Part shown: one piece after another, positions 1 through 64,000 of the stretch
Layout: each line of letters begins with the position of its first letter
Position numbering within the stretch: the stretch's first letter is position 1
Assembly: GCA_022393335.1 (NCBI GenBank)
Contig: JAJEKB010020847.1
Location: 154,140 to 218,139, forward strand
Source of the DNA: Macrotrachela quadricornifera
Taxonomy: Eukaryota > Rotifera > Eurotatoria > Philodinida > Philodinidae
Direction of reading: 5' to 3'
Length of the DNA stretch: 64,000 nt
Notes under the pieces: model-generated
Seen by the model: only the letters and a program-made list of their open reading frames with translations
Database searches by the model: none
What the model was told of the DNA's origin: nothing
Position numbers and translations under genes: made by a program

Positions 1-173
1 TTCTCTCGTGTAGTTCATATTTTATTCTTTGTTTGCTGATTTTTATGGAAAAAAAAGAAGAAGAAAGAAACAAACAGATGACGTATCTGATAGTGAATAT
101 AAAAAGATCGATTACGTACATTTCTACAATAGAAACAAAAAAAGAAAATTACCTTCTATAATCATTTATTTCT

Positions 174-767
174 ATGGCAGAATACATCGATAAAACTCTA
201 TTAGATACTAATCTTCGTTATCGTTTTGAATATCTATCAAAATTTCTTAATTTTACTACAAATGATATAGCTGCATTGAATAGATTTGCTAAATTTGCTC
301 ATCCATTTATTCATTCCGTGGCTGATACTATTTATCAAAAATTATTAGAATATGATATAACAAAAAATTATTTTCTTAAACCTTTTCAAGGTTTTAAAGG
401 TATTATAACAACAGATGAAAATCAATTAACATTACAATCTGAACAAATGTTATTTCGTATACATAGTATACGAAAATATTTAGATCGAATATTACGACAA
501 CCTGTATGGAATGATGCATTTCTTGAATATTTATCAAGTATAGCTAGAATGCATACAAATCTAGCAGATTCACGTTCAATTAATGTTGATTATATTCATA
601 TAAATGCTTTACTTGGTTATCTTGAACAAAATTTTCTTGATGCTGTTATGAATAATGAAGAAATTGATAATGATATTAAAAAAGAAACTTTAATTGCATT
701 AACTAAATTATTTTGTATTCAAAATGATTTCTTTACAATGCATTATATGATTGCAGCAAAAAATTAA
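174..767 (+). CDS. Protoglobin (globin-sensor family), single exon
   Basis: This is a 197-residue protein with the length and layout of a stand-alone protoglobin, a haem protein that binds O2, CO or NO. Visible family features are the N-terminal LRYRFEYLSKFLNFT segment, DITKNYFL near residue 61, and an F-helix region with WNDAFLEYLSSIARMHTN, where His127 is the likely proximal haem ligand. The conserved SINVDYIHINALLGYLE stretch follows at about 135-151. No transmembrane or signalling domain follows, so it is probably a cytosolic haem sensor or gas-binding protein. It is intronless, unlike the other host genes here. The ATG at 174 is the first in frame and the family N-terminus follows at once. 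Protoglobins are mainly archaeal and bacterial with some fungal and rotifer members, so acquisition by transfer is a reasonable inference. Confidence 0.85.
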   Translation: MAEYIDKTLLDTNLRYRFEYLSKFLNFTTNDIAALNRFAKFAHPFIHSVADTIYQKLLEYDITKNYFLKPFQGFKGIITTDENQLTLQSEQMLFRIHSIRKYLDRILRQPVWNDAFLEYLSSIARMHTNLADSRSINVDYIHINALLGYLEQNFLDAVMNNEEIDNDIKKETLIALTKLFCIQNDFFTMHYMIAAKN

Positions 768-1889
768 TTATAGAAATATAATCATATATATAATAAACAA
801 CGTATAGAAAGAAGAACAATTTATTTATATATATATTTTTTTTATCAAAGTAAAAAAAAAAAGAAGGATAAAATAAATTATGAAAATGACAAGAAGATGT
901 TCAATAATATTATTTTAAATTATTCTTATTATATTCATATGAATCCAAAAGCAATTAACAATTTATCACGGGCAGTTCAGAAGTTCTAACTCGATTTTTA
1001 TTATTTAGTTTTTTATATTAAAACTTGGCTCTATGATAAAAAGATGCAGTAAGAAAGTTATAAGCATAGAAATATTAACAATAAATTCGATGTCCTTATT
1101 TTTTGCATGAATTCCTGTTCTTTAAGTTCCCTAAAACGAATCCTTTTTCTGAACAGAAACCTCCTGAAATTCTCTACAAAATTCTACCGAAAATTTTCAT
1201 TTCAGATCTTCAATCAAGAGCCTCAATTTGTGTTTGGTATTTTCGAATGCACTCGAGAATAAAGTTTCAAAAATCGAAGACCTTCGTTTACGATAATGTG
1301 CCCAAAGAAGAAAGAAAAAAAATGTAATCGATTTTTACTTTTGCAGTTAGATAGATAAGAGTAATCATTGCTGATCTAAACAAAACAAATTCGATCGAAA
1401 ACTCATTTGTTTTGATGGAATTGCAGGACTATTATTGGACGCAGCATCACACGAAAAAAGTCCATGCTTAATTTTTCTTTTCTTTTGAGGTACATTTCTG
1501 TGCTTATAACTTTCGTACTACACGGATGAAAATAATATTATTCTAAGAAGTACCGCCTATAATTTTCAATAGAAGAGATAATGAATTTTATATCAAATGA
1601 AAGTGAGTCAAAAATGGGATTTATTGATATTAAATAGTAAGAGTTATGCAAAGTTTTTAATATCGAAATTAAAATATTTGAAAAAATTTTAGATTTTTTT
1701 TTGCAGTAGAAAAGTAAGATGCCAACGATTCAAAAATGGAGTAATGTACTTTTCTTGTATATTTTTATATGATTCAATAGATCTCATCGAGTTCTACAAA
1801 AGTGTATATACAAAAAAATTTTTAAACAGAGTTGTTGGATTAAAACTCACTGAAAACTGTCTAAAGAATGTGCTAAAAAAACCCGCATT
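768..1889. other. Intergenic, no gene recognised
   Basis: This is AT-rich sequence downstream of the protoglobin. It opens with a TA-rich stretch likely to hold the polyadenylation region. A 74-codon open frame at 1103-1327 has no family resemblance and a composition typical of chance frames here. I see no repeat structure. Confidence 0.5.
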
Positions 1890-2950
1890 TTTATCTTTTA
1901 TATATAAAATACTTACGAAGAAGTTGATTTTTCCATATTTGTCTGTTTTTCAATTGAATCGGTTGAAGTATGATGTTCAGTTTTATCTTTATCATAAATT
2001 GTATCCATACTATTTCTATAAACTATAATACAAAAAATTCTATCTATAGATATTGGATTTTTATTCGAATGAAATAAAGATTTTTTTGATAAAATATCGA
2101 TGATTAAAGAGAATTAAATCATTTTTGTATAGTTTTGTTCAACATGACATATAAAATTTTTCAAAAAAATCTAGAATACATATTTGTAATGATGATACAA
2201 CGAATATCTACACATCTACTGATCACTGTTCTTACTTTGATTAGTTGTGATGATAACAACGAATTGGATGACTAAATTGATAGATATCGCTATTTTTCAT
2301 TCATTATTTGAATCACATTTATAAATATATCAGAAGATATTGTAGTTTTTTGTTCCAGAAAATATTTAAAATAAAATGATTCAGCAGTTAATTTTATTTG
2401 GAATTAAAAAAACCATTATTATCTTATTTATGTTTCAACAACTAATATATCAAATATCAGAATTGAGATTTTTATATATCTTGATTATTTACTAGTATTC
2501 TTGAAACGAACTGTGAAAATTTTAACAGAAAAAAAATCTAGTACTTATAATGTTGACATTGGAAAAACTTTCTTCCAATACATTTGTAATTCTATTTATT
2601 GATAAGCATATTCTCAAAATTCTTATCTTCCAACTGTGATATCTAATCATGATAGAATCTATAAAGCTAAAAATTTATATGTATATATTCTATAGAGAAT
2701 GATGGTTGTTAGCATCACTCATGCCAAACATTGCTCGCAACAGAATGAAGTTATAGTAAATAGAGATAGTAGAGTTTATCTTTAACTTCTATTGGAGGAG
2801 ATGTTCGACTAAATTTTTCCCTTATATATGTCATATGATGGTATTGTTGGTGGGGATAAATGTAAACTGAAATCTTATTTTTGTCATTGAGAATTGTCCG
2901 AAGTTTATTATAAAATAATTATCATTGTAAAATAGTAAATAAATAAGTAT
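1890..2950. repeat. Segmental duplication shared with about 36450-37620
   Basis: This block is collinear and highly similar to the DNA just upstream of the adenosyltransferase gene. It includes that gene's first exon and about 0.9 kb beyond. In both places it lies between the adenosyltransferase exon and the 3' flank of an ART-TPR gene (copy A here, copy C there). It therefore marks the left edge of the unit that was duplicated along with the ART-TPR gene. Small indels separate the copies, such as about 50 bp extra near 37140-37180. Confidence 0.8.
1917..2008 (-). pseudogene. Orphan copy of adenosyltransferase exon 1
   Basis: Read on the minus strand, this 92-base segment starts MDTIYDKDKTEHH and ends at a GTAAG donor in the same phase as exon 1 of the intact gene at 36476-36567. 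It differs from that exon by very few residues. No exon 2 with the KIYTRxGDxG motif follows, so it cannot make the enzyme. It is a truncated duplicate produced by the segmental duplication. Whether it is still transcribed cannot be seen. Confidence 0.75.
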
Positions 2951-3930
2951 TACTACATTCAAATCAGAACTGCTAACAGGCTATTTTTTTCGGCCTGGTC
3001 TCCAGGTCAAGTCAGGCTAATAGATGTTTCTGATTTTGCAAATCCATTAAATCCTGTGGGAATGCCCAGTTGTGTTTATTACCACAGGATCATTTGTTTC
3101 CAAATTCATTTATTCCATTCATTTTTCCATGTTACATCTATTGAATATAATTCGAAATATGTAAGCTAGTAGAAATAAATGAAAATAACTAATTTTATGA
3201 GAAAATCTATTTTTTTTCTTTCATATAGAAATTATATGTATTTTTTTGAAACTTTTTAATCTATAAAATTCATTATATATTCCTTATTAGGATAGTATCA
3301 TTTCTTATTCTGTATCTTGGGATATCAACATGACTGAGTACATTCCTATAATTTTATAAATGCAAGTTCTCTCAAAACAATCGGTATTTTGTGTTCAACT
3401 CGGCTGGAAATACAAAAAATTGGGCAATATGAGAGAAGAACTAATGATAAATTATTATTAATATTATTGTATTGATGTTTTTCATGTTTGTACAAACAAT
3501 ATATTTGCTAGATAGAATACAATAATAATTTTAATAGACAAATCAATCATAGAACATTTATATTAAAATAGATGAAACAAAAGCAAATAAAAAACAATTG
3601 TCACTAATTGACATGTCTTTATTTAAATTATTGCCCCCAAAAAATAGCATTATTTTCAATATTTATGCTAAAATAAAACATTCATAGTTATCTTCTTACT
3701 TTCCTCATTCGATCGCTCTTTCAGTCTATAAGACTGTTTTATAATTATAAACGACTAAAGTTGGTAATCAAAATCTTCAGCTTATTAGATCATATTGTTT
3801 TTCAAGTTTACTACTATGAAAATTAATATTGCGTGATACCTAGGCCAACAACCTTGATTCAAATGATTTTTCACTATGATACATTGTTTTATTTTTATAA
3901 AAAATAAAAACCAAATTAAAAAACTATTTA
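2951..3930. other. Duplicated 3' flank of ART-TPR copy A
   Basis: There is no gene here. The stretch is diverged from, but collinear with, 25450-26370 and 37980-38900, the 3' flanks of copies B and C. Shared landmarks are the ACAGATGTTTCTGATTTT segment near 3020 and the run from about 3470 (TTGTATTGATGTTTTTCATG) down to the gene. It is part of the array's duplication unit. Confidence 0.65.
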
Positions 3931-3932
3931 TA

Positions 3933-4118
3933 TGAGCGCGATCAACTGCTTGGAGACTCCATCAATATTTTTTTCTATTGTAAGGATAAAATATACTAAT
4001 GTTCGAATCATATGAAAGAGGAACATAGATAACCTTAAATTGATCCGAACAATACTACGTTTTATCCTTACAATAGAAAAAAACATTGATGAAACCTCCG
4101 AGCAGTTGATTATGCCCA
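3933..4118. mobile_element. 186-bp MITE with TA target duplication
   Basis: The segment begins TGAGCGCGATCAACTGCT and ends with the inverted counterpart AGCAGTTGATTATGCCCA. It is a near-complete hairpin: about 75 bases on each side pair with few mismatches around a short centre. TA flanks both sides (3931-3932 and 4119-4120). Copies B (near 26367) and C (near 38883) have the uninterrupted site, so this is an insertion into copy A's 3' flank after duplication. TA duplication and terminal inverted repeats fit a non-autonomous Tc1/mariner-type element. No transposase source is visible. Confidence 0.8.
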
Positions 4119-4177
4119 TATCTAAATTACAGAAAGAGAATCTTTGTTTAATGTCCATTATAAATATAATTGCATTC

Positions 4178-7100
4178 TTAGTTGATATAAAAATCGTTTG
4201 TTTTATCATTTAATGTCAAAACTATATGTTTCAAAGGGGATACTTCATCCACTATGTTTTGTGCACGTTCTAAATATTTATTTGCTTCATCCATATTTTC
4301 TTGACGTGCATAAAGAATTGATAAATTATGTAATGTTCGCCAGATATACATATGATTAGCTGATAATGTTGCTTCTAGTATTTTCAATGCTGTTTCATAT
4401 ACTTCAAGAGCCATTTGATAATTTTTATTTGCCAAATGAACATTACCTATATTAATTCTTGCTATTACTAGATTTGGATGGAATGATGGAAGAGATCTTT
4501 CATAAATTTTCATCGCTGTTTGATATTTATTCAATGCTTGTTTAAACTAAATTAAAAGATTTTTAAAAAAATAAATAATATTTTAATGAAAGTTTTCTCA
4601 TACATTTTCTCGTTTATACTCCATAATACCTAAATTGATTAATAAACCAGCAACATCAACATGATCTTTCTCTGAACTGTTTTTATATAAATGCATAGCA
4701 CGTTCGAAACATTCATTAGCTTTTGTTTGTTCACCTTGTTCACTATAAACAGCTCCAAGTCTATTCATAGCTTTTCCAGCACTTGCTATACGTTTTGGCC
4801 CAGCATTTATAAGTAATTTATATGCTCGATTGAAACAAACTATTGCACGTTTTAAATCACCTTTCATACGATTTAGACGACCAAAATAAAAATATATACT
4901 AGCAATTTCATCATCATTGAGATATAATTCACCAAGAACTGTATCAAAATATCGTTCAGCTTGAATATATTCACCGATTTCAACAAGAAAATTACCAAAC
5001 ATTAATATTTTATTTGATTTAGTCATAGTTTCAACTAGAAAGTCCAAATAGTGAGTAATCACTTCAGCACCTTTATCAGTTGCATTGAGTTCTATATGCC
5101 ATAGATCTTCTTCAGTATTATATTTACATGAATTAATTTGAAATAATGCTCCTAAGAATAGAAAAAATATTAAAAACTATCCAATTGCTTACTTATACGA
5201 TGAAGAGTTATTTAGAAATTTTAGAAGAAAAAAACGATGGATGAGTATTTTTCAAGTAAATTTGGATAAGAGTAAGATAGAGAGAGCTCTGGCCTTCGCC
5301 ATTAGAAAACAGAGATAGAGATAAATCGAAATGAATACTATAAGATAAACCGACATAGTTTTTTCAACGACTTAAAACGACATTTCTGGAAAGAAATATA
5401 TTTTGTAAGGTGATGAAAATGATTTCTCAATAACCTCGTGTGCATTTGTATCACTGATAGAAGATCGAAATACTATATACAAGACTGAGATGTTCAGATC
5501 CATTCATTCAGAAGTTATAAGTATCAAAGTGAATATTCTAAAGCTGAAATTTCTATCAATTTCTGTGAAAAAAATTGACATATTTGAAAAATTGATAAAG
5601 AAAACTTTAAAAAATCTTCTGGAAAAACCGATATTATACATTTCAATACGTCTTCATCTTTTCTTTCTAATAGTGATATCCGCCCCATGTAAGTACGAAA
5701 CGCAAAGTCGATGCGTTGAAACGCAATCAGAAAAAATATTAACCACGTCTCAACACGTTTCTGAAAAACGTTTAACACGTTTAAACGCATCTTGTTTACT
5801 ATTTGCGTTTAAATGCGTTTCAAATAATTTTTCAGACGCGTTGGTACGCGTTTAGTTTTTGTAAATCGGATGAGATTTTACTCATCTAAAATTTTTTAGA
5901 CTTCTTGATAAAGAATGTCAAGATGACTTTATAATAGTCAAAAGTTCAATTAAACATACAGCAAATAATCCATATTTCTGTAAACTTTCTATGAATAGCA
6001 ATAAAACAATATTGTATTAATTTTCAGCTATCCATAACCCTTTCACTGAACTATATTAAATACTACTATTTAAATAATATTAATAACTTTTCATCATATT
6101 ATCTTGCTAAAAGATTTTATGAATAATTATCTATTCATTAAATCCTTCAATAAAATTATTTATCATGTGACCGAAAAAATGAAAAAAAAACATAATCTTA
6201 ATTGCATGTAGTAGACAATGAAAAAAGATATTATTTTATTAAAAACTAATAAAATTATTTAAAAAGATAAATCAAAAATCATATTATATGTTAAATATCT
6301 TAACTTCGAAAAAAGTACATCTTACTTATATAAAGTACTTAACCAATGAAACTCGCATTCAAATATATTTTATTTTAAGTAAGAAAAGATTTCGAGTTAG
6401 TGTAGATCAGTGGTGTATATAAACGACTTCTGATCACTGGTTCTTCTGTTCAAATCTGATCGTCATCGCTTAAGGTAAAATTCAATCCATTTCCCAGGAT
6501 AGGCTAAGACCATCGAAAAATGTTGATAATGGTGACTCAATTCGAATCTGAGATGGATTCGAATATATTTTTCAAAATCTTTAGATTTTTTATGAAACGC
6601 GTTCAGACGCTTAGAATGTTTCACTGAAGACGTGTTTTGAGGCAAAAAATATTCACATGGGGCAGCTCTCTATCTTGCTCCTATCAAAAGTTATTTGAAA
6701 GATGTTCACTAGACATTTTTTTAGAATAGGTGTTAGTAGTGGATGCAACAATAAATAAAATTCAAAATTATTAATTATACACTTTACTTCTAGTAATAGA
6801 AATCGTTATTTACTGATATTATCTGAAATTTTTTCTAGGTATGTTTATACTATTAGAAATATGAAGAAGATAAGTATTGTTTTTCTCTTACCAGTATCAA
6901 TGATAAATTGACCGTCATCAGGAAATGGCGAATATTGTTCAACATCAGCAATAACAATATTCTTAACAACATTTAAATCCACTGTATATTCAATTAGAAC
7001 ACGTATAAAACCTTTTTCTTTATATAATTTTGTTAGATAATTATCAGCAATTGAACGTTTACTACTTGTTGATAAATATTCAGTATTTGATATTAAATTT

Positions 7101-8165
7101 CCAATATTATTTTGATAATTCATTAGTTCATCTTGACTTAATATTTCAGAACGATAAAGTTTTAAAATATCTTTTTGTTTTTCTCTAAGTTTTTTACATT
7201 CGAATTCAAGTTGTTTATTTAAATTCGAAATAAAAAATCCAAGTGAAAATAAAATTGCATAATTTTTCGTTCGAAAAGTTCTATTGATTAATCTAAAAAA
7301 AATTTGAATAATTTTTATTTTCGTCTATATTGTTAACTTACGTGCGAAGAAAGTTTTCCTTTGTGTACCATGCTATAGCATCACTCGATTGATATGTTTG
7401 ATCAAATGCATCGATATTTGCTAATTCAGTTGTATTACCTCGATAATAAGATCGACATAGTTTTATCATTATATTTTTTGCACCAGCTAATCCTGATATA
7501 ATTTTTAAACCAAGTTTACACAATTGAAAATGTAAAAATGAAATTTGATCTTTTGGAATATAATATACTTTTTTTTCTTCTTTGTTGTACATATTCAATA
7601 GAGTTTTTTGTTGATGAACTTCTTCACGAGATCTATTTATTGCATTTTCAAGTTTAGTATAATTTTCACATAATTCATGTATATAAGTATGTTGTTTACC
7701 ACAAATTTCTCTAATCATACCAGATGGTGGAGAATAAAAAAATACACTATCAATTTGTTTTAATGGTTCAATTGATTCAATAAGAGTAATTGACGGTTCA
7801 TCATCAATTATTAATATTACTTTATCTGTTAGAGATTTTATATATTGTAAACACTTATATTCATAATTGAATATCTGAAAAATAAATTATGAAATTGTTA
7901 ATTTTATAAAAATAAGTTATAAACTTACTTGAATATCTTTATACGATTTTCGAAGAACATCAATTGTGTTTTGATCTTCTGTTGTTGATACAAAATAGAT
8001 TAATTTTACTCCATTGTAATGAGTTTCTATTTGTTCTTCTTCTTCTGCTTCTTCTTCTTGCTGTGTATCTGCATCCTGAATCACATCTTCTATTAAATGT
8101 TTTGATCTCCGTCTTTTTATATCTTGCACAATCCATTTAAAAAGCGGTATGTTAAAAAATGACAT
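4178..8165 (-). CDS. ART-TPR protein, copy A (predicted catalytically dead)
   Basis: Exons are 8165-7929, 7874-7342, 7292-6892, 5151-4604 and 4546-4178, with GT..AG at every junction and no stop, giving 695 residues. The N-terminus (MSFFNIPLFKW) leads into a basic and then Glu-rich stretch with about ten acidic residues. A globular N-terminal domain follows (VILIIDDEPS near 100). Next comes an ADP-ribosyltransferase domain with Arg304 in LYRSE, Ser-Thr-Ser at 331-333 and FPDDGQFIIDTGALFQI near 379. Six TPRs occupy about 430-670. In R-S-E ARTs the last motif is E-x-E; here it is D383-G-Q385, so transferase activity is unlikely. The family is abundant in bdelloids and its function is not established. 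Intron 3 is swollen to 1.74 kb by an inverted-repeat element carrying a nested insertion. No signal peptide is visible, so it is probably cytosolic. Confidence 0.88.
5235..6715. mobile_element. Old inverted-repeat element in intron 3 of copy A, interrupted
   Basis: The left end, near 5245-5310 with AGAGAGAGCTCTGGCCTTCGCC, is inverted and repeated at 6663-6710 with CAGCTCTCTATCTTGCTCC. Together they frame about 480 bp of non-coding DNA. The same element occupies the same place in intron 3 of copies B, C and D, so it was present before the gene duplications. In copy A it is split by the insertion at 5683-6662. Confidence 0.6.
5683..6662. mobile_element. 980-bp nested element with CCCCATGT termini
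   Basis: It starts CCCCATGT and ends ACATGGGG. It is absent from the equivalent intron position in copies B and C, which reads through GGAATCCACAGTTCTC. The left 160 bases carry a cluster of motifs such as AAACGC, ACGCGTTT and CACGTTTC in both orientations. A smaller set recurs near the right end (6590-6640). Such subterminal clusters are typical of transposase-binding arrays in DNA transposons (hAT, CACTA and others). It has no coding capacity and no clear target duplication. Confidence 0.6.
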
Positions 8166-9018
8166 AACTTTAAAATGAATGTTGATAATATGTATCTATT
8201 CGTTTATTGGTGAACGTGAAATATATACTCCTCTGATACACTTGATTGATTACAATGATTGTAAAAAAAGAAAAAAAAACGCATTATCTGACTATAAAGT
8301 ATACTGAATAATACTTTGTTTGATAAGAACATTTGGGAGAGAACTTCATTCAGATTTTCCTTAAATTCAGCTCATATCATTTTATAAGAATTAACGAATT
8401 TTTGATAAAAATATTTACTAATTAATTAATAAATGATTAATTCATTGAAAGTGTTATATGTGAAATACATATTCGATATTTTTTACTTTTATTTAATTTA
8501 TAGATTCAAAGATTAATGAATATATTTTATTATCACAAAAAGAAAACAAATCTATTCAATTCTGGAATCATTCCTATATAATATATTTATTTTTAATTTG
8601 TTTTATTTTCATACTACCAATCATTGTATTAATATTTAGATTAGAATTAGTCATGTTGATGATGACGCACTTTCGAAAGGTGATTTAAAATAGACATCAT
8701 ATTACCAATCATTGTATTAATATTTAGATTAGAATCAGTCTTGTCGATGATGACGCACTTTCGAAAAGTGATTAAAAATAGACAACCTTTTACGAATCAT
8801 TTCATTATTGTATCGAATTGGGTTATCTAGCAAAAAAAGATTTCGTCGCCATTTATTCACAATAAAAATAGATCTAATATTGACAATGTTTGAATTATTA
8901 TCGTTCAAATATTTGTACACATAATTCGTATAAAAGCATGTAAATTAGCTTTTTTTATTAAACTTCTTCTTCATCTTTGACAGTGGATTTTAAATATGTA
9001 TTAAGTATTGTTATATAA
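8166..9018. promoter_or_regulatory. 5' flank of copy A, shared with copy B
   Basis: This stretch is collinear with 29496-30260 upstream of copy B. On the gene strand a TATATATTT-like box lies about 60 bp before the ATG (plus-strand AAATATATACTCC near 8219-8231), a plausible TATA element. An 88-bp tandem duplication occupies 8609-8784 and is absent in B. The plus strand keeps an open frame from about 8505 to 8691 for the short membrane peptide seen intact at 29832. In copy A its ATG is changed (ATTCAAAG for ATGTCAAAG). Confidence 0.5.
8609..8784. repeat. 88-bp tandem duplication upstream of copy A
   Basis: The unit TCATACTACCAATCATTG..., 88 bases long, is repeated once, directly abutting, with a handful of substitutions. 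Copies B, C and D have a single unit. It covers the end of the divergent short open frame and duplicates the TTAGATTAGAAT(T/C)AGTC segment. It is a local event after the A/B split. Confidence 0.85.
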
Positions 9019-9990
9019 TCTATATATATAAAGAAGAATGTCTGTCTGTCTGTTTGTTTGTTTGTTCGTTATGCATTTGGTCCCTGTACGAGCTAGCGTC
9101 ACCAAACTTTCCATGGTGCATACTCAGGCCCCGAGGAAGATCATAGCGGGATCACCCACCGAGGGTGTGAGTTTGGGTGTGTGGGTGGAATCTCACACAG
9201 ATAGTATTGTCTTAGCTAACACTACCAAACTTTCCGCGGTGGTTTTATAGAGTGCTGTTACCATTAATAGGAGTAGTATGATAGTGTTTGGATGAAATTT
9301 CACCTAAATTATATGGCTATGAAGTTTGCACGAATTTTGAACAAAATTTAACGAATTTTGTTATGATTCTAAGACGAATCATTTTGTATCAATGATTCTT
9401 TGGTTTAAATGTGTAATTGGAATACTTCTAATAGGTTATAAGAGAAAGAAAATGTATACAGGTGTTTCCTTGATTCACAACTATGGTGTATCCATTAGTT
9501 TTCTATGATGCACAGAAACAACGTATTTGTTGTTTTTCTTGATTCACAACGATGACGTATGTATATATTTAAAGAAGAACGTGTATCTATTTGCTATGAA
9601 TTCAGTTCGTGTGATAGCTAGCGTCACAAAAGTTTCTACACTATTTCCTTAGCTTCGGAGGAAAGTCATCTTGAGGCTGGAACCATCAAATGGGGTGCGT
9701 GGAAGGGGCTGGGTGAAATTTCATCGCGATCAATACAGATCGAGATTCTGATGAGTCTGTTCGCTATGTATTTGGTCATCGTGAGAGATAGGGGTCACGT
9801 AACTATCCGCATCAGTTCCTTGAGTACGCTAATGAAAGTTGGCAGAGGGATTGGCGGTGAGAAAGGAAGGTGTGCGTGAAACTTCATCCAAGTCGTAAGA
9901 GACTGTGATTTTATTCACTTTCTAATCAAACGGCGCAGTTCAATGCAATTTTGAGAGTGATCGTGTCCAAAGTGGATGCGAGTGAGGATG
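9019..9990. repeat. Helitron-like 5'-end repeats, three degenerate units
   Basis: A TCTATATATATAAAGAAG motif opens the block at 9019, followed by (TGTC)n/(TTTG)n. Text such as GAGCTAGCGTCACCAAACTT, GAGGAAGATC and a TGAAATYTCAC-like end then recurs. Related units begin near 9553 and 9755, and at 30828 and 31055. A TCTATATATATAAA start plus a TCTG/TTTG run is common at the 5' end of animal Helitrons and their non-autonomous relatives. The 70-codon frame at 9038-9250 is translated repeat and not a gene. Confidence 0.5.
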
Positions 9991-9999
9991 TCAGCTTGA

Positions 10000-10385
10000 G
10001 CCCGATGAGAAGAGTTCCACTGAATTTGCCTTATGCACGGCGGAAAAAGTTGTATAAAAGATACCCTACGCACGGCGGAAAAAGCTCTGTGAAAGGTACT
10101 CCACTCACGGCGGGAAAAGCTCTGTAGCAGAGGTTCCAGGTGCGATGAAAAAAGTCCTATGAAAGAGGTATCACGCGCGGCGAGAAGAGTTCTATGGCGA
10201 ATACCTAACGCATAGCAGGAACAATCCTGTTAAAGATGCCTGACGCATACCGGTAAAAGTTCTGTCCTAGAGGTTTCAGGTGTGACAGGAAGATTTCTGT
10301 TGAAGATGGCTCAGCCACAGCGGGGAACAGTCCTGTAGAAGACGTGTTATGTACAGCAGAAAACGTCGGGTGGAAGATTTAAAAC
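10000..10385. repeat. Degenerate minisatellite, period about 36 bp
   Basis: About ten units of roughly 36 bp follow the pattern CGCACGGCGGAAAAAGYTCTGT, then AAAGGTACCC-like text. Clear units start near 10037 and 10073, and more diverged ones continue to about 10385. It is GC-richer than its surroundings. It abuts the Helitron-like block on its left and the retroelement RT on its right. Confidence 0.75.
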
Positions 10386-10443
10386 TTTAACCATATTCTC
10401 TTTGCAGTGGGTACCTCCTCTAGTATATATATATATTCATTGT

Positions 10444-11846
10444 TTTTATCTAGAAAGATACACCACTTCGACCAATTATAAGTACAAAACATGCTGCAAC
10501 AATATATTGAAAAAGGTTATTTCAACTCAACAACATTATTTTGTCATTTGGCGACATTACTGATCTTTATACAATGTTACCACAAGAAGAAGCACTTGCA
10601 TATCTCGATTGATACTATTGTACAATTGGCGCGCATCATTCTTGAAGAGAATGCTTTCGTTTACAAGAAGACATTTTATCATCAAATACTTGGTGGTACA
10701 ATGGGATCCGCATTTACATTAACTTTAGCTAATATCCTTATGTGGAAATGGGGAAAACAAGCAATACTTTCAAAATTAAATCCTCGTGAATTATACGGCC
10801 AGTAAGTTTCATTTTTATGTTAATAATTACTCTTAGTACTTTAACTTTTTTCAATTGGTATAGATATATTGATGATATCTTCTTTACATCAAATAAATCC
10901 GAGAAGAAGATCATCGTAATGGTAGAAGAAACTAATAAACTCCATCCAAATATTAAATTAACATATAAAATAGCTTAAACCGTTCCATTTCTTGATCTTC
11001 TTATCACTAATGACAATGGTATACTCTTATCATCGGTCTATCACAAACCGGTTGCAGAACCATCGATTGTACCTTTCATATCTGATCATCCTCGACATGT
11101 ATTTCAAAATATTGTACAAACTGCACTTATTCGAACAATTCGATACTCATCATCATTCGAACTTTTCAACATCGAACACCGTTCCATTCGATTAATGCTG
11201 TTATACAATGGGTAAGTCTCTTTTAATTTTAGTGAACTAATTATCTAACTAAATAACATTAAGATATCCATCAACTTATATAAATGAACAATTTCGAAAG
11301 TTTTTTTATGAAATACAACCATTCGTCATCATCATCATTATCATCATTGCACTCTATCGTACCCGTTATCGAGAACAAGAACAAATATTTTGCCATACGT
11401 TCCAAATTGCAACAGCAGCCCAGTGCCAAACAAATACAAGCATTGAAGAGAGCGAGTAAAATCGATGTTCGCAACGAATTTCGACTGAATAGCAATGCTC
11501 CAACAAAATCAACGACGACCGTGAAAGAAAAAAGGCTGGAATGTATGAAGCGTGATATGCATAAAATCTCCAACGATTCGTTTGGTAATGCATCCGCAAT
11601 ATATGTGAAATTAATTGCTGGCTATCGAAATAATCCACCGACAAAGCGTGAATTAACACGAAAACGACCACATAAACGATTACTGAAAAATATCACGAGT
11701 AAAAGTAAGACTTTCTTTACTTGTGATTAAACTGAAAGAATTCAAACCTGATATAAAAAATTTTTCTTTTCTCTTCTTCCTCAGACCCAAAACCAATTCG
11801 TAACAAGAACGGCCGTTGCAATCAAGCAAATCCATTGACATATTAA
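10444..11846 (+). pseudogene. Penelope-like element reverse transcriptase, decayed (Athena type)
   Basis: The segment encodes the central and C-terminal RT of a Penelope-like element. DITDLYTMLPQEEALAYL lies at 10549-10608, and LARIILEENAFVYKKTFYHQ and MGSAFTLTLANILMWKW follow by 10760. An intron (10802-10863) follows, then catalytic YIDDIFF and PFLDLL, YHKPVAEPSIVPF and SDHPRHVF. A second intron lies near 11209-11262. A third (11705-11784) leads to a short C-terminus, NGRCNQANPLTY, ending with TAA at 11844. Defects are a frameshift near 10600, an in-frame TAA at 10976, and a frameshift within an ATC microsatellite near 11315-11345. The 5' half is missing and no GIY-YIG endonuclease is visible, as in bdelloid Athena elements. 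Confidence 0.82.
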
Positions 11847-12184
11847 CTGTGTTTCTTCTACTAGTGTCACTGTTATGTAGCTCTGAAACTCTTAAAGTCT
11901 TTGTATTGAACGTTACTTTCTTCCCTTTCTGGAATGAAAAATCTTTTGTTCATACTATTTCATTAAATAAAAATTAATCAAAACCGTGTACTTATTATAT
12001 GAAGTGATCATTTAACTAACTTTTACATATTACTTTGCTCTTATTCTAGATTTGTATGCTATCTGAAATAAAAACATTTTCAAACAAAATCAAAAGCAGT
12101 TAGTTGAGGGTGAGTATATTTTAGCTCAGTACACAAATAAGTACAATCAGATCGATATCTTCGTGTCTCAGTCAGTGGTCCACT
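11847..12184. other. Spacer between RT and coiled-coil ORF
   Basis: This is AT-rich sequence with no open frame of note. It probably belongs to the same retroelement, since it sits between two of its likely genes. Confidence 0.35.
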
Positions 12185-12895
12185 ATGCTTGCTAACAGCA
12201 CACAAATCGGTACAACATCAACAGAAGTGATCATCATCAACGAAAGCCAAAACTTTGATATCAATCAACAACTATCGATTAAAACTGTTATCAAAAATCG
12301 ATCACTAATATATTTCGAAAAGACAAACATGATTCCAAATAAAATTCAAGCCACTTCTAACATTGAAGCCACTGAATTTTTATTTGAACTACGAGAAGGA
12401 CGACGAACACGCCGTCAGCAACGAAATCAGTGACGAAGAGAACAACGACAACCACAAGTACAACGGCAACAAACTACGAGACAACTTCCACGTCAAGAAC
12501 AAAGCCAACAACGAAATCAGCGCTTACAAAAACGTCAACAAGAACGGGAACGAAAAAACGAGGAGAAACGTCAGCAACGCTTAATATTCTTACATGGGCA
12601 TTTTAATTCATTCAAACAGCGAGTACTTCAAACGCACAGAGCAGCCTTCCTCGACACCTATCAACTCGAATACATGTATACATCAGACTGGCTCCGAAAT
12701 GGACAAATGCCACCTCAAGGCACATATCCCTCTTGGAAATACTTCAAATTATTAAAAGATGAAATGGAACAACTACATCAAATTGATGCAGTCCAATTAA
12801 TACAAGACAAAAAAAACAAAGAACACAACCAAGCACAACTTGCTCAGATGCAAGAATGGGATATACTCGAGTTTTTATATCGGCAAACTCTATAA
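12185..12895 (+). pseudogene. Gln/Arg-rich coiled-coil ORF of the retroelement, one internal TGA
   Basis: One frame runs from ATG 12185 to the stop at 12893-12895, broken only by TGA at 12431-12433. The first 82 codons end in RRTRRQQRNQ. After the TGA the same frame continues with a long Gln/Arg/Glu helix (QERERKNEEKRQQRL). A conserved-looking segment follows: FLHGHFNSFKQRVLQTHRAA, LEYMYTSDWL, PPQGTYPSWKYFKLLKDEM. The unbroken frame on both sides points to a recent nonsense change. A second frame across 12363-12584 is an overlap shadow. Coiled-coil ORFs accompany Athena RTs in large bdelloid telomeric retroelements (Terminons). Here the ORF lies downstream of the RT, so it could be part of such an assembly or ORF1 of a tandem neighbour. 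Confidence 0.6.
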
Positions 12896-13070
12896 AACCT
12901 TCAATATATAGATTGGCCATAAATATCTATCTATCGTCTTTCCTATGAGCTATACTAAACTATGTCGAAAAGATTTGACTACATTGTAAGCGTTTTTTCA
13001 TCTTTCCTTGAAATAAGATCTTGTATTCCATTGAATTGATTTCTTGAATCATTCATCTTATACGAAAACC

Positions 13071-13100
13071 AACTGATGAGTCCCTTAAACAAGGACGAAA
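13071..13100 (+). ncRNA. Hammerhead-ribozyme-like core
   Basis: The sequence reads CTGATGA at 13073-13079, then GTCC, a 9-nt loop, GGAC, then GAAA at 13097-13100. This is the invariant hammerhead core with a perfect 4-bp stem II, very like natural type I motifs. Hammerheads are known in Penelope-like elements, and this one lies about 180 bp past the coiled-coil ORF on the same strand. Stems I and III are not convincing: the expected UH cleavage triplet appears disrupted (GTGC near 13114-13117). The ribozyme may be degenerate. Confidence 0.5.
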
Positions 13101-13844
13101 TTGCGATATTGATGTGCTTGACTCACCCCTAAAAATATACACAAACCTGTTTTTTCGATTGATGAAATCAAGATAAGTATATTGAGTATTATTCTAATGT
13201 GTTTTGACGTATAGATATACATATAGGCAGAAATGTAATAATATTTCAAATAGTTAGACTTTTCCGTAACGCATGATACTGCGGTTCATCAACTGAAGAT
13301 TCTAATAAATGTATATTTTTCTCCAGAAATGATTTTATTCGAATAGATTGTATTTATAGTTTAATAATCATGACTATACGTGATAAATAAGATTCTATAT
13401 ATCGCATAAAGCACACCGTTGACATAAATATCTCAGAAAATTTAATAAAAATATAAATGAGATATAAATTCATATGAATTAGTCGATTGTAATTACTCGG
13501 TAAGAAGTTCGAATCTAATCAGAAGAAAATCAATAAAGAATAGATAGTGGTATTCTTTGAGTGAATCATGGTGTTAGATAACACCGTCGATTACGGCGAT
13601 ATTCACTGAGAATTTTCTCGTGGGGTGACAGCAACGAAAAGAAGTTGATCACGCAGTTCTCTAGTAAAAGCATCAACAAAACAATCTATGTCGGTTTTTT
13701 TCTGGAAACTGCTAGTCAACTACAGTTTTGCTCAGTTATTGAAATTTATTTCTGAAAAGACACTATGAAAATCGAAAAAATATGATATCTCGAATACGAA
13801 ATGAAGTGATAAAGTGTCATTATTGTGGTCTATTAGTGAATAAA
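13101..13844. other. Non-coding, no feature recognised
   Basis: This stretch may be the 3' part of the retroelement or host spacer. I see no open frame, inverted repeat or duplicated segment shared with the ART-TPR units. Confidence 0.35.
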
Positions 13845-14039
13845 CTACTTGGATCCGAATTGTTGCAGACGAAGTTGATGATCTAGGTTGTATTGTTGTT
13901 GCATTCTGTTGTTCATGGCCTGTATTGCTTGATACTGATTCAATTGTTGAGTCAAGTTGCTCGTGGGTAGTGAATGTGTTCCTTGAAATAAATTACCAGT
14001 TTGATGCATTCTATGAGGGCTTCAGGAATTTTGACCCAT
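13845..14039 (-). pseudogene. Gln/Asn-rich coding remnant, unidentified
   Basis: A minus-strand frame from ATG 14009 to TAG 13845 encodes 54 residues rich in Gln and Asn (MHQTGNLFQG, then LNQYQAIQAMNNRMQQQYN). The frame is open five codons further upstream to an ATG at 14039 if a TGA at 14022-14024 is ignored. The composition is unlike random AT-rich frames here and resembles low-complexity tails of transcription factors or RNA-binding proteins. It could be a terminal exon or fragment carried by a mobile element. I do not recognise it. Confidence 0.3.
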
Positions 14040-15136
14040 GTTGTTTATATTTTAGAAACTAAAATAGTGTTGTTATTGAGGAAAAACTCAACCCAAAGAT
14101 GGATGAAGTACGTTAGATTGAAGAATACGTTAATTTACCTCTTAATAAATACTAAGCATCTACTTCCTCGCTTGTGATCATTCAACTGTGACAAATATTA
14201 CGAAAAATAAATGATGTCATGTTTCTTATAGCAATATCTCCAAACACATACGTTCCTATTTATTAATAGAACTGTTCGATTCTGAACAGAATTCAGAATT
14301 GAAAACACTTTTAACTTATTTTTAATCATTTTTAGAATTTGAACTAATTATAACAACTTTTTAAGAATATTGCCAATTTCAAAACTTACGCTTAAATAAT
14401 GAAAGATTACGACCTCTTTTGATATAAACTATTGCTCGTCTAATGTCGCTTTTGTTTGATTCGTCTGTCGTCTCATTCATATATCGACTTAAACGCGTAA
14501 CGCGTCACTTCGGAGGCTATGGTTTCAAAGTCATCAGTTAGATAACTCATTGCTGTCATTTTATAGAGCATAGTCGAAAGTGTATAGAAACATATTTTGT
14601 TTTCTTAATCTCTGCTGTAAATCCTGTTTAATAATTAAGATTATTAAGATCATTAATATCTTATGAAAAATTCATTATTAAGCTCGCTAATGAATTCAAT
14701 TAATTTATTCGAACAGTTAGGTATATGATAAGCTGATTAAGATAATTTGAGACTGTGATAGTAGATACATATTTTGGCATAATATTGCGTTTTTTATTCA
14801 TTATTGTTCCATCAGGCGAGTTTAACCAAAACTACTCCATTTATATCATCATCGCGTTACAAAAAGTCAGTATTGTTTATTTTTCACCAATAAGGTATAA
14901 CAGTTTTCTTCTCGAAGTATATACATAAAGCTAATTTTGTATGAGCTATCTGATGATGTATTTTTATTTTCGAAAGGTTATACTTTGTAAAATTTTTTGG
15001 TAACTCGATGACGTTTTTTTGCATTTTTTTCTTGATTTGTGATGGGGGTCAGAATTTCGAAAACAATAAAGTTTTATACTTTTCAACCTAATCCTATGAG
15101 TTCGAGATAGCGTTCCATCCTGATTCTAAATATGTA
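14040..15136. other. Non-coding spacer
   Basis: No gene is visible. A short CG-containing motif, CTTAAACGCGTAACGCG at about 14488, recurs in inverted form at about 16468-16490 on the far side of the pogo-like element. This is the only structure I see. Confidence 0.35.
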
Positions 15137-15866
15137 CAGTAAAACCTCTCTATTCTGAACACCACTGGGACTTTTCAAAATCGTTCATAATGACGGGGTG
15201 ATCATATAGGAGGGGGATCATACAAAAAGTTTTTTTTACTTTAAACCACATGTTTTATTCTTTGTTCTCTGCAAAGTGAACCAGTCATAGACGTTCGTGT
15301 TGATATCTTGATTAAATTCATTTTTGAATTTTCTTTTTAATTTTTTATTTCTGTTCAATTCGTAATCATTTGTGTATTCTAATTTTCTTTTTAAAATATT
15401 TGAAACAGCTCCAATTGAAATATGAAATTTTTCACTTAATGCTCGATGAGAAAGTCCATTTTCTTTCTCTTTTATAAGGTTAATTTTTTGTTCTAAACAA
15501 AGTTCATGACGAGTTGACATATTTAATAATTTAATATTAACATATAAACATACAAGACGTAATTCAATTGTGTATAGGCGAAATTTAAAATGATTTTTTT
15601 TCTCTATTTCTCTCCAAGCCAATCACAAAACTAGCCAATGAGATACATTGTGTTAATCCAAAGTTTAACGGTGCCGTCTATATCGTTCACATTACAGAGG
15701 GAAATTATACAGCTGGGACCATAAAAAAAGTGTTCACATTCAGAATCGCGAGGATTTCATTAAGGAGGGGGTCAAAACCAGCAAAAATTGCTCGGGGGGA
15801 CCGGAGACCGTTCAGTATGACAGGTTGATCATTAAGGAGGGGTGTTCAGTAATAGAGGTTTTACTG
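15137..15866. mobile_element. pogo/Tigger-like miniature DNA transposon
   Basis: It is bounded by inverted repeats: CAGTAAAACCTCT at the left, and the matching AGAGGTTTTACTG at the right. Each continues to GAACACC in inverted register (about 26 bp). TA lies on both sides (15135-15136 and 15867-15868). CAGTAAAACCTCT ends and TA targets are typical of the pogo group of Tc1/mariner. The inner ends carry repeated TGACGGGGTGATCAT-like text. At 730 bp it holds only part of a transposase. Confidence 0.82.
15236..15622 (-). pseudogene. pogo-like transposase, N-terminal fragment
   Basis: The useful frame begins at the internal Met of MSTRHELCLEQKINLIKEKE. It gives a psq/CENP-B-type helix-turn-helix (GLSHRALSEKFHISIGAVSN, ILKRK) and ends about 60 residues later, inside the transposon. 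The second DNA-binding domain and the DDE catalytic core are missing, so it is not an active transposase. A truncated DNA-binding protein that still recognises the ends is possible. The first 34 codons of the open frame look non-coding. Confidence 0.6.
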
Positions 15867-16929
15867 TATTTGGTTTTATGTTTCAAGTATATTTTTATGA
15901 AAATAATCAAGAAATATCCTTCAGCTTTTAGATGTTGATAGTTACCTGTCTAAATTGTAACAAATAACTTTTGACTTAAAATGGTTAATTGTATCAAATT
16001 TAATGCTAGTTCTCTACAATTATGGTAGAAAGCACACTATCTTAACTTTACGTAGCTATAAATACTTCTAAAATAGGTATAGAAAACTCGGGTGCGAAAA
16101 GTAGCGCCATCGCGTTTCATTGATAAAATCGATCTTTTAAAAGATTAGAGGGTCCACTCGGGAAACTAGTTTTAGCTATACACATATCAAAGTGTGAGTT
16201 ACAAAAGATCAAATGAATGTCTCCTCTGGTGTATTATAGATTCGCAGAAAAATAGCAAAGAAGCATAGCACTATCAAAATTTAGTCCTTTTTTCGTCATC
16301 GTGTTACGACATGTATTTTATCAACAACTTTTGAACGGTGCATTCAAACGAGCCAATTTTTCTAGGATTTGTAGATGGCTGTGAGGTACATATTCTGATG
16401 AAGAAAGAAAATTTTTGAACACATTAGCCTATAAGAAAAGATACACATACTCTGGCCAAAACGTCATCGCGTTACGCGCGTTTAAGCTGATATGTTGTAA
16501 TTACACAAAAAATGCAGAAAATGCACGTGGTGTGTTGATATTTTTTGTCTTCAATCCCGACATAATATTTTTCTTTCAAGCCTACGGCTCGTTCGCACGA
16601 TACAAAAAGAATGATGTAATATTTATTCATCGTCTTATTTTTTTTTTATTATTTTGCTAGTGAATGTAACACTCGGAAGTGCTTACATAGTAATAGAAAG
16701 AGAAATTGAGATATTTAAGCTAAAAACTACATTATTAATGCAATGCGGTACTTAATTTGTCACCAGTGTAATTAATTCCAACAAAATTTAGGTCATGCTT
16801 GTAAGGAAATTAAGGAAGTAAATAAACTAATTAAGAAAGGAAAAAAAATGGAAGAGGAAAAATAAGAGAAAAAGGAGAAGAATAAAAGGAAAAAAGAAGG
16901 CTGAAGTATTACATGTGTCATTAATCGTA
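15867..16929. other. Non-coding, includes LINE 3' region
   Basis: No gene is visible. From about 16800 to 16929 the minus strand is pyrimidine-rich and follows the ORF2 stop of the non-LTR element, so it is probably its 3' untranslated region. The 81-codon frame at 16415-16660 has no recognisable content. Confidence 0.4.
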
Positions 16930-19900
16930 TTAATTCGTTTCAATAAAAAATAACCATTTTAACAGAAATGATTCGTGACGATCTATCAACTGTCGCACAC
17001 GGCGCAATCGAAAAAAATGACCGAGATGATCATTTTTTCTTTTGTAATACTCATCCCAAATGAAGACATCATTATAGAAAAGTGAGGATCCAAGATCAGT
17101 AAAATGCATTGTTTTTAATTTCTTTCGAATGTGTCTTTTTACATAAAATTCTAAAGGATATTCCGCAGTAAAACTATAGAGACTGTGCAGACAAGAATGG
17201 ACAACGATACACCAATCGAAGACCTACACGGGATTTTTGTTGCGATATATGTTGTTGAGTTTCTGGGAGTAGAGGATAAAAGGGAAACAACCACGCAAAG
17301 TGTGGAAATGTAAATGCAAAAAAGCATTGGCGAAGAACTTTAGACGATATACTTCGTCCAGTTTGTAACCATTTTAGTTTACCTAGGGATTTTTGAATAT
17401 TTTCAATACATTTTTCAACAGTGGGTCTCAAGGAAAGTTTGTCCGTCTAAGTAAATCCTAAATACTTAAACTCTTTAACTAATTCAATTTTTTCTCCATT
17501 CATGGTGATATTTATCACTGATCGTTTTACTTGCGTATGAAATAACTGTGCCACCGTTTTCGATACATTTATCGGTTGTTTCCATTGTTTTGAATATGCA
17601 TACACCTTATTACAAATTCTCGTGCCTTCTTCCTCTAGATATTGGATCATTGAAGTTAAATACTTCACAATAGGAGGTCTAATGAGTATACCAAGATCAT
17701 CTGCGAAAATATGGCCTGAGTGCGCTCCTAGACAGTTTATTAAGTCGCAATGGAACACAATAAACAAATATGGACTGACGAGGGAACATCGCCAACTGTT
17801 CAATCGCTTTTGAGTTCGGATTTGGTGCATAAGATAGACCCTAATGAAGTATGAAAAACCCCAAAATATTAAGTGCCTTTAGGTCTTCTATTCAGAGTTA
17901 TCGGCATTTTACTGAAATTTTGGCCTATGCCATGGTATATACCGGAAAATTAAATGACGGTATTTCGTCCTGAGATTTTGCCCAGAGAGGGGTCTATCGA
18001 TAAGTAGAATGTCCTGAAAATTTCAGCTCAAAAGAATGTTTTCTTCTCCAGATATTGGACTCCCTAAAATGACCTATATACCACGAATAATGCTACAATT
18101 TCCTATAATTTAACAGTTTCATATCTTGAGAAGAAAACATTCTTTTGAGCTGAAATTTTCAGCACATTCTACTTATCGATAGACCCCTCTCTGGGCAAAA
18201 CCTCAGGACGAAATACCGTCATTTAATTTTCCGGTATATAACATGGCATAGGCCAAAATTTCAGTAAAATGCCGATAACTCTGGATAGAAGACCTAAGGG
18301 CACTTAATATTTTGGGATTTTTCATACTTCATTAGGGTCTATCTTATGCACCAAATGCGAACTCAAAAGCGATTGGACAGTTGGCGATGTTCCCTCGTGA
18401 GACTACTGCTTTGAGGAAGTCCTATACGTATACTAAACATTTTCGATGTTTTCTCGCCAAAAACTACATATGCTCTTCTATTCTTCAACCAACTATTGAC
18501 TATTTTCAGTAGTTCTAGAGGCATACCAAATCTCCACAATTTAACCAAGAGAGCTGCATGCCAGACACGATCAAACGCCTTTTTATAGTCGATATAGATA
18601 GCAAGTACCGGTACATTAGTCGCCATAGCATTTTTTACTTTCTGATAGATCGATAACACTCTAGTAGGGAGAAGACATTTTGGACGAAATCCTGATTGTT
18701 CTATGGGTACCAAGTGATTACTTTCCGACCACTGTCTAATTCTTTCAAGTAGAATTTTTTCAAAAAGTTTTGAATGCGTTGGTAACAAGGATATAGGACG
18801 TGTTTGGTGACATTTCGGAACACCTGTTTTCAGCTTGTTTAAGGTTACAATCTTCGCTAATTTCCATTCATCGAGGTATCTAAATTCACTCAACCAGCCA
18901 TTAAAACATTTTGCCAAGCAATCAATGTAGCTCAATGGAAGCTTTTTAATCATAAAATTCGATACTGAATCATGACCTGACGACTTTATCAATTGTTTGA
19001 CTTCAGCGCCACTAGTTTGTTTTTTTCGTTGATCAGAGATCGATAACTTATTCAGTAGTTCATTATACTCTGCTTCTATTTGAACATCATGCGTATCAGA
19101 GTAATCGATCAATGGTGGTTTGAATTGTTCATTATAGTACTGGCTTAGTTCGTTCGTAATTTCTTGATGTGTTGAAAGTACAGTATTTTTGCTGCTAATT
19201 TATAGAACGGTGGCGACCGCATTTTATATAGACGCGACAGGTGTGTCCAAAATGCTTTATCACTATTGTCATGTGTCACTTGAATATCTGATAAGAAACT
19301 TTGCCATCGCTCTGCTTTATACTTGCCGATCATAACTTTTGATTCTCTTGTTCCTTCACAAAAATTTCTTTTTTGTCTAAGATGGTAGTATTTATTTCTC
19401 ACCTTTCTTATTTCTTTTAATTTCTCGACAATACTAGTTGGTAATGTCGGTCTGTATTTTTCTTTCTCTTTCCAATGCATCACTCTTTTTGTAACAGCAG
19501 TGATAAAGCAAATGTATTCGTTATACCACTCATCGATGCTCTTTTTCTTTTGTTCTTCCACCCAGAATGTTTATAGTAATACTAATACAGCTTCAAACGC
19601 TCTCCAATTTGTATGAGGAAAAATGTTACTGATATCGAACGAAATATTTTCGCATGAGAGCACAGTCGGCCAGTGATCACTCGTGCCAAAATGCAAGGTT
19701 TCACTTGTAATATCAGTACTATTTGAGAATGATAAATCTATATTACGTAGAGAGCGCTTCGATGTGTGCGAGGTCGATGGTATGTAATTCAAATTGTTTT
19801 CTTCTATCCATTCTTTCACACGAGCCCCTCGCTTATCTGTTAATGGACTATTTCATTCCTTTACTGTAGCGTTAAAATTCCCGGTTAGAATAGTATCTTC

Positions 19901-20470
19901 TATTATATAAGGAAGGATATCATCAAGACCACGTTGCTGACTAGCGGGCCAATAAATACCAATAATACGTGTTGGTTCTGATAGGCCTATTATATTGATA
20001 ATAACTGTATTCGGAATGTTAACATCAATACGCGTTGCCTTCAAATGCTTTCCTACTGTTATACACACTCCTCCATTACGATTAGTGCCTTTTTGATAAA
20101 ATGTGTTAAAATGTGGTAATTGGTATGTGCTCCATAGCTCTCCTACTTCTGTAAAAACACAAATAGATGCTTGTACTTTATACACTAACTTAATTACTTC
20201 AAGTGCTTGTGTATACCACCCTTGTACATTATAGCATAATATTTTTAAACTTTCTTTCGCATTACCAGACGAAGTTAAATTAACACTTTCCCACTGTTGT
20301 AAAACTGAATTCAAGGTTCTGCTTGAGTACCACTCATCTAAAAGAGAAGAAATTATTCTTTGCTCTTTTGTTGAAAAATTCCATATTCTTAACTGGTGTA
20401 TCGCTTGTTCTTTAGGATTAGGTAATTGTTCTAGAGGCCTGAAAGGATAAAAAAACTTTCGCAAAAACAT
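16930..20470 (-). pseudogene. Non-LTR retrotransposon ORF2 (endonuclease + reverse transcriptase), broken
   Basis: The endonuclease of the APE type starts with ILCYNVQGWY near 20250. FTEVGE, NRNGGVCITV, GNFNA (normally GDFNA) and SDHWPTV (19670s) follow. The RT runs from 19112, with RPISLLPTHSKLFEKI, EQSGFRP, IYIDYKKAFDRVWH (motif A) and GLPQSSSL (motif B). The continuation at 17830-17447 has SPYLFIVFH, HIFADDLGI (motif C) and FKYLGFT. A C-terminal part (HIRKKLKTMHFTDLGSS) ends at TAA 16930. Defects are TGA for the Trp after NATVKE (about 19855), frameshifts near 19565, 19130, 17440 and 17165, and the 621-bp hairpin insertion between motifs B and C. It cannot transpose. Confidence 0.88.
17778..18398. 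mobile_element. 621-bp foldback element inside the LINE RT
   Basis: Two arms of 278 bp (17778-18055 and 18121-18398) are inverted copies with only about ten differences, separated by a 65-bp loop. The ends are ACGAGGGAACATCGCC and its complement. Removing the element restores the RT reading ...LPQ-SSSL-SPYLF..., so the insertion was almost exact, with at most one base duplicated. There is no coding capacity. The arms are so similar that the element is young or its arms are homogenised. Confidence 0.85.
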
Positions 20471-20484
20471 TGAGGTTCGACATT

Positions 20485-22202
20485 CTACTTAACGAAATGT
20501 ATGTTCGATGATATTGTCATATTTGGTTGGGGTTGAGCGGAGTTATTTGACGGGATGGTGCGGTCGCCAGTTATTGTGGTGAACGAAACCTTACGATTAA
20601 GTTGAAATCCATCATTTAGTCTAATAGAGACTTGACGAAAACGATCATAAAACTGTTGCGCGATTGGTATCAGAGACACTCTTTCAAGTCGGCTAGATGT
20701 TAGTGAAGGAAGTATAAAGTGTTGAATAAAATCTTTCATAGTCTCAATAACATCAAGTAATACTGTTTGATGTAACTGTGTATCCAGTGTAAGAGTCTTC
20801 AATTCGGCTTTTAGTTGATCAACTTTATCTTCAACTCGTTTGTTACTCTCGAGCAATTTTGACAAATTATTGTTGATGTTTTCCCATGATTTTTCTGTTT
20901 CTACTGTGTTTGTCTTATTTGATTGACATGTTGTATGCTCTTGTTCGATATTCCATCTTCTTGGCTGATAGTTATCGACTGTTTTTAATGCCGGAAAATC
21001 TTGTTCTTATAGATCAAAACCTGGCGCTTGTTCCTCTAGTGCAAGTCGATGAAGTTTACCACTATTAATTGCTTCTTCGACATCTTCTTTTAATCACTGT
21101 TTATAATCTCGAATGACTCGACATTGATTATCAAGTGAGTGATGTTTTCCGCTACATTGAGCACATTTTAGTTCCTTTTTACATTCATGTGATGAATCAT
21201 CTTTGAGAATCTCAAGACATATTCGACATCTAGCTGATGCATTACACTTGTTTATTAAATGTCCGATACACCAACAATTGGTGCAATACGACCGAGCTTT
21301 AACGCAGAATTGTATTCTTGGTAATCTTTAACATCAAATCGAAAGTCATTTGATCTTCTAGGATAGGTGTACTGAATCCGTTTTATACGATCCGTCGATG
21401 CAATTGTACGTTGTATTTCATTTGCAACAAATTCGTCATCTAATTCACGAGGTACATATCGAATTACGAGAGCAAGTGAATCTGGTGTAAATTTCGGTTT
21501 TATAACTTCAATGTCGATACCATTGATTTTAGTAGGCCAATTATTAGTTGCCACGAGATTTGCATAGTCAACTTTGTTATTTACGCCAAGTTTTAATTTT
21601 TTACCTGTCCAACCAACTAATGTAAATCGATTAACTTTAACACCATTTTTTTGTAATTCTTTCAATATTATATCACTTGTATGTATAGCTGATGGAATAT
21701 TGTTCCGATCTGTGTTCGCTACCCATTGTATATGGAAGCATGGCAGATTAGATGAAACAGCATGTTTCAATTGGTCGAAGGAGATACGTTTATGTTGATT
21801 AACATTTTGATTTGGAGCTTGTAGAACACTTGATGACGGTGAAATTAACTGTTGTTGAGATCGAGTTGTATTTTGTTGAGCAGCATTAGTAACCTTTTCT
21901 CTACTCCGTTAAACTCTTTTTCTCTGATTATGATTTTGACCATTTCCATTGTTAGAAGATCTTCCATTGTCGTCGAGTCGACGACCCCGTTTGGGTATAG
22001 AGTTAAGTTGTTCTTGATTAGAATAATTTTTTTGAAGATATTTATGCACATTCAATGCTGGTTCAGGACATTCTGATAGAAACTTTGAAATTTGTGCTAC
22101 TTGAACATTTGCTGTAACGATTGTTTCTTGTAATTGATGTTCATCAGATATACGATAACAGCTATTAGAGTAATTATTAATTTCTTCATTTTCTTCCATC
22201 AT
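20485..22202 (-). pseudogene. Non-LTR retrotransposon ORF1 (gag-like, zinc knuckles), frameshifted
   Basis: This precedes ORF2 by 14 bases. The N-terminal part (22202-21909) is polar and ends GNGQNHNQRKRV. The middle (21770-21255) is an RNA-binding-like domain (FHIQWVANTDRNNIPSA, LALVIRYVPRELDDE) that ends in a stop inside VGVSDI. After a frame change the minus strand reads CWCIGHLINKC, CRICLEIL, then CAQCSGKHHSLDNQC: three cysteine/histidine knuckles as in bdelloid LINE gag proteins. The end (20865-20485) is helical with NNNLSKLLESNKRVEDKVDQ. Breaks occur near 21905, 21255 and 21095. Its role would be RNA binding and particle formation. Confidence 0.75.
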
Positions 22203-22374
22203 TCGTACTCTCTTACCAACGTAGAGAGGATGGTATTACAAAGAAAATATATGATGTATGCAAGAAAAAATGCGACTGCTCTTCACGATGTAAAAAGGGG
22301 GAATGATTTGAAATTATTATCATCTGAAAAAAAAGAACAAATCAAGCAAAACAAAACATCTTCTTATGTCTAAG

Positions 22375-24556
22375 CTATTTTACCTCGAATACGTTCAAAA
22401 TAATGAATAACAGATTCAGCTGATGAAAGAACATCTTGTAAACAACAACTTGAACTTTGTATAATACGAGAAAGCTTTTCTGTAGCTGAAAATATTAAGT
22501 GACCTAGTTTTAATCCAAAGAAAAAATTAAATTTGTTCATTTGTTCATGTAAACCATTAGCTTTAATACTAGGACCACCTTTTTCTTCACTAAGTGTATA
22601 TAAAGCTTCTTGAACTAAAAATAATAAAGTTATTTACATTTGCGAATAGCATCATTCTTTTATGTAATGTATTATTTTCTCTCACACTACGCGAGAAATA
22701 TCAGAAGAAGAGTAAACAAGTACACATAATTGAGATTTTATATTACCTAGTTCATAATTATTTAATAAGGAATTATACGATTCAGCACGCATAGTCCACC
22801 GTGTTGGACATAAACGATGTAAGATTTGAATAAGGCATTGTTAATTGATTGGATATTTCCTTTAAAATAGCAAGACGTTTTGGTGATCGACAAACAAAAT
22901 CAATTATGTCTTTTGTGAATAATATACAATTACTAATTGTAGAACATTCATAGTTAAATCATGTAGAGCTAAATATAAACAGTGAGCATTACAATGCACA
23001 AAGAAAGCTTTAGACTGTTGTTTTAAAACTAAAGCTGATACACCGCCATAAATTCCACTCATAGACGATGCTCCGTCGTAACTCTGACCACGACAGCCAG
23101 AGATATTTAAACCACAACAAGTTAATACATCAAAAACAGCTTCTAAAATTATCTCAGTATTTTGTCGAGATAATTCATAAAGACCAAGAACATCTTCAAA
23201 AATTTCATAGTTATCGCTTATAGATCGAATACCAACACATAATTGTTCAAGAGTTGATTCATCATATATCAAAGAAAACCGTTTTCCATTAGAAATCTTA
23301 ATAGAAAAAAAAGCATTTTAAGCTTCATATGAACTTAAAAACAATATAATATCAATTTAGAACAGAAGACCAGAAACGCTTTAATATTCTTTTTATCATT
23401 TTTCTGTAATTTATCAATAATATAAATATTCTGTATCAAATGTAACAATGAATTATAGCACATAGTGGTGGTGTATGACTCACTTCCTTTACAATATCTC
23501 GAATAATAACTAAATAAATCTCTCTACTTAAAGTTCATTAATTATATCATGTGATAAATATCTCATGTTATTTATCCATTCTTTTAAGAAATTATTATCA
23601 ATGCTTCGAAGTTTCAACAGCTGACTCAAATTGCTTTCTATATCAGAGTGTCCTCTAAGTGCAAGTTCTTGTCGAAGTAAATATATAAGAGAAGAAATTT
23701 GTATCAAAAATGATTCTCGATACTGTTCTTATTGTCTTTTGGTTGTTAACATTAATTGTGTAATTACAGTTGGCTTTGCTTGTTGATTAACAACATATAC
23801 TGAATCAGAATGAATTTTGCTTGATTCGTGATATTTAAATCTTTTTCTTGCATTCTTTCAATCACAAAAACCATCTGTTATAAAACTTCTATAAGTAGGA
23901 TTTAATTTCGTTTTATCTAAATGAATTTCACGTTCAAATGTATCTCGACATACATAACAAAATAATTCTTTTTAACCTTAAATAACAAAACATTTTTTCA
24001 GTCAAATTTTTGAGTATGATTATATTTATTTTATACAAAAACTCACTTTACAAAATGTTAACCAAGAATGATCCATAAGCCACCTTTTTTGGCATGATCG
24101 TTTGTCGATTGTTGTCAAGGCTAGTTCATCATCTGCAACAGGATGATACGGTTTAGACGAATTACAACAATACATATCACATTTGGACGAAACTATTTCG
24201 AGTTGAGTAGATCGATTAGATAGAGATAAATTTGTTGTTTGTTGTAGTAATGTTTGATTATCTGTTGTGTGTGGTGGTGATATTTGTTTATTTGTATTCT
24301 GTGATTTATCAAAATTACCAAAAAAATCAAATTTATTCTCAGATTCATCATAATTTTCTGATAAATCATTAATATTGGACGGATTTAAAAGATCAACAAG
24401 AGGTGCATTTTGAATCAAAGTAGATGCTTCATGGATATTATCTTTAGGAAGTGTTGAAACTTCAGTTAACTCAATTTCTTCTGTTGAAAAAAATGTTGTA
24501 CTTTTTATTTTTTTAGTAAAAAAATCAAGAATTGATCCATCACGTTTTGATGCCAT
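22375..24556 (-). pseudogene. hAT-type transposase (TTF zinc finger, ZMYM1-like), broken
   Basis: The N-terminus MASKRDGSILDFFTKK leads to CDMYCCNSSKPYHPV and SCQKRWLMDHSWLTFCK, a TTF-type zinc finger. Further down the frame is broken, but FEREIHLDKTKLNPTYRSFI, QELALRGHSD and LKEWINNMRYLSHDI are visible. GQSYDGASSMSGIYGGVSAL and FFVHCNAHCLYLALHDL (22904-23272) belong to the RNase H-like core. CPTRWTMRAESYNSLLNNYEL and the last exon, from about 22615 to the stop near 22375 (ending FERIRGKIA), form the C-terminal side. Several stops and shifts (about 23880, 23730, 22910, 22830) disable it. ZMYM1-like genes can be host genes, but the decay suggests a dead transposon. Confidence 0.72.
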
Positions 24557-25200
24557 TACTGTTTATAATCTGAAGTATTGATTTTATGATTATGATCAAA
24601 AGAATGTACCATTTATCTGTTTAATATTTATATTAATATGAAATCACTTTTCTTCAACAAGAATAATATATAATCGTCTGATTCACTAATAATATCATAA
24701 TGAAAAACGCATTCAAAAGATATGAAAGCTAGACATTCGGATACGTATGGAATAAATTTTCTACATTTTATATTTCAATCGTTACATTTGCTGATACTTT
24801 AAACAAATACTACGCATCTGTTTCACTAAATATATTGAATAAAATGTCAACATCATAAAAGAGAATATTGGCGTTCGAATATGGATTAGTTTTGGTACTT
24901 ATTGATCGTGTACTTCTACGATTGGCGTAGCACGTATATCACTTTGTGTAAATAAGACGAAAGGTGTCGCTATCAACCATAAAGATATAGTTAGTGGAAT
25001 TACAGTTCTCTAATTTCTTAGTCACAATACATAACGAAAATTAAAGCTTGAATCTTTGCACAGAAATAAAATCCATGTGATAGAATAAGTCTAAACCGTT
25101 ATGTGAATAAATATCGAATTTATAATTCAGGTTAGGCTGAGCCTCCACACGCCAAAAAAAGGTAAGGCTCAAGTCTCCACGTTCCGCTGCCTATGCTTTT
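24557..25200. other. Spacer between hAT relic and copy B unit
   Basis: No gene or clear repeat is visible. A CAGGTTAGGCTGAGCC segment near 25128 followed by GGTAAGGCTCAAG is a short imperfect inverted pair. Confidence 0.35.
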
Positions 25201-26436
25201 CATGATACTTATAATTATTTTAAAGATTCTTTTTCAATCTGTTGTTAGATTTGATCTTGTAAAAAATAGATATTTCAATACTAATTAAAATTGATACAAA
25301 AATCATGCAAATGCTTCTGATGAATGTCCAACAAACTCTGAAACTTTTGTTTTACATCTTATGAGTTTTGACTACAGCTTCTGATTGAGAAAAAAAAACT
25401 TGTCAGAGCTGATATTAACAATTGTTTATGAAATGCATTTTATTGAACAAGATATTATATTCACACCACAGCTATCGTCAGACCACTTTTTTTCGGACTG
25501 GCATCCAGGCATCTTCCAGGCCAAATCAGGCTAACAGATGTTTCTGATTTTTCAAATCCATTACATCCTGTGGGGATGCCCAGTCGTATTTATTATCACA
25601 AGACCATCTGTTTCTAAACTAATTTTATGAGAAAATCCAGTTTTTTTCTTTCCTATAGAAATTATGTGTTTTTTGACACTTGTTAATCTATAAAATTCAT
25701 TATATACTCTTTATTGGAATAATATCATTTCTTATTCTGTATTTTAGGGTATCCACACGGCTGGGCAAATCCGTATAATTTTATAAATATAAGTTCTCGC
25801 AACGCTATCAGTTTTTCGTATTCAACTCGGCTGGAAATACAAAAATAGAGTAATATGAGAGAACAGGTGATGATAAATTATCATTAATATTATTGTATTG
25901 ATGTTTTTCATGTTTGTACAAACAATATATTTGCTAGATGGAATGTAATAATAATTTTAACGGACAAACAAATCATAAAATATTTCTATTCATATATATT
26001 AAAATAGATGAAACAAAAGCGAATAAAAAATATATGTAACTTATTGACATGTCGTTATTTAAATTATTGCTCCCAAAAAATAGCATTATTTTCAATATTT
26101 CTGTTAAAATAAAATATTCATAGTTATCTTTTCACTTTCTTCATTTGGTTATTCTTTCAGTCTATGAGACTGTTTTATAATTCTAAACGATTAAAATTGA
26201 TAATTAAAATCTTCAGCTTGTTAGATCATATTGTTTTTCAAGTTTACTACTATGAAAGTTAATATTATGCAATATCTAGGCCGACAGCTCTGATACAAAT
26301 GATTCTTCATTATAATAAATTGTTTTATTTTAATAAAAGATAAAAACTAAATTTGAAAAAACTATTCATATCTAAACTACTAAAAGAAAATCTTTGTTTA
26401 TTTTGTTTAATGTTCATTATAAATATAATTGTATTC
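25201..26436. repeat. 3' flank of copy B, nearly identical to 37720-38953
   Basis: From AAAGATTCTTTTTCAATCTG near 25219, this flank runs collinear with the flank of copy C at well above 95% identity by eye. Copy A's flank is clearly more diverged. B and C are therefore the most recent pair in this part of the array. Confidence 0.8.
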
Positions 26437-29400
26437 TTAGTTGATATGAAAATCGTGTGTTTTATCATTTAATGTCAAAACTATATGTTTCAAAGGAGAT
26501 ACTTGATCCACTATGTTTTGTGCACGTTCTAAATATTTTTTTGCTTCATCCATATTTTCTTGACGTCCATGAAGAATTGCGAAATTATGTAATGTTCGCC
26601 ATATATACATATGATTAGCTGGTAATATTGCTTCCAGTATTTTCAATGCTGTTTCATATACTTCAAGAGCCATTTGATAGTTTCCATTTGCCAAATGAAC
26701 ATTACCTATATTAATTCCTGTTACCACTCGATCTAGATGAAATAATGGAAGAACACGTTCATAAATTTTCATCCCTTCTTCATATTTATTCAATGCTTGT
26801 TTAAACTAAATTAAAAGATTTTTAAAAAAAATAATATTTTAATGAAAGTTTTCTCATACATTTTCTCGTTTATACTCCATAATACCTAAATTAATTGATA
26901 AACCAGCAACGTCAATATCATCTTTCGGTAAACTTTTTTTATATAAACCCATAGCACGTTCGAAACATTCATTAGCTTTTGTTTGTTCACCTTGTTCACT
27001 ATAAACAGCTCCAAGTCCATTCATAGCTTTTCCAGCACTTGCTATACGTTTTGGTTCAGCATTTATAAGTAAATTATATGCACGATAGAAACAATTTGTT
27101 GCATGTTTTAAATCACCTTTCATACGATTCAAACGACCAAAATAAAAATATATACCAGCTATTTCATCATCATTTGGACGTAATTCATCAAGAACTGTAT
27201 TAAAATATCGTTCAGCTTGAACGTAATCACCCATTTCAATAAGTAAATTACCAAACATTAATATTTTATTTGATTTAGTCATAGTTTCAACTAGAACGTC
27301 CAAATACTGAGTAATCACTTCAGCATCTTTATCAGTTGCATTGAGTTCTATATGCCATAAATCTTCTTCAGTATTATATTTACATGAATCAATTTGAAAT
27401 AATGCTCCTAAGAATAGATGATTACAAACATAACAATTTCTTATTCTAAGCAATAGAAAAAAACCGAAAACAATCAAATTGCTTACTTATATGATGAAGA
27501 GTTATTTAGAAATTTTAGAAGATAAAATGGTGGGTGAATATTTTCAAATAACTTTTGATAAGAGTAAAATAGAGAGCTGTGGCTTTCGCTATTAGAAAAC
27601 GGAGATAGAGATAAATCGAAATGAATACTATAAGATAAACCGACATAGTTTTTTCAACGAATTAAAACGACATTTCTGCAGAAGAATGTATTTTGCAAGG
27701 TGAAGAAACTGATTTCTCAATAGCCTCGTGTGCATTTGTATCACTGATAGAAGATCGAAATACTATATACAAGACTGAGATGTTCAGATCCATTCATTCA
27801 GAAGTTATAAGTATCAAAGTGAATATTCTAAAGCTGAAATTTCTATTAATTTCTATGAAAAAGAAAATAGATATTTTTGAAAAATTGACAAAGAAAACTT
27901 TAACAAATCTTCTGGAAAAATCGATATTATACATTTCAATACGTCTTCATCTTTTCTTTCTAATAGTGGAATCCACAGTTCTCTATCTTGCTCCTACTAA
28001 AAGTTTTTTGAAAGATGTTCACTAGACATTTTTTTAGAATAGGTGTTAGTAGTGGATGCAACAATAAATAAAATTAAAAATTATTAATTATACACTTTAC
28101 TTCTAGTAATAGAAATCATTATTTAGTAATATTATCTGAAATTTTTTCTAGGTATGTTTATACTATTAGAAACATGAAAAAGATATTTATTGTTTTTCTC
28201 TTACCAGTATCAATGATAAATTGACCGTCATCAGGAAATGGTGAATATGGTTCAACATCAGCAATAACAATATTCTGAACAACATTTAAATCCACTGTAT
28301 ATTCAATTAGAACACGTATAAAACCTTCTTCTTTATATAATCTTGTTAGATAATTATCAGCAATTGAACGTTTACTACTTGTTGATAAATATTCAGTATT
28401 TGATATTAAATTTCCAATATTATTTTGATAATTCATTAGTTCATCTTGACTTAATATTTCAGAACGATAAAGTTTTAAAACGTCTTTTTGTTTTTCTCTA
28501 AGTCTTTTACATTCGAATTCAAGTTGTTTATTTAAATCCGAAATGAAAAAACTAAGTGAAAATAAAATTGCATAATTTTTCGTTCGAAAACTTCTATTGA
28601 TTAATCTAAAAAAAATTTGAATAATTTTTATTTTCATCTATATTGTTAACTTATTTCTGATTCTATTAACTTACGTGCGAAGAAAGTTTTCTTTTGTATA
28701 CCATATTATAACATCACTGGAGTCATATATTTGATCAAATTCATCGATATTTGCTAATTCAGTTGTATTACCTCGATAATAAGATCGACATAGTTTTATC
28801 ATTATACTTTTTCCACCAGCTAATCCTGATAAAATTTTTAAACCAAGTTTACACAATTGAAAATGTAAAGATGAAATTTGATCTTTTGGAAGATTATATA
28901 TTGTTATTGCTTCTTTGTTGTACATATTCAATAGAGTTTTTTGTTGATGAACTTCTTCACGAGATCTATTTATTGCATTTTCAAGTTTAGTATAATTTTC
29001 ACATAATTCATGTATATAAGTATGTTGTTTACTACAAATTTCTCTAGTCATACCAGATGGTGGAGAATAAAAAAATACACTATCAATTTGTTTTAATGGT
29101 TCAATTGATTCAATAAAAGTAATTGACGGCTCATCATCAATTATTAATATTACTTTATCTGTTAGAGATTGTATATATTGTAAACACTTATATTCATAAT
29201 TGAATATCTTAAAAATAAATTATGAAATTGTTAATTTCATAAAAATGAATTATAAACTTACTTGAATATCTTTATAAGATTTTCGAAGAACATCAATTGT
29301 CTCTTGATCTTCTGTTGTTGATACAAAATAGATTAATTTTACTCCATTGTAATGAGTTTCTATTTGTTCTTCTTCTGCTTCTTCTTCTTGCTGTGTATCT

Positions 29401-29495
29401 GCATCCTGAATCACGTCTTCTATTAAATGTTTTGATCTCCGTCTTTTTATGTCTTGCGTAATCCATTTAAAAAGCGGTATGTTAAAAAATGACAT
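26437..29495 (-). CDS. ART-TPR protein, copy B (predicted catalytically dead)
   Basis: Exons are 29495-29262, 29207-28675, 28605-28205, 27407-26860 and 26805-26437, giving 694 residues with no stop and canonical splice sites. The domain order is an acidic N-terminus, a globular domain (VILIIDDEPSITFIE), an ART domain (LYRSEILSQDEL, EYLSTSSKR, YSPFPDDGQFIIDTG), the linker GALFQIDSCKYNTEEDLW, and six TPRs such as YFGRLNRMKGDLKHATNCF and ANGNYQMALEVYETALKIL. The catalytic E-x-E is D-G-Q, as in A and C. All introns are short except intron 3 (797 bp), which carries the old inverted-repeat element. Its body is very close to copy C and its 5' flank is close to copy A. TPR number and spacing suggest a protein-binding superhelix. 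The biological role is unknown. Confidence 0.9.
27530..28022. mobile_element. Inverted-repeat element in intron 3 of copy B
   Basis: The left arm (27535-27600, with AAATAGAGAGCTGTGGC) is about 80% complementary to the right arm (27958-28020, with CCACAGTTCTCTATCTTGC), around a 360-bp centre. The same structure lies in intron 3 of copies A, C (about 40085-40570) and D (about 54370-54890). It is a fixed, pre-duplication MITE. The short frame it creates on the plus strand is not a gene. Confidence 0.7.
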
Positions 29496-29545
29496 AACTT
29501 TAAAATGAATGTTGATAATATGTATCTATTCGTTTATTGGTGAAC

Positions 29546-29560
29546 GTGAAATATATACTC
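29546..29560 (-). promoter_or_regulatory. Candidate TATA box of copy B
   Basis: The gene strand carries GAGTATATATTTCAC about 55-65 bp upstream of the ATG. Equivalent boxes lie upstream of copy A (about 8219), C (about 42102) and D (about 56500). C and D share a CGTATATATGTAAC version. The position fits a core promoter with a short 5' leader. The assignment is by motif only. Confidence 0.35.
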
Positions 29561-29831
29561 CTCTGATACACTTGATTGATTACAATGATTGCAAAAAAAG
29601 AAAAAAAACACATTATCTGACTATAAAGTATACTCAATAATACTTTGTTTGATAAGGATATTTGGGGGAGAACTTCATTCAAATTTTTCTTAAATGCAAT
29701 TCACATCATTTTATAAGAATTAACGAATTTTTGATGAAAATATTTACTAATTAGTAATAAATGATTAATTCATTGAAACTGTTATATGTGAAAAAGATAT
29801 TTGATATTGTTTTGTTTTGTTTAATTTATAG

Positions 29832-30008
29832 ATGTCAAAGATTAATGAATATATTTTATTATCACAAAAAGAAAACAAATCGATTCAATTCCGGAATTAT
29901 TCTTATATAATACATTTATCGTTAGTTTGTTTTGTTTTTATTATATTAATCGTCGTATTAATATTTAGATTAGAATTAGTCATGTTGATGACGACGCACT
30001 TTCGATAG
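29832..30008 (+). CDS. Candidate 58-residue single-pass membrane peptide, divergent to copy B
   Basis: The frame starts ATGTCAAAG and encodes MSKINEYILLSQKENKS, then a hydrophobic helix of about 24 residues (IHLSLVCFVFIILIVVLIFR), then a short tail ending TTHFR. It lies about 340 bp upstream of copy B and points away from it. Copies A and C keep the same reading across the helix with mostly hydrophobic-to-hydrophobic changes. A has lost the ATG and C has a disrupting insertion before SQKEN. D is frameshifted. A TTTAATTTATAG just before the ATG could also be a splice acceptor, making this a last exon. It may equally be a chance frame. Confidence 0.3.
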   Translation: MSKINEYILLSQKENKSIQFRNYSYIIHLSLVCFVFIILIVVLIFRLELVMLMTTHFR

Positions 30009-30164
30009 GTGATTAGAAATAGACAACGTTTCACAAATCATTTTATTATTGTATCGAATTGGGCTATCTAGCAAAAAAAGATTTCGTCGCCATTTATTCA
30101 CAATAAAAATAGGTCTAATATTGACAATGTATGAAATATTATCGTTCAAATATTTGTACACATA

Positions 30165-30590
30165 ATTCGTATAAAAGCATGTAAATTAGTTTTTTCTATT
30201 AAACTTGTTCTTCTTCTTTGACTGTGAATTTGAAATATGTATTAAATATTGTTATATAATATAAAAATAAAGTTCAAATATATGACATTAAACACATGCT
30301 TGTAAATGAAACTTGAAGATTTTTTTATACCTTAGTTTAGTTTAGATTATTTATATTTCTTTATTATCTATGTTGTTTAAATTTTAGATAATTTTTTTTC
30401 TGTTAATCAAAGTCTGTGAAATTAAAAAGCACTATTTTCGAATGAATTATTAACTTTTATTGAATCAAGAATAATGGATTTCTTTTTATAATAAATATTA
30501 AAACAACTAAGCTACAACTTCATTACAACGAATCAAATTGATTCTGTTGCAGGATATACAAATAATAATAATAATAATACATCTTACTTA
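30165..30590. other. Spacer with (AAT)n microsatellite
   Basis: This is AT-rich sequence with no gene. An AAT microsatellite lies near 30561-30580. Confidence 0.5.
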
Positions 30591-30773
30591 TTAAAAGGTA
30601 AGTACACGCAAAAATTGACGACGTTTCGGACACACACGATTATCTTCGTCTTCATCGTAATAACATTTTCGATGTTTCATATGATCACAACAATATTCTA
30701 CAATGCCGAAATAATCATCACATATTTTTAATAAGCCACATCCGTATAATGCACAAAGGATTTGTTCAGCCAT
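30591..30773 (-). CDS. Candidate small Cys-rich protein, 60 residues
   Basis: The ATG sits in a good context (TATAAAAATGGCTG). The product begins MAEQILCALYGCGLLKICDD and continues with EYCCDHMKHRKC, an acidic DEDED stretch, and VCPKRRQF. It has seven to eight cysteines and no signal peptide or membrane helix, so it could bind zinc or be a small cytosolic protein. The amino-acid composition is unusually balanced for a frame in this AT-rich DNA, which argues for coding. A GTAAGA lies just beyond the stop, so the true gene could continue by splicing. I do not recognise a family. Confidence 0.4.
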   Translation of the reverse strand: MAEQILCALYGCGLLKICDDYFGIVEYCCDHMKHRKCYYDEDEDNRVCPKRRQFLRVLTF

Positions 30774-30827
30774 TTTTATATAAACAAGAAATGTTTAGTT
30801 ATATTACTATGAAAAGATATAAGATAA

Positions 30828-31240
30828 TCTATATATATAAAGAAGAAAGTTTGTCTGCGTGTTTGCTTATAACTCAATCCCGGTAAAAGCTAGCGTCATT
30901 AAATTTTCCACAATACTTCTTTAGGTCCTGAGGAAGGTCGTAGGATGGTTTTTGACTCAAAATTATCATATGAGGGGGGTGTTTTCCCGCCTATTGCTGA
31001 ATTTACTACAGTGAATGTCTTTTTCAGAGAATTTGTGCATATGATTGTTTCTATCTACATATACATATATGAAGAAGTTGTGTCTGTCTGTTTGTTTGTT
31101 TTTTATGGATTTGGATACCGCATGAGCTAGCGGTACCAAACTTTTCATGGCATACTCTTAGATCTAGAGGAAGATCGAGAAAGATCAGAATGACCGGCGA
31201 GATGGTTGGGATGAAATCCCACACAGGTTATAATATACTT
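30828..31240. repeat. Helitron-like 5'-end repeats, two units
   Basis: A TCTATATATATAAAGAAG motif starts at 30828, with AAGCTAGCGTCATTAAA and CCTGAGGAAGGTCG behind it. A second unit near 31055 has TATATGAAGAAG, the TCTG/TTTG run, GAGCTAGCGGTACCAAACTT, AGAGGAAGATCG and GGGATGAAATCCCACACAG. They match the units at 9019-9990. A Helitron helicase pseudogene lies 3 kb downstream on the same strand, so these may be its 5' end or that of non-autonomous kin. Confidence 0.5.
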
Positions 31241-31341
31241 AGGGATGTAATTTTCCTGTTAAAGTTAAATAAATTTAAATTATCAAAAATTTAAAATAAA
31301 TTAAACTTATTTTCTGTTATAAGTTAAAATTTAAAATAAAT

Positions 31342-32056
31342 TAAATTATTTATTTTTGATCATTTCTTAAATTATAAATTAAATTAAATTAAGTTATTCC
31401 ATCGTTTTGAGTTTTTATAACTTTTCAATGAATATTTGGGAGTGGCCCTGATAAATTTTCGAGGACTAGCTACAAGTAGCCAACACTAAAACTGATTGCT
31501 ATTGATTTTGTTGCATCCATACTGCTATATAATAGGAAAAACGAACCTAGAGGTACTCTCCTACTGCAGGGCTTCAGAAGCCACGAGTACCCGTATAATA
31601 TAGGACCTGAGGACCTAAGACTACCCACACAATATAGCACTTGAGTACCTGAGCGTACTTCTTAATATATGATTTGAGGACCTATAGGTACCCCCATAGT
31701 ATAGGACTTGAGGACCCATAGATTCCCTCATTGTATATCAGTTGAGGATCTAAGAGTACCTCCATAATATAGGACTTGAGAACATAAGGGTACCCCAATA
31801 ATATAGCAGTTGAGGACCTAAGAGTACCCTCATAATATAGAACTTGAGGACTCCAAGATAGCCCTTGAAAAGTTGTAGAGACTACTCTCAAATGGGGTCC
31901 TTGAAAAATTGTATTGGCTACTTGTAGCTAGTCCTCGAAAATTTATCAGGGCTACTCCCAAATATTCATTGAAAAGTTATAAAAACTCAAAACGATAGAA
32001 TAACTTAATCTAATTTAATTTATAATTTAAGAAATGATCAAAAATAAATTTAAATC
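31342..32056. mobile_element. 715-bp foldback element enclosing a minisatellite
   Basis: The left arm (31342-31483) ends GAGGACTAGCTACAAGTAGC. The right arm (31914-32056) begins with its complement, GCTACTTGTAGCTAGTCCTC. Both continue outward through TTTTTATAACTTTTCAATGA to an AT-rich end near TGATCA. The arms are over 90% complementary. Between them lie about 140 bp of unique text and a 34-bp tandem repeat. It has no coding capacity. Confidence 0.8.
31575..31860. repeat. Minisatellite, period 34 bp, about 8 units
   Basis: TGAGGACCTAAGAGTACCC-type units recur at 31608, 31642, 31675, 31709, 31743, 31777, 31811 and 31845, a regular 33-34 bp spacing. Each unit contains ATAATATAGRACT. The array is the core of the foldback element around it. 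The 69-codon frame across it is repeat translation. Confidence 0.9.
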
Positions 32057-32436
32057 GACACGCGTAAATATACTGAAATTTTTCCCAATCTTTCAAAAAC
32101 TTCGGAGTATTTGTTACCATTATTAAAATATTCATCCCTTAGTGCCAGTTTTTTTTGCACCGGGTATTGGTATAAAGTACGGTAATACGCATGAGTTAAG
32201 AGAAGGTCAGTCACATTCCCACACTGTTTGCTGAATTATCCTATTTAAAAATGAATGTAAACGTATGTACGACGGAATATATAGTAATAATAGATGAAAA
32301 GATCTTAAGCAAGCATAGAAAATAAAATTTCTCTTAAAAAATCAAAATAGTAAATTTTATTTGAAAATAACATCTAGGATAATTAATTTTTAATATTCAT
32401 ACAATAAAATACAATAGGATTTTTTATTTTTTAATG
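32057..32436. other. Spacer before the Tc1/mariner relic
   Basis: No gene is visible. A CCAGTTTTTTTTGCACCGGG segment near 32143 may mark one end of the transposon, but I cannot find the matching end. Confidence 0.35.
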
Positions 32437-33478
32437 TCAACATAACCTTTTTTGTTGATCAAATATTGAAATCTTCTTGGTATTAAATTAATCAAGTTGG
32501 AACACATTTTTGGAGTAATTGTTCTCCAAATCTTCACAATTCTTCTTTTCAATATCGATATATCCTGAATTTCTTCATATTTCAATTTCTCGTTGATAAA
32601 GTTCCAAATGTTCTCGATCGGCTATACATCAACCATTTTATCCGATTGTTCTTCAGGATTGATACGATTGTCAAAAATTTCAGATATGAATTTTTCAGCT
32701 GTTTTACTAATTTAACATATAAAAATCTATCCATGGTAGATTTCTTCTTATTAATTTTTTGACATTCTAATTTCAACCAGTCATCAATAAAAACTCGTGT
32801 AGTTGGTGGAAGTAGACCACGAGATGAAATTGCACCATACAATAAGACACCTGAACTGCATTTTTCTTGATGAACACTTTGTAATGCAAGTGAAATCGTT
32901 GTTTGACTTGTAGACCAAATGATGTTGTTTTTACTGTTGTGTTTCTGCAATAAACTGACACGACCACTAAAGTCGGTATTCATTAAGCGTTTCCACTTAG
33001 GATTTGATCTTGTTGGATTCAACCCGAATTTCTCTAATAACTTTTTTCCACTAATTACACGTGCTTCCCGTTGTATTGGGCTAGTTTTTTGTGAACGAGT
33101 TAGTTTCCAGGGTTTTAATTTAATATCTTCTTTTAATGTTCTTTGAACACTGCTGTAAGAAGAATTGATATGCTTTTTTTGTAACAAATCATTTGTTTTT
33201 CGAATCGATTGTCCTAATTTATTTTCCATGTGGTCTTTAACCAACGACATAAAAAATAGATGTTCTGATCGTTCTTGGTCTTCCTGTTCTTTTTCTTGCT
33301 TCAATAGTACCTCTTTTAATTGTATAATTTACATAACGAATAAGGGTTTGTCTTGTTTGTGATGGTGGACAATCAGTGCTCATTAATTCATTGGCAATAT
33401 CACTTGACAACCAATTTTGATCTAATTCATGTAAAATTAAAATTTATTTCCGAAGCTTTTCAGATTTTCGAGACATTG
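32437..33478 (-). pseudogene. Tc1/mariner-type transposase, frameshifted
   Basis: On the minus strand MSRKSEKLRK is followed by a stop, then LHELDQNWLSSDIANELMS and EARKRTGRPRTI, the helix-turn-helix and GRPR-like hook. A frame change near 33240 leads to the frame with SQTTISLALQSVHQEKCSSG, LLYGAISSRGLLPPTTRVFI and DDWLKLEC. PIENIWNFINEKLKYEEIQD, the region of the third catalytic acidic residue, is in another frame near 32580-32630. The end is NLINLIPRRFQYLINKKGYV. The second catalytic Asp segment (QQDNAPxH type) is missing. It would have catalysed cut-and-paste transposition but is dead. Confidence 0.75.
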
Positions 33479-33857
33479 ATGTGTAGTGGGAATGATTGGA
33501 TTAGAGATAAACGTCAAAATTAAAAGTAAGAAATTAGTTTTAAAATGATAAATTATTGAAAAAAGTTCGTTGAAAATGAATGATTATCATTAATTATATA
33601 TATAAATGTATATACAATCAGAATCAAACATAATTAAATATATATACTACAGTCATCTAGTTAGTCATCAAACGTAATTTGATTTGTGAAAACTGTGTCA
33701 ATACTTTCTTATTCTACTTTCCATTTTCTCCTGTTTTCATATTAACGTGTTCTATTTCGATTTTTTGAAAAATATTTCTTTTTCATCATCGTATTTTCTA
33801 AATATCTCCCTTATAATAAGGACCACAGATTTGAAAATTTAAAGTAATAGCCGCCGT
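33479..33857. other. Spacer, no feature recognised
   Basis: This is AT-rich sequence with short TATATA runs near 33597 and 33640. It lies between the Tc1/mariner relic and the Helitron relic, which point in opposite directions. Confidence 0.4.
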
Positions 33858-35359
33858 ATGATAAGGGACTATCGCTTCAATTTTGAGCGAATTATCATTT
33901 ACTATAAGGAAGAACGACCAAGGCTTTTGGCTCACCCTTTACTAACTACATGTAGACCGTCCAATCCAAAACATATATGGGAGTCGTACAAAGAAAGTTT
34001 AATCGAAGACATTCTTAGAGAAGCGCGCGGACAAAATCCTGAGATGAATTTAGATTACACACCCAATATGTTCAATCAAGTGCTGCTTATTCTCAAAGAC
34101 AAAACTCTACAGATGGCTGGCAAAAATCTTGAGAAATTTCATCTTCCCACTCCTCAACGAAAGCTTGTTGATAGATTGAACGGCGAAATGCTTAGAGAAA
34201 CGATTTATGATGTGAAAGAGCTGGATCCCTATGTAGCAGCAAATGAACCATTGTTGGTGCCAGATCCAAGAGCTGCATACAATACTATTTTGGGTCAGAT
34301 CAAAGAGAAAGCTGATGGAATAATATTTCTTGATGCACCAGGCGAAACAGGGAAGACATCTGTTATTAATTTACTCTTGGCTAAAATTCGCAAATTCTAG
34401 AAGTATGTGAACTTATTCTATGGGATGAATATACAATGGCTCACAGGTATGCATTAGAAGCCTTAAATAATACTCTGCAAGTTCTTTGTGTCAATGGAAA
34501 AAGTATGGGTGCAGTAGTTGTACTCCTTGCTGGAGATTTCAGGAAAACATTGTCTCTTATTCAAAAGGTGCAATGGCTGATGAGCTTAAAGCTTGTTTGA
34601 AATCTTCATATCTCTGGAGACATGTTAAATCATTAACACTCAGTACTAACATGAGAATTCATTTACAAGGTGACGCGTCTGCCGGTCAATTTGCTGAACA
34701 ACTGTTTGTGATCTGAAATGGCAAAATACTAATTGATCCAGCCAATGGACTCATTAGTTTTTCCGATAACTTTTGTGACGTCGTAGGATCGGTTGAAAAA
34801 CTCAAGAGTAGTAAATTTCCGAACATCCAAACTCATTTCAAAGATCATAAATGGTTATGTGAACGTGAATGCCATCCATCTACAAATTCAGAAACAAGTT
34901 CCTGGAGAAACGACATTATAGCAGTCAATTGATACAATTACGGATGTCGACGCAGCAATGCAGTATCTGACTGGATTTCTTAATTCACTTGGGCCTTCTG
35001 GAATGCTATCACACAACTTACGTCTGAAAATTGGCTCTTCTATTATGCTTTTGAGAAATTTGGATGCACCAAGATTGTGCAATGGTATAAGATTATGTGT
35101 CAAAACTCTAATACCTTATGCAATTGAAGCAACGATCACGACAGGTTGTGCAAAAGGTGAGAATGTATTCATACCACGAATCTCTCTCCTCCCTACTGAT
35201 ATGCCATTTGAATTTAAGCGACTCCAGTTTCCAGTACATCTTACCTTCGCGATGCCAATTAATAAGTCTCAAGGGCAATCACTCAAAGTTGCTGATGCCA
35301 ATTTAGAAATTCCTTGCCTTTCCCATGATCAACTTTACGTGACATGTTCAAGAGTATGA
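33858..35359 (+). pseudogene. Helitron helicase (PIF1-like) domain, decayed
   Basis: The first part encodes HIWESYKESLIEDILREA, LPTPQRKLVDRLNGEMLRET, LLVPDPRAAYNTIL and the Walker A region DAPGETGKTSVINLLLAKIR. A deletion of about 100 codons and a frame change follow. LILWDEYTMAH (Walker B), VVVLLAGDFRKTL, SSYLWRHVKSLTLSTNMR and GDASAGQFAEQL come next, then a stop near 34714. The C-terminal part reads FLNSLGPSGMLSHNLRLKIG, MLLRNLDAPRLCNG and FAMPINKSQGQSL. Order and motifs are those of the helicase half of Helitron RepHel. The Rep endonuclease is absent. It has at least four breaks and is not functional. Confidence 0.85.
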
Positions 35360-35825
35360 ATTGGAAAAACGAAAAATGTTGTATCAAACAGCTTCACAAT
35401 AAAGAATACGAAAAAATATCTAAAACAGCTTTCACATAGCACATAATAAAGTTGAAATGAGGAATATTAGAGGTAATTTGCTGATATTATAGCTTCATTA
35501 CATAAATAGCATGTTAAGGGCATCGTGTTCTTATGCGCCAAACTTACACTATTACATTATCGGGATCAGTAGCGAGTACCTCCACTAGTTTGGTACAAAA
35601 TTCATTATCTCTTGTATTGGAAATTATAGGCAACACCCCCCTGGAATAATATTATTTCCAACCATGTACAATCAATTAAAAGAGAATATTAAATTACTTT
35701 CAACTAATCATGTAAAATTTAATTCAAAAAAAAATTTCATTTCATTTTCTATTAATACATTAAATCAAATTATATGAAATATGATTTGTTTTTTTTCATA
35801 ATTATCAACAAGAGATGATCTTGAT
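35360..35825. other. Helitron tail and spacer
   Basis: The first 80 bases still translate as a diverged Helitron C-terminus (KTKNVVSNSFTIKN). Beyond that no gene is visible. CTAG at about 35584 could be the Helitron 3' end, but I see no strong preceding hairpin. Confidence 0.35.
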
Positions 35826-36567
35826 TTATTTCTTTTTATGCCATATCGTATCTGTATGTCCTTCTTTATATGTGATATATCGTGCTAATGTAAATAAATA
35901 ATCACTAAGTCTATTTAAATAAATTCCCATAACTGTATCTTGTTGTGGTTTATCTTCATATTCATTTGGTTCATTTAACCATTTAGTTACTAAACGTTCA
36001 CATCGACGACAAACAGCTCGTGAAAAATGAAGATAAGATGATGTTTGACTTGAACCACCAGGTAAAATAAAATAACGTAATTCAGGTAATTCTTCAGTCA
36101 TTTTATCAATTTCTTCTTCTAAACTTGTAATTAATGATAGATCATTAAATATAAAATGAGATGAACGATTATTAGCAGCAACACATGAACCAATTTCAAA
36201 AAGATTACATTGAATATTTTCTAAATCTTTTGATAATAATGGAAAAGAAGAAAATGAACGTGCAATACCAATTATTGATGATAATTCATCAATAGTACCA
36301 AGAACATCAAATACTAATGAATCTTTTGGTAAATGATTTCGATTTGAACCTAATAGACTAGATGTTCCTTGATCTCCAGCACGAGTATAAATCTTTGGTA
36401 AATGTGATGATTTTCTTAAAATAAACCAAAAAAAAAATAGAAGCCTTGCTTATCTTTTACATATAAAATACTTACGAAGAAGTTGATTTTTCCATATTTG
36501 TTTTTTTTTCAATTGAATCAGTTGAAGTATGATGTTCAGTTTTATCTTTATCATAAATTGTATCCAT
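35826..36567 (-). CDS. MMAB: Cob(I)alamin adenosyltransferase (MMAB/PduO type), two exons
   Basis: Exons are 36567-36476 and 36414-35826, with a 61-bp GT..AG intron in phase 2, giving 226 residues. Exon 1 is polar (MDTIYDKDKTEHH). Exon 2 opens with HLPKIYTRAGDQGTSSLLG, the family's N-terminal ATP-binding motif. VFDVLGTIDELSSIIGIA, FILPGGSSQTSSYLHFSRAV, CRRCERLV (the R-R-x-E-R motif) and YLNRLSDYLFTLARY follow. The enzyme transfers the 5'-deoxyadenosyl group of ATP to cob(I)alamin, making the cofactor of methylmalonyl-CoA mutase, normally in mitochondria. No clear presequence is visible, though the frame stays open upstream of the chosen ATG. It lies beside the 3' flank of ART-TPR copy C, and its exon 1 was copied beside copy A. 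Confidence 0.92.
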
Positions 36568-38953
36568 ACTATTTCTATAAAGTATAATGCAAAAAATTTT
36601 TATCTATAGCAATCGGATTTTTATTCGAATAAAATAAAGATTTTTTTCTATAAAATATCGATGATTAAAGAGAATTAAATCATTTTTGTATAGTTTTGTT
36701 CAACATGACATACAAAATTTAAAAAAAAATCTAGAATACATATTTGTAATGATGATACAACGAATATCTACACACTGACCGATCATTGTTCTTATTTTAA
36801 TTGGTTGTGATGATAACAACGAATTGGATGACTAAATTGATAGATATCGCTATTTTTCATTCATTACTTGAATCACATCTATAAATATTTCAGAGGATAT
36901 TGTAGTTTTTTGCTCCAAAAAATATTTAAAATAAAATGATTCAGCAGGTGATTTTATTTGGAATTAAAAAAACCATTATTATCTTATTCATGTTTGAACA
37001 ACTAATATATCAAATATCAGAATTGAAATTTTTATATATCTTGATTATTTACTATTGTTCTTGAAATAAGTTATGAAAATTTTAACAGAAAAATATTTCT
37101 AGTACTTATAATGTTGACATTGGAAAAACTTTCTCCCTATGTTTATCTCATTTTTCTTTGCTATTTATTTAACAGACATAAATTTGTAATTCTATTTATT
37201 GATAAGCATATTCTCAAAATTATTATCTTCCAACTGTGATATCTAATCATGATAGAATCTATAGAGTTGAAATTTATATGTATATATTCTATAGAGAATG
37301 ATGGTTGTTAGCATCACTCATGCCAAACATTGCTCGAAAGAGAATGAAGTTATAGTAAATATAGATTCATTTTTAGGTTCTATTGGAGGAGATGTTCGAC
37401 TAGCTTTTTCCCTTATATATTTCATATGATGGTATTGTTTGTGGAGATAAATATAAACTGAAATCTTATTTTTGTCATTGAAAATTGTCCAAAGCTTATT
37501 ATAGATAAAGTAAGGAAACAAAGAAAGACATCAGATACAGAAAAAAAATATCCATATAATATAAAGAATATCAATTCTATTACGTATTATCATTGTAAAA
37601 TAGTAAACAAATAAATATTGTACCTTAAAACAAGAAATAGCCTCTTTCTTTAAATTTCTACTTCAAAATTAGAACATATACAACTATTAGATTTATCAAA
37701 AGTATGAGCAACTCTTCATGATATTTTTAATTAGTTTTAAAGGTTCTTTGTCAATCTGTTGTTAGATTTGATCTTATGAAAAATAGATATTTCAATACTA
37801 ATTAAAATTGATACAAAAATCATGCAAATGCTTTTGATGAATGTCCAACAAACTCTGCAACTTTTGTTTTACATCTTATGAGTTTTGACTACAGCTTCTG
37901 ATTGAGAAAAAAAAACTTGTCAGAGCTGATATTAACAATTGTTTATGAAATGTATTTTATTGAACAAGATATTATATTCACACCACAGCTATCGTCAGAC
38001 CACTTTTTTTCGGACTGGCATCCAGGCATCTTCCAGGCCAAATCAGGTTAACAGATGTTTCTGATTTTTCAAATCCATTACATCCTGTGGCGATGCCCAG
38101 TAGTATTTATTATCACAAAACCATCTCTTTCTAAACTAATTTTACGAGAAAATCCAGTTTTTTTCTTTCCTATAGAAATTATGTGTTTTTTGACACTTGT
38201 TAATCTATAAAATTCATTATATACTCCTTATTAGAATAATATCATTTCTTATTCTGTATTTTAGAGTATCAACACGGCTGCGCAAATCCGTATAATTTTA
38301 TAAATATAAGTTCTCGCAACGCTATCAGTTTTTCGTATTCAACTCGGCTGGAAATACAAAAATAGAGTAATATGAGAGAACAGGTGATGATAAATTATCA
38401 TTAATATTATTGTATTGATGTTTTTCATGTTTGTACAAACAATATATTTGCTAGATGGAATATAATAATAATTTTAACGGACAAACAAATCATAAAATAT
38501 TTCTATTCATATATATTAAAATAGATGAAACAAAAGCGAATAAAAAATATATGTAACTTATTGACATGTCGTTATTTAAATTATTGCTCCCAAAAAATAG
38601 CATTATTTTCAATATTTCTGTTAAAATAAAATATTCATAGTTATCTTTTTGCTTTCTTCATTTGGTTATTCTTTCAGTCTATGAGACTGTTTTATAATTC
38701 TAAACGATTAAAATTGATAATTAAAATCTTCAGCTTGTTAGATCATATTGTTTTTCAAGTTTACTACTATGAAAGTTAATATTATGCGATATCTAGGCCG
38801 ACAGCTCTGATACAAATGATTTTTCATTATAATAAATTGTTTTATTTTAATAAAAGATAAAAACTAAATTTGAAAAAACTATTCATATCTAAACTACTAA
38901 AAGAAAATCTTTGTTTATTTTGTTTAATGTTCATTATAAATATAATTGTATTC
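36568..38953. other. Duplicated spacer between adenosyltransferase gene and copy C
   Basis: From 36568 to about 37620 it matches 2009-2950. From about 37720 to 38953 it matches 25201-26436. The small stretch 37620-37720 is unique. No gene is visible, and the 67-codon frame at 37318-37521 is not supported. Confidence 0.7.
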
Positions 38954-41900
38954 TTAGTTGATATGAAAATCGTGTGTTTTATCATTTAATGTCAAAACTA
39001 TATGTTTCAAAGGGCATACTTCATCCACTATGTTTTGTGCACGTTCTAAATATTTATTTGCTTCATCCATATTTTCTTGACGTCCATGAAGAATTGCTAA
39101 ATTATGTAATGTTCGCCAGATATACATATGATTAGCTGGTAATGTTGTTTCCAGTATTTTCAATGCTGTTTCATATACTTCAAGAGCCATTTGATAATTT
39201 TTATTTGCCAAATGAACATTACCTATATTAATTCCTGCTACCACTCGATCTGGATGAAATAATGGAAGAACACGTTCATAAATTTTCATCCCTTCTTCAT
39301 ATTTATTCAATGCTTGTTTAAACTAAATTAAAAGATTTTAAAAAAAAATAATATTTTAATGAAAGTTTTCTCATACATTTTCTCGTTTATACTCCATAAT
39401 ACCTAAATTAATTGATAAACCAGCAACGTCAATATCATCTTTCGGTAAACTTTTTTTATATAAACCCGTAGCACGTTCGAAACATTCATTAGCTTTTGTT
39501 CGTTCACCTTGTTCACTATAAACAGATCCAAGTCCATTCATAGCTTTTCCAGCACTTGCTATACGTTTTGGTTCAGCATTTATAAGTAATTTATATGCAC
39601 GATTGAAACAATTTGTTGCATGTTTTAAATCACCTTTCATACGATTTAGACGACCAAAATAATAATATATGCCAGCGATTTCATCATCATTTAGACGTAA
39701 TTCACCGAGAATTGTATCAAAATATCGTTCAGCTTGAACGTAATCACCCATTTCAATAAGTAAATTACCAAATACTAATATTTTATTTGATTTACTCATA
39801 GTTTCAACTAGAAAGTCCAAATACTGAGTAATCACTTCAGTACCTTTATCAGTTGCATTGAGTTTTATATGCCATAAATCTTCTTCAGTATTATATTCAC
39901 ATGAATTAATTTGAAATAATGCTCCTAAGAATAGATGATTAGAGAACAAAACAATCTCTTATTGTAAACAATAGAAAAAAACATCAAAAACCATCAAATT
40001 GCTTACTTATACGATAGAGAGTTATTTAGAAATTTTAGAAGAAAAAAAGCCTATTCTAATGCCTATGCAGAATAAAAAGGCTGATGAATATTTTTTCAAA
40101 TAATTTTTGATAAGAGCGAGATAGAGAGCCGTGGCTTTCGCCATTAGAAAAAGGAGATGGAGATAAATCGAAATGAATACTATAAGATAAACTGACATCG
40201 TTTTTTCAACGACTTAAAGCGACATTTCTGGAAAGGAATATATTTTGTAAGGTGATAAAAATGATTTCTCAATAACTTCGTGTGCATTTGAAAGAGTAAC
40301 GAAAGTTCTAAATACTATATACAAGACTGATATGTTCAGATCCATTCATTCAGAAGTTATAAGTATCAAAGTGAATATTCTGAAGCTAAAATTTCTATCA
40401 ATTTCTATGAAAAAGAAAAAAGATATATTGAAAAATTGACAAAGAAAACTTTAACAAATCTTCTGGAAGAACCGATGTTATATATTTCAATACGTCTTCA
40501 TCTTTTCTTTCTAATAGTGGAATCCACAGTTCTCTATCTGGCTCCTACTAAAAGTTATTTGAAAGATGTTCACTAGACATTTTTTTAGAATAGTTGTTAG
40601 TAGTGGATGCAACAATAAATAAAATTAAAAATTATTAATTATACACATTACTTCTAGTAATAGAAATCATTATTTACTGATATTACTTTAAATTTTTTCT
40701 AGGTATGTTTATACTATTAGAAATATGAAAAAGATATTTATTGTTTTTCTCTTACCAGTATCAATGATAAATTGACCGTCATCAGGAAATGGTGAATATT
40801 GTTCAACATTAGCAATAACAATATTCTGAACAACATTTAAATCCACTGTATATTCAATTAGAACACGTATAAAACCTTCTTCTTTATATAATCTTGCTAG
40901 ATAATTATCAGCAATTGAACGTTTACTACTTGTTGATAAATATTCAGTATTTGATATTAAATTTCCAATATTATTTTGATAATTCATTAGTTCATCTTGA
41001 CTTAATATTTCAGAACGATAAAGTTTTAAAACATCTTTTTGTTTTTCTCTAAATTTTTTACATTCGAATTCAAGTTGTTTATTTAAATTCGAAATAAAAA
41101 ATCCAAGTGAAAATAAAATTGCATAATTTTTCGTTCGAAAAGTTCTATTGATTAATCTAAAAAATTTGAATAATTTTTATTTTCATCTATATTGTTAATT
41201 TATTTCTGATTCTATTAACTTACGTGCGAAGAAAGTTTTCTTTTGTATACCATATTATAGCATCATTGGAGTTATATATTTGATCAAACTCATCGATATT
41301 TGCTAATTCAGTTATATTACCTCGATAATAAGATCGACATAGTTTTATCATTATATTTTTTGCACCAGCTAATCCTGATACAATTTTTAAACCAAGTTTA
41401 CACAATTGAAAATGTAAAAATGAAATTTGATCTTTTGGAAGATTATATATTGTTATTGCTTCTTTGTTGTACATATTCAATAGAGTTTTTTGTTGATGAA
41501 CTTCTTCACGAGATCTATTTATTGCATTTTCAAGTTTAGTATAATTTTCACATAATTCATGTATATAAGTATGTTGTTTACCACAAATTTCTCTAATCAT
41601 ACCAGATGGTGGAGAATAAAAAAATACACTATCAATTTGTTTTAATGGTTCAATTGATTCAATAAGAGTGATTGACGGTTCATCATCAATTATTAATATT
41701 ACTTTATCTGTTAGAGATGTTATATATTCCAAACACTTATTTTCATAATTGAATATCTTAAAAATAAATTATGAAATTATTAATTTCATATAAATGAATT
41801 ATAAACTTACTTGAATATCTTTATAAGATTTTCGAAGAACATCAATTGTCTTTTGATCTTCTGTTGTTGATACAAAGTAAATTAAATATATTCCGTCGTA

Positions 41901-42047
41901 ATGAGTTTCTATTTGTTCTTCTTCTTCTGCTTCTTCTTCTTGCTGTGTATCTTCATCCTCATTGAGGTCTTCTATTATTGGTTTTGATCTTCGTCTTTTA
42001 ATATCTCGTGTAATCCATTTAATAAGCGGCATGTTAAAAAACGACAT
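38954..42047 (-). CDS. ART-TPR protein, copy C (mosaic; predicted catalytically dead)
   Basis: Exons are 42047-41811, 41756-41224, 41156-40756, 39924-39377 and 39322-38954, giving 695 residues with an intact frame. The N-terminus MSFFNMPLIKWITRDIKRRR with SKPIIED is the copy D version. From the Gln/Glu-rich stretch onward the sequence follows A/B. The ART domain has Arg304, STS 331-333 and D383-G-Q385 in place of E-x-E. Six TPRs follow (GNLLIEMGDYVQAERYFD, YFGRLNRMKGDLKHATNCF, YSEQGERTKANECFERA and others). Intron 3 is 831 bp with the shared inverted-repeat element, and the other introns are 54-67 bp. The breakpoint between D-like and B-like sequence lies near 41940-41970 inside exon 1, so this copy also has a D-like promoter. 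It is probably cytosolic. Confidence 0.9.
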
Positions 42048-42965
42048 AACTTTAAAATGAATGTAGGTAATATGTATCTATTCGTTTATTGATGAATGTT
42101 ACATATATACGTATCTGATACACTTGACTGATTACAGTGATTATAGAAAGAGAAAAAAACACATTATCTGAGTATAAAATATAAAAAACAATATTTTATT
42201 TGATAAGGCCAATTACAGGAGAATTTCATTCAGGGTTTTCTTTGAATATGGCTTTAGTTATTGTATAAAATCAGCAGATATACTTATTAATTTATTAATA
42301 AAGGATTAATTTATTGAAACTGTTATATATGAAAAAGATATTCGATGTTGTTTACTTTTGTTTAATTTATAGATGTCAAAGATTAGCGAATATATTTTTT
42401 TATTTTTACAATTTTAAAATAATATTATCACAAAAAGAAAACAAATCTATCGAGTTCCCAAATCATTCCTATAGAATACATTTATTGTTGATATGTTTTG
42501 TTTTCACAGTATCAATCATTGTACTAGTATTTCGATTAGAATTAGTCATGTCGATGACGACGCACTTTCGATAGGTGATTGGAAATAGACAAGCTTTTAC
42601 GAGTCGCTTTATTATTGCATCGAGTTGAGTCATCCAGCAAAAAACAATTCGTCGCAATTTATTCATAATAAAAATGGATATAATATTGACAATATGAAAT
42701 ATTATCGTTTGCGTATTTGTACACAAAATTCGTATAAAAGCATGGAAATTCTAGAATTAATGAAACAAGGCGCAGGATATCTCTACTATTGGTTGTAGTA
42801 AATAGTGTTTATCAGAATTATTAAAGAATGAATGAACAAGACTTTTATTCCTATAAGAACAATCTACAAAATTAAAAAATATATAATTCTTTCAATAGAC
42901 GGTAAATCAAAGTTAGAAGAATTTTTATGAATTTAATTTATGAAATTTTAATCAGGAAAATGCAG
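42048..42965. repeat. 5' flank of copy C, matching that of copy D
   Basis: It runs collinear with 56447-57365 with few differences, including the TTACATATATACGTATCTGA promoter segment. It is less like the flanks of A and B. A plus-strand frame at 42314-42574 ends in the membrane helix HLLLICFVFTVSIIVLVF and tail TTHFR, the counterpart of the 29832 peptide, but its own start region is disrupted. Confidence 0.7.
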
Positions 42966-43269
42966 ACTGAATCCAACTTAACTGATACGTTACGTATCTA
43001 TCTTGTGAGACGTAAAGAGCTATACATTAAAAATTTTTCAAAAAAACTTTTTTTCAGAATTTCAATGATTTTCAAACGCTATTTCACTTAGAGTTCGACG
43101 GTGATTCCGAATACGAGGGTCTCAGCACGTATTTTTTGGGCCGAAAACATGTTTAAATGCCACTCGTTCTTTTTGCGAAGAACAAGATAGAGTCTATAAA
43201 GAATGCAACTCATATAACATCATCTAGGCAATGAAAGATTTCCATGCAAAAAAGGAATATAAATGAATT

Positions 43270-43693
43270 GACAATACTGTAGAGTTTTTTAGTTTAGAAA
43301 ACGATAACAATAGAAGAAATAATCTGGCGAGCTGGTGCCGATCGCATGATCTTGTCATTACAAACACTTAGTTCAAGAATCATCCACGTAGACTATGGAT
43401 ATGGTGACGCCTCAGACACTGGGCTAGAATTCAAATAGATTATAATATGGATCCTCATCACTTTAGACGTTTTAGAAGGAGTGCAAATTGAAGGATGTAA
43501 CTGTAATAACCTCAGATATGTAGATGACATCGAAATAATTCCCAGTATCAAAGAAGACCTCTACAGAATGATTGATGCGATTTCAAAAGAATGCATAAAG
43601 ATGGAACTGTCAGTGGATGTTAAGAAATCAGAATGCATGAGTATTTCAAAGAAGAAAGGTTCACCAACAGGTAATGTGAATATGAATCAATGA
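43270..43693 (+). pseudogene. LINE fragment (endonuclease tail joined to RT motif C)
   Basis: The left part translates as NNLASWCRSHDLVITNT, then KNHPRRLWIW and RIQIDYN, as in the endonuclease end of CR1/jockey-like LINEs. It passes abruptly to CNCNNLRYVDDIEIIPS and LSVDVKKSECMSISKKKG, the RT palm with YVDD. The intervening RT is missing, so this is an internally deleted scrap of about 420 bp. Its family differs from the LINE at 16.9-22.2 kb (FADD). Confidence 0.65.
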
Positions 43694-44185
43694 TTGAACA
43701 AGTACAAGTACAGTAGGTAGAAGTACATCTACTTTCTATTTAACATATGTACTAAGTATTTGTATCTAAGTTCAATGTACTTGGTACCAGTACTAGGTAC
43801 ATTTGTTCTTAGATATAATCTAGCGTTTAGCTCTGATTATCATTCATACATTAATATTTATTATTCTTTAAGGTAACGACATCTATAATAATGAAAAAAA
43901 ATAGGAATGTCAGTAACATCATTGTATATTCATATTGACAAACATAAAATCAATAAAATTTGAATTTTGCCACTACAAATGATTAGTTTTACAAATAAGA
44001 CATTTATCAAAAACGATATAACATAACTAATGCTTATTGGTAAGATTTCAACCCAAGAATGGCTGGATGATTTGAGTAACAAAGCATAACACCAGCTAAT
44101 TATTTTATAGTTAACCACATTCTTTTTCTTGAAAATATTTTTTTTCTTTGAATATTCGTAAACGAGCAATGTTTAGTGGACAACG
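43694..44185. other. Spacer, no feature recognised
   Basis: GTAC-containing short words recur between 43700 and 43800 (AAGTACAAGTACAGTAGG, GTACTTGGTACCAGTAC) as a loose simple repeat. No gene is visible. Confidence 0.4.
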
Positions 44186-47100
44186 GCTAACAACAGAAAT
44201 AATGGTCTATGTAAGTTATGTAATCAACATTACCAAGACAAAAATGGAATATTTAGTAAATTTTTGAAGCATTTGAAACGACAACATTCATCTGAACATC
44301 AAAAAGTATCTTTTAATGAAGATGAATAATTATCAGAAAAGATTGATACTGAAATTGTTGCCCAATCACCAACAGAAGTATCCACATTAAAATGTAAACA
44401 AAATCGTATAAACACGGCTATTGTCAAAAACTTGATCATCAAGTGTGGTTTACTAATGAAAATAGTGGAAAATTCTTCATTTCGTGATTTTATGAAGTAA
44501 TGCAATGTTAAATGGAATCCGATATTCAGCAAAAGTTAAAACATGCTTATATCACTTCATTTGTAGAAAAAAAGGATAAAAATATCCGTGAAGCACTTGA
44601 AAAAGCTGAACATGTAACATTAAAAATTGATGGTTGGTCAGATCGCAGATATCGGTCATTTATTTGTATTACATGTCATTTTATCACTTCTAAAATAGAG
44701 CCTGACTCTTGTTTAAATGATTTTGTACGTCTCGAAAGGCCTCATGCTGCTGAAAATATTTATCGTGTAACTGAAGTTGGTCGTGATCAGTACAATTTAA
44801 AAGATAAGATATTCAAAATTATAACAGAAAATGCTTCATCAATGATAAAAGCCTTCAAATTTGGTTTATCAGTCGATGACACTTATAATAATAAAAAGAA
44901 TTCAATTTTTAATACGACTTTATCAGATAATGTTGATATTGATCATCGTAACTAACAGAATTCGAGCTAAATATATTTGACTAAATACGAAATTAAAAAA
45001 ATGTATATTTCAAGCTTTATTATCAAGAGTTGATTTGTTCTTATAGTTAATAGAAAATACTTTGAAATATTCTACTGATTTTCAGAAAAATTGAATGTTG
45101 AACGTTTTATTTAAATTTTCTTTTTGTTCTTACATATTCCCACGGTTATAATAGAACGCAAAATTAAATATTGTTCATAATATAAATTATTCATTTTTTT
45201 GTTTTAGAATGTCTTGTCGTCAAAGATTATATTTTCATAAATATTCAATATGGTGGTGCTTTTGCTGATGATGAAAATCTACCGAATTGTACATCTTTCA
45301 TGTTTTATACATACATTACAATTAAGTGTACGTGATGGATTAAAAGAAGCTTCATTTATACCTAGAATATTCGGAAAATGTCAAGTAGTTGCATGATATT
45401 CTCATAAATCATCAAAAGTTGCTGATATTCTGGAAGAATTAATGAACATTAAAATAAAATTACTGTAACTCGATAGAACAACGAATATTTATTGATAAAA
45501 TCTATGTTATGTATTGATAAAAATGATTTAGATTTAATGAAGTCTTTAATGGAAAATCCAATAAAATTTTCAAATAAAGATTTGGTTCTTTTAAAAGAAT
45601 TAGTTGATGTGCTTGAATCATTTTATAAAATTTCCATTAAACGTCAAACAGAGAAAAGCGTCATTGCAAGTTTAGTAACACCTTCGGTGGTGCATTTAAT
45701 TGTTGCTCTTCATGACCCAAGTAGACAAAAAAGCTAACGATGAGTGGTCGAATCGTGAAAATATATTTTTTTTTCCCATTCTGTCCGAATTTCGAGCTCC
45801 TCGAAACCATCGAATTCCGAACCCTCGAAAACATTGTCTCATTGCATACTCATTTTCGACTCCTCAGATACACTTCGACCGGCCGAAACCCATCGGGATT
45901 CTAACTGCTCGAAGAAAGGAAAGCTATCAGAAACAGACTTTCGATTACTCGATCTGATTCCGATCAGTCGAAATCCAACGACATACCGAGTGATTGGAAA
46001 CATTGCTCCATCATGTAGTCATTTTCGATTCCTCGAACACTTTTTCGACCGCTCGAAGCCTATCGAAATTGCGACTACTTGGAAAGAGGATATCTTTCGA
46101 CAAGATACTTTTGATTGCTCGATATGATATCGATTAGTTGAAGCTTATCGGAATATGAGGTGCTCGGTGAGAGGAAACTTATTAATAAAATAGTTTCGAT
46201 CATTCATTTTAATTTTGCTCGTTGAAAACTTCGAAATTCAATTTGTGGGTAATCTTTTACTTTTAGACCGATAACATCAGAGAATTTTTGTTTGATAGAT
46301 GAATTTACATAGTTTTAAGATTTTGACAAGATTATTCATCAACTATAACTAAAATTATGAGAGAATATTTTCACATTTCTGAAGAAAATATATTTACAAT
46401 GAATTTTAGTTTTTAAAGGTATCAAACATTCCGATCTCTTGATGTCACTCCATTTTTCAGTGACTCATTAGCAAAGACTTAATCGATGGGATTGTTTTGA
46501 AGTGAACAATCAATATGGTTCACAATCCTCAAAATTATTGAAATGCTTGGAGATTTTAAACTTAAAGCTACTAGAAAAATGAGATTTATCTTCATTTTAG
46601 ATTGTTCCAATATTTCTGTTATTATTTTTTTATGTATTCATATTAACTACAATATATTCTAGTTTATTTTTAAGCATAAATCTGAGCCTTCTACTCAATA
46701 CAACGAGACCTATAATAGATAGAACTGTTTGTCTCAATCATTGGTAATTACTATATTTATAAAAGACTTTTGGAAAAAAAACTAATATATAAATAAAAAA
46801 AATAAATAAATTAAAAATAAATAAATGAGCTTTATAAAAGGGATTTTAAAAGAGATAAATATTATAAAAAAAAATAAATTTTTATTTGAAAGAAAATTTA
46901 AAGTGTCGAAGTTATGTATATTTGATGAAGATATATAGATTTATCTTAGATTAAAACGTCATATTTAGTTCATCTGATCTATACAAGCATCACAATCGTA
47001 AGTACATATGTTCGAATCTTGTGTTCTGCAAAAATATTTGATAAGCATCGACAGCTCGAAAAAACATTCGATATGTATCGATGGCTCGGAAAAAATTAGA

Positions 47101-47984
47101 TACAAAACGAAAAATTTGTTGAAAATTTATAAAAATTTCGAGTGCTCGGAATAGCGACCATTCGAAGCCCCACGAACTTGACCCATCGAAACCACGAAAA
47201 TTCATCGAAGATGGGTGCATCGAGGCTATCGGATTTGTAGGTCGACCCTTCGGAGTGCCACTTTCCGATAGGAAGATGGGTTTGCGACGGGTCAACAATT
47301 CTCAGTTTTATCAACCTATCGAAAGCCTCAGATCGACATATCGAAATACTTATCGAGTGACAGCTTGGGGATATAAAAGAAAATGTCTCTTATTGCTCAA
47401 AGCTTGTTCAATAACTTGATGCATCTATTAAAAGAAGATTTTCTGGTATAATAGCTCGTTTATCTTTAAATGATGTTAGTGATAATGATGGTTTCGGTGA
47501 TCCATTATATTTTATAGCAGCAGTATTTGATTGAGAATTTAAAATTTTATTGAGTTCATAATTTGTAAATGTCAGCTCAAATAGAAAATCATTTAAAACA
47601 AAATATAATTCAACTAATTATCGATGAAATGGTTAAGAAATCGAAAAAATCAACAACTGATCTATATGCTCCTAGTTTGTTTTGAATAGCATCACCATAT
47701 TCAACCTCGATACCAAAAGCAAAAATAAAGCGTAGAAAACTGTTTGATTATAATGATAGCAGTTTGGATAATTCTAATGAAACAACAACACTTGATTCAG
47801 CGGTTGAGCTAGATCCATATCTCAATGATCCAGTTAGAAGTAAATTTGCTGGTTATTAGTCTTGTTCCCAACTGAACGCATCTTTTTTCAAGCTGGATTT
47901 ATCTTAAATTCAAGAAGAACGAGTATAACTGAACACCTATCTCGAAATTTAATTCTTTTACGTACTAATCAACAGTTCTTATAA
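44186..47984 (+). pseudogene. hAT transposase with BED finger, interrupted and decayed
   Basis: A BED-type zinc finger (LCKLCNQHYQDKNG, KHLKRQHSSEHQK) lies at 44210-44310. The RNase H-like core begins at 44512, with HVTLKIDGWSDRRYRSFICI and KIFKIITENASSMIKAF. After an AT-rich gap, YGGAFADDENLPNC and RDGLKEASFIPRIF (45250-45385) resume it. KELVDVLESFYKISIKRQTE follows to about 45757. The gene is then split by a 1.6-kb insert and continues at 47371 (IKENVSYCSKLVQ). It ends with the dimerisation motif FPTERIFFQAGFILNSRRTS and LSRNLILLRTNQQFL before TAA at 47982. Many stops are present. It is unrelated in detail to the hAT relic at 22.4-24.6 kb. Confidence 0.78.
45765..47370. mobile_element. 1.6-kb TCGA-rich insertion in the hAT gene
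   Basis: The insert is flanked by ATAT on both sides (45761-45764 and 47371-47374), and its removal rejoins the hAT frame (...SNREN-IKENVSYC...). Both ends, about 45780-46200 and 47010-47355, are dense in TCGA and TCGAAA words in both orientations, giving an imperfect terminal inverted region. CCCATTCTGTC near the left end resembles the complement of the right end, CCCAAGCTGTC. The centre is AT-rich with no transposase. Frames in these parts are translations of the repeats. Confidence 0.6.
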
Positions 47985-49266
47985 AATAATTATACTAAGT
48001 TTATGATTTAAAGTATCTCTTGTGATTATATGCTTCTCATTGGGTATTTATTTTTGACTATATTAATTTGTTCATTTGCTAAGACATATTTATAAGGTGT
48101 TCTTTTTTTTAACTAATAAATATTTTAACTGCTTACCAAGACATCTTCTTTTATTCGTCATCACGTGCTATCATAAAGTCATATAAAAGTCAACTTAATA
48201 AAAGCTTCTGAGAAAAAAAATGTCGTAACAAAAAAATAATATCAGAAGCGTAGAAATATGTGTCAAAAAAAAATAGAAGTTAACTGTGAACTCCATCCTA
48301 ATATTTTTTCGTAACTTCTATCGCTTCTGTTGTCCAATCGAAACGCTGTGAAATCCTCTTCAAAATTTGATATAGACTTTAACATGAAAATTCCAAACAA
48401 GACAAGTCAGCACATTATACGCGAGGCAAAAAAAATAAAAACTTTGTGAATTTGACATTCTCTTCGACTTGAACCTTTTCTTTACCTATTATTTCGATGA
48501 AAAAGCTTTGGTACTTTCAAATATGCTCTTTTTTTTAGTTGATAGAAATTTATTCTGAGAAAAGATGGTATGCTGCAGAACCAACTTTCAAGAGTACATC
48601 AAAAACTGAAAACCTAGTTTTCGCTACTGTACTCAACAAGATATTGGAAACAGAATCAGCGTTTTGACCGTGCGGCAAGGGGAGAAGAGCAATCTCATCT
48701 ATCAAAAACAAAACAAATCTGACCTATAAATCTTTTGTATCGATGAAGTTATAGAACTTTTACTACAAATATTAACTTATAGATGAGATTCGTAGTTAAT
48801 TTTTATTTTTTGTGACGTATATTTCTAAGCTGATAACTTTCCTACTATATGCATTAGAGAGAACCAGTCATAGATTATTTTATAGAGCATCTTTCCATCA
48901 TAGAGACGAATTTTTAAAGATTTGTTTTAAGACAAAAACTTTAATTCTACAAATTAAGTCAAGATTTCTGGACTACCCTTTATGAAAATGCTGATTAGTT
49001 GTTTCATCTGAAAGAATATTAATCTTTTAAAATATTTTAATTTTAAATATGAGTATTTGTAATATTCAACTGTCTATAAGTTAGAAGCATCAGCTATTTG
49101 TTTATTATATTGTATTTTATTCAACAATGTATCATATTAAAGAGATTTTCACAGTGATAAATTGTTTTACATTATAATATAAGATAAAAAATTAAATAAA
49201 AGCTACTCTTATATAAAATACTAAAAAAACCTTTGTTTAATGTCCATTACAAATATAGTTGTATTC
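47985..49266. other. Spacer between hAT relic and copy D
   Basis: No gene is visible. The last 150 bases before 49267 resemble the 3' ends of the other ART-TPR copies. The rest does not match their flanks, so copy D's 3' flank has been replaced or has diverged. Confidence 0.45.
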
Positions 49267-52200
49267 TTAGTTGATATAAAAATCATTTATTTTGTCATTT
49301 AATGTCAAAAATAGATGTTTCAAAGGGAATACTTGATAAACAATTTCTTGTGCACGCTCTAAATATTTTTTTGCTTCATCCAAATTTTGATGTGCATAAA
49401 GAATTGCTAAATTATGTAATGTTCGCCAAATATACATATGATTAGCTGGTAATATTGTTTCCAATATTTTCAATGCTGTTTCATATACTTCAAGAGCCAT
49501 TTGATAATTTTTATTTGCCAAATGAATATTACCTATATTAATTCCTGCTACCACTCGATCTGGATAAAATGATGGAAGAGAATTTTCATAAATTTCCATC
49601 GCTTCTTCATATTTATTCAATGCTTGTTTAAACTAAATTAAAAGATTTTAAAAAAAATATTTTTTTATCAAACTTTTCTCATACATTTTCTCGTTTATAC
49701 TCCATAATACCTAAATTGATTAATAAACCAGCAACATCAACATCATTTTTCTCTATACTTGCGTCATATAAATCCATAGCTTGTTCGAAACATTCATCAG
49801 CCTTTCTTTGTTGGCCTCGTTCACTGTAAGCAACTCCGAGTCCATTCATAGCTTTTCCAGCACTTGCTATACGTTTTGGTTCAGCATTTATAAATAATTT
49901 ATATGCACGATTGAAATAATTTGTTGCACGTTTTAAATTACCTTTCATACGATTTAAACGACCAAAATAAAAATATATACCAGCTATTTCATCATCATTT
50001 GGATGTGATTCACCAAGAATTGTCTCTAAATATCGTTCAGCTTGAACGTAATTACCCATTTCAATAAGTAAATTACCAAAGAATAATATTTTATTTGATT
50101 TACTCATCTTTTCCTTCTGATATTCTATATATTGAGCAACTAAATCGGCACTTTTATCAGTTGCATTGAGTTCTATATGCCATAAATCTTCTTCAGTATT
50201 ATATTCACATGAATCAATTTGAAATAATGCTCCTAAGAATAGATGATTACAAAACAAATCAATCTCTTACTTTAAACAAAAGAAAAAAATATCGAAAAAC
50301 ATGATATGTGTTACTTATATTGTTTTGGCCTATATTTAATTTCTCAGTGTATAGTTCGTCGGTCGCAAAAAGCGACTCCAAACTAGGTTTTCGGCTCTAG
50401 TTCCGATTACTAAAAATGAAAAAAACATGATTTCGATTTGTTTTCCAAAATATTACATGAAATCGAAACTGTTAATCATCACATAGATATGAAAATTTTC
50501 AATATACTTTAAGAAATTTTTACTATTGAATTAATGAGATTAAAGATGCCACATATTTCAATATTAATAAATATGATTCTGCATTTCATTCATAATTGTT
50601 TGTTGAATGTGGGGCAAAGATTTTGCAAGTATCACGTTTCAAGAGGCCTAGATGCCTTTGTATCAATGTTCACCACTATTAAATTGGCTCATAAATTCTG
50701 TATGTTTGCTTTTATGTTTTAGGCATATTTCAGGCTTTATATCCTATGATTTGAAGGTTTTGCATCTATATCACTTTCCAAACGCGAGATATAAATGTTA
50801 AAATTTGCCTAAAACACAGGAAAAAATCATGCATGTATTGAGTACTAATCTAATGCTTTCAAAAGTAGCAACTTTAGAAAGTTCTTGTACTTTTCTTCTA
50901 TCGTTGCCCTTTTCTCTATTCAACGTGGATATACTCAATACTTAAGTGCCTTCCCGAAGTGTACACTTGAATTGGGCGAGGTTGGCAAAAAAGTAAAAAA
51001 TATTTTTCTACATTTCGCTGTATAATGTGAAATTTTTTAGGAAGACAATATTGAATCATCTTGACTTTTTTTTATCATACATAAAACTTTTTGTTTCCTC
51101 TGTTGTGCAGATTGCAACATGATCAATTCAGTCTATCGAGAGTGATACTAAAATAAGTATCAAACTGTTTCTCTACAAAATAAGTGAAAATGCAATTTTT
51201 GAAAAAATAACTTGGGCTTTCCATAAAATAATAATACGAAATATCAAGCTATTTACAATCGTTTGGTTACTTGAATCAAATTTATTTTTTTACAAGACAC
51301 ACCACTTAGGTCTGACCAAAAGTTCTAAGAACATTACATAAAAGTATAAAGATAAGGAGATATTTTTAGTTTTGTTTTATCAAATGTTGAGGATAGTTGG
51401 CAGTATTATTTATTCCAAGACCAATTCTTTCTAACGATTAGTTAAAAGTTTTTTCGAAGTCTTTTTCGAAAAAAGTTTTAAGTACCTTGGATATTGCATG
51501 AGCTAGTCAAGTTTCATTTGTTTTAAAAATTCAGCAAAAGTTTGTTCGATCATGCCAGTTGTGTTCTAGCACTACTAGGGATAGATCATGGATTTTTTTT
51601 AGATAGGTCAGTCAAAAGTCATTTGATGTCAGCTGGCTTATTGAAGACGAATCATCTAACACTGCTGTTCATGAAGACAGATTTTGATCAAAACTTTCTA
51701 TGATGTATTCTTCAAATTAAATAATTCTGAGTATAGGTAAAGACAAGATCGTAGAGTATGAGTGCTATATCGAAAATTGTCTGAAGCCCTTTTTTAATGG
51801 AATAGGAAAACAAATAGAGACATCAGGTTCAAAATGCACAAAGATGCTTGATGATCATCGGTGACTTCATACTCATTCAATGTTATTAATTATTTGATAG
51901 AAGAAAGTAACAATATAATGTCGTATCTACCATATTTGCCAGGCCTGATGCTATGTAATTTCTGACTAACTAATTTTATTAAACGTAGTTTAAGTAATTA
52001 AATAAGTGAAACTTGATTAGCTCATGCAATATCCAAGGTACCTAAAACTTTTTTCGAGAAAGACTTCGAAAAAACTTTTAACTAATCGTTAGAAAGAATT
52101 GGTCTTGGAATAAATAATACTGCCAACTATCCTCAACATTTGATAAAACAAAACTAAAAATATCTCCTTATCTTTATACTTTTATGTAATGTTCTTAGAA

Positions 52201-55200
52201 CTTTTGGTCAGACCTAAGTAACTATATTCTGACTGGCTTTTTTTTTCAATAGCAATATGATTCCTTTATAGATGTCAAGTTGGATTCATTTTTTATTTGA
52301 AATAACTATTTGATACAACTAAACATATCTCAATTCATCATACGGACGCTACTATAGAGTAGTAAACGCACTAAGATAAAAAAGTAGAATTTTTCATATT
52401 AACATTTTTGAACAAGGTTTCTAAACACAAGTGTTTTCACAGTTAAATTGACAGCAGTCGCTGACGCCATCTTGGAAACAGAAAGTATTTTTTCTGATAG
52501 TTTGTTGTGAAAGAACAAACTAGAAAGTACTATCTATTGAGATTTGATGAGACTGATCCAATAAATAGGCGAGACAAATGGTCTCAAAATTTTAAGGTGG
52601 AATACCTATTGAATAAATTCATGTCATTTTCAAATGTCTGAAAAGCTTTGTGCGTGCATAAGAAAATTTATTCAATGAATTTTGAGGCTCTCATTCTATG
52701 ATGGAAATATTAGTGAGCGTGTAGAGTTGAGATTTGAACAATGGTTGGAAACTTAAAAACTCGTATTTTCTCATGACTAAAATTATGAAAATCGTTAGAA
52801 ATGAGAAAAATAAGCAAGTTTTAGTGACTTAAGAAATTTTTCAAAATGAAAAAAGGTCGGTAAAGACCGACTGGTCTGATACCGGTCTATTGTTTCGGTT
52901 CCTAGCCTATTTTGGGGATCGTCGAACTTAGCCTTCCTGACAGTGGCATCCCTATTCATACTCACAAACTATGAATGTACTGAGAAAATATGATACCTAC
53001 TAAACACTAAATTTCTTACTAAGTATAAACTAACTTTTTAGTGAGCAATAAATTATACTGAGCATTTGAGGTATTCCCTATTATTTTACTACAATAAATA
53101 ACAAATAGGTGTTTTATCAAAAAATTAGAATTTTGTGAGTGAGTTTGAACATAATATTATAATAAACAAAAACCATATTCTTTGAGTCATCTGATATAAT
53201 TTTTTGTTTGAGTTCAAACCGCAACATTATGTATATTTTTCTGTATGCGTACTAATATCACTACCCAATTGTGAAAAGCATGATATGTAAATACGAAAAC
53301 TGTTTACGATTAGTTCATGTTTCGTCAAAAAATTACATTCTCATCATCGCAGCCGCTTTTAAAATGCTTTGAACCCTTCATCCTCACTGAATTACTTTTC
53401 GACGAAACAAAAATGCACCCATTGTAAAGAACAATATGGATTTTGATAATTATTTTATTTAAGTGCTCTTTCTATTTTAAAAAAATTCTATCACATTATT
53501 TAAAAAGCTTGTCAGCGCAAGCCCTTCGAAGCTAAAATGTGGAACTCACATATTCTTATACGCTAAGAGTTGTGTTACTTGAAATTTTTTATTATGTTAT
53601 TACTCTACATTGATAGATGTATATATGCAGCAAAGCTTTAGGTGAAAGAGAACGATGATAGACCATAGCAATCATTTATTATGTGGTGTCTACTATAATG
53701 GAGAGATGTTTCCAATGGAAGGTGCTTGTAATAGAACTTGTCTGTAATGGCACCTGTCTGTAAGTGGAGGGATGTCTATAAAGGAGGGTGTCTGTAAGGG
53801 ACATGTCTATAAGGGAGAGGGAGCTGGAAAACCTCGACTTAATGAAACTTGCATTTACTATTTTTCTTCGAAAAACTACGTAAATTTCACAAAAATATGA
53901 TTTTTGTTTTCCATTATTTTATGTTTATACTCAATTATAAAATTCTACATTGCTGATAAAGCACCTATTTATTGATACAACAGTGAACAATAATCCAATC
54001 ATACTAAATAATTAAATGATGATAGTCATTTTTAATTAGTACTGATCAATTAATTTAAATCATAGTGATTAGATAGTCCTTATAGTCTTCTCCATGTTTT
54101 TTTGCAACTATACCTACCAGGTGGTCATTTGTACCATGGTTATCATGGACATTTTAACCGCCTTACTGGCAGACTGATAGATACAGGCGATTTTAGGTTT
54201 CTAGGCTTTAGCCTTTCAGCCTAGAGAACAACATGTCAAACAATTAATCAAAATTAAATTGTTTATTTGTACAACGAAGAGTCATTGAGAAATTCTATAA
54301 GAGGAAAATACGTACTACTAGTAGTAGTGGGTGCAACAATTCTTTTCATTGTTCCTTAATTTTGATGCCCATTTCAAAAATAAGGCACGTGAATATTTTT
54401 TGAATAACTTCCGATAGAAACGAAATAGAGAGCTGCAACTTTTACCATTGGAAAGTGGTTAAATTTCATAAACCAGTAGTAATCAATGATCATCTTACAA
54501 GAGATAATCGTTGTCCTATAAGGATAGAATGAATTCTAAATTTTAAGGAGTGGGCTAGAATCACTAGCTGACGAATTACAAAATTATACGTAAAGCTTGA
54601 TTCAATGCTTTACTATTTTAAGACTTCTAGGTGTCATATTCGACAATCCTACTACACTTTACCAACAATTTCTGTAAAAGATCTCAGTTTTTTTGAAAAA
54701 ATTAGACCTTTTTTTAAAGACATTGCTTCATTCAAAAATCCGAGTTAAAAGTCATTATCTTGTGTGTGATTCGATATCTTTTCATCTGCTCTCTACAATG
54801 GTGAAAACCGCAGCTCCCTATCCTGTTCCTATCGAAAGTTATTCAACAAAAATACTCACATGCCTTATTTTGTCAAATGGATATCAGTTACTTGATAGAT
54901 CTACGAGTCTTTATTAACAAAAATTAAAGACTTTCCGAATAAAATAAAAAAAAGATCGAAAGAAGTTCAAAACTATTCATTTTATAGAACCAACTATTTC
55001 TTCCGATCAAGAGAAATTTCTAAAGCCAATAAACTCTAGCTCTCATACACCGTAAACATATTATTTCTATTAATAAAAACGATTGCGTATTGATGCTATC
55101 TTGGAATTTTTCGATCTTTTCTATGTATATCCATTATCTTATATTATTATGGATATGGTAAAGAAATTTATTGTTATTCTCTTACCAGTATCAATGATAA

Positions 55201-56446
55201 ATTCAGCTTCATCAGGAAATGGTGAATATTCTTGAACATCAGCAATAATAATATTCTGAACAACACTTAAATCCACTGTATATTCAATTAAAGCACGTGT
55301 AAAACCTTCTTGTTTATATAATTTTGTTAGATAATCATTAGCAATCGGTCGTTCACTAGTTGTTGATAAATAGTCAAGATTTGATATTAAATTTCCAATA
55401 TTATTTTGACAATTATCTAAGTCATCTTGACTTATTGTTATAGTACGATAAAGTTTCAAAACATCTTTTTGTTTTTCTCTAAGCTTTTTACATTCGAATT
55501 CAAGTTGTTCACTTAAATCCGAAATATAAAAGCTAAGTGAAAATACAATTGCAAAATTTTCCTTTCGAAGAGTTTTATTAACTAATCTAAAAAGATTTCA
55601 ATATATTTTTTCTTTTCATTTTGTTAACCTACTTGTAAAGAAATGTTTCTTTTGTATACCATGCTATGGCATCACTCGTTTGATATGTTTCATCAAAATC
55701 ATCGATATTTGCTAATTCAGTTAAATTTCCTCGACAATAAGATCGACATAGTTTTATCATTATATTTTTTGCATCAAATATTTTCGAGATATTTTTTAAA
55801 GCAAGTTTAATTAATTGAAAATATACGAATGAAATTTGATCTTTTGGAAGATAATATATTTTTTTTTCTTCTTTGTTGTACATATTCAATAGAGTTTTTT
55901 GTTGATGAATTTCTTCACGAGATTTATTTATTGCATTTTCAAGTTTAGTATAATTTTGACATAAATAATATATATAAGTATGTTGTTCACTACAAATATC
56001 TGTAATTATATTAGATGATGGAGAATAAAAAAATACAGAATCAATTTGTTTTAATGGTTCAATTGATTCAATAAAAGTTGTTGATGGTTCATCATCGATT
56101 ATTAATAATATTTTATCTGTTATAGATTTTATATATTCCAAACAATCATTTTCATCAGTAAATGTCTTGAAAATAAATTAGCAGATTATCAAATTTTTAG
56201 AATGGGTTGTAAACTTACGTGAAAATCCTTATACGATTTTCGAAAAATATCAATTGTATTTTTGTCTTGTGTTGTTGATACAAAATAAATTAATTTTATT
56301 TCATTATCATGAGTTTCTACTTCCTTTTTTTTTTGCTCTCTATCATCATCTTCATCGTCAGTGATGTCTTCTACTATTGGTTTTGATCTTCGTCTTTTAA
56401 TATCTCGTGTAATCCATTTAAGAAGCGGCATGTTGAAAAACGACAT
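49267..56446 (-). CDS. ART-TPR protein, copy D (catalytic Glu retained)
   Basis: Exons are 56446-56219, 56165-55633, 55586-55186, 50232-49685 and 49632-49267, giving 691 residues with no stop. The exon plan is identical to A-C, except a shorter acidic stretch in exon 1 and one codon fewer in exon 5. The ART domain has Arg301 (LYRTITISQDDL), Ser-Thr-Thr at 328-330 (DYLSTTSERP) and FPDEAEFIIDTG, with E380-A-E382 as a proper E-x-E. It is the only copy expected to transfer ADP-ribose from NAD+. TPRs follow as in the others (YFGRLNRMKGNLKRATNYF, YSERGQQRKADECFEQA). Intron 3 spans 4952 bp and holds a long hairpin element and other insertions, so correct splicing should be checked. It is the most diverged copy and may be nearest the ancestral form. 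Confidence 0.86.
50233..51303. other. Copy D intron 3, left part
   Basis: No gene is visible. A 62-codon plus-strand frame at 50534-50722 shows no family features. The material is absent from intron 3 of the other copies. Confidence 0.4.
51304..52219. mobile_element. 916-bp foldback element in intron 3 of copy D
   Basis: Arms of 213 bp (51304-51516 and 52007-52219) are about 98% inverted complements, starting ACTTAGGTCTGACCAAAAG. They enclose a 490-bp centre without coding capacity. No target duplication is obvious. The transcript of copy D must pass through this hairpin. Confidence 0.85.
52220..54364. other. Copy D intron 3, right part
   Basis: No gene is visible. A segment near 53690-53835 with GTCTGTAAGGGAC and GTCTATAAGGGAG words and GAAAACCTCGACTT resembles one end of a pogo-like transposon. 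Near 52855 there is a short GGTCGGTAAAGACCGAC palindrome. Confidence 0.4.
54365..54890. mobile_element. Inverted-repeat element in intron 3 of copy D
   Basis: The arm at 54375-54462 (AAATAAGGCACGTGAATATT, GAGAGCTGCAACTTTTACC) pairs with 54792-54882 (CGCAGCTCCCTATCCTGTTC, ATGCCTTATTTTG). It is the orthologue of the element in intron 3 of copies A-C, with longer recognisable arms here. It probably best preserves the original ends. Confidence 0.65.
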
Positions 56447-57365
56447 AACTTTAAAATGAATGTTGATAATATGTATCTATTCGTTTATTGATGAATGTTA
56501 CATATATACGTATCTGATACACTTGACTGATTACAATGATTATACAAAGAAAAAAAAACGCATTATCTGACTATAAAATATAAAAAACAATATTTCATTT
56601 GATAAGGTCATTTATAGGAGAATTTCATTCAGGGTTTTCTTTGAATATGGCTTTAGTTATTGTATAAAAATCAGCAGATATACTTACTAATTTATTAATA
56701 AATGATTAATTCATTGAAACTGTTATATGTGAAATAGATATTTGATATTATTTTCTATTGTTTAATTTATAGATGTCAAAGATTAGCGAATATATTTTAT
56801 TTTTACAATTTTAAATTAATATTATAACAACAAAAAAAAAACAAATCTATTTAATTCCGGAATCATCCCAATATAATACGTTTATTGTTGATTTGTTTTT
56901 GTTTTCATTATATCAATCGTCATATTCATATCTAGATTCGAATTAGTCATGTCGATGATTATGCACTTTTGAAAGGTGATTGAAAATAGACAACTTCTAA
57001 CGAATTGTTTCATTATTATATTGAATTTTGTCGCCCAGCAAAAAAAATTCGTCACAATTTATTCATAGTAAAAATGGATATAATATTGGCAAGATATGAA
57101 ATATTATTGTTTGAGTATGTGTACACAAAATTCGTATAAAAGCATATAAATTCTAGAATTAGTGAAACAATTCGCAGGATAACTTTATTACTGATTGTAT
57201 TAAATATTATTTATCAGAATTACTAAAGAATGAATAAACAAGATTTTTATTCCTATGAAAATAATCTACAAAATAAAAAGATATATAATTTTTTCAAAAG
57301 AAAGTAAATCAAAGTTAGAAGAATTTTTATGAAATTAATTCATGAGATTTTAATCAGGAAAGCGC
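56447..57365. promoter_or_regulatory. 5' flank of copy D, shared with copy C
   Basis: It contains the CGTATATATGTAAC box about 60 bp upstream of the ATG and is collinear with 42048-42965. The divergent membrane-peptide frame is frameshifted here. Confidence 0.45.
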
Positions 57366-59784
57366 ACAATAAATCCAAATCAGGTGATATATTATCTGTT
57401 TTGTAAAGCTAAATGGTTATCCTAACTTCAACTTTTCATCAATTGATTTTATATTGAAAGTGTAATAAAACTGGAGAATGTGATGATTTATCGGTAGTTA
57501 CTTTTATCTATTTCAAAAAAAAGAGACATGGTGACTTTTTTAATAACTTGAACCTACTAGCAACTAGCACATTCGAAATTTTTTCTTTAGAAAGTACAGA
57601 TCCTAACGCATCTACTCATATAAAATTCAGTAAGATTTCATGATGATAATAGAGTGAATTATGGTTATTTTCCAAGATGTACTGATGTCTCAATGAAAAT
57701 GGAATGAAATTTTGGTTCGAATTGATAGTAGATAAGGATCATTGATTGTAGATCTACAAATCTACGCAAGGTCGATATTTCTAGCTAATCCTTTCAAAAC
57801 TTATTGTCATTTTATGGAGAAGCTTCGACCAATTTCTAAATGGATTCTGCATAGGTGAACGAGTTTGTAAAATATATTGATATATAGATTTTCGATGATT
57901 CTGAATGGAATGACAACATTTATTTTGACCTTAGAACCAGTTTACTTAGTGAAATTGTTCATAGTATCGTTGTATTGTGATTGTGTCACACTATTTTCAC
58001 ATCTTGCTAGCACTATAAACTTATAGAATACCGAACATTTCATTGCATGAATAAATCGTCGCAATCATATAAAACAATTTTAAGTTATCATTACTTTTCA
58101 TTAATGATATGAGCTATTAAGTTATGTTTGAAAGATATAATTCAATGAGTATAAAAATTCTAGAGGATATTTCTAATGACTAGACTTCAATTATTTTTCA
58201 AAAATATGTTATCAAAAGTTCTACGAAAGCTCTTTCAACCATTTTTATTATTATACATACAGTGAAAAGTAGCACTAATATATAGGTTTTTTATTTTAAC
58301 TATAGGATAAATTACTAGAACATGTTAGGAAAGATTTGTTTCGATAGTTTTTGTACAGCTTCTCGTAGTGTATCTATTAAAAAAATCAAATTTTTTTATC
58401 CATTATCCATATTGACATATATCCAAAATATAGCATGTCGCAAATATTTTGACATATCTTGTAAGAATCAAGTCAAAGCAAAATCTCATTTCATTATTTA
58501 TCAGTATACCAAATTAGATCTTACAAAATATGTTCACTCCAGTGTACGGAGGATCATATGAAAAAAAAATAGTTTGTGGTGGTGTGCCAGGGTCAATGAA
58601 ACATCGTCTAAAATATGAATGGACATTCGTTTTCCACATAAGCTTCCTGTAAAATTTCACGAAAGGTTTTTGGAGTCAGGGAATTCAATGGTACCATTAG
58701 TTTTTGGTTTTTTCAAAGAAAATTTTTTACTAAAAGTGGTATTTTTAAGAAAGTAACGATTTTTTTATTTCCTTGACTGTAAGCGGTGTCATATGAAAAA
58801 AAAAAATTTATCTGTGTTTGTGAGTGGCTTGCATAGTCAAAGGTCAACAAAATTACAAGATTAAAGACTTTGATTGCTTCCATATCAATAAACAACCAAT
58901 TAAGAATTTTCGAAATCGATCTTTCTACCAATCAGATTGTTTTACACTATAAGTTCAAGCAATCAAGAGTTTTTGATATCGGGCTTTAAATAAATCAGAT
59001 GAACGGGTTCCAAAATGGATCAATCGAGATGAAACATCAAAAAATTCAACGAATTAGAGAAAACAAAGTTTGAACAAAGCTAATCTGGGACGGGGATTCG
59101 GAGTCTACGAATGGTTGTGAAAATTGCTGATTAGAAAAACTTTATTAAATAGAAAAGATGTTTAAAGGAAAAGGCAATATTATTTATCACATGAAATAAA
59201 CAATATACTTACATTGAATGAGCTGCAAAACTAAAAGTATCATATGTCAATATTTGTTTCACATATGCTTTGGTTAAAACAAGCTTTACTGAATTTATTT
59301 ACATTTCAAATATGAGAAGAAATGATAGCTAGATGTGGTTTGTTGAATTGACTTATGTGAATGATATAGTGCAGTGAAAGTGACAAAATAATCTGATATA
59401 TGGAGAATATTTAATCTTTTGTGTCTTGTAAATTGGCAATCAGCAAAGCGGCGTTTGTCGTATCCAACGTTACCAGCGATTTTCATAGCCTGTTGACTTT
59501 GTCTAGAGCACTTTGTAAAAATCTGGCATTTGTGTCAATATATTTTATCACACTTAGCATTTTTTATTCATTCATTATGAAGATAAATGTGGCTCATCGC
59601 TATTCTAGCTTTATCAAAGATTATTCCAGTGACGATTCTAGGATTGTGGAAAGAAAGAGTGATTACAGAGAAAAATCATTTTTTAAGCTCATTAGAGGTA
59701 GTGAGGACTAGGTTTTCATTTATTTTTTCAGGAAAAATCAAAAAAAAGTTTTCTCGAAGGGAGGGGCGATAGCTCCATCGATTC
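57366..59784. other. Non-coding, no gene recognised
   Basis: Several 60-96 codon frames (58322-58561, 58713-58931, 59421-59711) overlap on opposite strands and show no family motif. A weak direct similarity between about 58545 and 58790 (GTCATATGAAAAAAAA context) may be an old duplication. Confidence 0.4.
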
Positions 59785-59812
59785 CCCCCCCCCCCCCCAC
59801 ACACACACACAG
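59785..59812. repeat. Poly-C run followed by (AC)n
   Basis: About 17 consecutive C are followed by seven AC units. The run is striking in such AT-rich DNA. Length errors in assembly are likely here. Confidence 0.85.
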
Positions 59813-59929
59813 TGGGCAACAAAAGGGGTCAGGAGCAATTTCCAGTTGCTAAATCGTTTTTAAATCGAGACTATGTGCATTGTGTAAACCTTAATGAACT
59901 ATGTTCATCCTCAAAAGAGTTCGTGCTTT

Positions 59930-60370
59930 TAGCTTATTTCTGTCAAAAGCTTTAATTTTTATGGCATTTTTTAGCAAAAAGCCGTAGTCCCCTTCAGATG
60001 CACTTGAAAATTCACCTTTAGAGTTTCGACTTGAAATTTTGCGTAGAGAAAGGTCTAAATGAGACTAGTTTGTTCTGAAAGTTTCAGATCTTTGGATTCT
60101 TTCTATCCCGAGATACGAGTACAAGAAAAAATACTCTTTTTCACATCATTTATAGCAGAAAATATGAAGTGTTCATATTTAAGAATAGGAGCAACCAAGA
60201 AATTTGAAATTTTCAGGATCGACTAGTTTTATTGAGACCTCTCTTTGTGCAAAGTTTCAAGTCGAAATCTGAAAGTTGATTTGTCAAGTAAACGTGAGGA
60301 GAATCACGGCATTGTGCTTAAAAAATTGCCGTAAAAATCAAATATTTCAATAAGGGTTTAATGGCGCATC
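59930..60370. mobile_element. Diverged foldback element
   Basis: The left side (TTTTTATGGCATTTTTTAGC, AGAGTTTCGACTTGAAATTT, GTCTAAATGAGACTAGTTTG) is matched in inverted order on the right (AATTTTCAGGATCGACTAGT, GAGACCTCTCTTTGTGCAAA, GTTTCAAGTCGAAATCTGAA, TTGCCGTAAAAATC). Arms of about 190 bp are roughly 70-75% complementary. The centre is near 60145. It has the same design as the 17778 element but is older and unrelated in sequence. Confidence 0.6.
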
Positions 60371-63300
60371 TATTGAGGATAGACCATCACACGTTCTATC
60401 AAACGATAAATTAAGACTTGAATTTAAACTCCCGCAAAATCTCGCAATTAAACTGCATTGTGGGCCAGTGGCTATTTTGCACTATACTGATGGACGGTCT
60501 GTAATATATAGTAAATACATATTAGTGTATAGCTATATAATAACTAACGAATGTAACTAAATCGTTAGTGTAAAACGCACAGTTTACTTATATAGTCCTA
60601 TTAGTGGTATTAATCTATATTACGTACTTTATGGTGCCTGTAACTTAACAGGTACTTGCTTTCAATTATTATTCGAGATGCAGTTAAATGCAGAGTCACA
60701 GCAGCTCCAACGTTAGCTACAATAAATGTTTAAATCTCGAAAGTCCATTTTTTCTCCTGGCTGTCCACTGTTCCTCGCCTCATTTCATATATCTGCACTA
60801 CAGACATTAGCAATTTAACAAAACAAACTAATATAATATTCATGCTTCCACGAAAGTTTAGAATATATTGTTTCAAGGTATTTGTCAAAGATTGAATAGC
60901 TTGGATCCGTTTTTGAACGTTTCAAATAATTTGAATGCTAATTGTGATACGAATAAAAATTTACGTTTAAGATGTTAACGATGATGGGCAATGATGCATG
61001 GATTTGCAACGATTAGCATATGGTCTATATAGGAAATCGTAATTTCATCAGACTATACCTTTGAGAAATAAATAGCATCAATGTTTATCAGTTAATGGAG
61101 ATATATAATAGGTCGTTTACATTTGCTATAGATATAATGAACATTTAGAACAGTGGTATATTTAACTTAAATCAATGATTAAAAAGATAATAATGTTAGA
61201 ATAAGAAAAATAAGTACCATATTAGGAAAATAATGATATTAAATAAAAAAATATACGAAAATGAAAAATAACGAGCATAAAAAGTAGGGCGCTCGCATAA
61301 AAAAAATAAAAGCATTCTGTTTCACATGCAACGAAAAAGGGACTTTTGTTCTGATCGTGGATTATATTGGAAAACAGCTAAGCTCTACAAAAGACTTTTT
61401 ACTCTATATATTTTATATTAGTTTATTGAACACAAAAGACATATGTGAGTTCCACATTTTAGTCCCAAAGGAGCTGTGCTAAAAAGCTTTTTTTTAACGT
61501 TTTTTTTATAACTAAAAGTTGTAATTTTTTCATCTAGTTGATGTAAACTAATTGTACTTTTTATATTTGTACAATCAGTTCCTTTTTTAGTAATGCATTT
61601 TTGTTGTTATCATGTCTTTCAATAGAAAAATATATTTTTTAAATGTTGAAATAAACATTTTCTATGTATTAATTAAAATTGTAAAGCAAAATATTATGTC
61701 AAAGACTTTGAAAACCTTCCAAGTGCTGTCCATTATATAGTTATCTCTACTTAATATTAGTAAAACAAACTAAGAAAGACAAGATATTGAATCACAGATC
61801 TTGACAGTCTATTACTAAAATTTTAAAAACCTGTATTCAAGATGTTTGACTAAGGATAGGTTTTCATTACTTTCAATATTTAATAATTAAATAATATCAC
61901 AAGCTGATCATGTATAACAATTATTTTTCTTTTTTTCATCAACTTATTCATTTACTTATCTGAATATTTCATGATTAAAACTAGAAAAAATTTACTATCG
62001 GATATAAAGTAAATTTATACAAATTAATTTATAAAATAGTAAAAATTCTTTGAACTTTGATGTACTCGACAACGCTAAATTTTTAATAAAGGCTCATATT
62101 AGTCCATATTCAATCCATTTTGTCTAATTTGATCAATATTGAATAGTTTGGATTATTTTAAAGTCATCTTTAAATGAAGCATATTTGATACATATCACAT
62201 ATATAAAAAACTAATCTTTGATTCTCATACTTTCAGCAGCACTAAAGTCCAGTTGCTTGCATAATCAAATAGGATTTAGTCCATCACTACTATTATTGTT
62301 CAACATCAATAAAAGAAACCATACTACGTGTTGCAAATATTCACTAATTCATTAACGGAATGAATCGCGACTGAATAAGCCATTCCATCTTTTAACTATG
62401 TTCAATGTTGTATAACGGACTTTTTTCTAATTCAAAAAAAGAGTCAGCGAATCTGTAAGATGAGCGGTACTTGTTTTTCTTACTATTCTCATTTCAACAA
62501 TCGGTCTTTCTTAAAAATTTCACTGAGTGGCAAATAGTTTAGTAAAATTTGCAATATTACTTTACAATTTTATTTTTATTAATACTATTTATTACGAATA
62601 ATCACAAAGTCTTTTTTTATTATTCCTTTTAAAATCTGTTTTGTATGTAACTGACAAAATAAACCTTGGTTTGATATTTGTTTATATCGTATGATATTTT
62701 TCTAATCATCCATCTCTTCTCTCAATTGAAAATAGGACATTAAGGGGGGAAAATGGATTCTCGAATTCTTTTGAATCCTCCTAGATCCTATATACTATTA
62801 TTAATTACTTGCTGCTTATGAAAAATAAACGGTCATTAACAAGTATGGTTTTCTCTCTCTCTCTGTTTTTATCATAAAATCATTGAGCAATTAATATAAA
62901 GCATAAGTGACTCATCAACATAACGAAATGTTTTGATAGTCATGTGTATGTATATTTTACGACTAAATATTTACCTGTATGTTTATACAAAGAAAAAGAT
63001 AATACTCCTCTTCATTGCCGACTATAAATAAAATTATTTCTTCTTCTATTCTCTCTCATGTATGTGTGCACTTAACTAATGCATATACAACGCATTGAAA
63101 CTATAATTGTAGAAAGAAAAAAAAACTTAAATAAGACAAGGATTACTGGAAGATTTATTCTATTTTAGGCTATATACACATTGAAACTATGACTGTAGAA
63201 AGGCAAAAATAATCTAAATAAGACAACGATTACTGGAAGATTTATTCTATTTTGGGTTATATACGCATTAAATAAACTAAAAAACTTAACCAAAATCATC

Positions 63301-63455
63301 CAGACAATCTAAATATATATCTTATTGATATCCCCTGTTGCTTTTGAATTGGCTAAAAATATATACAGCTATTTTTATTGTAATAAACAGCCTCTCTCTT
63401 TTCCAACGCTGAATAATTTCAAATGAAAAAAATATCTTTCTCTTTCATGATTCGT
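60371..63455. other. Non-coding, no gene recognised
   Basis: This is AT-rich sequence with a (TC)n run near 62850. A direct repeat of about 70 bp lies near 63095-63170 and 63178-63262 (AGACAASGATTACTGGAAGA, then TTTATTCTATTTT), forming a tandem pair with a period of about 85 bp. Confidence 0.45.
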
Positions 63456-63456
63456 G

Positions 63457-63464
63457 TATTTAAA
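63457..63464 (+). promoter_or_regulatory. Candidate TATA box of the secreted peptide gene
   Basis: TATTTAAA lies 84 bp upstream of the ATG at 63548. That leaves room for a leader of about 50-60 nt. Confidence 0.45.
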
Positions 63465-63547
63465 CGAAGCGCATCTATACTGAAAATCATAAAATCGTTC
63501 ACAATCCAACAGCATACTACTATCAATTATCATACATAACAACAACG

Positions 63548-63748
63548 ATGCAAACAAAAACCATCGCTATTATTCTGCTTTTGGCAATCTTCTTCACTAT
63601 GGTGCTTGCAGGACCATCATTGGATCTAGACGATTTGGAGACTTCATTCAATCGACGAGGCTTGAGTGCACGTAAGGCTCTGAGTTTCTTGATGCAACAA
63701 CGCCAGATCAGTTGTTGCAGTATGGACGAAATGTGGTGTTGCAAATAA
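63548..63748 (+). CDS. Small secreted Cys-rich peptide precursor (CC...CC)
   Basis: The 66-residue product has a classical signal peptide (MQTKTIAIILLLAIFFTMVL, cleavage likely after the Ala at 21). An acidic propeptide (SLDLDDLETSFN), a dibasic RR site and a short C-terminal region ending SCCSMDEMWCCK follow. Two adjacent Cys pairs separated by six residues would give two disulfides in the mature peptide. Signal, propeptide and CC-CC layout recall T-superfamily conotoxin precursors and some neuropeptide or antimicrobial precursors. This is a likeness of architecture only, and a toxin role is not shown. A 70-bp intron (63753-63822, GTATGT..TAG) appears to lie just after the stop, in the 3' untranslated region. 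Confidence 0.65.
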   Translation: MQTKTIAIILLLAIFFTMVLAGPSLDLDDLETSFNRRGLSARKALSFLMQQRQISCCSMDEMWCCK

Positions 63749-64000
63749 AATGGTATGTGCTTTTGTTTTTTTAAATAATAATTACTTTGTGTAATTTATC
63801 TGTTTCGATTTTGTATGAATAGGTGGATCAAGATCATCGATCGTGGAAAGGTGTATTGTCCACTATCAATTTTTTGATAAACAAACGAACATTTTATTTT
63901 TTTATTTTTTCCGCACATATTCTCGCTTTTTATTTTTTTCTTATAAATTTTCTTTATTCTAATATAAACACTATAGTTACTCATAAAATCAAAATATTCA
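63749..64000. other. 3' region of the peptide gene
   Basis: It contains the probable 3'UTR intron and a T-rich tail. Nothing else is recognised before the window ends. Confidence 0.4.

What the first reader, a model, noticed from the sequence alone, without database searches (positions are those of the whole stretch)
4178..56446. Four-copy ART-TPR array with three apparent pseudoenzymes and one copy keeping the catalytic Glu
All four genes have uninterrupted spliced frames and conserved exon sizes, so they look maintained. Yet A, B and C share D-G-Q where the ART E-x-E motif should be, while D has E-A-E. Losing the catalytic Glu while keeping the full fold and TPRs suggests a binding, decoy or regulatory role paired with an active enzyme. 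I know of no described system of this kind.
Basis: partly seen in the sequence, partly recalled or inferred. Interest (0 to 1): 0.75.

Follow-up and report, generated by a model that had tools for sequence, protein, structure and literature searches.

The report
Rotifer ADP-ribosyltransferase genes losing catalytic glutamate
A rotifer chromosome carries four side-by-side copies of a modifying enzyme, three of which have lost the one residue the reaction needs yet have stayed whole, which suggests that these animals keep 'dead' versions of the enzyme for some other job next to a version that looks able to work.

Summary
Confirmed and extended. The window, from an unnamed bdelloid-like assembly, holds four intact five-exon genes (A-D; 695, 694, 695, 691 aa) with a receiver-like domain, an R-S-E ADP-ribosyltransferase (ART) domain and TPRs. 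A, B and C carry Gln where D carries the catalytic Glu. Of 133 informative homologue rows, 132 have Glu there and one Asp. The own genome holds a fourth Gln copy on a colinear second contig, three further Glu copies, and two copies of another clade with His/Thr/Gln for Arg/Ser/Glu, a second independent loss. The ten genes modelled are uninterrupted. dN/dS is model-dependent (about 0.4 to 1.1 between window copies), but Gln copies show no higher omega than Glu copies, and about 16 nonsense changes would be expected in the Gln clade against none seen. C is a chimera: 5' end like D, body like A/B. D's exons 1-3 were not found on the second contig as far as read. Best reading: maintained pseudo-ARTs beside live-looking paralogues. 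Activity, NAD+ binding, partners and expression are untested.

The parts
4178..8165 (-). gene A, 5 exons (8165-7929, 7874-7342, 7292-6892, 5151-4604, 4546-4178), 695 aa, Gln copy
26437..29495 (-). gene B, 5 exons (29495-29262, 29207-28675, 28605-28205, 27407-26860, 26805-26437), 694 aa, Gln copy
38954..42047 (-). gene C, 5 exons (42047-41811, 41756-41224, 41156-40756, 39924-39377, 39322-38954), 695 aa, Gln copy; 5' end like D
49267..56446 (-). gene D, 5 exons (56446-56219, 56165-55633, 55586-55186, 50232-49685, 49632-49267), 691 aa, Glu copy with complete R-S-E and E-x-E
6908..6910 (-). A codon CAA, Q385, in place of the catalytic Glu
28221..28223 (-). B codon CAA, Q384
40772..40774 (-). C codon CAA, Q385
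55202..55204 (-). D codon GAA, E382, the catalytic Glu
50233..55185 (-). D intron 3, 4953 nt (1740, 797 and 831 nt in A, B and C), splitting the ART domain shortly after the catalytic motif
51304..52219 (.). element with 220-nt inverted arms (98%) inside D intron 3; its edge is where colinearity with the second contig ends
42048..42947 (-). 900 nt upstream of C: shares sites with D rather than with A, B and L039 within 300 nt of the ATG and at -800 to -701; mixed from -700 to -301

Best explanation
A, B and C are full-length paralogues of a bdelloid ART-TPR enzyme that lost the catalytic Glu once, in their common ancestor (shown: codons, open frames; single origin by parsimony on the tree). 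Without that Glu, which contacts the 2'-hydroxyl of the nicotinamide ribose, they should not transfer ADP-ribose or hydrolyse NAD+ at a normal rate (inferred from ART mechanism). They keep Arg and Ser, so they may still bind NAD+ (inferred). They most likely act through their TPR and receiver-like domains as non-catalytic binders that share targets or partners with Glu-bearing paralogues such as D, and so dampen, titrate or scaffold the active enzyme (inferred). C, a Gln body behind a D-type 5' end, would be expressed with D (inferred). The separate His/Thr/Gln clade has also lost the Arg and Ser that hold NAD+ and would be a pure scaffold (inferred).
For: Gln at a position that is Glu in 34 of 34 homologues aligned and in 132 of 133 informative homologue rows, one Asp. 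R-S-E site fixed by the match to Vis; PF01129 found in 7 of 7 profile members at E up to 0.1; Foldseek of the P0003 model lists Vis 4xzk, E 9.4e-7, though with rmsd 16.1 over 223 columns. Arg and Ser kept in A, B, C and L039. L039 on the colinear contig has the Gln too. Ten of ten close paralogues modelled are uninterrupted. About 16 nonsense changes expected in the Gln clade if unconstrained, none seen. Omega of the Gln clade is not above that of Glu lineages: 0.56 against 0.73, or 0.82 against 1.13, by two frequency models. Two independent losses. C-D sharing at the 5' end.
Against: No transcript, protein or activity data. NG86 0.74-1.09 and an opportunity ratio 0.77-1.13 do not differ from neutral; GY94 in the ART domain alone rejects 1 in 3 of 6 pairs, and among A, B, C only for A-B; B-C is 0.92. 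D's exons 1-3 were not found on the second contig as far as read, so D is not shown to be present on both. The genome has at least 150 ART hits, so D need not be the partner. Pocket loops are identical in 52 of 57 columns among the Gln copies against 185 of 216 for the ART domain, but the His/Thr/Gln pair shows 53 of 57 against 210 of 216 and three Glu copies 44 of 57 against 185 of 216: suggestive at most.
Confidence: 0.5

Rival explanations
1. The Gln copies are still enzymes, by substrate-assisted catalysis or on another acceptor, like mono-ARTs of the PARP branch that lack the third-position Glu.
For: PARP7, 10, 11, 12 and 14 are listed as M with Ile or Leu at the third position (table of PMC7955679, passages; M read here as mono-ADP-ribosylation). 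Arg and Ser are kept. PMC10789625 warns that loss of activity in ARTs is hard to establish (passage).
Against: Those cases are in the H-Y-E branch; none is known to me in the R-S-E branch (recalled). Replacing both Glu of E-x-E by Ala in two R-S-E toxins restored yeast growth (PMC7764402, passages). Glu is otherwise nearly invariant in this family.
Confidence: 0.15
2. A-C are relaxed duplicates on the way to becoming pseudogenes; the Gln is an early lesion.
For: NG86 and opportunity-based N:S ratios are near neutral; the ART domain between B and C has about 20 non-synonymous to 4 synonymous differences.
Against: No stop or frameshift in the ten copies modelled although about 16 nonsense changes are expected in the Gln clade; coding length changes between A-D are multiples of three while non-coding alignments show 0-7 gap openings each; Glu lineages show the same or higher omega; the Gln is shared with the copy on the second contig, and the Gln copies number three on one contig; GY94-F3x4 rejects omega = 1 over the whole gene for 6 of 6 pairs (2dlnL 11.2-26.7).
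Confidence: 0.2
3. The family diversifies under conflict (immunity or stress response); Gln copies are decoys or receptors whose TPR surface is what is selected, and loss of catalysis is incidental.
For: Fast amino-acid change with open frames in Glu and Gln copies alike, copy number differing between the two contigs, exchange between copies, very large family.
Against: No target, pathogen or site-level test of positive selection; omega above 1 in the branch classes appears only with non-coding base frequencies.
Confidence: 0.15

Closest known systems
Vertebrate ARTC3 and ARTC4 (PF01129)
   Same: R-S-E branch ARTs thought to be inactive (PMC10789625, passage); ART3 reads K-L-V and ART4 G-S-E in the table of PMC7955679 (passage; that table still marks both M).
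   Different: Surface or extracellular proteins that lost the Arg (ART3 the Ser and Glu as well); here only the Glu is lost, in a protein with receiver-like and TPR domains, in tandem with a Glu copy.
PARP9 and PARP13
   Same: ART-fold proteins without the full motif; PARP13 listed as inactive (PMC7955679, passage), PARP9 called likely inactive as a writer and working in a complex (PMC10789625, passage), although PMC7955679 marks PARP9 M with ubiquitin as target.
   Different: H-Y-E branch, other domains, not tandem siblings of a close live-looking copy.
LRRC9 pseudo-ART family
   Same: Predicted pseudo-ART combined with a repeat domain, proposed for defence (PMC7955679, passages).
   Different: LRR instead of TPR; classical active site not detectable there.
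Bdelloid ART-TPR proteins (Rotaria, Adineta, Didymodactylos)
   Same: Direct relatives with the same architecture, up to 57% identity.
   Different: Of 133 informative homologue rows 132 keep Glu.
Vis, an R-S-E ART of Vibrio splendidus (organism recalled)
   Same: ART fold and E-x-E position.
   Different: The matched chain is an ART domain of 239 residues; receiver-like and TPR parts do not match it.

Membership tests
R-S-E ADP-ribosyltransferases (ARTC, PF01129) | ART fold | tested here: met
   Profile match to Vis, PF01129 in 7 of 7 homologue pieces at E up to 0.1, model of homologue P0003 lists 4xzk (rmsd 16.1). D itself scores 18.5 bits, below the 22.3 cut-off, and C gives no hit; A-D were not themselves modelled
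R-S-E ADP-ribosyltransferases (ARTC, PF01129) | Arg and Ser of R-S-E | tested here: met
   A-D keep both; L047 and L048 do not (His, Thr)
R-S-E ADP-ribosyltransferases (ARTC, PF01129) | catalytic Glu in A, B, C | tested here: not met
   Gln, codon CAA
R-S-E ADP-ribosyltransferases (ARTC, PF01129) | catalytic Glu and E-x-E in D | tested here: met
   GAA GCT GAA
R-S-E ADP-ribosyltransferases (ARTC, PF01129) | enzymatic activity | not testable with these tools
   needs purified protein
Pseudoenzymes (ART branch) | lack of a conserved catalytic motif by sequence, in an intact protein | tested here: met
   definition from the abstract of PMC10211241 (search listing)
Pseudoenzymes (ART branch) | maintained by selection | tested here: inconclusive
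   open frames say yes, dN/dS depends on the model
Pseudoenzymes (ART branch) | non-catalytic cellular role | not testable with these tools
   no expression or interaction data
TPR proteins | tandem TPR motifs | tested here: met
   TPR_12 E 1.6e-31 in D, 2.9e-30 in C (A and B were not scanned)
CheY-like receiver fold (N-terminal domain) | alpha/beta fold | tested here: met
CheY-like receiver fold (N-terminal domain) | phospho-acceptor Asp and partners | not tested
   none; receiver-like only

The most novel reading that the evidence does not exclude
In this bdelloid the ART-TPR family has repeatedly turned enzymes into Gln-bearing pseudo-ARTs that are kept on both haplotypes beside Glu-bearing siblings, and one of them (C) has been put under the active copy's promoter by recombination: an evolving writer / pseudo-writer module in which the ratio of live to dead copies tunes ADP-ribosylation.
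Probability: 0.25. Interest if true: 0.7.

Novelty: new variant of a known kind. Interest (0 to 1): 0.5.

Why it matters
Here are young dead copies and close live-looking copies side by side, two independent origins of the same Gln, and two contigs that differ in copy number, in an animal group with a very large ART family. ADP-ribosylation is an enriched term among over-expressed genes after desiccation and radiation in Adineta vaga (PMC10809525, passage), and among under-expressed genes in spaceflight (PMC12220480, passage); neither passage names this family. That makes what a dead ART does, and how fast it takes on a role, directly testable.

Tried and rejected
Catalytic Glu elsewhere in A-C: rejected; the loop aligns without gaps in A-D and the site is nearly invariant. 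Gln as an error in one copy: rejected; three window copies and a fourth on another contig have it, and D differs at three neighbouring codons. NG86 dN/dS near 1 taken alone: not accepted, because third positions are 88% A/T and coding p-distance lies below flank or intron divergence in 11 of 13 comparisons (exceptions B-C 3' flank and C-D 5' flank). GY94-F3x4 alone: not accepted either, since the opportunity method and MG94 with non-coding frequencies give higher values. By domain GY94 rejects 1 in 4 of 6 pairs (N-terminal part), 3 of 6 (ART) and 5 of 6 (TPR) at 3.84. Class differences in omega (four classes against one, 3 df): 2dlnL 5.29 and 8.69 for all codons, 1.05 and 1.81 for the ART domain; Gln against Glu alone was not tested. 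Of 78 columns at least 85% conserved in homologues, A keeps 69, B 68, C 69, D 72. The ART fold is not among the 50 rows listed for the P0026 model, a list filled by the receiver-like domain. Relatives fetched but not modelled: L049 and L050 (42% and 45% over exon 3); L050 gave only partial exon hits. Literature, by search listing: bdelloid with ADP-ribosyltransferase, 0 papers; rotifer with pseudoenzyme, 0; two of rotifer, ADP-ribosyltransferase, tetratricopeptide, 106 with 20 listed; bdelloid with ADP-ribosylation, 13 with 12 listed; bdelloid with ribosyltransferase, 10; two of Rotaria, tetratricopeptide, gene family expansion, 76 with 10 listed; none of the listed titles is a study of this gene family. 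PMC11258130 (fungal infection) has no hit for ribosyl or TPR terms in its main text. Supplementary files were not searched.
Full report

The catalytic site. A profile of seven homologues matches Vis (4xzj, E 2.3e-8) and puts the second Glu of P-E-E-x-E-V-L on the second Glu of its K-E-A-E-V-L, that is, on E-x-E. In an alignment of 34 homologues this Glu is the only invariant column; in another of 36 it is one of seven. Across 140 aligned rows (A-D and 136 homologue rows, from the 43 proteins and the 120 listed of 143, overlapping), it is Glu in 133 (132 homologue rows and D), Gln in three (A, B, C), Asp in one (P0108), and three fragment rows have a gap. A, B and C read D-D-G-Q, D reads D-E-A-E; all four keep Arg and Ser.

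More copies. A search of the own genome with exon 3 of C scored 150 of 1,566 candidates; the 30 best were fetched. Of 29 informative at the site, six have Gln and 23 Glu. The six are A, B, C; L012/L039 on C4433 (92% identical over exon 3); and L017/L047 and L018/L048 on C4449 and C4934. The last two have His for the R-S-E Arg, Thr for the Ser, and Gln-Ala-Gln (CAA GCT CAA) for E-x-E. Six of the eight fetched relatives were modelled (L039, L041, L045-L048): all are uninterrupted with exon sizes 533, 401, 548 or 551, 369 or 375; start codons of five were set. L049 and L050, more distant, were not modelled. In a tree with 20 homologues, A, B, C and L039 form one clade (100/100) with D as sister (100/99), and L047 with L048 form a clade outside the other eight (100/100); A with L039 is weak (84/68), the root is a midpoint, some homologue branches are long, and the motif columns were left in. 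By parsimony Gln for the catalytic Glu arose twice.

Two colinear contigs. C4433 runs parallel to the window, mostly at 92-97% identity: C4433 324-333 kb with window 1-8,919 (one Gln copy), 334-341 kb with window 30,156-36,597, 346-351 kb with 42,793-48,259, 356-359 kb with 48,242-51,313. It has one Gln copy where the window has A and B, no copy where the window has C, and exons 4-5 of D (95.5% and 92.3% identical). D's exons 1-3 were not found in C4433:337,000-376,999; beyond that nothing was read. Colinearity stops at the edge of an inverted-repeat element in D's intron 3 (51,304-52,219) and resumes at window 63,258. The exon-3 search returned no further D-like exon, but it scores only the best candidates. 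A more distant Glu copy (L041) lies about 20 kb from the Gln copy on C4433, outside the colinear part. Such contigs are most simply the two homologous haplotypes (inferred). An assembly gap could explain the missing D exons, and exchange between haplotypes could explain the shared Gln.

Selection. NG86 gives dN/dS 0.74-1.09 for the six window pairs, all bootstrap intervals including 1. GY94-F3x4 gives 0.37-0.50 and rejects 1 for 6 of 6 over the whole gene (2dlnL 11.2-26.7), but for 3 of 6 in the ART domain. A count against mutational opportunity taken from flanks and introns gives 0.77-1.13, none significantly below 1. MG94 on ten genes gives one ratio of 0.75 or 1.17 by frequency model; by class, Gln clade 0.56 or 0.82, Glu lineages 0.73 or 1.13, His/Thr/Gln clade 0.95 or 1.56, stem to the Gln clade 0.82 or 1.51 (2dlnL 5.29 or 8.69, 3 df). 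The absolute value is unsettled, not least because third positions are 88% A/T. Under both frequency models the Gln copies show no higher omega than the Glu copies. Frames say more: nonsense makes up about 6.2% of mutational opportunity, so about 16 stops are expected in the Gln clade from its synonymous changes and none is seen (Poisson P about 8e-8). That estimate assumes the flank spectrum and no purging by exchange between copies.

Exchange between copies. Near the start codon C shares sites with D, not with A, B and L039; from about +100 on it shares with A, B and L039. Split at +70: 70 to 29 upstream, 6 to 137 downstream (Fisher P 7e-30; sites are linked and the split was chosen after looking; between -700 and -301 the signal is mixed). 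So C is a Gln body behind a D-type 5' end. In part of exons 4-5, A is nearer to D than to B by 2-3 points.

Mechanism. The catalytic Glu contacts the 2'-hydroxyl of the nicotinamide ribose; Arg and Ser stabilise bound NAD+ (PMC10789625, passages). Losing only the Glu should leave a protein that can bind but not turn over NAD+ (inferred). In the Gln clade the loops around Arg, Ser and the motif are identical in 52 of 57 columns, against 185 of 216 for the ART domain; other groups do not show the same (44 of 57 against 185 of 216 in L041, L045, L046; 53 of 57 against 210 of 216 in L047, L048), and no test of significance was run. The likeliest role is a TPR-bearing binder that shares partners with Glu-bearing siblings. 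The His/Thr/Gln clade would be a scaffold without NAD+. Nothing here shows activity, binding or expression.

Known or new. ART-fold proteins thought inactive are known: ARTC3, ARTC4, PARP9, PARP13, and the predicted LRRC9 family (passages). What appears new, within the searches listed in Tried and rejected, is a young tandem set with live-looking and dead copies, a repeated Glu-to-Gln change, and an exchange of the 5' end. I rate it a new variant of a known kind.

Noticed in passing
162-767 +: Open frame with a protoglobin domain (PF11563, E 2.1e-29); protoglobins are known to me from prokaryotes (recalled), so a candidate for horizontal acquisition.
   Followed up: no
35826-36449 -: Cobalamin adenosyltransferase (PF01923, E 9.1e-47) between copies B and C.
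   Followed up: no
17775-18401: Near-perfect palindrome, 281-nt arms 96% complementary with 65 nt between, overlapping reverse-transcriptase-like frames.
   Followed up: no
G000 (whole assembly): Very large ART family: 150 of 1,473 candidates scored with PF01129, all over the cut-off; some lie in open frames of more than 2,000 residues.
   Followed up: partly
P0005, P0010, P0012, P0026, P0045: Five homologues have Leu for the Ser of R-S-E while keeping the catalytic Glu: another possible route of degeneration in the family.
   Followed up: no
proteins A-D, residues about 50-150: Receiver-like domain with an L-I-I-D-D motif at the N-terminus of an animal ART protein (the fold is from a homologue model).
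   Followed up: partly
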